Origin: Henricia sp. BOLD:AAB3569
Lineage: Eukaryota > Echinodermata > Asteroidea > Spinulosida > Echinasteridae
Direction: 5' to 3'
DNA: 64,000 nucleotides
Assembly: GCA_037783545.1 (NCBI GenBank)
Contig: JBBELK010000004.1
Location: forward strand, 868,001 to 932,000
The first letter of the stretch is position 1. Every line of letters begins with the position of its first letter. The position numbers and the translations under genes were made by a program. Shown in pieces: positions 1-64,000 of this stretch. The notes beneath the pieces are model-generated. The model was not told where the DNA came from. It did not search any database and worked only from the letters and a program-made list of their open reading frames with translations.

Positions 1-219
1 CAATCCGTTCCACATGGGGCAAAACGGTAGCCCCACCCAACGTTTATAAACGTTCGCGTAAGTGGAACGCAACCCAGTTTCGGTGTGGATCAACACACAA
101 ACTTCAATAACTAAAAACAAAGTAGGCCTACCCGCGCCGCTTGCATGGTCAAGTGGTCTTGAATGCCAAATGCAATACAAGACCTGAATATATTTGTCGG
201 TTGTAAAGGATCGTTAAGT

Positions 220-335
220 CCTGGGATCATTCATGGTGCTTGTGCCCTTTGGGCAAGAGACTTTGCCACAAATTGCCCCTCTCCTATCCATAAGTAAAAT
301 GGGTATAGTTGCGAGGGTAGCGAATGTCCCAGCCC
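220..335 (+). mobile_element. Degenerate tRNA-derived SINE fragment
   Basis: CTTTGGGCAAGAGACTTTGC followed by the CTCTCC/ATGGGTA/GAGGGTAG motifs aligns with the body of the full SINE at 58616-58989. The tRNA-like head is poorly preserved. Confidence 0.5.
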
Positions 336-499
336 CCCGTAAGGGCGAGCTGGGTACGAGCGAAACTTGATGGTTCTTTGACCATACTCTATGTGGCATT
401 TTCATAACTTGACACCCGCAATCATACTGATGAGTACAATGTATTAAAATCAGTTTTCTGACCAAAAAATGCTTCCAAGTTCCAACTTGAATACCGGTC

Positions 500-2220
500 C
501 TCGAATTTGTGTTTGTATGTGGAATATGTGGACCAGAAACCAGTCTAATTTTTTTACACCAGAGGCTAGCCTTTGTTCAAGGCCTCGCAGCAGCATGTAA
601 CGCAAGCTTGTTCGGTAGCGCCACCGTGCACCATGCGGCGAGGATGGGAAGCAGCGAAGTTTGGCAACCTGGAGCAAGTTCGGGTGCGGCTGACCATTAG
701 TCAACTTGCTGACCATTCAGTCAATTCGCACATGCGTAGTTTGTTTTTCACCCGAACGCGTCATCGGGCAAATATCAGTCAAACATGGCCAAAATCGTCC
801 GCACGTACTGCATGGCAGCTGTCAACGGTTTACAAAAAAATACTTACAAGCAATTATTGTTGGCAACCTTTTTTCCCAATGTTTGCCCTCGTATGTTCTA
901 CTAAAGACATTTCAACTCGTTCACCAAAAGCTACCATAGAATTGGTTATTAATTCATCTTTAATTCTGATATAAATTAACACTTTTTTTTCCCAATCGCG
1001 TTTACAATTCCGCCATATTGAAAAGTGACGTGTTACAACTGACTACCCCCGGGGCTTGGTTCCTCTACTAGTCAGACTATAGCTAGTCAAACCACGCAGC
1101 GTTCGGGTGACATCTAGATCGACTACGGTTAGTCTAGTTAACTTGATGAAACCTCACCCACAGATTCTGTATCGTGGTTGGTCGAGAGCGTGTCACGTGA
1201 CGCTGGCTGATTGGTTAAACGCAGATCACGCGACATGTAGATTAGTTCAACCATTTCAGTGGGCAACTGAAAAAAGTACTATTGTTTGACCTATTGCGCA
1301 ATAGGTCAAAGGATAGTACTTTCTAAAAGTACTATTTCATAGCGCGTACGCAATAGCGCAAGCGTGTGCCATGCGCCAGCGCGCGGGAGACGCGTTCGCG
1401 TGAAGCTAGCAATGGTGTTTGCGTTCACGCGGACAATGTGTACTTTGGCTTGGCTCTCTGAAAACTGAATTTTGTCCTGAAAATACCAATAATTCATGAG
1501 CAGTCAATATTTGTATAATATAGGGGTTGGAAATCGGCGTCACGACGCCATTATTGACGTCATTCTCGGCCGGCAACTTCAATGTAGTGAGTGGTTGCTA
1601 TACGAATTAACTGGCGTGCAGCATCGTCAAGTTTGGATATATGCGTGCGGCGCCCGCGCGATTCCATATCACGCAAACAACGACCTAGTAATTGAATTCC
1701 ACATGTCGCGGCGCGCGCGTCCTGCACGCGTGACTCACAAACAATTAAGCTGAACGTACATCGCGCACGTTACTGGCAACAACATGGTGGCGCTCGCGAA
1801 CGGGCTCGTTTTACATGTTTCTGTGACGCCTTGGGTAAAGGCTAACACTAACAGGATGACAGGCACGAGTCTGGTTCCACTTCCCAGACCAAAAGATTCC
1901 ATTCGTTGTATGTGGAACACTATTTCTATGTGGAATATATATGTGGAGGCGGAACCAGTCTAGACATCATAACACAGCACTCAGGCAAAGTTGGGAATTC
2001 CCACGTTTTCCAGAAATTTCGACATGCTCAGGGCAAACTAGACAAAAATGTGACGTCGCGAAGTCATGGAAGTAGCGAACTCTCGTCAAAATTGGTTTGT
2101 ATTTTATGTATTTTCTTTTCCCCGCATTGGGAAAGAGAAGGAATTCGCCTACTAACACCAGGACAGGTCATGGAGGAAGGTTGTTTCCTTGGTTCACCGT
2201 TTCCTTCCTCATACTAGCCA
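500..2220. repeat. Fragmented inverted-repeat element(s) in 5' intergenic DNA
   Basis: Related pieces occur around 505-670 and, largely inverted, around 1780-1970, including GAACCAGTCTAGA/CCAGTCTAATT and TATGTGGAATAT. A perfect small palindrome, TTTGACCTATTGCGCAATAG plus GTCAAA, lies at 1286-1311. No gene seen. Confidence 0.35.
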
Positions 2221-2316
2221 TAGGAGGTACGTACTGATACCTGCACGTTTATAGCCACTAGGCGATTTGTGCAGTACCAGACAGATACAGATACAGATAC
2301 TGAAAGTATTTTGTAT

Positions 2317-2461
2317 AGACCTTATCGCAAATACCGCTTGGGTAAGTTTTCACAAAAGCAGCAATGTATTGTGGGAAGGTTTTCGGGGCAGACGTTTTCC
2401 TTCCCACAATACAGTTGTGCCTTTGTGCAAACTCGCCCAAGCGGTATTTGCGATAAGGTCT
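2317..2461. mobile_element. MITE, 145 bp
   Basis: Terminal inverted repeats of about 40 bp, starting AGACCTTATCGCAAATACCG, with a second inner inverted repeat TATTGTGGGAAGG/CCTTCCCACAATA. A short GATACA run precedes it. Confidence 0.75.
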
Positions 2462-2634
2462 AGGCCTACCTAGGCTTGTTGTTTACTAAAATGATATGCT
2501 TAAAAAGCCTATAGACTAATCCGACGAAAGAAAACTGCGGTGTATCTCCAAGGTATTTACATGATCATCACAGCAGAAATGGAGTGACACGAGGCCTCTG
2601 AATATCTCTTTAAACTAAAGATTCGGTTTTTAAG

Positions 2635-3340
2635 AACGTGTGTACGCCAGTTTTGAGAGTACATATTAATTACGGCCAGAGCGGTGTGTAGAGATTTTGA
2701 TTTTACCCAAAAATTGCTATTTCCTGTAAAAAGACTTGGTTAAAAATTATGTTTGGAGCCACGTTTTTGATAGGGAAAAAAATGGTTCTGTTGAAAGTAT
2801 AGGCTTTTAAAGCATATTTCATAGCTAAGATAATCTCAGCTCTTTTTTTATCATTTTTCATTGGGATGTGGTCTTTTAGCAGTAGAGCTGAGAGAAGTTA
2901 AGAACATGAACCCGCCATCGCAAAACAAATGTGTCATTTTCTCACCGTGACACACTAATTCCCCCTAAAACTCACCTAAACCTTGCCAGGCATAACCACT
3001 ACGCAGGTCCTTGAGGGAAATAACCAGCCACGATGATTATTTTGCCAACAATTCTAGCGAAACAAACCGGTATGCTCACAGCCTAGCCGTTGTCATGTTG
3101 TGTTCAAAATTTCTATCTGCCTAGTCTGTGTACAAAGGAATACCAATGCGCATTGGTTACTAGACGTGATCTATTTTTAGATGAGAAAATGACACATTTG
3201 TTTTGCGATGGCGGGTTCATGTTCTTAACTTCTCTCAGCTCTACTGCTAAAAGACCACATCCCAATGAAAAATGATAAAAAAAGAGCTGAGATTATCTTA
3301 GCTAATCATTTCAGTAAACAACAAGCCTATACTTTCCGTT
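2635..3340. mobile_element. Inverted-repeat element related to the 29-33 kb foldbacks
   Basis: Near-perfect 122-base arms at 2823-2944 and 3182-3303 flank a 237-base loop. The outer part (2635-2815) shares TTGCTATTTCCTGTAAAA and the GTTTTTGATAGGGAAAAAAA-type end with the arms of the large foldbacks, so it is probably a diverged relative. Confidence 0.6.
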
Positions 3341-3994
3341 TTTGGAAGTACATGCTGTGCTAGCCCAGGTTGGACTCCATACCGCATACTACATGGGCAT
3401 ACGGAGTCCAGGGTATGAAGTTCCAAAAACAGGGGGAAAATTTTTGTAAAGAAAAATATCAATATTTCTACCTTGTGCTGGAAGCCGGTATAAATGTGCT
3501 AACAAAGTTCCACGTGTCCTAATCTTTGGGATTGCCGGGTTTAGAAATCCACTACACATCACCGAACTGCATATTCCGAAAGAAAACGGCAAAAAATCAC
3601 GCTAATTTGCGTACGCGTGCCGGCCGGTCGTGCGCGCGTCGCAACTGAACTAGGCCATGGCCTTGGCTCATTGCGTGCCTGGAATCGTGGCGCCGCACGC
3701 GCAAGCCTATCCAAACTTTACGAAGCGTGACGCGAAGGCAGCTGTTATTTATTTCTCTAAACTTTAACGTTAGGTTGTGCCTTAGATTTCACAATTTTTT
3801 TCATCAAATTTGGTATATATGAGTATGACATTTAAACCTCCCGTTCCTGTAAATGAAGACGTCAAGCATATATGGACATAAATTCGACGTCCATTAAAAG
3901 GTAATATAGTTTAAAAATTATATGGAAGTTTCAGTCCCCCTGTTTAAAGACATCGTAACCTGGACGTCACTCGTAATGCAATGAAGACGACGTC

Positions 3995-4035
3995 CAACCA
4001 TGGAGGAAGAATTCTTCCTCCATGGTCCAACCTGG
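3995..4035. repeat. Short CCATGGAGGAAG palindrome
   Basis: CCATGGAGGAAGAA followed directly by its complement. Related palindromes lie at 16311-16340 and 16663-16692 in gene A intron 8. Confidence 0.6.
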
Positions 4036-4070
4036 GCAAGGCCTAGCCCAGGTTGTTCATGTTATTTGGG

Positions 4071-4252
4071 TCTTTCCACAGTAAAGGGGGGTATTTCGGC
4101 AACACAGACCATATTTTCGAGGAAATACCTTTGTCTGGTCTTAAAATAAAAGAAATAAGTTTAAGTTGTTCTGAAGAGATAACTTAGGCCCATAAAGGGT
4201 TACAAATAGCGTGACAACATGCCTTTCTAAAGACCTGTGTACAAATTTCCAA
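4071..4252. mobile_element. Single arm of the AACACAGACCATATTTTC palindromic MITE family
   Basis: Matches one arm of the full palindromic copy at 37532-37943 (AACACAGACCATATTTTC, GTTCTGAAGAGATAACTTAG, CAACATGCCTTTCTAAA). The opposite arm is missing. Confidence 0.65.
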
Positions 4253-4445
4253 ATTGTTTCTTCCAACAGTTGCAGGTACATCGTAGCATAATTGGACAAA
4301 CTTTGTCTTCATAATTCACGACCATGGATAGACTTGGAGCAGCAGCCTTGGCACCTACAGCTAGTGCACTCGTACATTATGTAAGTACAGTAATTACCTA
4401 CTGACTACTGTATACACATTGTACATGTACATACGGTAATTATAA

Positions 4446-4583
4446 AATATTGGATGGCTTTGATGGTGATAATGAGAATATACCGCACGAGTCATGAAAA
4501 TACGGAACGGGCCGAAGGCGAGTTCGGTATTTTCATGACGAGTGCGGTATATTCTCATATCACCCGAAAAGACATCCAATATT
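4446..4583. mobile_element. MITE, about 138 bp
   Basis: Ends AATATTGGATG / CATCCAATATT. Inner arms CGCACGAGTCATGAAAATAC / GTATTTTCATGACGAGTGCG surround a GGGCCGAAGGC loop. Confidence 0.75.
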
Positions 4584-5078
4584 ATTATTGTTATATAAAA
4601 TGAAGCTTCGTTTGGAAAGATTTCTGCAAGATTTTTGTCTGTTTGGTGTTGAAAACTTCAGTTTACAAATGCATGCGCCTTTGTTTAATTTTTGTACAGT
4701 ATTTTTTTGTAACTGTACGCAATCTATTCCCTCGATCCATTGCTTGGTGTTTCTTGCAAATTTCAAAAGATCAAGTTACCATTTGCTTGAATCTCAAAGT
4801 AATTTTCACCGTGCGTACAAATGGATATAATACAAGTATCAGCTCAATTTGTTAGTGTCCTTTAAACAGGCATCACGCATTTGCAAAGATGCTCACAAAG
4901 CACCTACATACACTAACTGTATGCTCATCTGCTATAGGGCAACACTTGCGTGATATTTGCATAAATTTGCATGTTCCTGACTTTATGAAATTTCAACATT
5001 GCTTACTTTCGATGGACAATGTAGGCCCTAACGGTTTGAAAGGGATATCCCCAATGGGGAAAAAAGGAACGTATATGT

Positions 5079-5536
5079 AGTCTGGTGCCCAGACCCGATA
5101 GGGATGCTCGCCCAACGGATCTGGATACTACCTCAGAGGGCTCATCGCTGATACGTTGAATGTCAGATCCATTCACAAAATCGTCAATAGTACGTGTACA
5201 TGTACGTAAACAGCAATTGGTCATTTGAACAAATCAGCGCGCTGTCAGACATGTAACAAGAGGATGCCTTTCTGTAATTAGACGTCGCAAAAACTGTACG
5301 ATAGCGAAGAGGCACGGTGCTATTTTATTTAGCCACTAGACTCTGTCAGTTATGCGGATAACTCCTGCGATTGCATTGACCGAGTTTAGGGAGGAAATTC
5401 TTCCTGTTTGACTCGGTTTAATAGATAGTGTGACCTCTGACGTCACGGCAGGCATCAAAACATTGGGGATTAAGCTCTCGGCAATAGTGTCTAGACCTGT
5501 TGGGCGAACATCCCCATCAGGTCTGGGCAGGAGACA
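5079..5536. mobile_element. MITE with AGTCTGGTGCCCAGACC ends, copy 1
   Basis: Inverted ends carry the GCCCAGACC...GGGATG core. The interior (GACTCTGTCAGT, GCATTGACCGAG, GGGAGGAAATTCTTC) matches the copy at 53480-54088. Confidence 0.65.
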
Positions 5537-6043
5537 ATAAAGAACGAAGGTGCAGTTTATGAAGTTTTGTGACATGGACCAACAATTGCTATAACATTGT
5601 TTGTGGATTGTTTTTCACCCTTAAACCATCATTTTTTTTCTAAGACATAATATGGTTCAAATTTGTCCAATCAACGGTTAAAGAGTTAAAGACGCAGGCT
5701 CGTCAATGCGCGAGGAACAAAATTTTGCCACGATATTTACCACGCTTCATACTAATTGGGCAGTTAGCTGTTGCGACCTGTGCAGGCTCATTGGTTTACG
5801 TACGTACAATGTACATGTATGCACGTGCGTGATTGTTGGGTTTCGAGCGTGCCTGCACCCTCGAACAAGGTATGGAGCATGGTGAATTTCGTGGCACAAA
5901 TTAGCTTCTTGTGCACTGACCAGCCTCCGTTATTAAACCAACATTCATATTAAATGAGGATAATCATCAGTTTAAAATTTTATTCAAAATTTTAAAGGTG
6001 AAATCGGTCTTAGAACATTAGACAGGTTCCTGGTTGGCATATT

Positions 6044-6474
6044 ATATGTGTCTGTTTTCAATACTAGAGATACCTTTTCCTTCAGGATTATATCTCTGTA
6101 CAATGCCATTTATCTTCTCTTAAAACAAAAGAAATATCTTAAGATAGATCTAAGTAGATAACTTCAACTATAGAACTTAAACGAATATTGCCACAACATA
6201 CATTCCTGACAGCCATGTGTGCGAATTTCCAATATACCGTATGTAACGAGGACACTAAAAAATGTCACAAAGTATGTGTCCTATGTTACATACGTTAAAT
6301 AGGAAATTTGTACACGGTTTTCAGAAAGGTATGTTGTTGCACTATTTGTTGCTTAAGTTATCTCCTTAAATCTGTCTTAAGATATTTCTTTTGTTTTGAG
6401 AGAAGATAACCGGCATTGCACAGAGTTATGATCCTGGTAAAAAAGTCTCTCCAGTATTGAAAACAGACTTATAT
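6044..6474. mobile_element. Palindromic element just upstream of gene A
   Basis: Two arms of about 190 bp with ends TCTGTTTTCAATAC / GTATTGAAAACAGA. The centre is GTAACGAGGACAC...GTGTCCTATGTTAC. It ends 62 bases before the gene A ATG, so it probably lies in the promoter or 5' UTR. The arms share motifs with the 4071 and 37532 elements (GATAACTT, ACATGCCTTTC-like). Confidence 0.75.
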
Positions 6475-6536
6475 ACATGTACAGATGATTTCTCTGCAGC
6501 TTGTAATTTGCATGGTTTTGGAATATTACCGGTATA

Positions 6537-6721
6537 ATGCTAAAAGTGTATGCATTTTTTGGTTTACTTGGACAGCTCGTCTTGACACTCTTCTTCCTGT
6601 TTTCGGTCGTCATCCCAAGAGGTGTTTTGGCCAGTACTGCTGAGCAAACTGATATTCAGATAGTGTTAATGGAAGCTGATAATGATAGCAAGTGTAACGG
6701 GGGCATTAGATGTCCTCCAGG
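6537..6721 (+). CDS. Gene A exon 1: signal peptide and start of Cys-rich module
   Basis: Starts ATG, encodes MLKVYAFFGLLGQLVLTLFF and further hydrophobic residues (a classic signal peptide), then an acidic linker and CNGGIRCPPG. It ends phase 2 at a GTAAGT donor; the split Gly codon completes in exon 2. A possible acceptor (TTTCTCTGCAG) lies about 40 bases upstream, so an untranslated upstream exon is possible. Confidence 0.85.
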
Positions 6722-9700
6722 GTAAGTGCTGTTAAAGGCCCAGTGGATCATTTGCAATGACCCCAAAAAGTAATCGACTAGTTTAAAGGGGAAAAGTTCT
6801 GAAAGTAAAGATTGAATTAAAGAAGCATGACCAGAGTTTCTGGAAAATAGTTTTCGATGTAACTTACCAATATTATCAAGTAACTCCCATACACACCTCC
6901 CATGTCCCAAAAACCCGAAAACATTTGCGATTTCCAGTAAAAAATTGAACAAAACTATCGAGTCGGCTTTCAGTGGATAAACGTTGATACTGGAAAATTA
7001 GTTTACAAATAATCGGTTGATTTTCGACGATATCCTCGGAAATATGCGGCCTAGAAGCGCGGGAGTTTCAGTTTCGTAATCAGAAAAATATAACGGATGT
7101 TATGAAATAAAAATCTCATGACCCATAAGGAAAGTCCCGGGGAGTTATGGGTAAAAAAAAGTGATCTGGTCACACTCCTTTAATAGCAACTACCCAATGA
7201 AAGGTTTCCGCTCAAAATTATATAATTTTACCAGAAAATAATCCGTAAAGATGAAATTATTTAGATCATTTGCAAACGATTTACTTATTTTTGGTTCGCA
7301 TCTACTAATGCATGGGCGCTGTGTACTGCGTGTGCATGTTCTAACGTGATGCATTTTAATGGTCGCGTGCTCGAGCAGATACCCAGTTTTCTCGGTCTTG
7401 GATGCTTGAGGTCGTGATATTTTTTGTCTCGGTCTAGCAGTGGTGTAACTATGGGGGGTGGTGGGATCACAGGGAGGAAATTTTATAGGGTAAGTGCCCC
7501 CTGGACAAATATGTGCACCCCCAGGTGCCCCCTTGGATGTCTCACCCTAGTTCATCGATATATACACACTGGATGAAGTATGCAATAGCAGTTGGCTATA
7601 CGAGAATTAAAGCCACGCGCCGGCAGCCATTGTACCACATGAACAATACTTGACCTAGATGCTCCCCGATCCATGCGATCGCTTGCATGCCACTTAACAC
7701 ATGTAGACCATGACGTAGACTCGTGAAGACAGTATGACCAGTGCAAGTGTATGGTACATGAGCACACACACATCGTCTGCAGACAGCATTTCGGGAAGCC
7801 GCATGGAGCGGCCGTAAAACCGGGAAATTCCTCAACTGAAGCAAAATTAATATACGAACTTGTCAACTTTCGTCAATCCGACTTTAAAAAGGTAAAACAC
7901 AAAGGAATTGAACAAATGTTCTAGGTTGATGTGTCCAATATAAGCAAAAATCCGACATACGCGATCCGACTTAAGTGATGATTTTTATTAGGAATAACAT
8001 ACGAAATCAAACGTTCCAAACGATTTTGTCCGAGATAAGTGAAAATTCGACATAAACGTATCTGACTTATGCAAGGTTTACTGTATTTTGAAATAAGTGT
8101 AACAAAATCTAGGAGCAAGTGTGATCGTACATTTTACTTGTGCGCATTACTATACGCAACGGCAATGACGCTCATGATGTGATGATACACAACTGAACCA
8201 CTTTTGTGCCAAAACAAAATCAGTATTTTGTCTGCAGTACATACAGAAACAATATCTAAAGGCATTGCCAATTTTACTGTTTAATATCGTTGTTCACAGT
8301 AGAATAACAGGGGTGTGAAATTTCAGATTCTTAGCTGATTTCAGCTTTTTTTTAATGTGCCAACATTTAATTTACGTAAGCGGTGATTTTATTTTCTACA
8401 GTATATCTGGCACTTGCCACTTGCTAGTGCACGCCATGTGCAAGCCAGCATTCAGTACAAAATTCCATTCTCGAAGCCATAAAATGCACCAACTGGGGAC
8501 ATTAATTCATCAAGATGTCAGTGCAACTTAAGCGGGCCCCGGATCCCACGCCGTTAGGGCTTTGGGCTTCGCGCTTGCAATTTCAGCTTCACGATTGGAG
8601 TTTCAGATTTGTTTTCTTCAGATTTTTGTTGGGTTCTCCACTCACACCTCTTAGAAACACGCTCATGTTCATCGCCATAAATACTGTAGAAGCTTTCTAT
8701 TCTGTTTTGTTGCAGAACATTTTGTTCCGAAAGTCGCTGCATGGATTGCTCGCCGTGCCCTGATGTTTACAATCACAGGTCTCTTTTAAGAGGTTCTAAC
8801 ACTCTGTGGACCATGGACAAGTGCTATCGAGATGGATGGTGCCCGGACATTTGCAGCTCTATGAGGTTGGACCCTGAGGAACAAGCCGGCATGACGTTGT
8901 GTAATGAGTTGGAAAAAGGTATGTTTAAGTTTGTAACCGTCGGTTTATCATTCTGATCTAGGTTTAGAAAAAGAAATGCAAATTATACTCGAGAAGGCTG
9001 GGAGATATACAGCCTTGGAAAAAATTAATTAACAAAAATAAGTACATAACAATTTATTGAGGAATGTCTTATAGCAGTTTGATGTCATGTAAGCCTCCTG
9101 AGTTAATGACTATAGACAGCCAAAGTGTGACGTGGTTGCCATGGCAATTGGCTCTAAACTATCATGGGCGTCGGAAAAAGTACCACATTGTAGATGACGC
9201 TTTCAGCTTTCATCTATTTTAATGTTTGTGAATTTTTCATGACTGATAGTAACTGTTCGTTTGTTTTTTGTCAACAGCCAATGCGTGTGATAAAACCTGT
9301 AACGACAGAGGTGCCCTAAATAGCACAGTTTGCGTATGCTCCTGCAATGAACCGTGGAATGGCCTTACATGTACAGGTTTGTATAGAATCTCCAGGTTTT
9401 TTATGTGTTTTTCTTAACTTGGGATGAGAGAAAAATTGAAAGGGATTCGAACCCGAGACCTCTGACTCAACAGGCAGACGCTCTACCAGCTGAGCTAAAA
9501 GGCACAGTGCAGTGGTAACCTCCCTCGGGATTTCCATAAGAATCCAATTTTTCATGTTGCATGGGAGCGCAACTTGGCAAACGAACGAATGCAACATCTG
9601 GTATGGTGCCTAATCACCATTGAAATGAAATGACCAAACTTGGGATAAAAGAAAAATCATAAGGGCCTTATCGGGATTTGAACCCGAGACCTCTGACTTA

Positions 9701-12700
9701 CTGGGCAGATGCTCTACCAGCTGAGCTATAAGCTTTGGTACATGTACCTGACTGTAGTTAGTGCAGGCCTGTCGGAATCCTCCAAACAGTGTACGCAGAT
9801 ATTTTATTGAGTGTATACATGTATTCCACTTGTATGATCTTGTCTATAAGTAGACAATTGTATCTGCATGACAGACACACTTTGTCACATGTGGTTTATG
9901 ATCTTTCTCTTCGACCATTTTTTAGATTGTAAATTAGATTGTGGTGACGAGGGAACTCTGTTAGAATCTACATGCAATTGTTTGTGCCGTGGTAGCTGGA
10001 CTGGTCCAAAGTGTACAGGTATGGCATTTAGCAGAATCCTTTTAACTTCAGTTTTGCTCCCCTAAAGGAAGGGACAACACTTGTTTGAAGTTATCGACAA
10101 ATTTAATCAAAAATATTACCGATGTGGTGCCCAGTGCATAAACCTTCATGAGAATCAGAGAATCTTGTTTTGACATCTGCAACCCAATTAAATTTGATGG
10201 TAAACTCTGCAACTACTGCGCCATATTTGGGATGATGACCTTAAATAATGCAACGATTGCATGGATGACGTCAAGATTGATGCCTTGTTTCCCCACTCCC
10301 ATATGCCAAAATCTGTTGTGTCCCGACTCACGCCTTCTCGAGTCCGAGCGCCGAACTGCAAAAGATGGCGAATTACATGAAGCGTACAGAGTTAGGCAAC
10401 CCTTTGCAAGTGTTGTCCCTTCCTTTAAAACCCTTTTTTCATGGTATTGGACTTGCATAAATATGGATTTTCCGTGCTCCAAATCCGTATATTTTCAAGA
10501 ATATTTATCCAGTTACATAAAGCAATGCAGTGATTACACCACCTTTTTGCTTCCACATCCAAATTGGAGATTGCAAATTTCCATTTTTAACAGTTTACTA
10601 ATCATGTACTTTTAAAAGGGCATTCAAGATGACAACGTCCACCCTGGGCTAGAAATAGATGTAATTCATTTCATTTGATCCGGGCCCCCACACAATTTCA
10701 AACAACCTGGGGAGAACCCTGTTTGCATATGAAATAAACCATAAACCATAAATCGTAAACCAAATAAAAATTTATTTGCAGTCTGTGACATCAGCTGCAA
10801 CAATGGAGGCACTCTCGACAGAAAGTCATGTCAGTGTGACTGTGAAAGAGACTGGACAGGCACAACTTGCAGTGGTGAGTAGACCTAAAACAAGCAATCG
10901 TTATTAGTCATCCCACATATCAGTGGAACAAATAACATGGTTTTGAGGATATATAGTATATTATATACCTCATGCGTAGATTCCTGTCATCTGATTGGTT
11001 AAAAGTGGGGGCATTGAATCGGCTAGACCCGGCGCGTATATGCCCACCAGGCAATAGTCTTTGCCATGCCCTGGGCATAGTCATTTAGCGGGTTCCGGAC
11101 GCGCGCATTACATGTGTTAGCATAGCTGTGCACCAACTATGCAGCTGGGCGCTTCACGTAAACATTCATCAGGACGGTAATGGCGGAATCTCGACGTCAT
11201 TTTGTCGTCTGTCGTAGATGATGAAGTCCTTAAGAAAGTAAGAGAAGTGGCCTACAGTGAAAACTGTGTCAGGTGAAATGTGCTACTAAAGTGCCAGGTG
11301 ATTATGCTACAAATGTTTGCTGTAAATATACAACTTTTCCGCCGTAGACCAGCTTCCGAAATCGAAACGCGAAGGACCACTGTCATGACTGTATGATGTC
11401 TCGTTACTTGTAACCAACCAGATGACAAAAATCTACACATTCGGTATATAAAACAAATATTGACTGCTGTTTATTCGGGTCATGGTTAAAGGAGCGTGAC
11501 CAGAGTTTCTGGAAAATAGTTTTCGATGTAACTTACCAATATTATCAAGTAACTCCCATACACACCTCCCATGTCCCAAAAACCCGAAAACATTCGCAAT
11601 TTCCAGTAAAAAATTTAACAAAACTATCGAGTCGGCTTTTAGCGGATAAACGTTGATACTGGAAAATTAGTTTACAAATAATCGGTGGATTTTCGACGAT
11701 ATCCTCGGAAATATGCGGCCTAGAAGCACGGGAGTTTCAGTTTCGTAATCAGAAAAATATAACGGATGTTATGATATAAAAATCTCATGACCCATAAGGT
11801 AAGTCCCGGGGAGTTGTGGGTAAAAAAAAGTGATCTGGTCACACTCCTTTAAGATTATAGGCCCTCTGTGATTTCGAAGCCATGGCTTCGAGATCACCTT
11901 TGGCCTATAATCTTAACCATGCCCCTCATTGCAGTCAATATTTGTATAATATTGGCTCCCCGAGGTATTGGATGCTGGCAAGGTTCACAAGGAGAAAGTC
12001 AGTTGAGGGAACTACAGAGATGCCAAGATTTACAATTTAGCCGTAGTTTGTACAATTGTTTCAGCCGATGACGATCAGTATTGTGACATAATTCTAGAAT
12101 GCATAGCTTCAAATGTGGGGTTTCAATGGGGCTTGGGTGTAATTTTAAAACTTTCGTGTCCAAAGCGGGTGCCCCGTGGCAAATTTACTCTTTTTCAAAT
12201 TGCAATACTGAGAGGAGTTAATACTGACGAGCCACTCGAAATAAACCACATACCATACCATACACTGTACCTCGTATAACGACAGGAAAATGCTAAAAAA
12301 AGGTAAAATTTGTGTGTGTAGCCATTTTTTCATTCGGCTCGTGTGCGCATCGTATACTCACGCAGTGCTGTCACATATATGCTACCACTGTACATGCTAC
12401 ATACATGTACACTTGCCTTCTTCTTAAATAAAGCACATGCTTATTCATAAAATATTCCTGGGTAGCAGAGAAAGAGTTACTTTGTATTAGCGTGTATGTA
12501 GTAAACCGATTCCCGGGCAGCAGGAGGATAGATTACCATGGTTGTGCATTTGTGTTGTGAGTATTTATGTGTTGGCTCGTAATGGTAAATGGGCTAATGA
12601 GAACGGGACTTTTGTTTATGAATATGTATGAGGTATTGTGATCAATTTTGTTTTACTCGTACTTGGTACTCGCACTTGAGTACCATTTTGAGAGTACTTA

Positions 12701-15700
12701 AAATATCAAAGTAATCATACTCGAACACACTGTACTGAACTACATGTATCTCCTGTACTGAACTACCTCCTGTATTGAACTCCAAGTATTTGTACTTGAA
12801 TTGACCTTTATCACGGTGCATCCATCTTTGTCTTGTTCCCCATAGTATGTGTCAGCCACGATCAGTGCGTCTGCGCAACCCCGCGATAGCGTGTGTAATC
12901 TTCCTTTGTTGTTTCAAGAGAATCACTTGTACGGGCTGTGCATTGATTGCGCTACGCGTGTTTCATTGTGATGCACACAATGAACAATTTTAACACGGGG
13001 CAAAACATTTTTCCTGCAAGCCTCGCTTTGTTTACGTTCATTTCGATCTAGGGGAAAGGGAAGATGGCCCACCGTGATAAAGGTCTATTGCCCTGCTGTG
13101 GAACATTCGAACCAGCCATTCGGCACTGGCAATCTTGTTTGTCGAGTAGTAAAGATGTCTGCCTACATACATGTAGGTTCAAGTACCACCCAAGCACAGT
13201 TTGAGGTTTTATGCATGAGTGTTGGGGGAAAGGCACATTATACAGTGCTCACTTTGAGTTGTAAGCTAAGGCAAAAATAATTATCTTTTGTAATTTGGTT
13301 TTATTTTAGAATGTAGAGATAGATCTTGTAACAACGGAGGCATACTTAACACTACTTCCTGTGAGTGCAAATGCAGTGAAGGATGGACTGGTAAATCTTG
13401 CACAGGTTGGTGAAGTTTCTACTTAACATGCAGACGCCCTAAGGGGCCGTCCATAAAGTACGTACGCACGGAGGGGGGGAGGGGGGGTTGTTGACATTGC
13501 GTACACCATGCGTACAGGGGGGAGGGGGGGTCCAAGCCAATGCGTATGTACGCAAACCGAAAATTTCTTTTTAGTAAATCGGGAAAGGATGGACAAGTTG
13601 ACCATGGCTTCAGACCTTATGTACGAAACATATTAGACAGGCTACACATTTTTCTCACACATCTCACATTTTTCTCACTCCTCAAATTAGGTTTTCCCAT
13701 TAAATCTCCAGTTTAATGATGCTTGATGTGTCATTTTAAGTAAACAAAAAAAAATGCAAAAGAAATCTATACATTTTGTCATTTATTTCAGACTTAGGTG
13801 GCGACATGCGAATCGTACTACACGTAGTAGTACATATCACTATACATGTAGTACTGAACCATTTTTACCAATGCTTACCAATGCTGAGGTATATATAAAA
13901 TGCGTATGCGTACAGGGGGTGAGGGGGGGTTGGAGCCACTGCGTACGCCATGCGTACAGGGGGGAGGGGGAGTCTAAAAAGTCGGCATTTCATGCGTACG
14001 TACTTTATGGACGACCCCTAACAGTTGAGCTATGAAGCCAACTGATGGTCTCGGATCGCGGTATTGCCATTGTTCCCAAATCAGTAAGAAACAACTACAA
14101 TCCCTTCACAACGTAAGTAGGACACAGTGTCCCGGGATTATGAGGTGACCAATATGCATATGCCTTTTTGTTTTGAAATTTTGAAATAGCCACATTGACA
14201 TTTTTCTTCTTATTTTGCCAGATGTACAAGTTGAACCAAGAGGGAGCACTTTAAAACCTCCGAACAATGGTAAGAATGAACAGAGTGTTGTAGTGAAATA
14301 ATACATCGCTGGGTGTCTTGTTGCTAGGAGTCTTTGAATTAGGCATTTGTGACCTGCCAAGGCATAATGAGGAATGTCCCCCAAATATTAAAACCACGTA
14401 ATCGGCGCCTGCAGTTAAATTGACGTGAAAAATTTGTCCACAATCGATTTTGGGTTTTTTGCATATTTGCATTGCATAAGTATTCTAGATTCATCCTAAA
14501 GTAGTTGGTTTTGTCAAAATGTTAAATAAACCTTATTTTCGTCTACATCAGCTGTGTAAAACAAGTTTTTGTGACCATAAGAAAAATCCTGCAGCAGATC
14601 CACGCTCATTAAAATACAAAAACATAATGAAAATTCCTGGCGGTGCCCAGATACCACCTGGAATGTCCGTGTTTCGCCTGGAATTTCCATTGTGTTTTTG
14701 TATTTTAATGAGCGTGGATATTCCGCAGATTTCTTCTTATCCTCGCGAAAACTCGACCTAGCCCGCGCGTATTATTCTACCTTTTTGCAGAGCAGGTCAC
14801 ATAATTATTAGAAATAAATTATGAGCAAAATTTCAATAAGTTTATTACAAAATTGAAAAGGTCACACTTGCATTTGAAGATTGCACCAGTTTATTGAATT
14901 GTTCATGTTTTGGGCAATAGACACTTTGCACCGTCGGCCATGACAGGGGGCATGTTTTCATATTTAAAGGGACACACCGGCTTTGTTGGGCTATTTTGGG
15001 CCCAAAATAGACCCATACATGATTCTGAAAGTCTTTCCGAAAACCTGATAAGAAAACACCAAATTTGGCCATTTTTGAGAATTTTTATCTGATTTATCTG
15101 AACCAGATTCTGGTTCCGATAAATCATGTGGTCTTGGAGTTAGTTTTATTTCCAGCCGTAGAAACCAGTGCGAGTTGCTTTTGTCATTCGTGGTTGGTTT
15201 CTGTTCTTGTTTGAAAATAATGTCCTACGAACACTATGTACATACCGTATTTTCCAATTTGTACACAAATCTGCCAACAGATTTCAGAAGAAAGGTTTCT
15301 GGGGGTTGAAACGGACGAGAGAATCTCTCAGATTTTCGTGTCTTTGCTTCGCGACGATAAATAATATCCGAAGAAAAAACAGCAGAGGCCTATTGAGGGC
15401 GCTAAAGACACCAAAAAGTTGCATTCGAGTTGCTTCCTCGAGTCATAGCTGACCTGAGGGATCATGCAAGGTGTGATGAGTCGGGGAAAACAAGTAAAGG
15501 AGGTTAAACACGTGTCGACCCATATCGAATGCCACCTTTATTCACAAACACATGATACATAATACATCGCGACGGCTGGTAAAGCGTATTGCCCAACATT
15601 TGTTTCTTTTGTTAATTTTAAACATATCTAGTTAATTACGTGACATTTTGATAATTTATTTTAGAATGACCATTGAAAAATTATTTTCAAGGATGCAAGA

Positions 15701-18700
15701 TCGCTACATTATGTAAACAGTAAGCCTAGTCATGCATGACGCATGGTGACAATGTGACTGCGCCCCCTGTTATTACATAAGTGGGACACAGTGTCTTCTT
15801 TTCATGGAATAAGCCTCTTTGTTTTTAAATTTTTAAATTGCCATATTGCCTTTTTCTCCCATTTTGCCAACTGTAGAAGTTGAACCAAGAGGGAGCACTT
15901 TAAAACCTAAGACCGGTAAGGATGACTACCAGAGAGTTACCAAAATCTTAGATCTTAGTGTTTAGCGCTAGTGAGAGTTGGGTAATTGATTCTTTTCATT
16001 TCATATTTGCTTCTTGCACAGAATTGCCATATTGGCTAAAAATAACAACATTCAAAATTTGATCATGCGAAAGCCGCAAGGTGTAAATTGTGCACACCCA
16101 AGATACAAAAGACATTGTGCTATTTGTGCAACTCCTACGTTATTTTTATACAGAGAAAAGGAAATATGAACTACTGAAAAGCACCATACAAACCTCACAA
16201 AAATGGCTTATAGACGCCACCATTATGAGATTTGTTAAATGCATTTTCTTTTTGCAGATACAATAATTCTGAAATGACTTCTTTTTTGGGTTAACTAAAA
16301 GTTCCTTAAACCATGGAGGAAGGTTCCTTCCTCCATGCTTAAAGGTCCTATGTATCGTTGGCAAGAATGTTGGTAAACTAGCCTGAAGAAATTTTAGCTA
16401 CATAGATGCATCAGAAAACCATGAAAATCTATATACGGATTTTGTGTACAAGTGAATGGTAAAAAAAGTCCCGTGCACGGGACTTTAAAAAAAAAAAAAA
16501 AAAACCTTCGGTTGTCAATTTCCAACATGAAATACCATTTTGGACGGAAATAAATTGATGTGGTGTTTGTTACCATTGCTATCAACACTTTGAGTAAGGT
16601 TTGTCTTGTCAACTCATTAAAAACACAATTGGATCATTGCAAATGATACAATAGGCCTTTAAACCATGGAGGAAGGTGCCTTCCTCCGTGCTTAAAGATA
16701 GTATACATGATTGGTAAACTGTTACAAATAGTTTTATCCCCCTGTGTGATTGAAGATATGCATGATTAAAACCAACCTGAGCAAAAACCTGCAGTCGATT
16801 TTATGAAACATTGCGCAGCTTGCGCAACTTTTGACAAATGACGCAAGCCCCATAGCCTGCGTGTTATCTTCGGAAGAATGTTGCGCAACTTATGCAATAA
16901 AATGTTGCGCAAGTGGGCTTGCGCAACTGCGTAAGTTTCGTGAAATCGGCTGCAGCTCCGTACTTCGTCTAACTTTTTTTAACAGTCAAAAAAGGGTTTG
17001 CAGTCATTTCGCCCCAAAACCACTTCGCCCTGAACTATTTCGCCCTGAACCACGGCCTGTGCACAAAGTGGTTTTGGGGCGAAGTGGCATTTGGGCGATG
17101 TAGTGTTTGGACGAAGTGATTTGGGGCGAAATGGCACTTGGGTGAAATGGTTTTGGGGCGAATTTAATTTTCGTATTGTGAGACGAAAAATAATTGTTTT
17201 ACTCATTTCTCAAAGACTATAGCACTTCAGACAAAACCATTTCAGGGGAAGTTTTCTATGGTCATCATGTTTATATTGTGTAATTTCGGCGTAAATCTGT
17301 GAACATTTCTGATTTTCAAGATACCAATCATGTACACTGCCTTTAAACTTCCACAAATACATTTAAGAAAATTATAATCCAGCTATTACTTTTGTATGTG
17401 GAGACTATTTTTCAGGAGAAGTATCTTTCTTTTATTTTTCCTTTTTTTCCCCCCCGCACATAGAACCTGATGGTGAAACTCTGAAGAATGTTGTTGCAAT
17501 ATTTGGTGGTGCAGTTGTGCTTTTAGTAGTGTTGGTAGCAATTGTTTGCTTCACCAGGAAGTACATGGACTGCACTGAGAAACAGCGTTCATCTCAAAAT
17601 GAACTGAAAGAAATTTTAATGAAATCCATGAAAGGTAAAAAAAAAAGAGTTTTTAAAGCTGGTTTCTGCAAAAAATACTCAAATGACAAAATCAAAATAT
17701 TTTTTTTTACACAAATGGAACGGGGAAAATGTTATTTGGCCATACAGTTTTGTAAAAGAAAAAAGACTTTTAAAATTTATATTGGAGAGACGGAAATACA
17801 AGTATGTGAAGTAAATATTACAAAGTGAAAATGACCATACCTGACAGAAGCTTCTATGAGGGTTCGAAATTATACTTGGATTTTTGTAACCGTTTGAATT
17901 ACCTTTGAGGCATTTTAAGGCATGCTTGAGGTGTGTGATGTTGCAAATTGAATTTTGCTTCCTTCAACAGATTCACCGCCTATTTTGGACCTTACTGTTC
18001 GTCTTGGTGATGACTCGCCAATCTTGAGTGTAAATAATCGGCAAGAGCTTGATCGGTTCACCATACTGGAAATTTGCTGCTGTCTGAGGATGGATAAGTC
18101 AAAATACGAAAAGCATATTAAATTTCCACCAGAAGAGGATACGATTAAGCTGCCCACCAAGAATTATCACCTTGTTCCAGGATTGCAATACCTTGTAAAA
18201 GCTGGAAACATCAGTGAAAATGGAACATTCAACCTTGTGGCGCAGGGAAGTTTTATCTCACAAGGTATGGCAAATATGGAGTTTCATTGTACCACTTATT
18301 GTATACTTATTTAAGTAATCCTCTTGAGTGTTTGTTATTGATAAACTCCTAGGCGCCTTAACGAAACTGGCTGAAATTTTCCGTTCAGGGATATTTCAGG
18401 CTGGTTTAGAACTCGAAGGGTCACAAAAAATGTATTTATTTAAAAATATAAGAAGTTATTTAAAGGGCCCATTATTTGGGATTTTTATCAATGAAATCTA
18501 TGCTATAATACCACTCTACTTAAGCGGGCCTCCCACTGTGCGATTTTTGCCACGAATTTCCTACGATCTGGTACGATTACCAGAGACTGTCTATAGACTC
18601 TATACACAATCGTACTAAATCGTACGTAGTCGTTGGAAATTTGTGGCAAAATTCACACAGTGGGAGGCCCGCTTAAGTCATAAAAATCCTATTTGGAGCT

Positions 18701-20646
18701 TGTTTTGGGGGTTAAAACAAAGTTTTTTTTGTTTTTATGCTAATGCAATATGCATATTCATGACCAAGGTCATGATGTCACACGAGGCAAATGCAGGAAA
18801 GTCACATTCAACTGTGCACAAAAGATTCTACCTTTTTTCTCAAACTTCCTGGAACTTTTGTAATCCATGGCTTTTTTATTTTGTTTTCCATGTTGCCTGT
18901 TGTTAGCCATGACAAAACTGGGGGTGGAAACTGCAGCAATTTGCCACAAGTCCAATTTGAAGTCTTATGTTTTTTCTTAACTTTTCCCTTCTGTCTTCCT
19001 TACGTGATGCACTCCAAACAGCGCCCTCTGTCTGTGATTTATTGCAATGAAATCTTCAAAGTTGAAAAAGGCTACCTTTTATTGATTTTTACATCCAAAC
19101 AAACGATAGTATGTCTTGCTGAACAAGTAATCCATCATATGAAGCAAAGATTAGGCACAAAGTTGTTTAGCATGTCATAGGCCCTTTAAGACACAGAAAC
19201 TCGAGACATGTCGGGCCCCGGGCACAATATATGTACCTTTACTTGCTGCTCACAAAGCCTGTTAGGTAGTATAAACTATTCTGTATGCTTTCAAAGAAAG
19301 TTTAATGGTAGAACACATTATTGGTATCTCGAAAATCAGAAATGTTCACAGATTTACACATAACTTACACAATGTAAACATGATGATGGTAGAAAACTTC
19401 CCCTGAAATGGTTTTGTCTGAAGTGCTATATTTTTTGAGAAATGAGTAAAACAATAAATTTTCGTCTCATGGACCACTTTGCCCTGGACCACTTCGCCCA
19501 AACGCCACTTCGCCCAAACGTGGTTTTTGGGCGAAGTGACTCGAAAGCTTTTTTTTTAAAACTGTTTTCTCAAAAGTTAGACCAAGTACAGAGCTGACTT
19601 TTACTCAGGTTGGTTGTAATCATGTATATCTTCAACCACACAGGAAGATGAAACTATTTGTAACGGTTTACCTATCATGTGTTCTACCTATAACTGAAAT
19701 GGATTTCCATGGCTTTTGGTAGGGTCCTGTGGTCGGAGTACAAAATCACCACTAGATCTGTCAAAAGACGAGTCTGTTAGGCCAGTGAAAAAAAATTCAA
19801 TCACTGCAAATGTATCAAATTTACAGCAAACATTACATACTTGATGCAGAGAATTTCTGATCGCCACAAAAATTATAGATAATTACAGATTTTAAGATCC
19901 CTGCATTTGTTTCTCTGCATCTCTTTAGACATGCCCGATTTATTTATCTTACACAATGTGAAATGAAATAGCCTAACATGGGATTGAAAAACAATCCCAA
20001 TTGTCTTATACACTTTACACTTTTTCACATTGAACTTAAGAGTGTTGCAGTTTCTCATGGCCATCTTTAAAAAGCACCGGTGGACCACCAAACCTTCAGC
20101 AGGACCAGAACAATTCTCTAAAATAATTGTCTCGTTTAACAGCATTAAATTCTGGTTAATTTCGACCCCTTCATGCGCACATTACTAACACAAAAAAGAT
20201 TGTGTCTTTATAATGAAGTGATTAGATTTAACCACACTAAAATAATTTTATTACCTTATTCAGAAACCTCTTTGGACAACAGCATTCTGGAATGCAACAC
20301 AACCATTGGGGACATTCTTAATGACATCACCTTATGCAAGAGTCTGGAGGTAGAGCTTAATGATCTGAATCAAATATACTTGTCTGAACATGTTGCGGAA
20401 GCCTTTGAACTGAATGGGGATCAGTGCAGACGAGTCAAGGATGCAGGAAATGACAACCACCTGGACATTCTAAGGAGCATCTTGTGGGGTAAACTTGGTG
20501 ATGAACTGGAAGTTTCTATCCATGATCTTATGGACCACTTGAAAGATAAGCCAGAGGCTAGTCTATTCATGGAAAGGTTGGCACGGTTTACACATAAGAA
20601 CCAAAACTGTGCAAAATGTATGCGACTGCTCCACTCTTCGCATTAA
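6537..20646 (+). CDS. Gene A: EGF-repeat transmembrane receptor with death-fold-like tail (11 coding exons)
   Basis: Join of 6537-6721, 8716-8918, 9278-9376, 9926-10018, 10782-10874, 13310-13405, 14222-14269, 15877-15915, 17464-17634, 17971-18264 and 20264-20646; 1704 nt, 567 aa plus TAA. All introns are GT..AG. Phases run 2,1,1,1... with no stop. Predicted order: signal peptide (1 to about 33), Cys-rich module (about 51-129), four EGF-like repeats (about 130-256), two copies of a short stalk (257-285), one TM helix (about 295-315), a basic juxtamembrane region, a cytoplasmic FN3-like exon (343-440) and a helical death-fold-like terminal exon (441-567) ending in a CxxC pair. This implies a type I plasma-membrane signalling receptor. 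The architecture is not one I can name; TNFR-like death receptors are the nearest analogy. Gene B downstream is a paralogue with matching phases. The start was chosen as the only ATG giving a signal peptide in phase with exon 2. 5' UTR exons cannot be excluded. Confidence 0.85.
6821..7179 (+). mobile_element. 359-bp TTAA-flanked MITE, copy 1 (gene A intron 1)
   Basis: Flanked on both sides by TTAA (6817-6820, 7180-7183). Ends AGAAGCATGACCAGA / TCTGGTCACACTCCT. Same length as the copies at 11490 and 56999. TTAA targets suggest piggyBac-type mobilisation. Confidence 0.85.
7184..8715. other. Gene A intron 1 remainder
   Basis: No exon with signals was found here. Contains AT-rich DNA, a CCCCC-rich stretch near 7490-7540 and no clear paired repeats. 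Confidence 0.4.
8716..8918 (+). CDS. Gene A exon 2: N-terminal Cys-rich module
   Basis: Acceptor TTGTTGCAG, donor GTATGT. With exon 1 it reads CPPGTFCSESRCMDCSPCPD, then a spacer with further cysteines (MDKCYRDGWCPDIC). The Cys spacing resembles TNFR or ephrin-receptor-like Cys-rich repeats and aligns with gene B exon 2. Exit phase is 1. Confidence 0.85.
9278..9376 (+). CDS. Gene A exon 3: EGF-like repeat 1
   Basis: A 99-base phase 1-1 exon. Reads ANACDKTCNDRGALNSTVC then VCSCNEPWNGLTCT: six cysteines in EGF spacing, with the W-x-G-x2-C ending. Contains a possible N-glycosylation site, NST. Confidence 0.9.
9425..9510 (-). repeat. tRNA-like sequence 1 (SINE or tRNA relic)
   Basis: On the minus strand it reads AGCTCAGCTGGTAGAGCGTC (box A) and CGGGTTCGAATCCC (box B) at tRNA spacing. 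The anticodon stem is mismatched and flanking sequence is shared with the next copy, so this is more likely a dispersed tRNA-derived repeat than a working tRNA. Confidence 0.6.
9660..9735 (-). repeat. tRNA-like sequence 2 (SINE or tRNA relic)
   Basis: A second copy about 230 bases on, again minus strand: TAGCTCAGCTGGTAGAGCAT and CGGGTTCAAATCCCG. The T arm is intact but anticodon-stem pairing is poor. Confidence 0.6.
9926..10018 (+). CDS. Gene A exon 4: EGF-like repeat 2
   Basis: A 93-base phase 1-1 exon after CATTTTTTAG, ending at a GTATGG donor. Reads DCKLDCGDEGTLLESTCNC then LCRGSWTGPKCT: six Cys, the same spacing as its neighbours. Confidence 0.9.
10782..10874 (+). CDS. Gene A exon 5: EGF-like repeat 3
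   Basis: A 93-base phase 1-1 exon, acceptor TTATTTGCAG, donor GTGAGT. Reads VCDISCNNGGTLDRKSCQC then DCERDWTGTTCS. The NNGG turn and the C-x-C-x-C core match repeat 4. Confidence 0.92.
11490..11848 (+). mobile_element. 359-bp TTAA-flanked MITE, copy 2 (gene A intron 5)
   Basis: TTAA at 11486-11489 and 11849-11852. Ends AGGAGCGTGACCAGA / TCTGGTCACACTCCT. Nearly identical to copy 1 throughout. Confidence 0.88.
12838..13105. repeat. Dispersed repeat ending in GATAAAGGTCTATT
   Basis: Its terminal part (AAGATGGCCCACCGTGATAA plus AGGTCTATT) recurs near 36464, 47034 and 49440, so it is one end of a multicopy element. Confidence 0.45.
13310..13405 (+). CDS. Gene A exon 6: EGF-like repeat 4
   Basis: A 96-base phase 1-1 exon, acceptor TTATTTTAG. 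Reads ECRDRSCNNGGILNTTSCEC then KCSEGWTGKSCT. Possible N-glycosylation at NTTS. Confidence 0.92.
13440..14020. mobile_element. DNA transposon-like element with GGGGCCGTCCATAAAGTACG ends
   Basis: Inverted ends AGGGGCCGTCCATAAAGTAC / GTACTTTATGGACGACCCCT, about 580 bp apart. Subterminal GCGTAC and G-rich motifs recur inside. Lies in gene A intron 6. Confidence 0.75.
14222..14269 (+). CDS. Gene A exon 7: stalk exon, copy 1
   Basis: A 48-base phase 1-1 exon encoding DVQVEPRGSTLKPPNN between TTTTGCCAG and GTAAGA. No cysteine; a hinge between the EGF repeats and the membrane. Nearly repeated as exon 8, so it may be used with it or instead of it. Confidence 0.75.
14603..14716. mobile_element. MITE, GCTCATTAAAATAC type, copy 1
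   Basis: CGCTCATTAAAATACAAAAA and its complement close a hairpin containing ATTCCTGGCGGTGCCCAGAT. Related to the longer palindrome at 21813-22083. Confidence 0.7.
15877..15915 (+). CDS. Gene A exon 8: stalk exon, copy 2
   Basis: A 39-base phase 1-1 exon encoding EVEPRGSTLKPKT. The core GTTGAACCAAGAGGGAGCAC is identical at nucleotide level to exon 7. About 120 bases of upstream intron are also related (ACACAGTGTC... TTTTGCCA). Skipping or inclusion keeps frame. Confidence 0.7.
16311..16692. repeat. Two CCATGGAGGAAGG palindromes plus AT-rich MITE debris
   Basis: AAACCATGGAGGAAGG followed by its complement occurs at 16311 and 16663. Between them is an A-run and TGTTTGTTACCATTGCTATC...CTTGTCAACTCATTAA, a motif that recurs at 26920-26975 and 36820-37020. 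Confidence 0.5.
16702..17328 (+). repeat. Left arm of a large inverted repeat around gene A exons 9-10
   Basis: Pairs with 19321-19684 in reverse complement (GGTAAACTGTTACAAATAG, ACCATTTCAGGGGAAGTTTTC, GAACATTTCTGATTTTC). Includes degenerate GGGGCGAAGTGG minisatellite units and a MITE insertion absent from the right arm. Confidence 0.8.
16789..16955. mobile_element. CTGCAGCCGATTTCACGAA MITE inside the left arm
   Basis: Ends CTGCAGTCGATTTTATGAAA / TTTCGTGAAATCGGCTGCAG. The interior is rich in TTGCGCAA motifs. The matching right arm lacks it, giving an empty site. Other copies lie at 21343, 30188 and about 32330. Confidence 0.8.
17464..17634 (+). CDS. Gene A exon 9: transmembrane helix and basic juxtamembrane segment
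   Basis: A 171-base phase 1-1 exon. Encodes an acidic lead, then NVVAIFGGAVVLLVVLVAIV (helix at about residues 294-315), then CFTRKYMDCTEKQR and a charged stretch. The positive-inside rule puts the C terminus in the cytoplasm. Confidence 0.92.
17971..18264 (+). CDS. Gene A exon 10: cytoplasmic beta-rich (FN3-like) region
   Basis: A 294-base phase 1-1 exon (98 codons), acceptor CCTTCAACAG, donor GTATGG. A hydrophobic strand-like stretch with three adjacent Cys (EICCCLRM) is followed by YHLVPGLQYLVKAG, which recalls the LxPGxxY signature at the end of fibronectin type III domains. Gene B exon 9 has NLLPGLVYNFEI at the same place. The FN3 assignment is tentative. Confidence 0.85.
18464..19185. 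mobile_element. TTAA-flanked element with AGGGCCC end, copy 1 (gene A intron 10)
   Basis: Flanked by TTAA at 18460-18463 and 19186-19189. Homologous to 42595-43142 in the opposite orientation (CAGCGCCCTCTGT, ACATTCAACTGTGCACAAA, TTGGAGCTTGTTTTGGGGGT). Carries a nested MITE. Confidence 0.75.
18518..18678. mobile_element. MITE nested in the TTAA element
   Basis: Near-perfect ends ACTTAAGCGGGCCTCCCACT / AGTGGGAGGCCCGCTTAAGT, 161 bp. Interrupts the host element, since the copy at 42595 lacks it. Confidence 0.82.
19321..19684 (-). repeat. Right arm of the inverted repeat around gene A exons 9-10
   Basis: Reverse complement of 16702-17328 without the nested MITE. The arms enclose about 2 kb carrying the TM exon and the FN3-like exon. 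Confidence 0.8.
20264..20646 (+). CDS. Gene A exon 11: death-fold-like C-terminal domain
   Basis: Terminal exon after ACCTTATTCAG; 127 codons then TAA. Alternating hydrophobic and charged segments suggest about six helices, e.g. LSEHVAEAFELNGDQCRRVK, HLDILRSILW and SIHDLMDHLKDKPEASLFME, consistent with a death-type fold. It ends CAKCMRLLHSSH. CKSL, DKPE and the terminal C-x2-C are shared with gene B exon 10. A profile search is needed for firm family assignment. Confidence 0.85.
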
Positions 20647-21340
20647 TGTTTGACAGGTGGAACAAAGGTAGACTTAATCTGATTTGTGATATTCAAATCC
20701 TCGGTTAACTTGATGCAATGCCGCATTCTCGTTAAGAGAATTGGATTCTGTGCACATGAATGCTTCCGTAACCTCAAGGGAGAGCTCCGGGTATTTCCAC
20801 TCTGTTAAGCGCGTTACAATCTCCCAAGAAAATAATCTACTAAAGTGAAAGCGTCACCCTTTGTGTGTTGCCAAAGTTACTGGGTCTAAACTAAAACCAG
20901 TGAACTGTTTACCCTCTGCTTTAACAATGGACGTTTCAGATTACCAGCGAACGTTTAGACCAAATTACCATGGACTAACTGACGTCATACTTCAGTAGTC
21001 TATACCAGCAAAGCTTTGAAGTTAAGCAGCTGTTACATTTAGCAAATGTACATTTAGCATGTACAAATGAGTAATTTTGATATAATTTGATCGAATTAGT
21101 CATGTTATGCTGTTTACACTCTACCGAAATTGGAATGAGTTTGTGTTTTTTATGATTACCTTCTTTCCAAAATTTAAGGCAACATTTTTATTTACGTGCG
21201 AATAAAGGAGTGTGTTAAAGAAAGAGGCCCTGTTGCAAGAGGATGCAATTGCCCATACCTATACATGTGTAACTCCAGTTAGACCAGTGCAAAAAGAAAC
21301 TGCAACCAAAATGGACACAAAGGAGTATGGAACACTTTTC
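20647..21340. other. Gene A 3' flank
   Basis: Probable 3' UTR and downstream DNA. No further ORF or repeat pair recognised apart from the AATAAA at 21201. Confidence 0.4.
21201..21206 (+). terminator. Candidate poly(A) signal of gene A
   Basis: The first AATAAA I noticed downstream of the gene A stop codon, about 555 bases into the 3' flank. Position is plausible for a 3' UTR; no transcript evidence. Confidence 0.3.
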
Positions 21341-21342
21341 TG

Positions 21343-21507
21343 TAGCCTATTTCACGAATCCTTACGCACTGTGTAAGCCTGTTTGCGCAACTTTTCATTC
21401 CGCAAGCTGCGCAACATTCCTGCAAAAAATGACAGGCAAGTCTATGGGCCTGATGCCGTTTTCAAAAGTAGCGCAAGCTACGACATTTTTCGTGAAATCG
21501 GCTGCAG
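21343..21507. mobile_element. CTGCAGCCGATTTCACGAA MITE, degenerate copy
   Basis: Right end TTTCGTGAAATCGGCTGCAG is intact. The left end keeps only ATTTCACGAATCCTTACGCA. Interior has the GCGCAA motifs of the family. Confidence 0.65.
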
Positions 21508-21812
21508 GTCTAACAAGGTACAGATGGAAACAACTGGAGTTTGCAGGTTCTAATCCGATTTTGCTGCTTGCGCTCTCATTTAACCACGATTGCTCCATCC
21601 TCTGGATGGGATTTCAGTGTGTTTTGCAATGCGATTCAAGGATTCCAGATTAATTAAGTTCCAGAAGTCTGTGGTCTGGATGCCTAATAAGGTGCCGTGT
21701 CGCACGATACATGTTAGGGCAATGTGTATATTTTGTAGTAATAATAATAATCATAATAGCATCATTTATATAGTGCCTTTTCCAAGGGTAGCAACAAAAT
21801 ATTAAATGTGAC

Positions 21813-22083
21813 GCTCTACAAAAAAGGTATTAAGTCGCGCTGGCTAGTATACTTTTTGCGACCAAGAAGAAATCTGTGGCATTTCTACGCTCATTAAAAT
21901 ACCTAAACACAAAAGAAATTCCAGGCGTAACGCAGACATTCTAGGGGGAACACAGACATTCCAGGCGGTATCTGGGCACCGCCAGGAATTTCCATTGTGT
22001 TTTGGTATTTTATTGAGCGTGGATTTGCCGTGGTCGCAAAAAGAATACTAGCCAGCGCGACTTAATACCCTTTTTTGCAGAGC
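21813..22083. mobile_element. Palindromic MITE, GCTCATTAAAATAC type, copy 2
   Basis: Outer arms AAAGGTATTAAGTCGCGCTG / CAGCGCGACTTAATACCCTT, inner arms CGCTCATTAAAATAC / TATTTTATTGAGCG. A longer relative of the element at 14603. Confidence 0.8.
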
Positions 22084-22155
22084 TGGTCACAAATGGTCAT
22101 GTGTCAAAGTTTCAAATCTGATTTAGATCTTTTACTTTTCTATTTTTATATGTTA

Positions 22156-22236
22156 CACTATGAGCAACTAACAATGGAAATTGGGCACACACCATGGTTT
22201 GTGCCCAATTTCCATTGTTAGTTGCTCATAGTGTTA
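22156..22236. mobile_element. Short palindromic MITE, complete
   Basis: CTATGAGCAACTAACAATGG with its complement forms an almost perfect 80-base hairpin. An interrupted copy is at 25581-26130. Confidence 0.8.
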
Positions 22237-22316
22237 CTTGTACAAAGATGATTTAAAATGTGTTTCGATTTAAAGTGTTTCGATTTTGAATTAAATAAAG
22301 TTAAACTTTCTCTAGC

Positions 22317-22500
22317 TTTATCACTGTGAAACCTGCTACTAAGGCCACCTTGATAAACCGGCCACCTGCTTATAGTGGCAACCTGACTTTGGTCCCAAAT
22401 GCTATTTGTATAATGCTTAAGAAACCTTTATAAATAGGCCACCTGTTTATAGTGGCCAGTTTGTTAAGGTCCCGAGGGTGGCCACGGCAAGTTTCACTGT
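22317..22500. repeat. GGCCACC-type repeat with inverted ends
   Basis: Internal repeats of GGCCACCTG.TTATAGTGGC. Ends CACTGTGAAACCTGC / GCAAGTTTCACTGTA suggest a small DNA element. Confidence 0.5.
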
Positions 22501-22550
22501 ATTCAGTCCTTGGTTTTATTAAAGACATATTTACCCAGCTGTATTAGAAA

Positions 22551-22965
22551 CTATGGGCGTGTTTGTTTCGGACGGATCCAGATTCAGATCGGCGCATTAC
22601 CAAGGTGAACTCGTTCACTTCGCGCACATCCTGATCGAGATCTGTGATCTGTGGAATCCTTCTCGAGAGATGGTTCAGCGCTAGATCCAAAATGGCGACG
22701 TAAACATCGTGGAGATTTTGTGTGAGTAAAACCGTGTCGTTTCAGTTTTCAGAGGCAACATACGATACAAACAAATTTAGAATGATTGTTTATTTACGAC
22801 GAATGTCGTGGGAGAAATTTGGAACAGAAATTTTACAAATTTGGTAAATAAATTGCAATTCACGTGATTTGAGATCCGAGTTGAGAGCGGTTTCGTTTGT
22901 TTCTGCGCGGTAAAACAGATCGGAATCTGGATTCGGATCTATCACGAAACAAACACGCCCTATAG
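22551..22965. mobile_element. MITE with CTATGGGCGTGTTTGTTTCG ends
   Basis: Terminal repeats CTATGGGCGTGTTTGTTTCG / CGAAACAAACACGCCCTATAG, extended inward by GGATC.AGATTC. About 415 bp. Confidence 0.8.
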
Positions 22966-23237
22966 TAGTGCACTGAAGATGCAGTTTTGTTGTTTTAGAA
23001 GTACATGTAATGTGGCTGAATAGTTTGATGCATTGAACAAGAGGCCATTTTTTTATTCTAGTGGTTGTGGGTTCGATTCCACATCTGCAGCACGATATGT
23101 GGCAGAGGGTACCCCGTCCCATTGTTTCCCCATTGTGTCACAAACATCCAAAGAATTTTAAAAGGAATTTCTTTCAGGTTTTAGGGGGATTGGAGTGTGT
23201 TGAAGTATAATAAATAATCATAAACTGGTTCATAGAC

Positions 23238-23433
23238 TATAGGGTGTGACTTATGCTGCACAAACAATGATAACTCTTGATTTTCTTCATTGATTTTGAT
23301 GAAATAAAGAGTATTTTTTGTGGAAGAAGATTTCCTGGGCCATCATGATCCAGGGAAACCTCTATTCTCAGGTGGTCTGGTCTGGTCTGGCCAAGTCTGG
23401 CCAGGCCAGGCCATTTTTTTGGGACACCCTGTA
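23238..23433. mobile_element. Small element ending TACAGGGTGTCCC
   Basis: Ends TATAGGGTGT / GGGACACCCTGTA flanked by TA. A GGTCTGG/CCAGG tract lies inside. Ends of this type occur on mariner-like elements. Confidence 0.5.
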
Positions 23434-23439
23434 TAAGAA

Positions 23440-24930
23440 TAGTCATTGTTATTATTATTAATACGAGGAATCATGATGTTGTGACATTACATTTAAACCT
23501 GGTAAAGTATGATAGTGGGCAATTATTTTTGGATGAAAAATTGAAATAGCATTTTAGCAGTTTAAAAATATTTAGGATTGAAAATCCTATAGCATTTTTA
23601 ACAGTTTCTTCTGTTATTTATAAAATATATTTTAAAGTATATTTTTAAAATATATATTTAAAATAAATTAAAGAGCTAGCACAATAGTATTGTTGTTACA
23701 CGAAATTACACAGTCAAATATGAATCTTGCATTGTAAGTTTACGCAGATGCAATAAACTTAATTTTTTTTGCAAATAATGTAAACAAAAAAGTCAAAATG
23801 CAGAAATGTTTAAAAAAAATGCATGTTTTGTAAAACTTCTGATGTACATATTAGGTTGGTTGTATATATATTTGGTTGGTTATGTACATGTTCTGTAACG
23901 GTATTTAAATCAGAGCACCTTACTTATTATTAGTTTCTTGTTATTAATTACTTGTTTGGTAATTACCCTCCAAACAATTTCTAAATTACTATCTAAAAGC
24001 TAGATGGTAATGGTAGTAATCGTCCTGAATCTCCAAAGATCGCCTGTAAGCGATCTTTGGAGCCATTCATTCATGTAAAAAACGGTGATTGGATTTTAAA
24101 AAAAAAAAAAAAATTTTCTGAATGTGGCTGAAATTTCTACAAGTAGTTTTCTCGACCTAGGCTTTAAATTACTAGTGGAAATCATGCCGTTTTTAACAGT
24201 TTACCAAACAAGTATAGCCTACTACCTTTAAAACTGCTGTGAAGGTCTTTCGGGCATTCTTTTTAGTGTTGTTTTGTTCAGAACTTGTCAGTACAGCTCT
24301 GGGAAGTATACAATTGTAAAAACAAGAGAGTTGTCAATATGGGGACAGTAACACAAATTGCGTTGTCCACTGCCGAATTATTTCTTTCTAGTGCTGAAAC
24401 CAAGGATTCCTCAAAAGCTTGTGTGACTGTAATGTAGCTTGTAAGTCCTACGAAACCTGTGAAGAAATTGCTATATACTGTACATGTACTTTCAGGGAAA
24501 GTGGAAAAGGGGAAAACCCGATCCAAGTATAGTGCCCGAAGGGGATTTGACCGTGGCCACATTGGAAAACAAGGAAGGTCATATTGTATCAACCTGATTC
24601 GCCAAATCACTTGAAAATGATTCTGGCGTATGCATTACATTTTTTTAATGAATGCATCATCATTTATAGGCCAAATACCACTCTTAATAATGGCAGCATT
24701 ATTAATTAAAGATTGATAGCATTTTAGTTCGATATGCAAGGCCGGCTTTCAGCAAATTTCGCGCACGGCCATGTTGTGGTTAATTGTTATATTTTTTTGC
24801 GGCTGGAATTGCGTATGAGGCGACAACGTTATTTGGGTGACATTTCTTATTTTCAGTATTTCTGTTTACCAGTAACGACTTAGCATCTTAAAAATATGAG
24901 GGAACAAAAATAATATATAATATAAGTACA
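23440..24930. other. AT-rich intergenic DNA
   Basis: Long A+T runs around 23520-23860, the hairpin GATCGCCTGTAAGCGATC near 24038, and a diverged SINE tail near 24380-24560 (GCTGAAACCAAGGATTCCTC matches 44889). No gene signals. Confidence 0.4.
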
Positions 24931-24932
24931 TG

Positions 24933-25174
24933 TGGGTCATTCTATAAATTTGGGGTCCAATTTATCTTGTAAAATGTTGTAGTTTGTAAATTCAGGACAC
25001 ATTCTTTAAATGCCTTCAATCTCAAAGAGTGATTATAGGGCCTACATCAAGTACAATTCACAAAAATATGGTTTGAAGGCATTTTTAATAATACTTGTAT
25101 GGCAAATAGCACATGTCAGGTGTAACGGGGACAGAAAAATTTCGCACTTTGGTGCCCAAATTTATAGAATGACT
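24933..25174. mobile_element. MITE with GTCATTCTATAAATTTGGGG ends
   Basis: GGGTCATTCTATAAATTTGG and CAAATTTATAGAATGACTC are inverted, 242 bp apart. Confidence 0.7.
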
Positions 25175-25210
25175 CATTTTTTATAACAGCCTCTCATTAA
25201 AACACTCGCG

Positions 25211-25361
25211 GTATAGACCATATCAAATAGCTGCATTTCGTGGGGCAGTTTCTTTGTTCCTTGAGGACATGCATGGTTGCACATATTGTGCTTCCATTGT
25301 TGAACGGTTTAAGTAACAACAGGTGCCCCACGAAATGGCGGATGTTCGTTATGGTCTATAC
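25211..25361. mobile_element. MITE, ATTTCGTGGGGCA type, copy 1
   Basis: Ends TATAGACCATATCAAATAGC / GTTATGGTCTATA. GCATTTCGTGGGGCA and TGCCCCACGAAATGG form the inner arms. Copy 2 is at 35675-35826, inverted. Confidence 0.8.
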
Positions 25362-25580
25362 AGCTCTTCCTAATAATTATAACACTCCTTTTTGTAAGCC
25401 CTGCTGTTATTCTGTTTATTGTGTATACTGTTGCACACTAAGGCTCGAGTTTTATCCCGTAAAGGGCGCTGTAATAAGTTTACTGGTATTTTGATTTGCA
25501 AATGTGTGTAGGCCATGTACTTATGTACGCCAAAAATATATACATAGATAAAGTCAACAGTGCCTGTAGTTATCACTACA

Positions 25581-26130
25581 TGTATGAGCAACTAACAATG
25601 GAAATTTGGCTCACACCATTGTTAATAACAAAGTTTGTGCCCAATGCATAGTTCCGAGTTTGCCTAGCCTATAGCCCCGCCCCCGTGGATATTGTTACTA
25701 CGGCTCACACGCTATCGTCAAAAATGGCGACACACTACGCACAAAGCAATGGGACTTTCAACGGAAAGCACAGATTCATTGGAGAAAACTCAAAGGCATT
25801 CATGTTTCAGGGTCGACAGTTATCTTAGAACACACAGAGTAAAGGGCCAGTAATACAGGGATGTCATATCATGACATACGTGCTTTCGTACCTTTGAACA
25901 ACGAAACGACCGGCCTTGAAACCAAATATTCACCCGGATCATCGCATACAACACTGTACAAATTGTATGGGGCCGGCAGATAGAACATATCGCGTGATCA
26001 TGTTGTTGTGAGACAGTGCACTGTCTCACAACAGTCAGTGATTTCTGCTAGCTCTGTTGTGATTGGTCGGCGGGTTCGATTGATTGACAGGTCGGAACTA
26101 TGCATTTCCATTGTTAGTTGCTCATAGTGT
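25581..26130. mobile_element. Interrupted short MITE carrying a nested element
   Basis: The outer halves (TATGAGCAACTAACAATGG...CCATTGTTAGTTGCTCATAG) equal the 80-bp element at 22156. They are split by about 460 bp whose ends are ATGCATAGTTCCGA / TCGGAACTATGCAT. Confidence 0.7.
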
Positions 26131-26364
26131 ATGCATCCTTTCTCCTGTGGGCTGATTTTTTTTTCTCTTTTAGATCTTTACCACATGAAAAAACACTTAT
26201 TGCGGAATTTCAAATTGTGATCGAAAATGTGGTGGTTTTTTGGTGATAAAATTTGCAAATGAAAGGACTTGTGACGTATATTATATTACTGGCTCAGCAT
26301 CTAAAACAAGGAAGCCAGTGCTAACTTAAAATTTGTTAATGGGTCTAATAATAATGCCATTTCC

Positions 26365-26485
26365 ATTTTATGGACCTGAAACATAATGACGTCATGACCC
26401 CATGCCGTCTGGTACCCTGAGACTCCCCCCATAGATTTGTGCGCATGTAAACAAACCGTGACGTCATTATGTTTCAGGTCCATTC
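26365..26485. mobile_element. Palindromic MITE, about 120 bp
   Basis: TGGACCTGAAACATAATGAC plus GTCA and its exact complement close the element. Confidence 0.8.
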
Positions 26486-26974
26486 TTTAACGACAAAGTG
26501 CCTTTTCTAACTCGTAATCTATGTGTAGTATACACTGGAATTTACGTTCCAACATTTTCGTTTTTGTTCGTGCACTCAGAAATGAATTAATGTATTGAAA
26601 TATTTTGGTTTTTATATACATGTATGTACCATTTTTATAGTGGGCTGAACATTGAATATTGTTCGCATAGCTTCTTTTTTCAAGCAGGAGTTTATTTTGT
26701 CTTGTTTTGTAATAAACCATTGTAATAAATGTAAAAGAACACCATAAGACAGCTTAATAATTTGCCTTTATTGCCCACTGTCAAACACCAAAAGATTATT
26801 TTATTTTCAAATAAGGAAAACTGAATATTTTATATTTTTTTGAACTGTATAGTAACATGAATGAACTAGGCAATATTTAGGAGTACATCATTTACAGTGA
26901 CCCAATTTTGTTTTCATGAGTTGACAAAAAACCCTAACTAAAAGAGAAAATAACAATGGTACCAAACACCACAT

Positions 26975-27390
26975 GAATTTATTCACCCCGGCGGTCCCTG
27001 GATCATAATCCCTAAAAAATAATCACTTATTTATACTTAATCATTGGAGCAAGCAGGACAGGGGTTTGGGGCGTATCTTAAGTCATCTCTGGGAGGGGTG
27101 GTTATTTCTCTGTAGGGCTTGCTAAGCTCATGTGATAGCCAATCGCAATCAGTGAGGAACAACTGCACTACCGTGATTCGAGACCACCAGTTGGCTTCAT
27201 AGCTCAATTGGTAGGGCGTCTGCACGTTAAGCAGAAGGTCCGCGATTCCAATCCTAGTGGAGCCAAGTTGCTTTTCACTGCATCCAGATTTCCCAAACTC
27301 ATATGGACATTTGTCCACATTTATATCGAATTCATTCACCCCGGCGGTCCCTGGGTCATAATCCCTAAAATATAATCACTTATTCATACT
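26975..27390. repeat. 63-bp direct repeats bracketing a tRNA-like unit
   Basis: 26975-27037 and 27328-27390 are near-identical (ATTCACCCCGGCGGTCCCTG core). The 290-bp interior holds a tRNA-like sequence. Could be a miniature LTR-type element, or a tandem duplication with insertion. Confidence 0.6.
27193..27264 (+). tRNA. tRNA-Asn(GTT)-like pseudogene or SINE head
   Basis: 72 bases: acceptor GGCTTCA pairs with TGGAGCC (one G-T), anticodon stem TCTGC/GCAGA is perfect and the loop ACGTTAA would give anticodon GTT. The T stem (CGCGA/CCTAG) does not pair and position 33 is C, so it is probably not functional. Confidence 0.5.
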
Positions 27391-28487
27391 GAAGGTGATT
27401 TTCGAAAAAATGTCTTTTGCAAAATACTTTTTTACCATTCAACTGAACACAAAAGCCATGAATGGATTTTGCTCTTGGTGGCCACACCCACGACCCTTCT
27501 TTCAAAGTCCCTGGCTCAAAAACTTGAAGTTGGACCATGTACCATGATGTTGCACTTTAATAGCACTATGCACTTTGCTTTATTTGCTCCCCGTTCTCGC
27601 CGCATGGTGGCGCTCTCTTAGTTCTCACATCTTGCGCGCGGCATGGCCGGCAGCGATGGACGTGATGGAGGATAAGGAAATGCGAACGATTATTTTGAAA
27701 GAACGAGAGGACGGCAAATAAATGCTTGGTAATGTTGAGATCATCCAACTTGTTGTTAATAACACTAGGTCTAGAGTTTCCCAAGCTGCTGGTGTGGACA
27801 GATTTGCAGTGAGTTTGAAGTGTGCCAAGGTTGGTCATTTTGTGATAATGTTGGTCACGTTATCGGTTTACGCTTTACGTGTTTACCATCGTCGTCTCGG
27901 ACTCGGGTTCAGACATACTCGACCGTCGACGCGTCATGACCGTCCGTAGTACGTACGTACGTACGTGTGGTCATGAATTTAATGCCGTCACCTGCCGCCC
28001 CGATGCTGTCACCACCCGTCACCGTCATGCCCGCCAGAAAAACACTGATTGTAGGCAAAACAAAACTAAAAAATAAGGAAAGAAATAAGTAGTGATCATG
28101 ATTATTTATGGTTTAAAAATTAAAATCACTCTAGTTTATTAAGTCATTTTAGGCCTAGGCCTATCAGTATCATGTTTATTCAACAGATCACAAAAAGAGA
28201 ATTTTTAAAAATGCCAAAATTTATGAGCATGTTTCGTCCAGTATAAATGAAATTATGGTATTTCGTTTGTTCATATTGAACACGGATTTTGGTAAGTTTA
28301 TTTATTGAAATCGATAGCTTAGCCTATTCAATTATAAGATATACTTTCCACTTGCACTTCTTTCGGAAATGTTGCATTTTTGAGATAAATAAATAATAAA
28401 ATTACTGCATGAAGTAATGCACAAAATTAAGGCGCGAGTGGTCCGTGCGTAAGCGCGACAACGGAGGGTGCTGTGTGCGTGTGTGAA

Positions 28488-28760
28488 TGGTTATCTTGTG
28501 CACTAATTGAATGCAATTTTAGTAAGAGTTGGGAAGTTGATCAGAATTTGTTTTCTTTAAAATTACTCATCTAGCATTGGAATGTGCAGATTTGATAGAA
28601 AAACCCAAAATTGAGTGGGACAAATTTAAGATTTTGTGAGGAAACACTCGGCCTGTGTCATATGTTTTGCACACAGGGTCTGTAGCCATGATCAACTTCC
28701 CAATTCTTTCCAGTGTTTCCTCACAAAATGTTAACAATGTTCTCACTCCCATGACCACAC
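28488..28760. repeat. Dispersed inverted-repeat element
   Basis: GAGTTGGGAAGTTGATCAGA and TGATCAACTTCCC are inverted, as are TTTGTGAGGAAACACT/AGTGTTTCCTCACAAA. The left part recurs at 49197-49330 and part of it at 29010-29100. Confidence 0.6.
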
Positions 28761-29364
28761 GTTGGCACGCTAAAAAAAAAACCTCAAATAGATTCCTCCC
28801 TCGTCCTAAAATGGTACGGTCTGCCGGGCCATCACGTCATGTGCACGTGCATGCTTTGGTCGTTCGGCAGAAGAACACGTCTGTGTGTTCAGCGGTTCGC
28901 GTCGACATTTAAAAGTTGTTTTTGGAAAGTAAAATCGTCCACTTTCATGGACGATTCTGCACGGAAATGACATACTTCAACAAGCAAAACTCGGCAATTG
29001 CCGGTATTAGAGTTAAGAAGTTGATCAGAAATTGTTATCTTTAAAATCATCAATGGTTATCTTGTGCACTAACTGAATGCAATTTTAGTAAGATTTTTCC
29101 CCTTTCTTTTTTTTCAGATTTAATACAAGAATTATATAGTGTGTTTACAACATGTATTCCATGAACTGTTTAGAACTAACGTGCAGCTGATGATGGGGCT
29201 GTTGTATTCACCTGGATGGGTAAGAAATGTTTGACCTAAAATATATCAATTTTTACATTGTGATATATCACAATATTTAAAGGTATTTTGAGACGATGAT
29301 GTCATGAGAAAAAAAGGATAGAATTTACATGTAGTAGTTGATCTGCAATTGACATGTAGGCTAT

Positions 29365-31147
29365 TACTTCCAAATACTGAAAGCCGTCCAGATCAAACTG
29401 TACGGCTTTCAAGAACAGCATTTTTCCCCCCATCAAAACCGTTGGCAAAATGGAATCTTTAGTTTACTCATTTTACAGGAAATTGCTATTTTTGGTAAAA
29501 TATGAATCTCCACACGTTCTACATACCTCCCTGGCTGAAATTGTCTGAAAAGTGGCGTACATTCGTCCGTAAAACCCGAATCTTTCAGGAGCAATCATAC
29601 CGCATGTCTTGTTAATTTTTTCCCAATAAACAAGATGGCGGATGTAGACTCGGCGCAGTCGTTCTTTCGGCCACCAGCACGTACTAGCACGCGGCTGGTA
29701 CAGACAAGGGGGGCGCTGTTCACATTTATTCGCTCTTGCCTGTGGGCATGTACCGTATGCCGCCGGCCGGCGCTCCGCTGGCGAATCCACAGTCACTGAC
29801 GCGAGTACACGTTAAAAATGTGATATATTTCCTCATGGCTTGCATCTCTGAATTGTTTATATATTTTTGTAAATTAATAGTTAGTTAGAAAACCTACAAG
29901 CTGTTTAATTATCGACCAATTACTCTCAAAATGATTGTCCATGTATGACAATTGCGTTGTTTACACGGTTGCCAATGTCTCAACTACGAATGAAGTATGA
30001 TTTTTTCTTCAGCAATTCCGTTAGATGACGAAAAATATTGCCACCCAACTCCCCTTCCCTCCCTCCCAATTAAACAAATTGTACAACAAAAATCAGAAAG
30101 GACTCGAGAACCACAGAACCTCTGGAAATTATACAATTCCATGCCTATAGCTTTAGAGTAAGGATGCCGCCAACTTTTTTAAGCACCTGCAGCCGATTTC
30201 ACGAATCCTAACGCACTGCGTAAGTCCGCTTGCGCAACATTTTATTGCGTAGGCTGAGCAACATTCCTGTGAAAATTACACGCAAGCTATAGGGCTTGCG
30301 CCATTCGTGAAATCGGCTGCAGGTGCTTAAAAAAGTTGCCGGCATCCTTACTCTAAAGCTATAGGCATGGAATTGTATAATTTCCAGAGGTTCTGTGGTT
30401 CTCATCGAGTCCTTTCTGATTTTTGTTGTACAATTTGTTTAATTGGGAGGGAGGGAAGGGGAGTTGGGTGGCAATATTTTTCGTCATCTAACGGAATTGC
30501 TGAAGAAAAAATCATACTTCATTCGTAGTTGAGACATTGGCAACCATGTAAACAACGCAATTGTCATACATGGACAATCATTTTGAGAGTAATTGGTCGA
30601 TAATTAAACAGCTTGTAGGTTTTCTAACTAACTATTAATTTACAAAAATATATAAACAATTCAGAGATGCAAGCCATGAGGAAATATATCACATTTTTAA
30701 CGTGTACTCGCGTCAGTGACTGTGGATTCGCCAGCGGAGCGCCGGCCGGCGGCATACGGTACATGCCCACAGGCAAGAGCGAATAAATGTGAACAGCGCT
30801 CCCCTTGTCTGTACCGGCCGCGTGCTAGTACGTGCTGGTGGCCGAAAGAACGACTGCGCCGAGTCTACATCCGCCATCTTGTTTATTGGGAAAAAATTAA
30901 CAAGACATGCGGTATGATTGCTCCTGAAAGATTCGGATTTTACGGACGAATGTACGCCACTTTTCAGACAATTTCAGCCAGGGAGGTATGTAGAACGTGT
31001 GGAGATTCATATTTTACCAAAAATAGCAATTTCCTGTAAAATGAGTAAACTAAAGATTCCATTTTGCCAACGGTTTTGATGGGGGGAAAAATGCTGTTCT
31101 TGAAAGCCGTACAGTTTGATCTGGACGGCTTTCAGTATTTGGAAGTA
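29365..31147. mobile_element. Foldback transposon 1, 1783 bp
   Basis: Arms of about 815 bp in near-perfect inversion. Starts TACTTCCAAATACTGAAAGC and ends with its complement. Flanked by the 9-bp direct repeat GTAGGCTAT (29356-29364, 31148-31156). Long inverted repeats with a 9-10 bp target duplication are typical of Mutator-like elements. No intact transposase; ORFs in the arms mirror one another and look non-coding. Confidence 0.9.
30188..30323. mobile_element. CTGCAGCCGATTTCACGAA MITE at the centre of foldback 1
   Basis: CTGCAGCCGATTTCACGAAT ... ATTCGTGAAATCGGCTGCAG sits at the symmetry axis. About 135 bp, with GCGCAA motifs. Confidence 0.75.
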
Positions 31148-31511
31148 GTAGGCTATATGCTGTATTTATAAAACACGACAACTTTTTGATGAGGAGACAG
31201 TTTTTAACCAATTATCCTTAAAAAATCCTGTAGCTAACTAGAAAGATTTCAACGCTAAGCACCAAGTGGTCACGTGTGGACAAACGTAAACAGGGACAAC
31301 AAACATTTTTGGACCTCAATTTTAGACCTACGTGATGTAGTATGGTGCTAGGAATTGACAGTTTTATATTCATTAAGTCCTGGTTGTGGGTGTAGGATTG
31401 AGTGGATGTACAGTATATTTTTATGTGAGTTTAAAGGGAAAATTTATTTTTGTAACATGTGCAGTTGAGTGCTGTAAAATGTGCCAGTACATAAGTATGA
31501 CACTTAGGTGG

Positions 31512-33320
31512 TACTTCCAAATACTGAAAGCCGTCCAGATCAAACTGTACGGCTTTCAAGAGCAGCATTTTTCCCCCCATCAAAACCGTTGGCAAAATGG
31601 AATCTTTAGTTTACTCATTTTACAGGAAATTGCTATTTTTGGTAAAATATGAATCTCCACACGTTCTACATACCTCCCTGGCTGAAATTGTCTGAATAGT
31701 GGCGTACATTCGTCCGTAAAACCCGAATCTTTCAGGAGCAATCATACCGCATGACTTATAGAATTTTTCCCCTTTTCAAGATGGCGGATGTAGACTCGGC
31801 GCAGTCGTTCTTTCGGCCACCAGCACGTACTAGCACGGTACAGACAAGGGGGGCGCTGTTCACATTTATTCGCTCTTGCCTGTGGGCATGTACCGTTCCG
31901 CCGGCCGGCGCTCCGCTGGCGAATCCACAGTCACTGACGCGAGTACACGTTAAAAATGTGATATATTTCCTCATGGCTTGCATCTCTGAATTGTTTATAT
32001 ATTTTTGTAAATTGATAGTTAGTTAGAAAACCTACAAGCTGTTTAATTATCGACCAATTACTCTCAAAATGATTGTCCATGTATGACAATTGCGTTGTTT
32101 ACACGTTGCCAATGTCTCTCAACTACGAATGAAGTATGATTTTTTCTTCAGCAATTCCGTTAGATGACGAAAAATATTGCCACCCAACTCCCCTTCCCTC
32201 CCTCCCAATTAAACAAATTGTAAAACAAAAATCAGAAAGGACTCGATAAGAACCACAGAACCTCTCGAAACTATACAATTCCAGGCGCCTATAGCTTTTG
32301 AGTAAGGATGCCGCCAACTTTTTTAAGCACCTGCAGCCGATTTCACGAAGCATTGCGCAGCTTGCGCAACTTTTGACAAATGGCGCAAGCTTCATAGCTG
32401 GCCTGCGTGTTATCTTCGGAAGAATGTTGCGCAACTTACGCAATAAAATGTTGCGCAAGTGGGTTTACGCAGTGCGTTATGATTCGTGAAATCGGCTGCA
32501 GGTGCTTAAAAAAGTTGGCGGCATCCTTACTCAAAAGCTATAGGCGCCTGGAATTGTATAGTTTCGAGAGGTTCTGTGGTTCTTATCGAGTCCTTTCTGA
32601 TTTTTGTTTTACAATTTGTTTAATTGGGAGGGAGGGAAGGGGAGTTGGGTGGCAATATTTTTCGTCATCTAACGGAATTGCTGAAGAAAAAATCATACTT
32701 CATTCGTAGTTGAGAGACATTGGCAACGTGTAAACAACGCAATTGTCATACATGGACAATCATTTTGAGAGTAATTGGTCGATAATTAAACAGCTTGTAG
32801 GTTTTCTAACTAACTATCAATTTACAAAAATATATAAACAATTCAGAGATGCAAGCCATGAGGAAATATATCACATTTTTAACGTGTACTCGCGTCAGTG
32901 ACTGTGGATTCGCCAGCGGAGCGCCGGCCGGCGGAACGGTACATGCCCACAGGCAAGAGCGAATAAATGTGAACAGCGCCCCCCTTGTCTGTACCGTGCT
33001 AGTACGTGCTGGTGGCCGAAAGAACGACTGCGCCGAGTCTACATCCGCCATCTTGAAAAGGGGAAAAATTCTATAAGTCATGCGGTATGATTGCTCCTGA
33101 AAGATTCGGGTTTTACGGACGAATGTACGCCACTATTCAGACAATTTCAGCCAGGGAGGTATGTAGAACGTGTGGAGATTCATATTTTACCAAAAATAGC
33201 AATTTCCTGTAAAATGAGTAAACTAAAGATTCCATTTTGCCAACGGTTTTGATGGGGGGAAAAATGCTGCTCTTGAAAGCCGTACAGTTTGATCTGGACG
33301 GCTTTCAGTATTTGGAAGTA
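31512..33320. mobile_element. Foldback transposon 2, 1809 bp
   Basis: Same family as foldback 1 and highly similar over its whole length. Direct flanking repeat ACTTAGGTGG (31502-31511, 33321-33330). Arms differ from copy 1 by small indels, e.g. the missing GCGGCTG near the arm middle. Confidence 0.9.
32330..32505. mobile_element. CTGCAGCCGATTTCACGAA MITE at the centre of foldback 2
   Basis: Same ends as the foldback 1 centre but a longer, different interior (about 175 bp) that closely matches the copy at 16789-16955 (CTGCGTGTTATCTTCGGAAG). Confidence 0.75.
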
Positions 33321-33789
33321 ACTTAGGTGGCAACTAGTTTGCAGCTGTCGTTCACTCAGCTTGCAAAAAAAAATTGGATTTTGCTCAATTTATGTGCATG
33401 AAATACCGTATTGATCACTTCTGTGTATTTGTTATTGTAAAAAAAAAATGGACAGTATTCCAAGGTTAATTGTTTTTCAGTAAAAAAAAAAAATACTACA
33501 CACGTACTGATCAATACAATCACTTATTGTTACCTGGTTAAGTAAAAAAACATCTGCAACTCAGATGTTTTTTTTATAAGGCCGTTTTCACACCAAATTG
33601 GTAGCTAGACCATTATGATTCTTTACCTTTCTATTTTTTTGCCGACAGCACCATGAATTTGCCGACTGTACAAAGATTTTGCCAAATAAAAAAAAAAATT
33701 GTGCACCCCCCTCTCCCCTTTAGCTATGCCGCTGTGTCCGAAACATAAACTTGGTGAATGGTCTAGTAACCAGGATAATTTTGTATATA

Positions 33790-34028
33790 CAGTTAAAGTC
33801 GGAAGTTTACATACATGTACACCACTACCATCATCACCCAAAATGGTAAACAGGACTACCCGAACCATTGCAAGGTGTGCAAGCTATGTTTTAAGTACCG
33901 GTACTGCAAACACGTGAGGAATTCCACAAAATTACGACTTCAGTAAAGACTGTTACAAAAATGGTGACAACACAAGTTTAAGCACACCAGTTTTAACACA
34001 GTTCTATGTAAACTTCTGACTACAACTG
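33790..34028. mobile_element. Tc1-like MITE, 239 bp
   Basis: Left end CAGTTAAAGTCGGAAGTTTA, right end TAAACTTCTGACTACAACTG, flanked by TA. These ends strongly resemble the inverted repeats of fish-type Tc1 transposons. No coding sequence. Confidence 0.8.
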
Positions 34029-34803
34029 TATATAGACTCATTCAAATTGACTACCCAGAATGCCCTTGTAACCTTCATTAAAATATGACCCTCGTTCAGA
34101 CTGCCATGTGTAGACCGAAAATGGTCTACATGTACTAGATGACTGCCCTTCTTCTACGTAGGCCAGACCTTTTTTCTCTCTTTTGGTACTAAAAATGGTC
34201 TACATGTACATAGACCATTCAGACACAACTGATATACTGTTTTCGGTTAAACCTAAGTTATATGTGACCGACTCTGGCAAAACCCGACGCTTCTCGGCAT
34301 TTCCCATTACGTGATATGGGCCCACAACCTTAAAAAATGGCCTCTGGGACCAACTTGAAAATTTGGCAGAATCAACATCGGGATACATTCAAGATTTGTT
34401 TTGTTGTTTGAACTGTCTCAAAATTCCTCATATTATTGACAACAAATTAAATAATCAACTAGTTTGTCAAACTTTAAAGACCAATAGCTCCATTTCACTT
34501 TTTCTGATCTGTCATACTTTAATTGGTCATAACTTGGCTAAAAATTATCAGAATTTCCTCCAACATGTTTTAAAAGATACCTTTTTGTATGCACACTAAG
34601 CTGACACCAAAACTTAAATTTTGAATTTTCATCACAAGTGTTGGGTTTTGCTGGAGCCGGTCACATATACATGTATATACACTGCATTTAGTGCTGTGTC
34701 TGATTTTCTGAATGCAACAGTCGAGCTTGACAGCCGGAGTGCATGAATTTTCTTTCTGAACTGTTTTTTTTACATTTACAGTACCGATACCTAGACTACC
34801 TCT

Positions 34804-34848
34804 ATGTACACAGTATGCGGCAGGAATATTTACGTCTTATCTACATAG
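34804..34848 (+). promoter_or_regulatory. Short upstream ORF overlapping the gene B start
   Basis: If the 5' exon begins at the acceptor at 34781, the first ATG is at 34804, out of frame with the receptor ATG at 34815. It encodes 14 codons ending TAG inside the signal peptide. Such an overlapping uORF would damp translation of the main frame. Confidence 0.3.
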
Positions 34849-34966
34849 CATCAGTATTATTGGTGAACTTGCCAGGGTGTACCCAGTCTACTTGCCCAAA
34901 CATACACATCAAATTGTCACCCGATGATGATCAAAGTTGGCAGTGCATACCGAGTTGTGAACGTGG
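34815..34966 (+). CDS. Gene B exon 1: signal peptide and first cysteines
   Basis: MRQEYLRLIYIASVLLVNLP is a typical signal peptide, followed by GCTQSTCPN... and CIPSCERG. Ends phase 2 at GTAAGT, as in gene A exon 1. An in-frame ATG at 34743 would precede it, but a strong acceptor (TTTTTTTACATTTACAG) at 34781 lies between them, so 34815 is preferred. Confidence 0.8.
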
Positions 34967-37900
34967 GTAAGTTACTATGCTTACTTTTATTGTGCATACT
35001 GGTACATGCAACAGTGATTTAGCCCACCAGATAAAAGTTTCAGATTTTATACAAATCCTGCGTAGCAAAGGCATCACGCATGAAAATGTGGTGACAGTTC
35101 AAGTGCACCAAATCAAAGGATCAAGGGCAACGGAGTCGGCTGACTTAGTTAAAATTAGTTGTGGCGTGTGGGTTACCGTGGCCGAGTGTGGGTTACCGTG
35201 GCCGAGAGTGGGTTTAATACCGTGGCTGAGTGTGGGTTACCTTCTTAGAGCAAGTTAAAATTATTTCTTTAAATATGAGAGAAGATAAAAGCATTTGCAG
35301 GAAAAGATTACTTTGATTGCCAAAATAGGCTCAAGATCTGAGAAAAAACCAAATACTTTACATTTCACCCTTATTTTTTTGGTTCAGCATGTACTGTCAA
35401 GATAGGCGGTGCATACCCTGCGGGGATTGTCCAGACCCCTTCACTTTAGCTGCACAGGGCCATAAAGAGATGTTTCTCGTCGCAGAGTGTATTTATGGAG
35501 GCTCATGTCCAAAAAGCTGTGGGAATGGTCATATCTCCCTGCCGATAGCCAATGATTCCCTCTGTAGATGTTTTGATGTTATACCACCTACTCCAGGTAC
35601 GTTATACAGTCGTGGCTAAACGTTTAAGACCATCTTTGAGAAAAGTACATTTGTTACCACCGCACAGTAATTTCTGTATAAACCGTATCGAAAAGCCGCC
35701 ATTTCGTGGGGCACCTTTTGTTACTTAAACCGTTCAACAATGGAAGCACAATATGTGTAACCATGCATGTCCTCAAGAAATGAAGAAACTGCCCCACGAA
35801 ATGTCGGCTATTCGATACGGTCTATTATGTTGCATTTCTCTTGGTTTGAAAATGGGTTAAAAAACGTCGCTCATGGAAGTACAGAGGGCATGCAAGTTGT
35901 AAATTCATTAAACCTGTACCAGAAATTAATTTTTATGAGATGCTGCTAACATTCTCTTTTTTAGTTGAAGTTTGTTTACAGTTATTTGTACTTGGATTTC
36001 ATCTGTGCAAAATTTTGCCGATTCACAAATTGAACCGTTTCACTCAAAAAGGTGACATTCAATCATCACCATACTGAATTCCTTGGATGTCCTTAATTAC
36101 TGGGCTTAACATGGCTAAAGTACGTGTACTCATGCATGCCCATCCACTTGGTGAATTTTACTAAATAAAAAAGGTTGTCTACTGTGGGCCTTAAAAGCAG
36201 TTAGCCCTGACTGTGATCTCGTCCAGTACACCATACTATAAACCTTTATCATGGTGAGGCTATTTTCCCTATTTCCCTACTAAAATCAACGTAACCGAAG
36301 TAAGGCTTGCAGGAAAAAATAGTTTGACCCCGTGTTGAAATTGTGGTGTGTGCATCACAAGGACAATGGCACACGCATAGCGCGATCATGCAAAGGACAA
36401 CAGTAATTTAGACGCGCTATCACGCGCAGAGGCACGGTGGATTGTACAGGGAACAAGGCTAAGATGGCTGTACCGTGATAAAGGTCTATTACCGGTATGT
36501 TTTACATGGCACTCTCCAATGCATGTCTTCACATTCTTACTTTGCATGTCACACCCCCACAGTGCCCACTGAAGCTACCTGTAGGGAGGGCTGTAACCAT
36601 GGTAACTGTGAAATCCCAGGGAAGTGCAAGTAAGTATAATGAGATACCAGCATACATGTATATGCAGTGCCTAATGTTCTAAATGAATGACAGTTTGGAA
36701 CAGCAGGCAATTAGTGCTCCATGCATGTTTTTGTGTTAAATGATTGGCAAAAAAAAATAGATTGTCTGGAGACAACTTTTAAAAAAAATTCTCCCACGAA
36801 GGTAAAAATTTACAAGAAAAAAACAAACATGTGGTGTTTGTTACCATTGATATAAATCCTTTTAGTCGCGTTTTTCTTGTCAACTCGTCAAGTAAAATTT
36901 TGGGTAGCTAAAAATGATGTATTGGGGCTTTAAAGCAGCCTGGTTAGCCAAACATTTTACTTCACAAGTTGACAAGAAAAACCAGACAAAAAGTGTTGAT
37001 AGGAATGGTAACAAACCTCACATGATTTAAAAAAAAAATACCTGGTCTCCAGACAAATTTGTTTACCATTTAATCAATAAAAAAAAACATGCATGGATTT
37101 TTCAGATTTTTGATATTTTTCCAAAATTATTCTTTAGTTATGTAACGCTGTTGTTCCTGTTTTTAAAAGTTTTCCAATCATGTAATCTGTCTTTAATTCC
37201 TTGCAATTTAGCTGTGAAGATGGTTGGAAGGGAGAGTTGTGTGACCAGTGCTCCCCGGACTGTGTGCACGGACATTGCAACTCCACATCAGGCCAGTGTC
37301 TCTGCTTGCCAGGCTGGGGAGGAACTGTGTGTGACCAAGGTATTGTGATTGTTTAGCTTCTCTGTTGTTTAAGTTTCTAATTCTTGTGCAGAAAAATATA
37401 ATTTCCCCTCAACTATTTAGGGATGGCGGTTTTTGTTGTTTTGGTATTTGCCTCCATTCCGACTTTTTTTAAACATTTTGTTTAGCCAGAAGTACAGCTT
37501 TTCGACTCGCTTTTAAAGGATGTGAGTCTTTCCACGGTAAAGGGGGCATTTTGGCAACACAGACCATATTTTCCAGGAAATACCTTTGTCTGGTCTCGAA
37601 ATAAAAGAAGTTTCAGTTGTTCTGAAGAGATAACTTAGGCCCAAAAAGGGTTACAAATAATGTGACAACATGCCTTTCTAAAAACCTTGTGTACAAATTT
37701 CCAATATACACTCATAACCGGGACGGCCTAAAATGTAACACAAGTGTCCGTCCCGGTTACTAGCGTATATTGGAAATTTGTACACAGGGTTTTTTAGAAA
37801 GGCATGTTGTCACACTATTTGTAACCCTCTTTGGGCCTAAGTTATCTCTTCAGAACAACTAAAACTTATTTCTTTTATTTTAAGACCAGACAAAGGTATT

Positions 37901-40900
37901 TCCTCAAATGTGGTCTGTGTTGCCAAAATGCCCCTTTTACTGTGCAAATATTGGAAGAAAACTACCACTGGTATGGTGTCTCATTGCCATGGAAATCAAA
38001 TTACCAAATAGGGGTTGATAGTAAAATCATATGGTCCTTATTGGGACATGTTTGAACCTCGATACATGTATACCTCCGGCGCACTGGGCAGTTTTACTCT
38101 GTGGTTCTAAACTGTAGTTGTACTTTTTGAGGCCCAGTGGAATTTTCCCCCTCAGGTTTTCCTAATATTCTTTCACAGGAAAGTGTTGCTTTTGCATGAA
38201 AATTTCCCTTGCATGATCCACAGGAACCCAGTATTATTGCATGTGTACCCTCCGACAGTCTCACATTGTGCAAGTAAATTGACATCTGCATGGCAATAAT
38301 AAGGTACTGTACTTAACTGATTAATTTCATGCAAAATGCAGAACCACCACATGCCAATTTCATGTAGTGCATAGCATTGCCCATCTCTTAACAAGATGCT
38401 GTTTACTAATGTACGGTATGTGGACCCTGCACCACAAGGCGTTGATTATTCAAATATTCGAATAGCATTTTACCAAATCGAATATTCGGTATACATGTGC
38501 TTTTACCGCTCCAAACCAAACATGTCTTTAAGCTAGGAAGAAGTAAACAAAACATTTTCCCGAAACGGTTGCTTTGATGTCATATAATTTGCGTCCAACC
38601 ACGAGCCCGGTGTACAAGGGCCGACGATAATTTCTGCAAAAACCTCTTTGGGCGAGAGACTGCTATGCAAACAACAAGAAATCTATGGTTTGAGCACAGA
38701 TTATTGTTTGAGGCGACAAATTCGGCAATAAAAAGGCTGCTGTATTCCTGTGAGTTCGGAGGTGCCCAAATCAATTAATTTCATGGCAAACTTTTTTTGT
38801 CAAAATCTCAAAAAAAATTAACGCATCAAATAATCGATCGAAAAAAAAAAGTTTGGGTTTTCCATTTAGCATACATTAGGCCCATATAAGCTGGTTAAAT
38901 GTATTTAGAAACCTTGGTCCATGTACATGTACATGTACATGTACGTACATGTACATGTACCTTCCTGGAGGTTTCTGCTGAACATTTTCACAAATTGGAA
39001 TTTGTACCCATGGGCATGCCAAACATGCATGTACTGTGATACATACAAATCGTCGGTCGCACCACGAAGTGGCGTATCCGCGAACGCAGTAGTAAAACTT
39101 TGTTTTGAGAAAATCGCTTTTGAAGTTGGTCACTTTTTAAAACTCCAACTTCGCCGGTTATTCTATGAAAAGCCGTTAGTCTTTTTAGGTGATACTTTTT
39201 AGTATGAGTTAAATGACGTAAAAATATACTTTTTTGTTGTATTGATTGTCTAATTAAAGAACACTTTAGCTTAAAACTTATTCGTCACTTCGTGAAAAAG
39301 AAAAATGCCGACCATGCGTGATTTGCCACAGAATTCGCCCCCTGTCTGTATTTCTCTGCGCGCGTAATATTTACAACGTCGCCCTAGCGCGTGGCATTTT
39401 CACGAAGTGGCGTATTGCGATACGCCACTTCGTGAAAAAGCAATTCATGCACATACCATCTTTTTCAATGAGTGGCGTATCACGATACGCCACTTCGTGA
39501 AAAAGTAAATTTGCAAACCCATTAGTTACGTGGTTTAAGGCAACTTCTGTAATTAAAAAAATACAAATTGTCAAGTCTCGTAACCTTGCATAAATGTTTA
39601 GGACACAAAATAAAGTCAAATTATACCAAAAACAGAAATTGCAAAAAAAATGTTTTTTTCACGGATACGCCACTTCGTGGTGCGACCGACGAAATGTACA
39701 TGTACATCTACAATGTACATGTATGTACAGTACATTATGTACAGCACATTATGTACAGCACATTATGTACAGCATGCATGCATTAATTCCTTCCTATATG
39801 TACGGTATGTTATCATTGTCAATCATTAATCCAGAATCAACGCATGTCATTTCGGCATACATGTAAATGCATTTAAAGGCACATACCAGTACATGTTTGT
39901 AATTATCTCTGCTATGGCATGGTGAATAGCTGAGCTAATTTGCTTGCACTTTATTAACAAAATTTATTTAGTTGAATTAAGTACAGCTGTAGGCTTATGT
40001 CATTGTTTGTCATTGCCTATCAAATGCAAATTAGATGTTTAACTGCATAATGAACATTACATTTCAATAAACAACTTTGTAACATTAATACATGTGACGT
40101 AGCAGATCACCACGTCATCTGTGACAATTATGCATGCATGCGAGACTGCTGTTTACATTTTTTCCTGTCATTTTTTTTACAGTTTTACAATTCAAGTAAC
40201 TAAAATTTTAAATCTATTGCGCTGTTTTGTTGCATTTTATCAGGTGCATCATAATAAAGTAGTCTCGGCAGCAAATTTGTCGCACCAATATTAAAAAAGT
40301 ATGTTTTTTTTTGTGGTAATTTGTCACAAATTGCCAATGTAAATTAAAGTTCAAGAAGAACAATAGGGGCATGCACATAGATATTTACATACTCACAATA
40401 AGTTAGGGAAATTGTGGGGTGTACTCGGATATTTAATTGAGGGTAGGAATTCTGCTTAAATGATTTTGTATATGATTAGACAATTGTATCTGCATGACAG
40501 ACACAGCTTGTCATAGGAATAAGTGAAAACAGTCATTTAAAAAAAAGAAATCCAAAATTGAACCACACCAATATCCCTAACTTACTATGAGTAGTGTATA
40601 CTTTGTGCATTACAAACTCGCTTAATACATAAACAATCCCTCTAAAGCTTTGGCACAGTGCATGCTAATTATAACCTCGTAGTGAATAATATTCCGTGGA
40701 GATGGGTACCAGCAAATACGGTTGGGGAAACCCAGCTAGTTGCTGGGGGTAGACCTGCAATGGACTGGCATCCGATCCAGGAGGATCAGTACATGTAGCA
40801 TTGGTCCTAGTCACTCCATGCCACGGAAACCGGGGATGAGTACCGGCCGTATGAGCCAATATTAGAGAGGTTTCGCACCGTCACGATTACCGATACTGAT

Positions 40901-43900
40901 ACGCCATGACTTTATGCGCTTCGTGTGACGCGTGTTTTCATATGCGTTGAATACGGTTATCGGCCTTCATACGGGTAGTATAAAAACAGATACATGTACC
41001 GGTTATGCAGATTTTTCGCTTTATCTGTGATGGATTAATAAATTGTATGCATTTGGTTTCCTTTGATGTATAATCCGTGAATATAGATCAAATTTAATGT
41101 GTGATGCCCACGCGAAAGCAAGGAAAATCTGTTGAAAACAAAGCCAAGCGCAGAGAAGATTTAGCAGATATGTACACATACATTCACACAGTGCGAAACC
41201 CAGTTCAGTGTGTGCATCGACGTGAATGGTTACCGTTATCATATCCGTATTCGTAACCGTATTCGTCACCCTGCGAAACCTCTCTATTGGCTCGTAAACG
41301 ACCTACCTACCTAACTAGTGAATAATATTCCACCCAAAAAAGCAGTATCTGAAATAGAAAACAGTTTTCGCTGAAAATGGTTTCTGTCTAAATACTTGCT
41401 GTGGCTTTTGACAGTATCTCATTTTGTGATGACACCACGCATGTACACATGTAGGTGGGTGCATACCCATGAAATGTGAACCACTCGCTTGGTGCAAAAA
41501 CCATGTATAATAGACCGATCCAGTAAGCTCCGCCCATTTAGAAATTCCCTAGCAACATGCCACACGTGCAATGCACGTGTGCAGTAGAGTCGCGTGGCCG
41601 TGCCGTGCGTCAGCGTCAGCGCGTAATGAAACACGCACACGCACACAGAAACTGCACCCTCGAAAGCAAAATGTGCACTTAAGTATCCGGTCGTATGCGT
41701 GCACGTACAACACGTGTAACGCGCGCCGTCGAACAAAAACATCTCGACACACATCTGGAACGAAGTGAATGCACAACTTAGCAAAACGACATGCTAATTT
41801 TTTTCACGTTTACACAAAAACACGTTTATGAAGGGATTAAAAGTAGGTTAGGATAGTCTTATACAATCCGTTTTAAACCCGCTAGGCCTCCTCTGCGCTG
41901 ATAACAATGATGTTTATGGTGTTTTTGCGTCACTCGTGCTGCATTTGCCGTAACTCTGTGCACAAAATTTTGAGGACTTGGGTAACCAAAGTGGAGATCC
42001 GCTTTTTGGTTACCTGAACCTGAGGCTGTGATTGGTCAATTCCAAAATGGGCGGAGCTTACTGGATCGGTCTATTGTCTGTACCTACAGCTATCGAGGGG
42101 ATGCAATTGCTAATCATGTCCTCCAAATCAGTTCTGTAAAGATGTTACCTGTTCATTGGGAATCTTAATATGCATTCCAAGTCTCATCTTTGTACTTGGC
42201 TTCAAATGCATACAGTCCAGTTGGCATGTTTCCAATCAGCATTATAAATTATATGAAACTGAATCAAGGGACATGGTTTAAAATTGCTTTTGTGTAATGT
42301 AATTTAATCCTTGTTTGTACATGGGATACATCCACAAAAACATTTGTTTGGCCTTTATAATGTTTACATTGGTACTTCCTGATTCACAGAACTTTTTGTT
42401 TAAGATGTGAACTTTAGTATAAATAAATATTTTTTCCTGGAGTACAAAATTATCAATGCCCTGCCTGTTTTGCTTCTACGCAGTGCGATATGGGTGACGC
42501 ATCCGGTGTGTTAACTTTTTGACTCCTGTCCAATGTTTTGTTTTCCCTCAACGAACTACATGTACATGTATATAGCACCCCCAAATTCACTTAAAGGGCC
42601 CCTGAAATGATTAATAACTTTATGCACAGTTTTTGCTGCATATGAAGGATTACTTGTGTAGAAAGATAATACTACGATTCATTTTGATGCCCCATGAATA
42701 AAAAGTGGCATTTTCATCTTTGAAAATTTCTTCACATAAACTCACAGAAAGAGGGCGCTGTTTGTGGCATGTCACTTTAGGAACACACAGCAGAAAAGCA
42801 AAGAAAAAACATAAGACTTCAAACTGGAATTGTGGAAAAATGCTGCGGTTTCAAGCCTTAGTTTTTTTCATGGTTTGCAATATGTAAAACAAACCTAGAC
42901 TGTCATGGGTTACAAAAGTTTCAGCAAGTTGAAGACAATTGTGGAAACATTTGTGCACAGTTGAATGAGATTTTTCTGTGTTTTCCACTTTGCTCGTGCA
43001 TATGTAAATTCCATTCGCATAAAAATCAAAAACCTTTATTTTAACCCCCAAACAACTTCCAAGTAGGGTTTTTATTATTGTAATTAATGGACTAGTTCCA
43101 TAGCACAGATTTCATTGATAAAAACACCATTTCACGGGCTCTTTAAAGGCACAGGCTCGTCAGCAATGCGCGCACGCGCCAAATTCGTGCCATGAAATAC
43201 GCAGTTCCATGCTTTTGCTATGGAGCTGCGTATTTCGTGGCACGAATTTGGCGCGCGCGTATTGCTGACTAGCCCAGGTACCTTTAACAGACTGTGCTTT
43301 TGAGACACGTCTATCAATTTTGTTTTTAAAATTTTGTTTTAAAGACCATAGTGTATTGTAATGTGAAAGCCCACAACCAGAGAAGCACTCTGCTAAAAGT
43401 ACAATGCATTTGCTGCACACCTGGGACACATTTCTGAGAGATCACGGACAAGCAAATTCCATTTTGTTGTTAAACATTTTAACTCATGGTCTGAAGGTCT
43501 TGTTTTCTGACCATTGGTCTCATCGTGGACCCCTAGGTCTTGGTCTGTCTCAAACCTCCTGGGGCCAATTTTATGGTGTGTTTAGCACAAAAATGTGCGT
43601 AATCGAAAATGCGTTTGCAGTCAAAATCTTATGTGATGTGTATTACAACTGACGTGGTGTTCTGCTTTTCTTGCTAAGAACACAAGTTGACATACAATTT
43701 TGACTGTTAACCCATTTTTATAAAGCAAACAAATTTTTGATTAAGCAAATTTTTCTGCGAAACAGTTTTATGAATTTGGCACCTGGTACATGTAGCACTA
43801 TCTGGAATCGTAAATTACATGTTAGATAAACATCCCCAGCTCTGAGTAGACAGTGATACATCGGGTAAAGGCCCGTCTACACGGGCCAACATTTGTTGGC

Positions 43901-46900
43901 CAACATGTGTCCGACGATATTGGCCGACCAAAAGTTGGATGGTGTGGACGCCACTCCAGACAACGTCCAACATCATCCAACATGTTGGAACATGTTGGAG
44001 CATGCAGGTATCGCCTATAACTTTGTTGGAGGAAACGGGCCAATAGCAGAGTAGAACGCCTGTCACATGAAGGCAGCAGCCAACCGCAGTTGGGAGCGCG
44101 TGTGGTCTAGTGGGTATGAAGCGGGACTCCCAATCAGAGGTTGGGGGTTCAAGCCCCACTTCGACCAACGTGTCTGTGTCCCTGGGCAAGGCACTTAATC
44201 CCAGTTGCCTCGTCAACCCAAGCGATATATGGGAAGCTGTTAAGGGGAATGCCACAATCTAACTGCTGATAGGGTTGTGCGCCTGACCAGCAGCTACCTA
44301 GTTGAAGCGAAATGGTTCTGGTGATTCCCTGATGGCAGCGGTAATAATGGTAACAGCGCCTTGAGCACCCTGCAGGGTGGATATGTGCGCTATACAAATC
44401 TAATCATTATTATTATTATTATTAGTTGTGATATTTTGGACATGTTGGGTGGTGTGGTCGAGCGCATGTAACGCTTAACAAATTCCAACTTTATGTTGGA
44501 CCTTGTTGGCCAACAAATGTTGGCTCTTGTAGACGGGCCTTAAGGGTAAAAACAAACATTCATTAACATTCATTCTCCCCAATGCTAAATCACCTTCACT
44601 CATCCCCAACATATGGTTTATAAAATTTGTTTGGCAAGAAGAATTCCCCGTCCAATGAATAACACCGATTTCCTATTTTAATCTTTGCAGATATTAGTTT
44701 CTGTGCCAACAACCAACCTTGTAAGAATGGGGGTACTTGCGTAAATACGGAAGCAGGAGGATACAACTGTCAGTGTTCGGAAGACTTCGAAGGCACCAAC
44801 TGTGAAACTGGTGAATTTATGCAAATTTATAGAAATGTTTTCTTTTGTAACAAGGAATTATGTAATTTATTATTACTTCTCTCTAGTACTGAAACCAAGG
44901 ATTCCTCGAAAGTGCCCATTGCACTGTCGCTCGCAAGCGTGAGGAAACCCACGAGGAGAAGACGATAAATTAGAAATGGCCAGAGACACCGGGGAATCCC
45001 CTTGCTCTTCACGAAAGAATGCTCTGGGATCTTTAAAGTGCGTTACCTAACACACTGGACTAATGGCTTTACATACCTTCCGAAGGATGGAGCCAAGTGC
45101 CTTGCTCAAGGGCACAGGGACTCCAGCCGGGTGTCGAACCTGCAACCCCAAGTTTTCACCCGAGTATTGCGAGCCAGTGACCCAAACCACTCGGCCATGG
45201 TACCCCACGGGTTCCAGAAAAGTTGTGGCTTTAGTATATCTTACATGTATGGGCAAAATTTCATAAAACTCGTAAACACACATGTGCTGCTAAGGGTTGA
45301 TTCACACTGGGGCTTTTTGCTCGTACCGGTAAATGCGACGCGCATCGCTTTGAGAAAAAGCAGCGTAAAGTAAATTTGGAGTAAAACGACGCACTGAAAA
45401 TCACAGAATCCCAAGAATGTTTTCTGCCCGAATCGATTTTCTGGTTTTCAGTGCATTTATTTCTTCTAAGGGAAACACATTCTGTGGGTCGAAGAAATAA
45501 AGTTTGAAAGAATTTTCTACAGGAGTGGTATAAACCGAACCAAAATGGACTAGTCCATGTGGAAGCAAAAAGGTTAGTGTCATCACTGCACTGCTTTATG
45601 TAACCGGATAAATAAGTTTACAAAACATCATCAGTGATTATTTTTGGACGATATCCTTGAAAATATATGGATTGAGAGCGCGAATTTGCAGAATGGTAAT
45701 GAGAAAATATGGTTAATTCTCAAAATTAGGGGTCCAAACATGCTTTTAAAGATTTTCAGTTTTTTTAGTGATTGAAAGTGGTTTCCCAGCAGAAAATATT
45801 TATTTTTCTTTCCACAAGCGCCACTTAAATGTTTGTGTGTGGATAAAGCATCCAGGTTAATGCAAAATTGTTCTACAGCCATTTTTCATTGGCGTATGTA
45901 ACCCGGGACACCAAATTCCTATTCAATATCATGGAACAAATTATGAGCCTTTATGGTCTTTTGTTTCGAATATTTGACAGTAATCAGAGGACGAAATATT
46001 CAAGAAAATGATGCTGTCCCCTATTATCACAAGCAACAGTCTACTGCTGAGAATTTGTGATCATGAGTGGCAATTTTTGAAGCTCGGGGTGTCGTACGTA
46101 ACTGGGACACGAAATGCTTTGGACCCCTAATTTTGGGAATTATCCATATGGCAAATGATATTGTATGAAACGCCCATGGAGAAAAATGTGGAGTCAAAAA
46201 ATGTGATCTGGACACGCTTCTTTAACAAGTTGTGAAGGTGGAGTACCTGGTTGTGACAATTTTGTCTTTCTTTGGTTTTCTATAAATAGCAGTGAATCAG
46301 CATATGTGTGGATCAGAGAGTTGCCAACAGAATGAAACCTGTGTAGAGACAGAAGAGCCTGGTGTGTTTAAATGCCAGTGTCGGAAGGGATTCACAGGAG
46401 TAAAATGTGCCGTGAGTATTAAAGGTGAGTAAAAGACATGTAAAACTATGACACTTGGTTTGCATGTGTACATATGTGTGGTGGTCTGGGAAAACCCGTC
46501 CGAAGTCGCCACGTACATTTTGTAGTTATGGGCCGATTTACACAAAAAAAATCATTTTTGAAATTTTAGTTCCAAAGTGAAGTTATGGTATTTAAATTCC
46601 CTCTCAAAGTTTTTTTTCTGAAAAATCAAAGTGTAAAATGTAATTTGCGAGTGTTTTAAAACCCAACACAATTAGAAATAAGTAGAAAATGCCAACTTTG
46701 AAGCCTGATTTCTCTGTTTGTCTTTGAAAGGTCATAACTTTAGTTGTGGTTTGAATATTGAACTCATTTAAACTATTCTGAGATAAGTAAAGGGTGTATT
46801 ATTTGATTAAATGTTCAACAAGAATTGTAAAATTTTGACCATCCGACGGTTTTTTTCCAGACAGCCACACATATAGACTCTTGGAGAAGTTCTGAAATCA

Positions 46901-49900
46901 TTTTTTTCCCGCAGTCCTGTAGGACTGGTACATGGTAATATCATGCAAATTTGTCAACATTTTCACGGATCTACAGAGTGTTGGAAGGGGAGGGGGTGTC
47001 CTGGGCGGGTTGTCGAGGGCTGTAAAAGAGAGAAGATGGCTGCACCGTGAGAAAGGTCTATTAACAACCTCAGAGATTTATAGAGGTCTGAATTCAGGAT
47101 GCCTTCTTTAAAATCCGGGAATTTAGGTTGGCAGCTCTGAAGCCTTTGAACACTTTGATATGAGTAACGTTTGTCTGGTCAACCCATAAAGTTAAGATTC
47201 AGGTTCATTGCAAATATAACGTCGCTATAACGAACAAGGCGGTGTCCACAATAAATGTTCGGTATAGCGATCGTTCGTTATAGCGATTTACACATGTATA
47301 CAGCTGCATTCACGACTATCATACCTTTAATCGCTCATGTGATCGTCACACACCAAATGGAAACTCAAGTTTGACTGACAATTTCTCTCTTGTCATTTTC
47401 CTTGAATTTGGTATCGTTGGAAAGCCCTTTTATTCCTCTTTACAATAATGTCATTTATTTTGATTAAGCAATTGGGGGATGTGTAGCACAGCTGAATATG
47501 GGGGCGGGTGTAAAGTGAAATGTCACAAAATGCATTGCTATTATCAAAAAGTGTATTGACACAATCCCATCCCCCAAGCAAAAGGGGAATGCACTGTATG
47601 ACAATAGCAGTGAATTTTATGACATTTCACAATTTGAGGAGTTTCAAAGTAATGTCACTGCCCCCTGTCATGGTTGCCCGTGTAAAGGGTCTATTGCATT
47701 ATATCCAAGGGGTTGGGTGGGCTCGGGAAATAGGGGGTTGGGGGATTGGAGGGGGGGAGGGGGGGTGGAGGAGTTGTAGGTTAAGTGACGAAAAGCAATA
47801 TAATATTGACAAACTTCCAACATCACTTTTTGTTTTATTTTTGTTTTGATACCTTTCTTTTTACATTTTTCCCCTTGCAATGGGAAGTTCATTAACTATT
47901 AACTGCAAACGTGGCATTCATTAATCACTGGCCGATCTGAAAGCTCAGGGTGTCGTAGTACGTAACTGGGAAACGAAATGCTTTGGACCCCTTATTTTGG
48001 GAATTATCCATATGGCAAATTATATTGTATCAAACGCCCATGGGAAAAAATGTGGAGTCAAAAAATGTGATCTGGACACGCTTCTTTAACAAGTTGTGAA
48101 GGTGGAGTACCTGGTTGTGACAATTTTGTCTTTCTTTGGTTTTCTGTAAATAGCAGTGAGTCGGCATATGTGTGGATCAGAGACTTGCCAACAGAATGAA
48201 ACCTGTGTAGAGACAGAAGAGCCTGGTGTGTTTAAATGCCAGTGTCAAAAGGGATTCACTGGAGTAAAATGTGCCGTGACTATTAAACGTGAGTATACGA
48301 ACTGCCCCCAAAAAGACTTGTAAAACCACATGTATGACACTTGGTTTCGCATGTGTACATGTAGTACATTCTTGGACATTTCCGAAATCATTTTTGTTGC
48401 AGTCCTATAGACCATTCCCAGGACTCCTTCCCTGTACACGTCCGCCATTTCTGGGACGCTCTTTCTCCAGTGCATAGACTGTGTCTTTTACGTTGCTGTT
48501 AAATCGAACACTGCGCATCCATGATGCGTTCAACGCGCTCTTCGCACACACAGATTCACACTGAGCCTCCTTTGCGTGTGGTTGCCACGCGCGTCACTTT
48601 GATAAAAAGCGATGTGGAGGAATTTTGAATGAAACGATGCACTGAAAATCACTGAATTTTAAAAACACTTTCCATCCAAGCTAAATCCGTGGAAAGAATT
48701 TGGCCTGAAACAACGCACCGAAAAACACAGAATTAGCTTGGACATATTTTCATAATTCAGTGATTTTCAGTGCATCGTTTCACTTAAAATTCCCTCCACA
48801 TCGCTTTTTCTTAAAGACACGCGCGTCACAATTATGCGCATGCGAAAAGACTCAGTCTGAATTCACCATTACACCAAACGGGCAAGTTGTTCGAAGTGAC
48901 GACACAATGAGCATCATCACATAACGCATGTAGTTCATGCACTGACTGCGCCACAGCTATGGTGGACACACAGGGACGGTTTCCATGGTAATGGGAAAGG
49001 TCTGTAGGACTGGTGTATGTGGTGATATCGTATGTAAGAGGCCGTCCGAAGTTGTTAACATTTTCACGGATATACAGAGCGTTGGTAGGGGGTTGGGGGT
49101 TGAGGGAGGGCTTGGCCTGGGAGGGTTGTCGATGGCTGCGTAAGAATTTACATGCACTGTAAAATGTTGACATTTCACGGTATAGACAAAAAAGGTAAGA
49201 GTTGGGAAGTTGATCAGAATTTGTTTTCTTTAAAATGACTTAACTAGCATTGGAATGTGCAGATTTGATGGAAAAACCCAAAATTTTGAGTGGGAAATAT
49301 TTAAGATTTTGTGAGGAAACACTTGTCTTGAAAAATACGCTCTGTAGAACCGTGAAAATGTTTACAACTTTGGAGGGCCCCTGATACTTCAAAGCAAGCC
49401 TAGCTTTGGTTACGTTTATTTTAATTGGAGAAAAGGAAAGATGGCCGCAGCGTGATAAAGGTCTATAGACTGCCGAAGTGAATACGTCATCTTTTGTTAG
49501 TTGCCTAGGCAATGGCTCTACACTAAAAAGCACTGAACCGTGTCCCTGTGCTTTTGCAATGGTACTTTTTCCGACGGCCGTGATGTTTAGGGCCATTTAC
49601 CATGGCAACCTCAGAGATTTATATATGTTTGAATTTAGGATGCCCTCTTTAAAATCCGGCAATTTAATTTGGCCCGTAAGTAAAAAGCACTTGAAAAGAC
49701 CACAATGTATCGATTATGCAACAACTTGGGTAACCGATGGCTTTCCCTTCTATTCACTGGGAAAATAATGCCTGTCTCCAACCATTGATACGTAAATTAA
49801 AAGAAAGTGTTTTTTTAACTTATACGAGGCACTTTAGTTCAGCAAGGCGTTTGGCGCACCGTGTTCAGCACAAAATAGACCCAAACAATCGGGAGCCAAA

Positions 49901-52900
49901 TGTGGCGTTCGTTATTACCGAATGTTCGTTAATTTGGTGTTTGTTATAGTGACGTTCTACTTATCATTAGGAGACCTATGATATTGCATAATTATGAAGT
50001 GTAGCTGTAATGTCCTCATATTTTCACAGATAACGGTCCCCCTGTATGGGTATATGCTACAATTGTTGCAGTCGTAGTGCTGATAGTGTGTGTTCTGCTA
50101 GGGTGGTACTTGTCCAGAAAATCTGGCATCTCCTTGAAATCACTAGTGCGTCGAACACGGCAAAACGACAAAGACATCACTCTTCTTCGTAAGTATTATT
50201 TGAATTGTGCCACAAGCGATTCTACACATGTGTGCATGTTGTACATGTATGTTGTTTTAAGCGATCACAGCCCCACCCCATTGTCTGTTTTGTTTTCAGA
50301 ATTTGGCATGCATTTAAAAAGTTGTTTATCTCTAGAGAAAATAAAAACGGAATGTCAACACTTTTTCAGCATGAAAAAAAAATGTACCACTCGGTCCAAG
50401 TTTATTTATTTTGATACATTTATTTATTTATTTATTCAACCACATCTAACAGTGAGTAAATTGCCACTTCCAGGATAAATCCACCTGACAAAATTCTACC
50501 TGTCACGTTTTATTGTCCATTTCGCAAAGTGCCCATCTAAAATCACGCATTGCCCGTCCAAAAGACGGGTAGATGGGTCGCTAGATAAAACGCTGCAAAT
50601 GTTTGTGAGTGCAACAACACACATAATTTAATGGAATCTGTCACCGAATGAAATTATTCGTTCTATTGCACAAATTTTAAACAATTAATATTTGTTTTAT
50701 GAAACACCAGAATAAATTCCTATTTCTCTGAACAAATTAGTGTTGTATTTTACGTGGATTGTACCAAATAATTTAACCACACGTGACCGACAATGCACTA
50801 ATCAGATGACAGGGATTTTAGGGGGTTTGATAGAATAGCGTGTGTTTCTGAACAGTGTGTCCATCGAAATTTGTGTGAAGAACCGACACGCATGTTTTTT
50901 CCCCCAACCCCCCTCCATGTGTGCTGGTGTGTAACATTTGTAAATGTTGATTTGATTTTGTTTAAAATGGTGCAGGTTTTACTAAAAAAACGGGTATGTA
51001 CCAAGATTCTCTTTTTGTTGATGTTAAACATGTTAAGGGGCCGCCCAAAGTTGTCAACATTTTCACAGTTTGTAGTATTTTTCAAGACCCCCTACCTCAG
51101 GCTCCACCCCCGAAATACTACTTATTATTACCGGTAAATGTCAACATTTTACGCGGCCCTTGACTCCCCCTCCCCTCTCCCCTTCCAAGAAAATGTTGAC
51201 TTTGGACAGCCCCTAAAATTGCATGAAGTTGTGATGTTGCTAAACTTTTTATTTCTGCGTGTGAAATGTTCTCATATACATGCAGTTAACATCTCTATTT
51301 AAAATGAAATTTGACTATAGTAGTTCTGTGGACACTGCCAGAATATAGCTTTTGCACCGTTGGCCATAACGGGTGGCAGGTTTGCAGATTTAAATGATGT
51401 GACAATAGATGCACAAAGTGCCTACTCGTGCATGACACGTATGTCACCGCCCCCTGTCATGGTTGCCAGTCTAAGGGTCTGTTGCACCATATCCAAGGGG
51501 TTGGCTGGGAGGGGGAAATCGGGCGGGGGTGAGGGATGGGGTTTTGGGGAGGGGGGAGGGGGGAGGGGGGAGGGGGGGAGGGGGGGAGGGGGGAGGAGTT
51601 GTAGGTTAAGCGAGTTACAGCAATGACAAACATCCAACAGCACTTATTGTTTTATTTTTGTTTTATACCTTTTGTTTTACATTTTTTTTCCTTGCAATGG
51701 GAATTTCATTAACTGTTAACTACAAACTTGGCATTCATTAATCACTGGCTGATCTGAAAACAGTTATATCAACTCACCCAAAATCACATGTAAAGGGCTC
51801 CTGATAATAATTTTTCAGTTACATGTACTGCTAAGAAAACGGAGTTAACCTTTTGCGTGTAACTTTGCATAGTGGCTGGTGCCCCGTGTTCTCCACATTC
51901 AAATGGAGGTGCAGTTTAGAAGGTCACTATATGCTATTATTGCTACGTGGTGCACACCATTACCTAGAGTCTGGCTGCTTTGTCATTCTATTCTACGGTG
52001 AACAAAGTATTGACACCTGCCATGTGCACCATGCATATACACCAATCCGGTAACTAAGGTCTCCTTCCCTGTACATCCGCCATAGCTGGGGGCCTTCCAC
52101 TGAATGAACTGTATGTTTTTGCTGTTGCTGAAGCTGCATTTTGTTTACTTCGAACAAGTTGCGCATCTTTGTAGGGTTGAAGGAGGAGTACGCGAAGGAG
52201 GCGCGTCGCGTGCACGCGGAGGGGGGCGCGTTCGTGCATGTAATGGATGAGCGCTTTTCGTTCTAACAGCAACACAAAACGCACAACCCATGCACTGGAC
52301 GCTCCCCAGCTATGGCGGATATACAGGGAAAGAGACCTTGGCTATCGGATTGGTCTATAGCAGCAGAAAATTAGTCTGGTCAAGTAGATAATAAATGTGC
52401 ATGTGAAAGGAAGTGTGCCAGAACAACAGACATTATTTATAGTTGAGGCTAAGACCAAACAAAATAAATGGTGCGTTTACGGTAACAGGCTAAACAAAAT
52501 CCAGGTAGGTAGGTAGGAAAATCATTTTATTTTGTCATTTTTTTTTTACATTTCAGTTCATGCATTTGTGTGTTGTTTTGCAATGTTTGAAACGCACTAT
52601 TAACACTATTAACCATGTTCGTGTACAAGTGTAGAAAATGTTATGTTCGTTGGAAATTATTGCAAATAGTGCTCATTTAAAATTATAAATTGGCAATAAA
52701 AAGTTTGAGGTCGGCAATTTGGCCTCAAAAATTCCAGGTAGGTCGGGTTACCGTAAACACACCATTTATTTTGTTTGGCCTAATCATAGTTAAAATGACT
52801 GCTCCTCCAAAAAAATAATACTTTGTATGAGCATAATGTAGCCACGCCTCGGACTATCTATATAAAGTCAATTTTAGGGCCCAATTTAAAATTAAATACT

Positions 52901-55900
52901 AGTATCTGTTCTCGGTTTAAATGTTTTATGACTTCTGTAAACAATATTTTCGTACGTAAATGTGGAGTATTTCTTCGAAGTTCTTTTTATGTTACATGTG
53001 CTTCTGATGAAGCACTGTCACAATATTCTAAAGCCAATGCACCACTTGTACTATAGTTCATACATGTAACTTCTCAAGTTTTTTATTGTGACTATGAGGA
53101 TGTATTGCTCAGTTTTTTGAAAACCCACGGAATTGATATGTAATGATTTTGCAGTACCACAAACAGTCCAATTTTATAAAAACGGTTTACTAGCTGTAGT
53201 CTGCATCTGTAGTTTTGACCGATGTTTGGCAAATTATTGCTGAGCCTTAATATTTGCTATAAAACAGTATTTTTGGTCTATTAACTACATTATGAACCAA
53301 TTAACTAATTTTTGGGGTACCATGGTCGAGTGGTTTACACATGTTAGGTCGTTGGCTCTCAACGGGGATGATGACTTGATGTTGTGGGTTCGATGCCCGG
53401 ATGTGGTACCTGTGCCCTTGAGCAAGGCACTCAACCACAATTGCTTCGTACATAGCTTAAGTCATGTAATTCAGTGTACTAGTCTCGTGCCCAGACCTGC
53501 TGGGGATGCTCACCCATCGGGTCTGGGGATTTGCAATGAGACCTCATCTCTGATAGGTTGAACGGGATGCCCATTCGTGAGCCGTGGCTGATAGTACGTA
53601 CACTGCTATTGGTCATGCGATCAAATCAGCGTACTGCCTTAACAACAGACGAGCACTCCCTTGCTAGAAGTGACTGTGGGCGCCATATACAGTGCAGCAG
53701 AGCTACTAGACTCCGTCAGTGTGTTAAATGCTGTGCGGTAAATGTTGTGATTGCATTCGACAGAGATTAGGAGGGAATTCTTCATGTTTGACGAGGCATG
53801 ACGTCAAAGATGTACATGATGCTAAATATGAACCTGTAATGTAATCTGGGTGAAGAAAGTACGTGTCATGTTTCTTGTGAAGACCATTTGGTGTGTGTTA
53901 TGGTACTGGTACTGGGGGGTGTGCAGCCTTCCGAGCATGACCCACGGTGCTTATGATAATGAACCAAAGCCTTTGCGGGGGTCCCGCACCGAAATTCGGT
54001 GTGGGCCTCAACCAATCAGCAATGAGCCGTCATCGCAAATCCCCAGACTTGATGGGAGAGCATCCCCAGCAGGTCTGGGTGTGAGACTTCAGCATACGGG
54101 CTGCGAATTGAAGTTCATTAAACTTATTAAAAAGAGAAGAAAAAAATACTAATGTGCTAATTGCACCAAGTGTATAATGCACGTATTTTAATATAGTTAG
54201 TGCTTACTTAAATCTAACATTTGCCATTAGACAGTGTATTCATATTTCCCCAATGCTTGAAATAAACACTTACACTAACCGCCACAAGTGTTGAAGTGCC
54301 ATCTGCAGCTAGAAACGTGATTAGGCGTGCTGCAAGAATTAAGCCACTGTGTGTGGACCTTTTGGTCATGTGTGTATATGCATATGACAACTTAAAATAA
54401 GCCGTGTCTGCATTAGACGTGTTTTTCGGGAGGTTTTACCGAGACTACGACAACATGAAAAATTAATATATATTTTGCTGCTGTCCGCACTTGGACCTTT
54501 TGACACGGGAAATTTTTTACTGAGACCGTGGGAGAGCAGGCGCAGTGTCTCTTCGCAGGTTGACCTTCATGGCCTGAATGTACGCTTCCAGAGTGGTTTT
54601 ACCGACTCGATGTGTCCACATTGGACATTTTGTCTCGGGAAATGTTTCCAGGTCGATTTTCCTGGGCAGCAGTTGGCTGAGAGGAAAACGTCCTATGGGA
54701 AAAGTACCCATCGTCTCGGTAATGTTTTAAAAAAAGTCCGATGCCGACAGGCCTTTAGTATCGGAATGTGGCTGTCATGTTATGACCAACATCATCACGA
54801 GAACATGCATTGTGTATGTCTTGTAGTATAAGACGGTGTGACCTCCACGTCTGGCCAACGATGATACATGTGTTTTATTTGTATCAAGGCCTCTGATTGG
54901 CATTTGCCTTTTTTGTTTTCTAACTAGCTGCAAAACTGATGTACGAGCTTGAAGGGAATACACTGATTCTTAAGGATCTACATAACTGGACCTCATGCAC
55001 CCTTTACACTTGCAAGTGCGTCCCAGGCTTCCCTGTTGAAATCACAGCAGAAATGAGTGATTATCCAGTTTCAAACCTGCTTCCGGGACTCGTGTACAAC
55101 TTTGAGATTCTCCGACGGCCGTCTGATGACGTAGAAGACAATGGGAGTGGTAGTCTTGCTGAGGTTGAAGTTAATATTCCAGGTAATGTATGCAAATTTA
55201 TTATCAGTGTTGGAGTCGTGTACATATATTGGCTGCGTTCGGGCGTGCAGTTCTCGCTACTCTGGAGTAATGCGTGCGCATTGCACTTGGGTCACATTAC
55301 GCGAACGACAAGTCCACGGCCACAGTCTGCAAGCGCGAATGGCCATCAGTCAAGATGGCCGTCTCTTGCCATGACTACACAAAAAACGCCGTTCCACTGC
55401 TCACAAGAAATTGAAGAAAATACAGACCATAAGTCGTGAGAACCTTTGATACCGTTTAAAACAAACCTTAGTGAGTTGTTGTTTCAGTTATCCAGTTGAC
55501 ACGTTTAGCAAATTCAGCAAAAATCCAACCTATATCCCGCCATCTTCGTACAAATCACATGGCACCCGTCAGGAGTAAGACCACACTCCACATTTGTTGG
55601 GGAGTACCAAGAGCATACTCTCACTGACCCAAGTGTCGTTAATCTTGCCGTTCGCGTGCGCAGGAGTATGCTCGTGTTAACACGAGTACACGCCCGCAAG
55701 CAGCCTCAGAGTACATCTTGGCTGCGTTCGGGCGTGCAGTTCTCGTTACTCGGGAGTAATGCGTGCGCATTGCACTCGGGTCACATAACGCGAACGGCAA
55801 ATCCGCAGTCCGCGTGCACGAATGGCAATCGGTGAAGATGGACGTCTCTTGCCATCACTACACAAAAAATGCCGTTTCATTGCTCACAAGAAACTGAGGA

Positions 55901-57983
55901 AATACAGGCCGTAAGTCGTAAGAACCTTTGATGCCGTCTAAAACAAACCTTAGTGAGTTGTTGTTTAATTTATTAAAATTGAGTTGACACGTTGAGCAAA
56001 TTCACACAAAAATCCCACCCATATTCCACCATCTTCGTACAAATCACATGACACTTGACAGGAGTTCGAGCACACTCCCCATTTGTTAGGGAGTAGTGAG
56101 AGCATACTCTCACTGACCCGAGTGTCGTTATTCCTGCCGTTCACGTGCGCAGGAGTATAACTCGTGTTAACACGAGTACACGCCCGAACACAGCCCTTGA
56201 GTACCGGTACACAGGTCAATTTCGTAAAGCTTGTAAGCACATACATTCTGCTTAAGTCTTATGCTCATAAACGCCATTCTCTGTTTCAGCACTTACAATG
56301 TGTACATGTAATACATGTAGTACACCAAACAGAAAATGGATTTTGGTCTAATAACCTACATTGTAACAGTCATATAAAGTTGAGAGCATGAAGTTTCAGA
56401 ATGATTATGAGAAATGAAAATTTCTCAAAAATATGATCATGGGCAGATTGCAATATGCGGTCCAAGACCGGTTTATAGGATTTTCCCGCTTACGCGGCGT
56501 CCGCTAAGACCGGTCTATAATTATAGCCCGCTTGCAATATCGTAGTCTAAAAGTAAGACCAGTCTTAAAATTGGAGCCCGCGGCGAGCAGGCTATAATCG
56601 GTCTATAATTTTGGACACGTAGGGCACTACATATTGTGATTTTTGATGAAAGAAGACGAAGAGTATTGTAAACAGAATGCCCATTGGTGCCCTTTTAGTG
56701 CTATTTGTGAGCTTTCGCGGTCAGTTTCTTTGCAAATACTAAGAAAGCGCACGCGCCATCAAGTGGCTACGTGAGGATGTTTGGCTTGAAATTATGTAAG
56801 TATATAGCTGGCTGCATCACTTTTCGTTAAGGTATGTGTTTTTTTTGGCTGGCGCAGCCGTACTTGGTTTATTGCAATGGGCTAAACCAGCGACTAAGCC
56901 GAGACTGGCTATGTTGATTAGCCAGCTATAAAAGACTGGTCTAAGACAGGTGTCTTAGTTAATTTCATTACAATCTGCCCCTGGACTCGCTCCTTTAAAG
57001 GAGTGTGACCAGATCACTTTTTTTTACCCATAACTCCCCGGGACTTACCTTATGGGTCATGAGATTTTAATATCATAACATCCGTTATATTTTTCTGATT
57101 ACGAAACTGAAACTCCCGCGCTTCTAGGCCGCATATTTCCGAGGATATCGTCGAAAATCCACCGATTATTTGTAAACTAATTTTCCAGTATCAACGTTTA
57201 TCCACTGAAAGCCGACTCGATAGTTTTGTTCAATTTTTTACTGGAAATCGCGAATGTTTTCGGGTTTTTGGGAGATGGGAGGTGTGTATGGGAGTTACTT
57301 GATAATATTGGTAAGTTACATCGAAAACTATTTTCCAGAAACTCTGGTCATGCTCCTTTAAACAACAACTGGTGAATATCAAATTTAGCTGTATGTGTAA
57401 TGCCACGATAGCCAGACTCTCTGAGGTTTTCAATTACAGCATCCACATTGACGTAGACGAGTCTTGACTTCAAGCGTTATGTGCAAATTTTGAGGCGTTA
57501 TTCAAAGCTGTGATTTATTTCACTTATCTCCTTGCAGAATCTCATGAACAACAGAATGTCTGCACAGGAAAACTTGAAGAAATTCAGAATACTCCTTTTT
57601 GCCGCAGTCTTAATAAGGTACTCGACTCCAATTCTGACCTCCGAAAGTATATTTCCAACTACTACCGGTACCATCTTAAAGACTTCCAGAGAGACTGCAT
57701 TGAGAGCTCAAACGGTAGGTGCGCGGATCATCTATGCGACATACTCGGGACTAAGGACAAGCTAGACACCAGCATTGAGCCCTTGCTGAGTTCCATTGTG
57801 CGTGACAAGCCTGAGGGAGCACAGGAGTTTGTGCGTATATTGACGGAATACCATCCAACGTGCAGGGTGTGTCGCTGCATTCGCCACAGGCTTCATGGTG
57901 GTACATGTACAGGATCGCAGATGGCCCAGCAGCAGTACATAGAAGTATCTACTGATGACTCCTCAAACAGTACTCAAATATAG
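34815..57983 (+). CDS. Gene B: EGF-repeat transmembrane receptor with death-fold-like tail (10 coding exons)
   Basis: Join of 34815-34966, 35388-35596, 36563-36629, 37212-37339, 44691-44810, 46293-46424, 48157-48288, 50030-50188, 54928-55182 and 57538-57983; 1800 nt, 599 aa plus TAG. Predicted order: signal peptide (1 to about 25), Cys-rich module (about 27-120), a Delta/tenascin-type EGF pair split by an intron (121-185), three canonical EGF repeats (186-313; the last two a recent duplication), TM helix (about 319-341), a basic juxtamembrane SRK...RRTRQ, a cytoplasmic FN3-like exon (367-451) and a death-fold-like exon (452-599) with a C-terminal CRVC pair and polar tail. It shares architecture, exon phases and key motifs with gene A about 14 kb upstream, so the two are tandem paralogues, but the EGF sections have diverged in type. 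Introns 4 (7.3 kb) and 8 (4.7 kb) are swollen by mobile elements. The start at 34815 follows a strong acceptor at 34781, which suggests a 5' UTR exon upstream. Confidence 0.85.
35155..35240 (+). repeat. Minisatellite, GAGTGTGGGTTACCGTGGCC unit
   Basis: Three to four tandem units of about 22 bp in gene B intron 1, the third with an extra TAATA. Confidence 0.85.
35388..35596 (+). CDS. Gene B exon 2: N-terminal Cys-rich module
   Basis: Acceptor TTTTTTTGGTTCAG, donor GTACG. Junction reads CERGMYCQDRRCIPCGDCPD, matching CPPGTFCSESRCMDCSPCPD of gene A, then CIYGGSCPKSCGNG and CRCFDV before a Pro-rich PPTP end. Exit phase 1, as in gene A. Confidence 0.85.
35675..35826. mobile_element. MITE, ATTTCGTGGGGCA type, copy 2 (gene B intron 2)
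   Basis: GCCGCCATTTCGTGGGGCAC / TGCCCCACGAAATGTCGGC. Interior (ACTTAAACCGTTCAACAATG) matches copy 1 at 25211 in reverse complement. Confidence 0.82.
36563..36629 (+). CDS. Gene B exon 3: first half of an EGF-like repeat
   Basis: Acceptor CACCCCCACAG, donor GTAAGT. Reads VPTEATCREGCNHGNCEIPG then KCK. The EGF is interrupted after the fourth Cys (phase 2) and continues in exon 4. Confidence 0.8.
36750..37075. mobile_element. Inverted-repeat element in gene B intron 3
   Basis: GTCTGGAGACAA/CCTGGTCTCCAGAC and TGTTTGTTACCATTG.TAT / ATAGGAATGGTAACAAAC pair around a centre with CTTGTCAACTCGTCAAGTAA / TTACTTCACAAGTTGACAAG. Confidence 0.65.
37212..37339 (+). CDS. Gene B exon 4: second half of the split EGF plus a whole EGF repeat
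   Basis: Reads NCEDGWKGELCDQCSPDCVH then GHCNSTSGQC, LCLPGWGGTVCDQ. The run of short CxHGxC and CxCxxGWxGxxC motifs is the tenascin/Delta type of EGF tandem. Exit phase 1. Confidence 0.88.
37532..37943. mobile_element. Palindromic MITE of the AACACAGACCATATTTTC family, complete
   Basis: Arms of about 190 bp, ends CACGGTAAAGGGGGCATTTT / AAATGCCCCTTTTACTGTG. The centre ACCGGGACGGCC...GTCCGTCCCGGT gives a strong stem-loop. Gene B intron 4. Confidence 0.85.
38919..38961. repeat. (ACATGT)n microsatellite
   Basis: ACATGTACATGTACATGTAC-type simple repeat. Similar TGTACAGCACATTA units are at 39715-39780. Confidence 0.9.
39050..39692. mobile_element. Element with TCGTCGGTCGCACCACGAAG ends
   Basis: About 32-bp inverted ends, 643 bp apart. 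The CGAAGTGGCGTATC motif recurs inside in two further small palindromes (39403-39440, 39470-39505). Gene B intron 4. Confidence 0.8.
40680..40850. mobile_element. Fragment of a SINE/LINE 3' end
   Basis: GACCTGCAATGGACTGGCAT and CCAGCTAGTTGCTGGGGGTA resemble the conserved body of invertebrate SINE/LINE tails. No polyA or tRNA head. Confidence 0.4.
40853..41290. mobile_element. MITE with AGAGAGGTTTCGCA ends
   Basis: AGAGAGGTTTCGCACCGTCA and TGCGAAACCTCTCT invert, with GAGCCAAT/ATTGGCTC outside. Internal GTAACCGTATTCG-type repeats. Confidence 0.75.
41509..42075. mobile_element. MITE with AATAGACCGATCCAGTAAGC ends
   Basis: Perfect inverted ends of about 30 bp, through CTCCGCCCATTT, 567 bp apart. 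Confidence 0.85.
42595..43142. mobile_element. TTAA-flanked element with AGGGCCC end, copy 2 (gene B intron 4)
   Basis: TTAA at 42591-42594 and 43143-43146. Matches 18464-19185 in reverse complement but lacks its nested MITE. Confidence 0.78.
43149..43284. mobile_element. Palindromic MITE, about 135 bp
   Basis: GGCTCGTCAGCAATGCGCGC / GCGCGCGTATTGCTGACTAGCC, with CCAAATTCGTGCCATGAAAT / ATTTCGTGGCACGAATTTGG inside. A stray end is near 5697. Confidence 0.8.
43868..44542. mobile_element. MITE with AAGGCCCGTCTACA ends, split by a SINE
   Basis: GGCCAACATTTGTTGGCCAA and its complement are at both ends. AACATGTTGG motifs repeat inside. The SINE at 44092-44424 sits in the middle. Confidence 0.8.
44092..44424 (+). 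mobile_element. tRNA-derived SINE, full length, nested in a MITE
   Basis: Head has box A (TGGTCTAGTGGGTATGAAGC) and box B (GGGGGTTCAAGCCCC). The body contains CCCTGGGCAAGGCACTTAAT; the tail is (ATT)n. AGTTG on both sides may be a target duplication. Confidence 0.82.
44691..44810 (+). CDS. Gene B exon 5: canonical EGF-like repeat
   Basis: A 120-base phase 1-1 exon after AATCTTTGCAG. Reads DISFCANNQPCKNGGTCVNT then GGYNCQCSEDFEGTNCET. CKNGGTCVN and GYNCxC are hallmarks of Notch-type EGF. The acidic-Asn pattern expected for calcium binding is incomplete. Confidence 0.93.
44855..45225 (-). mobile_element. tRNA-derived SINE, minus strand
   Basis: Read on the minus strand: GGTACCATGGCCGAGTGGTT (box A) at 45225, GCAGGTTCGACACCC (box B), CCCTTGAGCAAGGCACTTGG, then a body ending near 44880 with GAGGAATCCTTGGTTTCAGT. 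In gene B intron 5. Confidence 0.75.
46083..46920 (+). repeat. Segmental duplication unit 1 (contains gene B exon 6)
   Basis: Starts AGCTCGGGGTGTCGTACGTA and continues through the intron end, exon 6 and the start of intron 6. Matches 47942-48410. The intron part after the exon is interrupted by about 400 unmatched bases. Confidence 0.85.
46293..46424 (+). CDS. Gene B exon 6: EGF-like repeat, duplicated copy 1
   Basis: A 132-base phase 1-1 exon. Reads VNQHMCGSESCQQNETCVET, GVFKCQCRKGFTGVKC, AVSIK. Tandem AGs (TAGCAG) mean it could start three bases earlier and add one Ala. About 94% identical to exon 7. Confidence 0.88.
47652..47941. repeat. Dispersed repeat, copy 1, abutting duplication unit 2
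   Basis: CCCCCTGTCATGGTTGCC, ATATCCAAGGGGTTGG, a G-rich tract, GAGTTGTAGGTTAAG and CATTCATTAATCACTGGC match 51441-51759. Its end coincides with the left breakpoint of the exon 7 duplication. Confidence 0.8.
47942..48410 (+). repeat. Segmental duplication unit 2 (contains gene B exon 7)
   Basis: Copy of 46083 onward, with about seven substitutions and one 3-base indel over the 210 bases of upstream intron. Confidence 0.85.
48157..48288 (+). CDS. Gene B exon 7: EGF-like repeat, duplicated copy 2
   Basis: The same 132-base exon as exon 6, 1864 bases downstream, reading VSRHMCGSETCQQNETCVET, GVFKCQCQKGFTGVKC, AVTIK. Open, with intact splice sites (TAAATAGCAG / GTGAGT). Together with exon 6 it would give consecutive near-identical EGFs; alternative use is equally in frame. 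Confidence 0.82.
49037..49381. mobile_element. MITE with GGCCGTCCGAAGTTGTTAAC ends
   Basis: GAAGTTGTTAACATTTTCAC / CGTGAAAATGTTTACAACTT inverted; the interior contains the GTTGGGAAGTTGATCAGAAT repeat also seen at 28530. A shorter relative is at 51033-51214. Confidence 0.65.
50030..50188 (+). CDS. Gene B exon 8: transmembrane helix and basic juxtamembrane segment
   Basis: A 159-base phase 1-1 exon after TTTTCACAG. PVWVYATIVAVVVLIVCVLL gives one TM helix, followed by GWYLSRKSG and SLVRRTRQND. Equivalent to gene A exon 9. Confidence 0.92.
51033..51214. mobile_element. MITE with AGGGGCCGCCCAAAGTTGTC ends
   Basis: Ends pair with GACTTTGGACAGCCCCT. Inner arms GTCAACATTTTC / GAAAATGTTGAC. 182 bp, gene B intron 8. 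Confidence 0.78.
51441..51759. repeat. Dispersed repeat, copy 2
   Basis: Second copy of the 47652-47941 repeat, with an expanded GGGGGGAGGGG tract. Confidence 0.8.
52056..52339. mobile_element. MITE with AAGGTCTCCTTCCCTGTACA ends
   Basis: Inverted ends including CCGCCATAGCTGGG / CCCAGCTATGGCGG, 284 bp. A related solitary end is near 48430. GC-rich GCGTCGCGTGCACGCGG interior. Confidence 0.75.
53316..53465 (+). mobile_element. tRNA-derived SINE, 5' part
   Basis: GGTACCATGGTCGAGTGGTT (box A), GTGGGTTCGATGCCC (box B), GCCCTTGAGCAAGGCACTCA; then truncated. Same family as 58616 and 45225. Confidence 0.75.
53480..54088. mobile_element. MITE with AGTCTCGTGCCCAGACCTGC ends, copy 2
   Basis: Long inverted ends (GCTGGGGATGCTC / GAGCATCCCCAGC). 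Interior matches 5079-5536. Immediately follows the SINE at 53316. Confidence 0.8.
54928..55182 (+). CDS. Gene B exon 9: cytoplasmic FN3-like region
   Basis: A 255-base phase 1-1 exon after TTTTCTAACTAG, donor GTAATG. Contains NWTSCTLYTCKCVPGF, then YPVSNLLPGLVYNFEILRR and an acidic loop before LAEVEVNIP. The NLLPGLVYNFEI strand pattern resembles the F-G region of FN3 domains and matches gene A exon 10 in position and phase. Confidence 0.87.
55231..55705. mobile_element. 475-bp MITE, tandem copy 1 (gene B intron 9)
   Basis: Starts GGCTGCGTTCGGGCGTGCAG; the right end CACGCCCGCAAGCAGCC is degraded. Interior has CTCGTGTTAACACGAG and CAAGATGGCCGTCTCTTGCC. Confidence 0.8.
55720..56195. mobile_element. 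476-bp MITE, tandem copy 2 (gene B intron 9)
   Basis: Ends GGCTGCGTTCGGGCGTG / CACGCCCGAACACAGCC. Same interior as copy 1, 14 bases downstream of it and in the same orientation. Confidence 0.83.
56441..56980. mobile_element. Element with GGGCAGATTG ends
   Basis: GGGCAGATTGCAATATG and CATTACAATCTGCCC invert, about 540 bp. Repeated AGACCGGTCTATAA-type motifs and AGCCAGCTATA inside. Confidence 0.65.
56999..57357 (-). mobile_element. 359-bp TTAA-flanked MITE, copy 3 (gene B intron 9)
   Basis: TTAA at 56995-56998 and 57358-57361. Reverse complement of copies 1 and 2, nearly identical in sequence and equal in length. Confidence 0.88.
57538..57983 (+). CDS. Gene B exon 10: death-fold-like C-terminal domain
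   Basis: Terminal exon after TCTCCTTGCAG, ending TAG. Helical segments include FCRSLNKVLD, LRKYISNYYRYHLKDFQRDC, HLCDILGTKD and SIEPLLSSIVRDKPEGAQEF, then CRVCRCIRHRLHGG and a polar Ser/Thr/Gln tail. CRSL, DKPE and the C-x2-C pair align with gene A exon 11. The death-fold assignment is inferred from this pattern. Confidence 0.85.
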
Positions 57984-58197
57984 TGAGTCTAAATCGCTAC
58001 AAATGTAGGTACAAGTACATGTAAGAGAGTAGATTTGATTTGATGTTGATATTTTTTTTAGGGTTAGATTTTCTATTTTCTGGTACAGGAAATGTCTCAA
58101 CATTTCTAACTCTTTAATATAGTACTTGTATCAGCAAAGTTTAGGACCGTCGACGTCCGTGTCAAGATATGTACATTTTAAAGGGTTTTGTAAATGT

Positions 58198-58232
58198 TTA
58201 ACACGGTTCAACACGGTTCAACACGGTTCAAC
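58198..58232 (+). repeat. Tandem AACACGGTTC repeat
   Basis: Three to four units of AACACGGTTCA. Confidence 0.85.
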
Positions 58233-58615
58233 ACATGTACTCCCGTACGTCTAGGAACTGGTTGGAAGTGCATGGCATGTTTTTTGTTCGAGGTACCCCA
58301 TGATTTTGAACATTGACAACAACATTAACTGATGCTGGTCTTACAAATGTGTAACAGGAATCCCTCTTGACGTGTACAGTAAAACCACATTTCTGATCCC
58401 CTGATAAACCGTTTGTTTAAACTGATTTTAAAACTGATTTTAGACAGCACGGAATGCCACTAACCACCCCAGCCTACAGGCATGCACATGATGGGTTTAG
58501 CAAGTTGCCATGGATTTAAGCACGTACGACATGTCGCAAGTCCTTGTGAAATCGACCCTAGGAACAGTGAAGAACAAACCTATAGTTTTGCTTGTTATAA
58601 CAAGAATCTTGTATC

Positions 58616-58989
58616 AATGGGGTACCATGGCCGAGCGGTGTAGCGTGTTGAATCCAAGACTATGGTCAAATCCACAGGTCGTGGGTTCGAATCCCATCCC
58701 GGCTTGTCCATGGTGCGTGTGCTCTTGGGCAAGGCACTTTGCCATGAATTGCCTCTCTGATCTACCCAGGAGGAAATGGGTACCTGTGAGGGTAGTGAAA
58801 GCTAATGTGTTTGATTAGTCCCTGTGCGCATAAGCAGCACGGGACTGTATACTCCCCAGGGAGTTGAGAAGGATTAAGGAATGATATTACTGAGCCCAAT
58901 GACCAGGGGTAATAATGCAGAAAGCGCATGGAGAGATCCGTCGGATCTGTAATGCGCTATATAAGAACTGTCTATTATTATTATTATTA
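58616..58989 (+). mobile_element. tRNA-derived SINE, full length
   Basis: tRNA-Leu/Ser-type head (GGTACCATGGCCGAGCGGTG, GTCGTGGGTTCGAATCCC), body CTCTTGGGCAAGGCACTTTG through CAATGACCAGGGG and AATGCGCTATATAAGAAC, tail (ATT)n. 3' of gene B. Confidence 0.88.
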
Positions 58990-59318
58990 TCACTCAGTGC
59001 TCTTATTATGTAGGTTCAACCATAGTTTGCTGCATATCGTGGTTTATTTCCTTAAATTGCATCCGGCCAGTTTTTCGAAATAATGAAAGTTGTATAAATT
59101 GGGAATGTTTCATTCAACAAGGTTTTATGCGACTCAAGAATAAGCAGCTGAAAAAAAAATACTATTGGATTTTCTTGCCAGTTATAGTTGCCAAAATGGC
59201 AAATTTATTTCTGTGACATGTTTGCGTGTGTATTTGCCTCCAATCGTGGACCTTCATAGCAATAAACACATTCAAACCGTGGACCTTTAACGAACGTGGA
59301 CTGTCCACGGTTGTTAAA

Positions 59319-59870
59319 ACTGTGTTTCTCAAACCTATATAGGTTTGAGAACCAATTATAATTATTATTGGTTCTCAAACCTATACTAGGTTTGAGAACT
59401 AGTAATTGGTTCTCAAACCTATATAGGTTTGAGAACCAATTCTCAAACCTATACAGGTTTGAGAACCAATTAACCCTAACCCTAATTATTATTGGTTCTC
59501 AAACCTATATAGGTTTGAGAACCAATAGTAATTATAGTTAGGGTTAATTGGTTCTCAAACCTGTATAGGTTTGAGAAACAATAATAATTAGGGTTAGGGT
59601 TAATTGGTTCTCAAACCTGTATAGGTTTGAGAATTGGTTCTCAAACCTATATTGGTTTGAGAACCAATAGTAATTATAGTTGGTTCTCAAACCTATATAG
59701 GTTTGAGAACCAACTATAATTATTGGTTCTCAAACCTATATAGGTTTAAGAAACAATAATAATTAGGGTTAGGGTTAGGGTTAGGGAGAATTGGTTCTCA
59801 AACCTATATAGGTTTGAGAACCAATTACTAGTTCTCAAACCTATATAGGTTTGAGAACCAACTATAGGTA
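59319..59870. repeat. Array of 12 short palindromes mixed with telomere-type repeats
   Basis: The unit is TTCTCAAACCTAT followed by its own complement, usually inside GGTT...AACC. Twelve copies over 550 bp, some with single-base changes near the centre. Spacers are ATTATT, TAATTATAG and runs of TTAGGG or CCCTAA in both orientations. Confidence 0.93.
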
Positions 59871-60055
59871 AGAATTAGTTAAGTGTCATTATAGAAATTA
59901 TTTTCTACAGTATAGGTAAATCGAGTTAGGTCCACGATTGCCGGCAAATACAAGTATGGGTGTGTGCTACAATGTATATATTTTATTGAACATTGTCTGT
60001 ATGCAAATTCTTTCAGCGTCTCTTGCAAATGTTATAATTGTATTATACTAGTTCC

Positions 60056-60080
60056 TTTCTTTCTTTCTTTCTTCCTTTTT
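60056..60080 (+). repeat. (CTTT)n microsatellite
   Basis: CTTTCTTTCTTTCTTCC pyrimidine run. Nothing else recognised between 59871 and 61420. Confidence 0.85.
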
Positions 60081-61426
60081 TCTTTGAAAATTGTAATTTG
60101 TAGTTGATTGAGATATTTCCTGTTGGAATATATATTTTACTTCGTTCATATTTTCTAGGGTTTTTTTTCTCACAAGGAGAGATTTCTGCATTTATGATTC
60201 GGATTTCCACTTTTTGGAAATTGTTGAGATCGTTGCAAACATTGGTTTCAGTGTAGATGAAGTTGGTTTTACTTTAAGCTACGCTAAAACTCCATGTGCA
60301 ATTCATGTAGATGTATTAGCGAGCAGATTCCCATCTTGCATAATTCATTTTAAATTTTGATTTATTGGGGGTGGGAGTGGTGCATACTTATATTATAGGA
60401 ATATGCATTGAGATGTTATGGTGACGAATGGAAATTGTTATTTACTGTTTGCTCTCACCAATGAGGGCATGCTGATACCAATCGACATTCAACGATAATT
60501 TTGGGGGTTGATCTTTTTTTGTCAAGAGAATTACTAGTAGTATCAAACGATTCTATTACGGATATGCCTTTTTTTGTAAATAAGATATCGGCTTAGCTAG
60601 ATAATGTAGCAGAGTTTACATCTACCCATAGCGAGTGCATATACGTACGTTATGTACATTCACCTGTGACATTCAACACGTGTATTCCCATGACCTCTAA
60701 TCTGTTTTACAGGTATTTTAATTCTCGTAGCAATGTGTTGTGTGTTGAAAGGTTTTTGCATGTGCATCAGTGGCCAGTGGAACAAGTACATGTCACTTAT
60801 ACACGTACTTTATATCTGTTAATAATATTGTAAGATTTGAGGCATTTTAGTTGGGTTTGCATTGAGGATGATGCTCATGGTTGAGATGTTTGTTTGCAGT
60901 CATGCTGCATAAGACGAACGTTCCCAGTGGTGGAGGCTGATGATACCGTGAATATTTGTATTTAGTGTTTAAGAAATATATCTTTAAACAGGAGACTCAA
61001 GTTAGGCCGTTCCATGTTTCGCACAAGTAGTGCCTGGTGTACTGACGTACTTCCTTTTACATGCAAACTTAGTATCCACTTGACCAGACTAAATGTTTGT
61101 TGTGGTACATGCGGCAGGTGTGAAGTACAAAATTAATACCGTGTTTATCGTAGGAGAGAATGGCATATAGAGCAACCAGGCAATGGCGTGCACCATGTAG
61201 TGGAAATCAAGCGCATAGAAAAAGATAAAGGTGATTGTCGCGCTTGACACATGGCTTTCATACCGTTAAAGGTAATTTGCATAAGCTCGTGCCATGTGAG
61301 GTCTCTGTTTACACTGGAGATGCGCGCCACATACGTTTAATAGCTCACGCCCTGGACAATTGATAAATGCCTAACCAAAGATACCCTGGTAATTGTACAT
61401 TACTGTGCAATTTAGACCCCTAAAAA

Positions 61427-61619
61427 GGGGGGGGGGTGGAGGTGGGGGGGGGGGGGGGGTGGGGGGGGGGGGTAGGGGGGTAGGGGGTGGGGGGGGGGGG
61501 GGTGGGGGTAGGGGGGGGGGGGTGGGGGTAGGGGTGGAGGTAGGGGGGGGGGGTGGAGGTAGGGGGGGGGGGGGGGGTGGAGGTAGGGGGGGGGGGGTGG
61601 AGGTAGGGGGAGGGGTGGG
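61427..61619 (+). repeat. Low-complexity G-rich tract, about 190 bp
   Basis: Almost only G, with scattered T and A (GGGGGGTGGAGGTAGGGG motifs). The dense G-runs could form multiple G-quadruplexes. Pro- or Gly-rich translations of it are meaningless. Confidence 0.95.
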
Positions 61620-63590
61620 GTTGACCAATTAAAGAATTATTCTGCTGGCAGTATAGCAAGATCATGAAATGGCATCTTAATCTTTTGTAATAGCGGACTT
61701 ATTGAAACCCCAACAAATTAACCGTGCACAAAGCATGATAATAGATCCTCATTGTTTCATAGTGAGCTGATAACGGGAGTAAGCTCTCCCAGAGAGAGTA
61801 TAGGTGATGCGATCATGTTAAAAAGTCTCCATCTACTTTACAAGGTCACATTTGCCATGTTCTGTCACTTACCAAACTTCCCCCAGAATGTGTTAAACAA
61901 GAACTTGGTAATCATCATTATGCCATTGTTCTGAACAGTCTCCTCAGCCAGAGCTCGATACATGGGCTTGTTACTGCATCCTACTGCATCCTAGATGCTC
62001 TCATCTGTGTTCCACGTGAGCGTCCATTGTCACACCGCTTGCTGTAGTCCACGTGCAATCCATTTAACATCTTAGAGGGCCCATATGATTTTTGTCTCAT
62101 CCCAGGTTTGGTTTAATAATTATTTAAATAGTTATGAGGCACCATACGAAATATTATTGCATTGGTCATCTTAGGGGTTCATAGATAGCAATTTCCAGAA
62201 AATATTTCACTGTAATCATGTATGCAACAATTTATATCCATCTTTTCCTGCCTGTTCAACTAGTTGGACACTCCAGTTGACGATTCTGTCTATATTTGGT
62301 AACGGTCGTTCCACATTGCTGTATGCACACTGAAATTCAAACCGCCCATACGCGTGCAAATCTCCAACATTTTATTTGACGATTATACAAAGGACAAATT
62401 ACAGGAATATAGGTGCACACTCACGGGTACAAACGGCTTTTTTCTTTCCAACCCCAGCAGCGTTTTCACGTATATTCCAAAGCCATGTAGGATTCTTATA
62501 GTACTCTTTAAGTATCAGTAATTGATCATTGGTAAAGTAAATGTTTTTGTAAATTTTGTAGTGATAGTTAGTATAGAAAGAAAATAAACCATGATCAATG
62601 AGAAATGGCGGGTCGTTGCTGATGCCTTTTGAACGTTGTTTACTCAATTCTGAGAATGGGCTCTGGGTCGCAGAAATCAATTTAAAACGCCTAAGGCGAG
62701 TGATTTCAAGCGATCACTAAACGGGATTCCATTTTCAAGATACAGCCATTATCCATTTGCGGTGCAATTTTGGAAATGAAAATGTTGTGTTATGGTGAAG
62801 CTAAACTCCTTTTTGTGTCAGACCAGCCGCAAGTCTAGCTTGGGGGTCGTGTACAAAATTAGCTCTATATCAACTGCAGGAGTGGTGGTTTCCGGCGTCT
62901 CTCGCGCGACTAGACTGCAGGACGTTTAAGGAAGGTCGTACGTAAACATCTTAACAGGACCTTTTATTAGCACAGAGTTGGTTCTTTCTGAAGAAAAGAA
63001 GGTGGGGATCAGCAAGCTTTATCGCAACATACCCTACTGTAACTTCCAGCGAACGTTATTGCTTCATAACTTTATTCTGTTGGAGTTACATTTACATGAG
63101 GAAACTTGATTTGCAGATATTCAGACGATTCCGATGTGAGACCCGGACCAACTGCGTATCAAATAAGATAGGCGACTTCACAACTATGTACATAAGCATT
63201 CTATATTTATTCACAGTATAAAAAGTCTTTGAGATAAAAAATAAAAATAAAAATTGCATCATACATAATATTGTGTTACACGCTGATGTAAAACAAACTG
63301 TGTATATAGGAGATAGGTTTTTAAAACAAACTAATCCACGCAAAAGAGAAAACAAATGATTTATGAAACATCACAAACACCTACATTTCCATTCAAAATG
63401 ACGGCAATTAGGTAGAAAATGAATGGGATATACAGCAGATCTTATGGGGGCGGAGATGGTTAACAATGCTAATATACTCATAAATACGGTTAAGGACCGT
63501 TTTTTTCGCACGCATACCGTACAGAAATGACAACACCTAATAACTTGATGTTCTTATTTCATTAAAGAACCGAAAAGCGTTTACAGAAAA
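61620..63590. other. 3' intergenic DNA
   Basis: No paired repeats or strong gene signals, except a weak homeodomain-like reading on the minus strand near 62440-62560 (see findings). Confidence 0.4.
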
Positions 63591-63619
63591 TTCCATGTCA
63601 AACGGTGCAGTACAAACAA

Positions 63620-64000
63620 AGCTAGATGCTGTTAGTCAACAACCCTCTAATTTCAAAATCACAGCAGTGTCTCTGACAAACTGTTCGAAGCACGTATGGC
63701 CTTCGTTGTTTCCAAGGAAATCGAGGCAGGTTGTCGCATGCATAAGGAGCGGACCAGGTTGCAGAGGAAGGCTTGGGGCACTGCATTCCACTCTTGCTGA
63801 AGCCATTGCAGCAGCTGATGGAGATTAGCAGGAGGACGGTGATGCTGTTGAACGTCCAAGCTCGTCCCACATATGTTAGGGCTCATATCGGGACTGTTCG
63901 CTGGCTAGCCGATGTATTCTGTTGACCCTGGCTTGCTGGAGGAAAGCGTTCATTGCTCTGGAATGATAGGCCCGCGCCCGGAAAGCAGTGCCCCAAGACC
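63620..64000 (-). pseudogene. Tc1/mariner-like transposase C-terminal fragment, broken
   Basis: Minus strand reads ARAYHSRAMNAFLQQARVNR then, after a frameshift and a stop near the usual P-[IL]-E-x-x-W-D motif, DVQQHHRPPANLHQLLQWLQ and QEWNAVPQAFLCNLVRSLCM. This is the order of a Tc1-type DDE transposase C terminus (ARPHxxR...NL..L...L..EW..IP). The N-terminal part would lie beyond the window edge. Non-functional. Confidence 0.8.

Follow-up and report, generated by a model that had tools for sequence, protein, structure and literature searches.

A probable tandem pair of receptors joining a cysteine-rich head to EGF-like repeats beside a TNF receptor gene in Henricia sp.

Gene models, paralogy, and copy number

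The window analyzed here is a stretch of 64,000 nucleotides from Henricia sp. BOLD:AAB3569, C4:868001-932000 of an assembly of 740.7 Mb in 2104 contigs (GCA_037783545.1). Models of two plus-strand genes, A and B, were rebuilt from splice signals and reading frame. In these models, gene A has 9 exons (6537-20646) encoding 538 amino acids and gene B has 10 exons (34815-57983) encoding 601 amino acids, with GT/AG boundaries and in-frame joins at all junctions, in agreement with an earlier note on this DNA that described two plus-strand genes with junctions in phase. The lengths given in that note (567 and 599 amino acids) were not recovered, and a pattern scan found no additional EGF exon in A that would account for the 29 extra residues of its A model. 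The modeled exons, in window coordinates and with the evidence for each in parentheses, are as follows.

6537..6721, plus strand: A exon 1, predicted signal peptide and start of the head, ending at CPPG in phase 2 (splice model, hydropathy)
8716..8918, plus strand: A exon 2, TNFR-like Cys-rich head, TFCSESRCMDCSPC... (splice model, BLASTP, Pfam, alignments)
9278..9376, plus strand: A exon 3, EGF-like 1 of the C-x3-C..CxCxC..W.G..C type (below Pfam cut-off)
9926..10018, plus strand: A exon 4, EGF-like 2 (below Pfam cut-off)
10782..10874, plus strand: A exon 5, EGF-like 3 (below Pfam cut-off)
13310..13405, plus strand: A exon 6, EGF-like 4 (below Pfam cut-off)
17464..17634, plus strand: A exon 7, transmembrane helix and juxtamembrane part (splice model, hydropathy)
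17971..18264, plus strand: A exon 8, cytoplasmic, called FN3-like, without Pfam support (splice model)
20264..20646, plus strand: A exon 9, terminal with stop, predicted helical (splice model, BLASTP, structure model)
34815..34966, plus strand: B exon 1, signal peptide called by eye and start of the head, ending at CERG in phase 2 (splice model)
35388..35596, plus strand: B exon 2, Cys-rich head, MYCQDRRCIPCGDC... (splice model, BLASTP, genome search)
36563..36629, plus strand: B exon 3, first part of an EGF-like pair (splice model, Pfam)
37212..37339, plus strand: B exon 4, remainder of EGF-like 1 plus EGF-like 2, Delta/Jagged-type (PF21700 5.5e-8)
44691..44810, plus strand: B exon 5, EGF-like 3 (splice model, Pfam)
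46290..46424, plus strand: B exon 6, EGF-like 4 (splice model)
48154..48288, plus strand: B exon 7, EGF-like 5, a copy of exon 6 (splice model)
50030..50188, plus strand: B exon 8, transmembrane helix and juxtamembrane part (splice model, hydropathy)
54928..55182, plus strand: B exon 9, cytoplasmic, called FN3-like, without Pfam support (splice model)
57538..57983, plus strand: B exon 10, terminal with stop, predicted helical (splice model, BLASTP, structure model)

Both proteins have the same order of parts: leader, Cys-rich head, EGF-like exons, one transmembrane helix, and two cytoplasmic exons, the penultimate of 85 to 98 amino acids and the terminal of 127 to 148. Intron phases are 2,1,1,1,1,1,1,1 in A and 2,1,2,1,1,1,1,1,1 in B, and the matching exon phases described previously are largely borne out, except for the extra phase 2 of B, which lies inside an EGF pair. 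The head is split in both genes by a phase-2 intron at C-x-x-G, at an identical codon and phase in CPPG^TFC (A) and CERG^MYC (B). As the earlier note had proposed, each protein has a single strong transmembrane helix, with KD 19-residue maxima of 3.23 in A (position 266) and 3.01 in B (position 321). The signal peptide it assigned to both is well founded in A, where leader hydropathy reaches 2.38 and is clearly hydrophobic, while the leader of B (IYIASVLLVNL) is shorter, stays below the listing threshold of 1.6, and was called by eye. Judged from sequence, A and B are probably a tandem pair of single-pass type I cell surface receptors with an unusual domain order.

Corresponding parts of A and B were compared using global alignments with 1000 shuffles each. 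Because no shuffle was as good as the real alignment for either the heads (BLASTP E 7e-9; z 9.3) or the tails (BLASTP E 9e-5; z 6.2), both are homologous, which upholds the common Cys-rich N-terminal module noted before; the tail, read at the sequence level, is conserved between A and B. The EGF sections were also separated from all 1000 shuffles (z 6.8), and for the transmembrane exons 11/1000 shuffles were as good (z 2.8).

Copy number was assessed with single-protein queries against the whole genome. The A head matched only A and B (B at E 0.31), the B head matched only B and A (A at E 0.14), the B tail matched only B and two weak stop-containing sequences at E ~0.7, each FN3-like exon matched only itself, and the A tail matched only itself, missing the B tail. 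No third copy was found by these protein searches of the genome, in which very diverged copies lie out of reach, as the failure of the A tail to find B indicates. When all parts of A and B were compared by tblastn to 264 kb (100 kb around the window) at E<=1, no further copy was detected, and the sole match outside the two genes was 25 residues of the B FN3-like exon (29048-29122; E 0.19). The reading of the pair as an expanding family, put forward in the earlier note, was dropped, with heads confined to A and B, and tails and FN3-like exons confined to themselves, barring the two matches at E ~0.7.

Several other features were recorded in the window and the assembly. Between A and B, a near-perfect palindrome of 1.8 kb is present in two side-by-side copies (29353-31159 and 31512-33320) with 92-93% similarity; their self-complementarity is 95.5 and 95.9%, resembling that of a fold-back mobile element. 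A repeat of ~370 bp in the introns of A and B, present in three copies with 96.7-98.1% identity (6817-7183, 11486-11852, and 56995-57364, one of them inverted), is a young interspersed element. Of the many remaining open frames in the window, eight were compared to Pfam, with no match at E<=0.1. Elsewhere, contig C955 carries mitochondrial COI three times at an exact spacing of 16221 bp, probably because the assembly contains the mitochondrial genome as a concatemer. This COI reads in the echinoderm mitochondrial code, and just upstream on the minus strand are tRNAs for Leu, Gly, Tyr, Leu, and Asn, a reversed cluster that we take to be the asteroid mitochondrial gene order.

The cysteine-rich head, the EGF array, and the adjacent TNF receptor gene

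Searched alone against Pfam at E<=10, the A head matched three families, DUF1839 (0.27), TNFR_c6 (0.49), and stn_TNFRSF12A (1.6), with a TNFR_c6 score of 11.3 bits that is far below the Pfam cut-off of 29.4. At the same threshold, the B head alone matched no family and the whole A and B proteins matched no TNFR family, and NCBIfam returned nothing at E<=0.1 for the head or the tail of either gene. The remark in the earlier note that it knew of no named family with this order holds to the extent that neither a Pfam model over cut-off nor an NCBIfam model names the head or tail. When a profile of the A and B heads was compared to PDB, TNFRSF21 (E 1.4) was outranked by six other rows (E 0.09-0.88), which were zinc-finger and ferredoxin chains and one chromatin-adaptor chain, so that scores of this kind are driven by cysteines.

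The weak Pfam matches of the A head prompted a genome-wide TNFR_c6 search, which produced 15 matches at E<=1, none of them in the window exons of A or B. Seven passed the cut-off, falling in about six places across 740 Mb, and two of these seven were at C4:934358-934621 on the minus strand, starting 2.4 kb past the window end. The gene at this place, gene C, encodes 303 amino acids on the minus strand (L012:5294-865, or 64865-69294 relative to the window) and is oriented toward B, its stop codon lying 6.9 kb from that of B. Its exons were read from the sequence.

L012:5294-5184, minus strand: C signal exon
L012:2639-2339, minus strand: C CRD1-2 exon
L012:1537-1343, minus strand: C CRD3 exon
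L012:1169-865, minus strand: C transmembrane and tail exon

Gene C has three Cys-rich repeats (CRDs), a transmembrane helix, and a 39-residue cytoplasmic tail. It matched PF00020 at 1.2e-15 over 3 stretches, along with 23 sequences in PDB (E<=0.01), of which 21 are named TNFR superfamily members, and its sequence identifies it as a genuine member of the TNF receptor superfamily. The chance of six places coming within 10 kb of a 51-kb stretch is ~6e-4, a value for which the 10-kb distance was picked afterwards, and adjacency to gene C, taken alone, does not prove that A and B descend from a TNFR. All three genes have an intron in the same Gly codon of C-x-x-G, in phase 2 in A and B and in phase 1 in C. 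With one extra Cys omitted, the heads of A and B have the skeleton C-x10-C-x2-C-x2-C-x21/x19-C-x5-C, which is the six-Cys CRD pattern with a longer loop than the corresponding x15 of C CRD3 or x9 of C CRD1-2; by this spacing, they fit a stretched TNFR repeat.

Each head was aligned to 13 comparison modules, consisting of the 3 CRDs of gene C, 7 human CRDs, and, as controls, 2 EGF stretches (A and B) and 1 ferredoxin. The A head scored 65 against C CRD3 (CPPGTFCS..CMDCSPCPDVY aligned to CPTGHFYS..CLPCSPCEDQY), a score reached by 0/1000 shuffles in both full and Cys-fixed versions and by 11/30000 Cys-fixed shuffles in a larger run. Its next best module was the ferredoxin control at 45 (13/1000 full and 60/1000 Cys-fixed shuffles as good). 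For the B head, the ferredoxin control was the best module at 52 (5/1000 full, 28/1000 Cys-fixed), with scores of 47 for C CRD3 (10/1000 full, 27/1000 Cys-fixed, and 887/30000 Cys-fixed in the larger run) and 46 for EDAR (8/1000 full, 10/1000 Cys-fixed). Both heads were also used to scan 7102 open segments of at least 25 amino acids in 264 kb, 518 of them containing five or more Cys. Apart from its own two exons and B (81), the A head scored best with the CRD exons of gene C, at 53 and 50, and the segment after these had 48; for the B head, the C CRD3 exon was sixth, tied, and the other C exon was absent from the best 12 matches listed. A tblastn search of the 264 kb with composition adjustment gave no match to gene C at E<=1. 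With the B signal weak, the TNFR case rests on A, and B is joined to it through its homology to A. Based on these alignments, the A head may be a diverged TNF receptor repeat, and the contrast with TNF receptors drawn in the earlier note is undercut by this weak likeness and by the genuine TNFR gene next door.

The EGF array provides the only domains above Pfam cut-offs in either protein, and all of these are in B (PF21700 5.5e-8 and PF00008 7.6e-8). The repeats of A follow a C-x3-C...CxCxC...W-x-G-x2-C pattern and match teneurin EGF models below Pfam cut-offs, so that of the EGF repeats previously reported in both proteins, those of B stand above threshold and those of A have sub-threshold matches only. 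A recent tandem duplication (46080-46473 and 47941-48360, 89.8% identity over 420 columns) copied one EGF exon of B, and the array of B may vary between individuals.

It is possible, if somewhat doubtful, that A and B are instead an EGF-type adhesion or scavenger pair of the Delta/Jagged, PEAR1/MEGF, or teneurin kind, in which the head resembles a TNFR repeat by convergence and the protein serves as a receptor for cell-cell or matrix contact. EGF arrays are common to these families and to A and B, the repeats of B are the domains that Pfam recognizes with confidence, and the B head has no TNFR match and prefers the Cys-rich control to every TNFR repeat. However, no Pfam model of such families covers the head, apart from a sub-cut-off teneurin EGF model extending from the EGF part into the head of B, and the A head favors the adjacent TNFR gene over all other non-paralogous segments in 264 kb, by a small margin. 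A and B also differ from these families in their head and cytoplasmic part, and Pfam matches of the whole proteins at E<=10 included no DSL, EMI, or teneurin core. A cytoplasmic part of two exons with a conserved helical tail is not known to be characteristic of the Delta/Jagged, PEAR1/MEGF, or teneurin families, which counts against this alternative.

The cytoplasmic exons

The penultimate exon had been described as an FN3-like cytoplasmic exon common to both genes. In Pfam searches, neither exon matched fn3; the A exon had only a Clospo_01618-like match at 0.12 and the B exon had nothing, and the FN3 identity of this exon was dropped. Comparison of the two exons gave z 2.2, with 29/1000 shuffles as good, and their sequences suggest that these middle cytoplasmic exons are mainly positional equivalents.

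The terminal exon is probably helical, as modeled. AlphaFold with the two-row alignment of the A and B tails produced poor models (mean pLDDT 59.5 for the B tail and 49.2 for the A tail), both of which are, at this low pLDDT, all-helical with six or more helices. Such an arrangement would suit the unlikely alternative that A and B are true death receptors, with a tail that is a very diverged death domain recruiting FADD-like adaptors and caspases. An alignment by eye sets the A tail against the Fas death domain over its helices 2-6, and the genome is rich in death domains, including FADD-like and MyD88-like copies named by sequence reading. Against this alternative, Pfam searches with the tails at E<=10, in which HMMER filters drop most very weak matches, returned no Death, CARD, DED, or PYD domain, and contig C4 carries none of the genome's 90 Death matches at E<=0.1, so that neither tail is among them. 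A PDB sequence search with one tail had no match, the same search with the other tail had seven, none better than E 0.2 (Rns regulators, ceruloplasmin), and the two-row tail profile had three PDB matches, to Smad4 MH1 and a ribosomal protein, at E 0.52-0.56. Foldseek with the B tail model gave 55 matches at E<=10 and 0 at E<=0.001, with no death fold in the best 50 of 55.

Direct comparison with death-fold profiles gave scores within the range of shuffles. Using hhalign with human-only sets, 6/60 column shuffles were as good for death domains, 2/60 for CARD (over 8 columns only), and 32/60 for DED. A larger, lineage-enriched death-domain profile was made from the best 20 of the 90 genome Death matches and nine human domains, and in hhalign 28/200 shuffles were as good as the tails. 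In hmmsearch, with 500 shuffles per tail and counts taken among those that scored, shuffles were as good in 23/466 cases for the A tail and 65/376 for the B tail with the human set, and in 90/471 and 165/382 cases, respectively, with the larger set. In neither program do the real tails stand apart from shuffles, and the death-fold-like tail of the earlier note is unproven, given no profile match at E<=10 and poor structure models. A scan for TRAF motifs found one PPEE in A, where 0.40 is expected by shuffling, and none in B or C.

Many of the death domains found across the genome are closely alike, and several are clustered on contigs C291, C219, and C348. This set may belong to expanded innate-immune genes.

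Origin and possible function of the receptor pair

We put the odds at about even (0.5) that A and B are derivatives of the TNF receptor superfamily that arose by domain shuffling, with a single TNFR-like CRD kept and the later CRDs replaced by EGF repeats; the TNFR ancestry of the head itself is likewise a toss-up on the present alignments, supported but not proven. Far less probable is that the models are wrong joins or decayed genes, in which separate genes or pseudogenes have been read together: they were built solely from splice signals and frame, include repeat-bearing introns of up to 7.4 kb, and in A are 29 residues off the earlier model, but every join is in frame with GT/AG throughout, the two genes have equal exon order and largely equal phases, and there are no internal stops in proteins whose head and tail are conserved.

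If A and B were derived from TNF receptors, the ancestral step would have kept one N-terminal Cys-rich repeat and exchanged the subsequent repeats for EGF exons, upstream of a cytoplasmic part in which a linker exon diverges fast and a helical tail is conserved. From the combination of a leader, a disulfide-rich ectodomain, one transmembrane helix, and a conserved C-terminal cytoplasmic module, we infer a receptor that binds a ligand and signals when its tails cluster. TNFR ancestry, if right, would suggest a trimeric TNF-like ligand, and the head could bind such a ligand, or one that is surface bound, either by itself or together with the EGF stalk. Receptor clustering would then draw the helical tails together, and the gathered tails could recruit an adaptor, either death-fold-like or TRAF-like.

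Members of the TNF receptor superfamily, such as gene C, Fn14/TNFRSF12A, and other single-CRD receptors, are like A and B in the six-Cys N-terminal pattern and single-pass type I topology. A and B differ from them by a longer loop after the fourth Cys, extra cysteines, EGF repeats in place of further CRDs, a Pfam score below cut-off, and a tail with no proven death domain or TRAF motif. Shuffled immune receptors have been described in other invertebrates, including a TNFR-caspase protein of amphioxus (PMC2575513) and EGF-TIR proteins of oyster (PMC4346834). Like A and B, these newly combine TNFR or EGF modules outside the cell with signaling modules inside it, but as described in excerpts of those papers, neither combines a TNFR-like head, an EGF array, a transmembrane helix, and a helical tail. 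Titles and abstract openings of open-licence papers contained no account of the A and B architecture. More tentatively, A and B could represent an undescribed echinoderm receptor class, in which a new helical signaling fold in the cytoplasm was combined with a TNFR repeat and an EGF array within a TNFR cluster, beside a short-tailed TNFR that is a possible partner or decoy.

If the TNFR ancestry is true, TNF-type receptors can swap their stacked CRDs for EGF repeats while the cytoplasmic tail is kept, and the stretch of about 63 kb that contains A, B, and the genuine TNFR would offer a defined locus for studying the diversification of invertebrate TNF signaling. The tail, kept in two otherwise fast-diverging paralogues and matching no profile, is a candidate new signaling domain.
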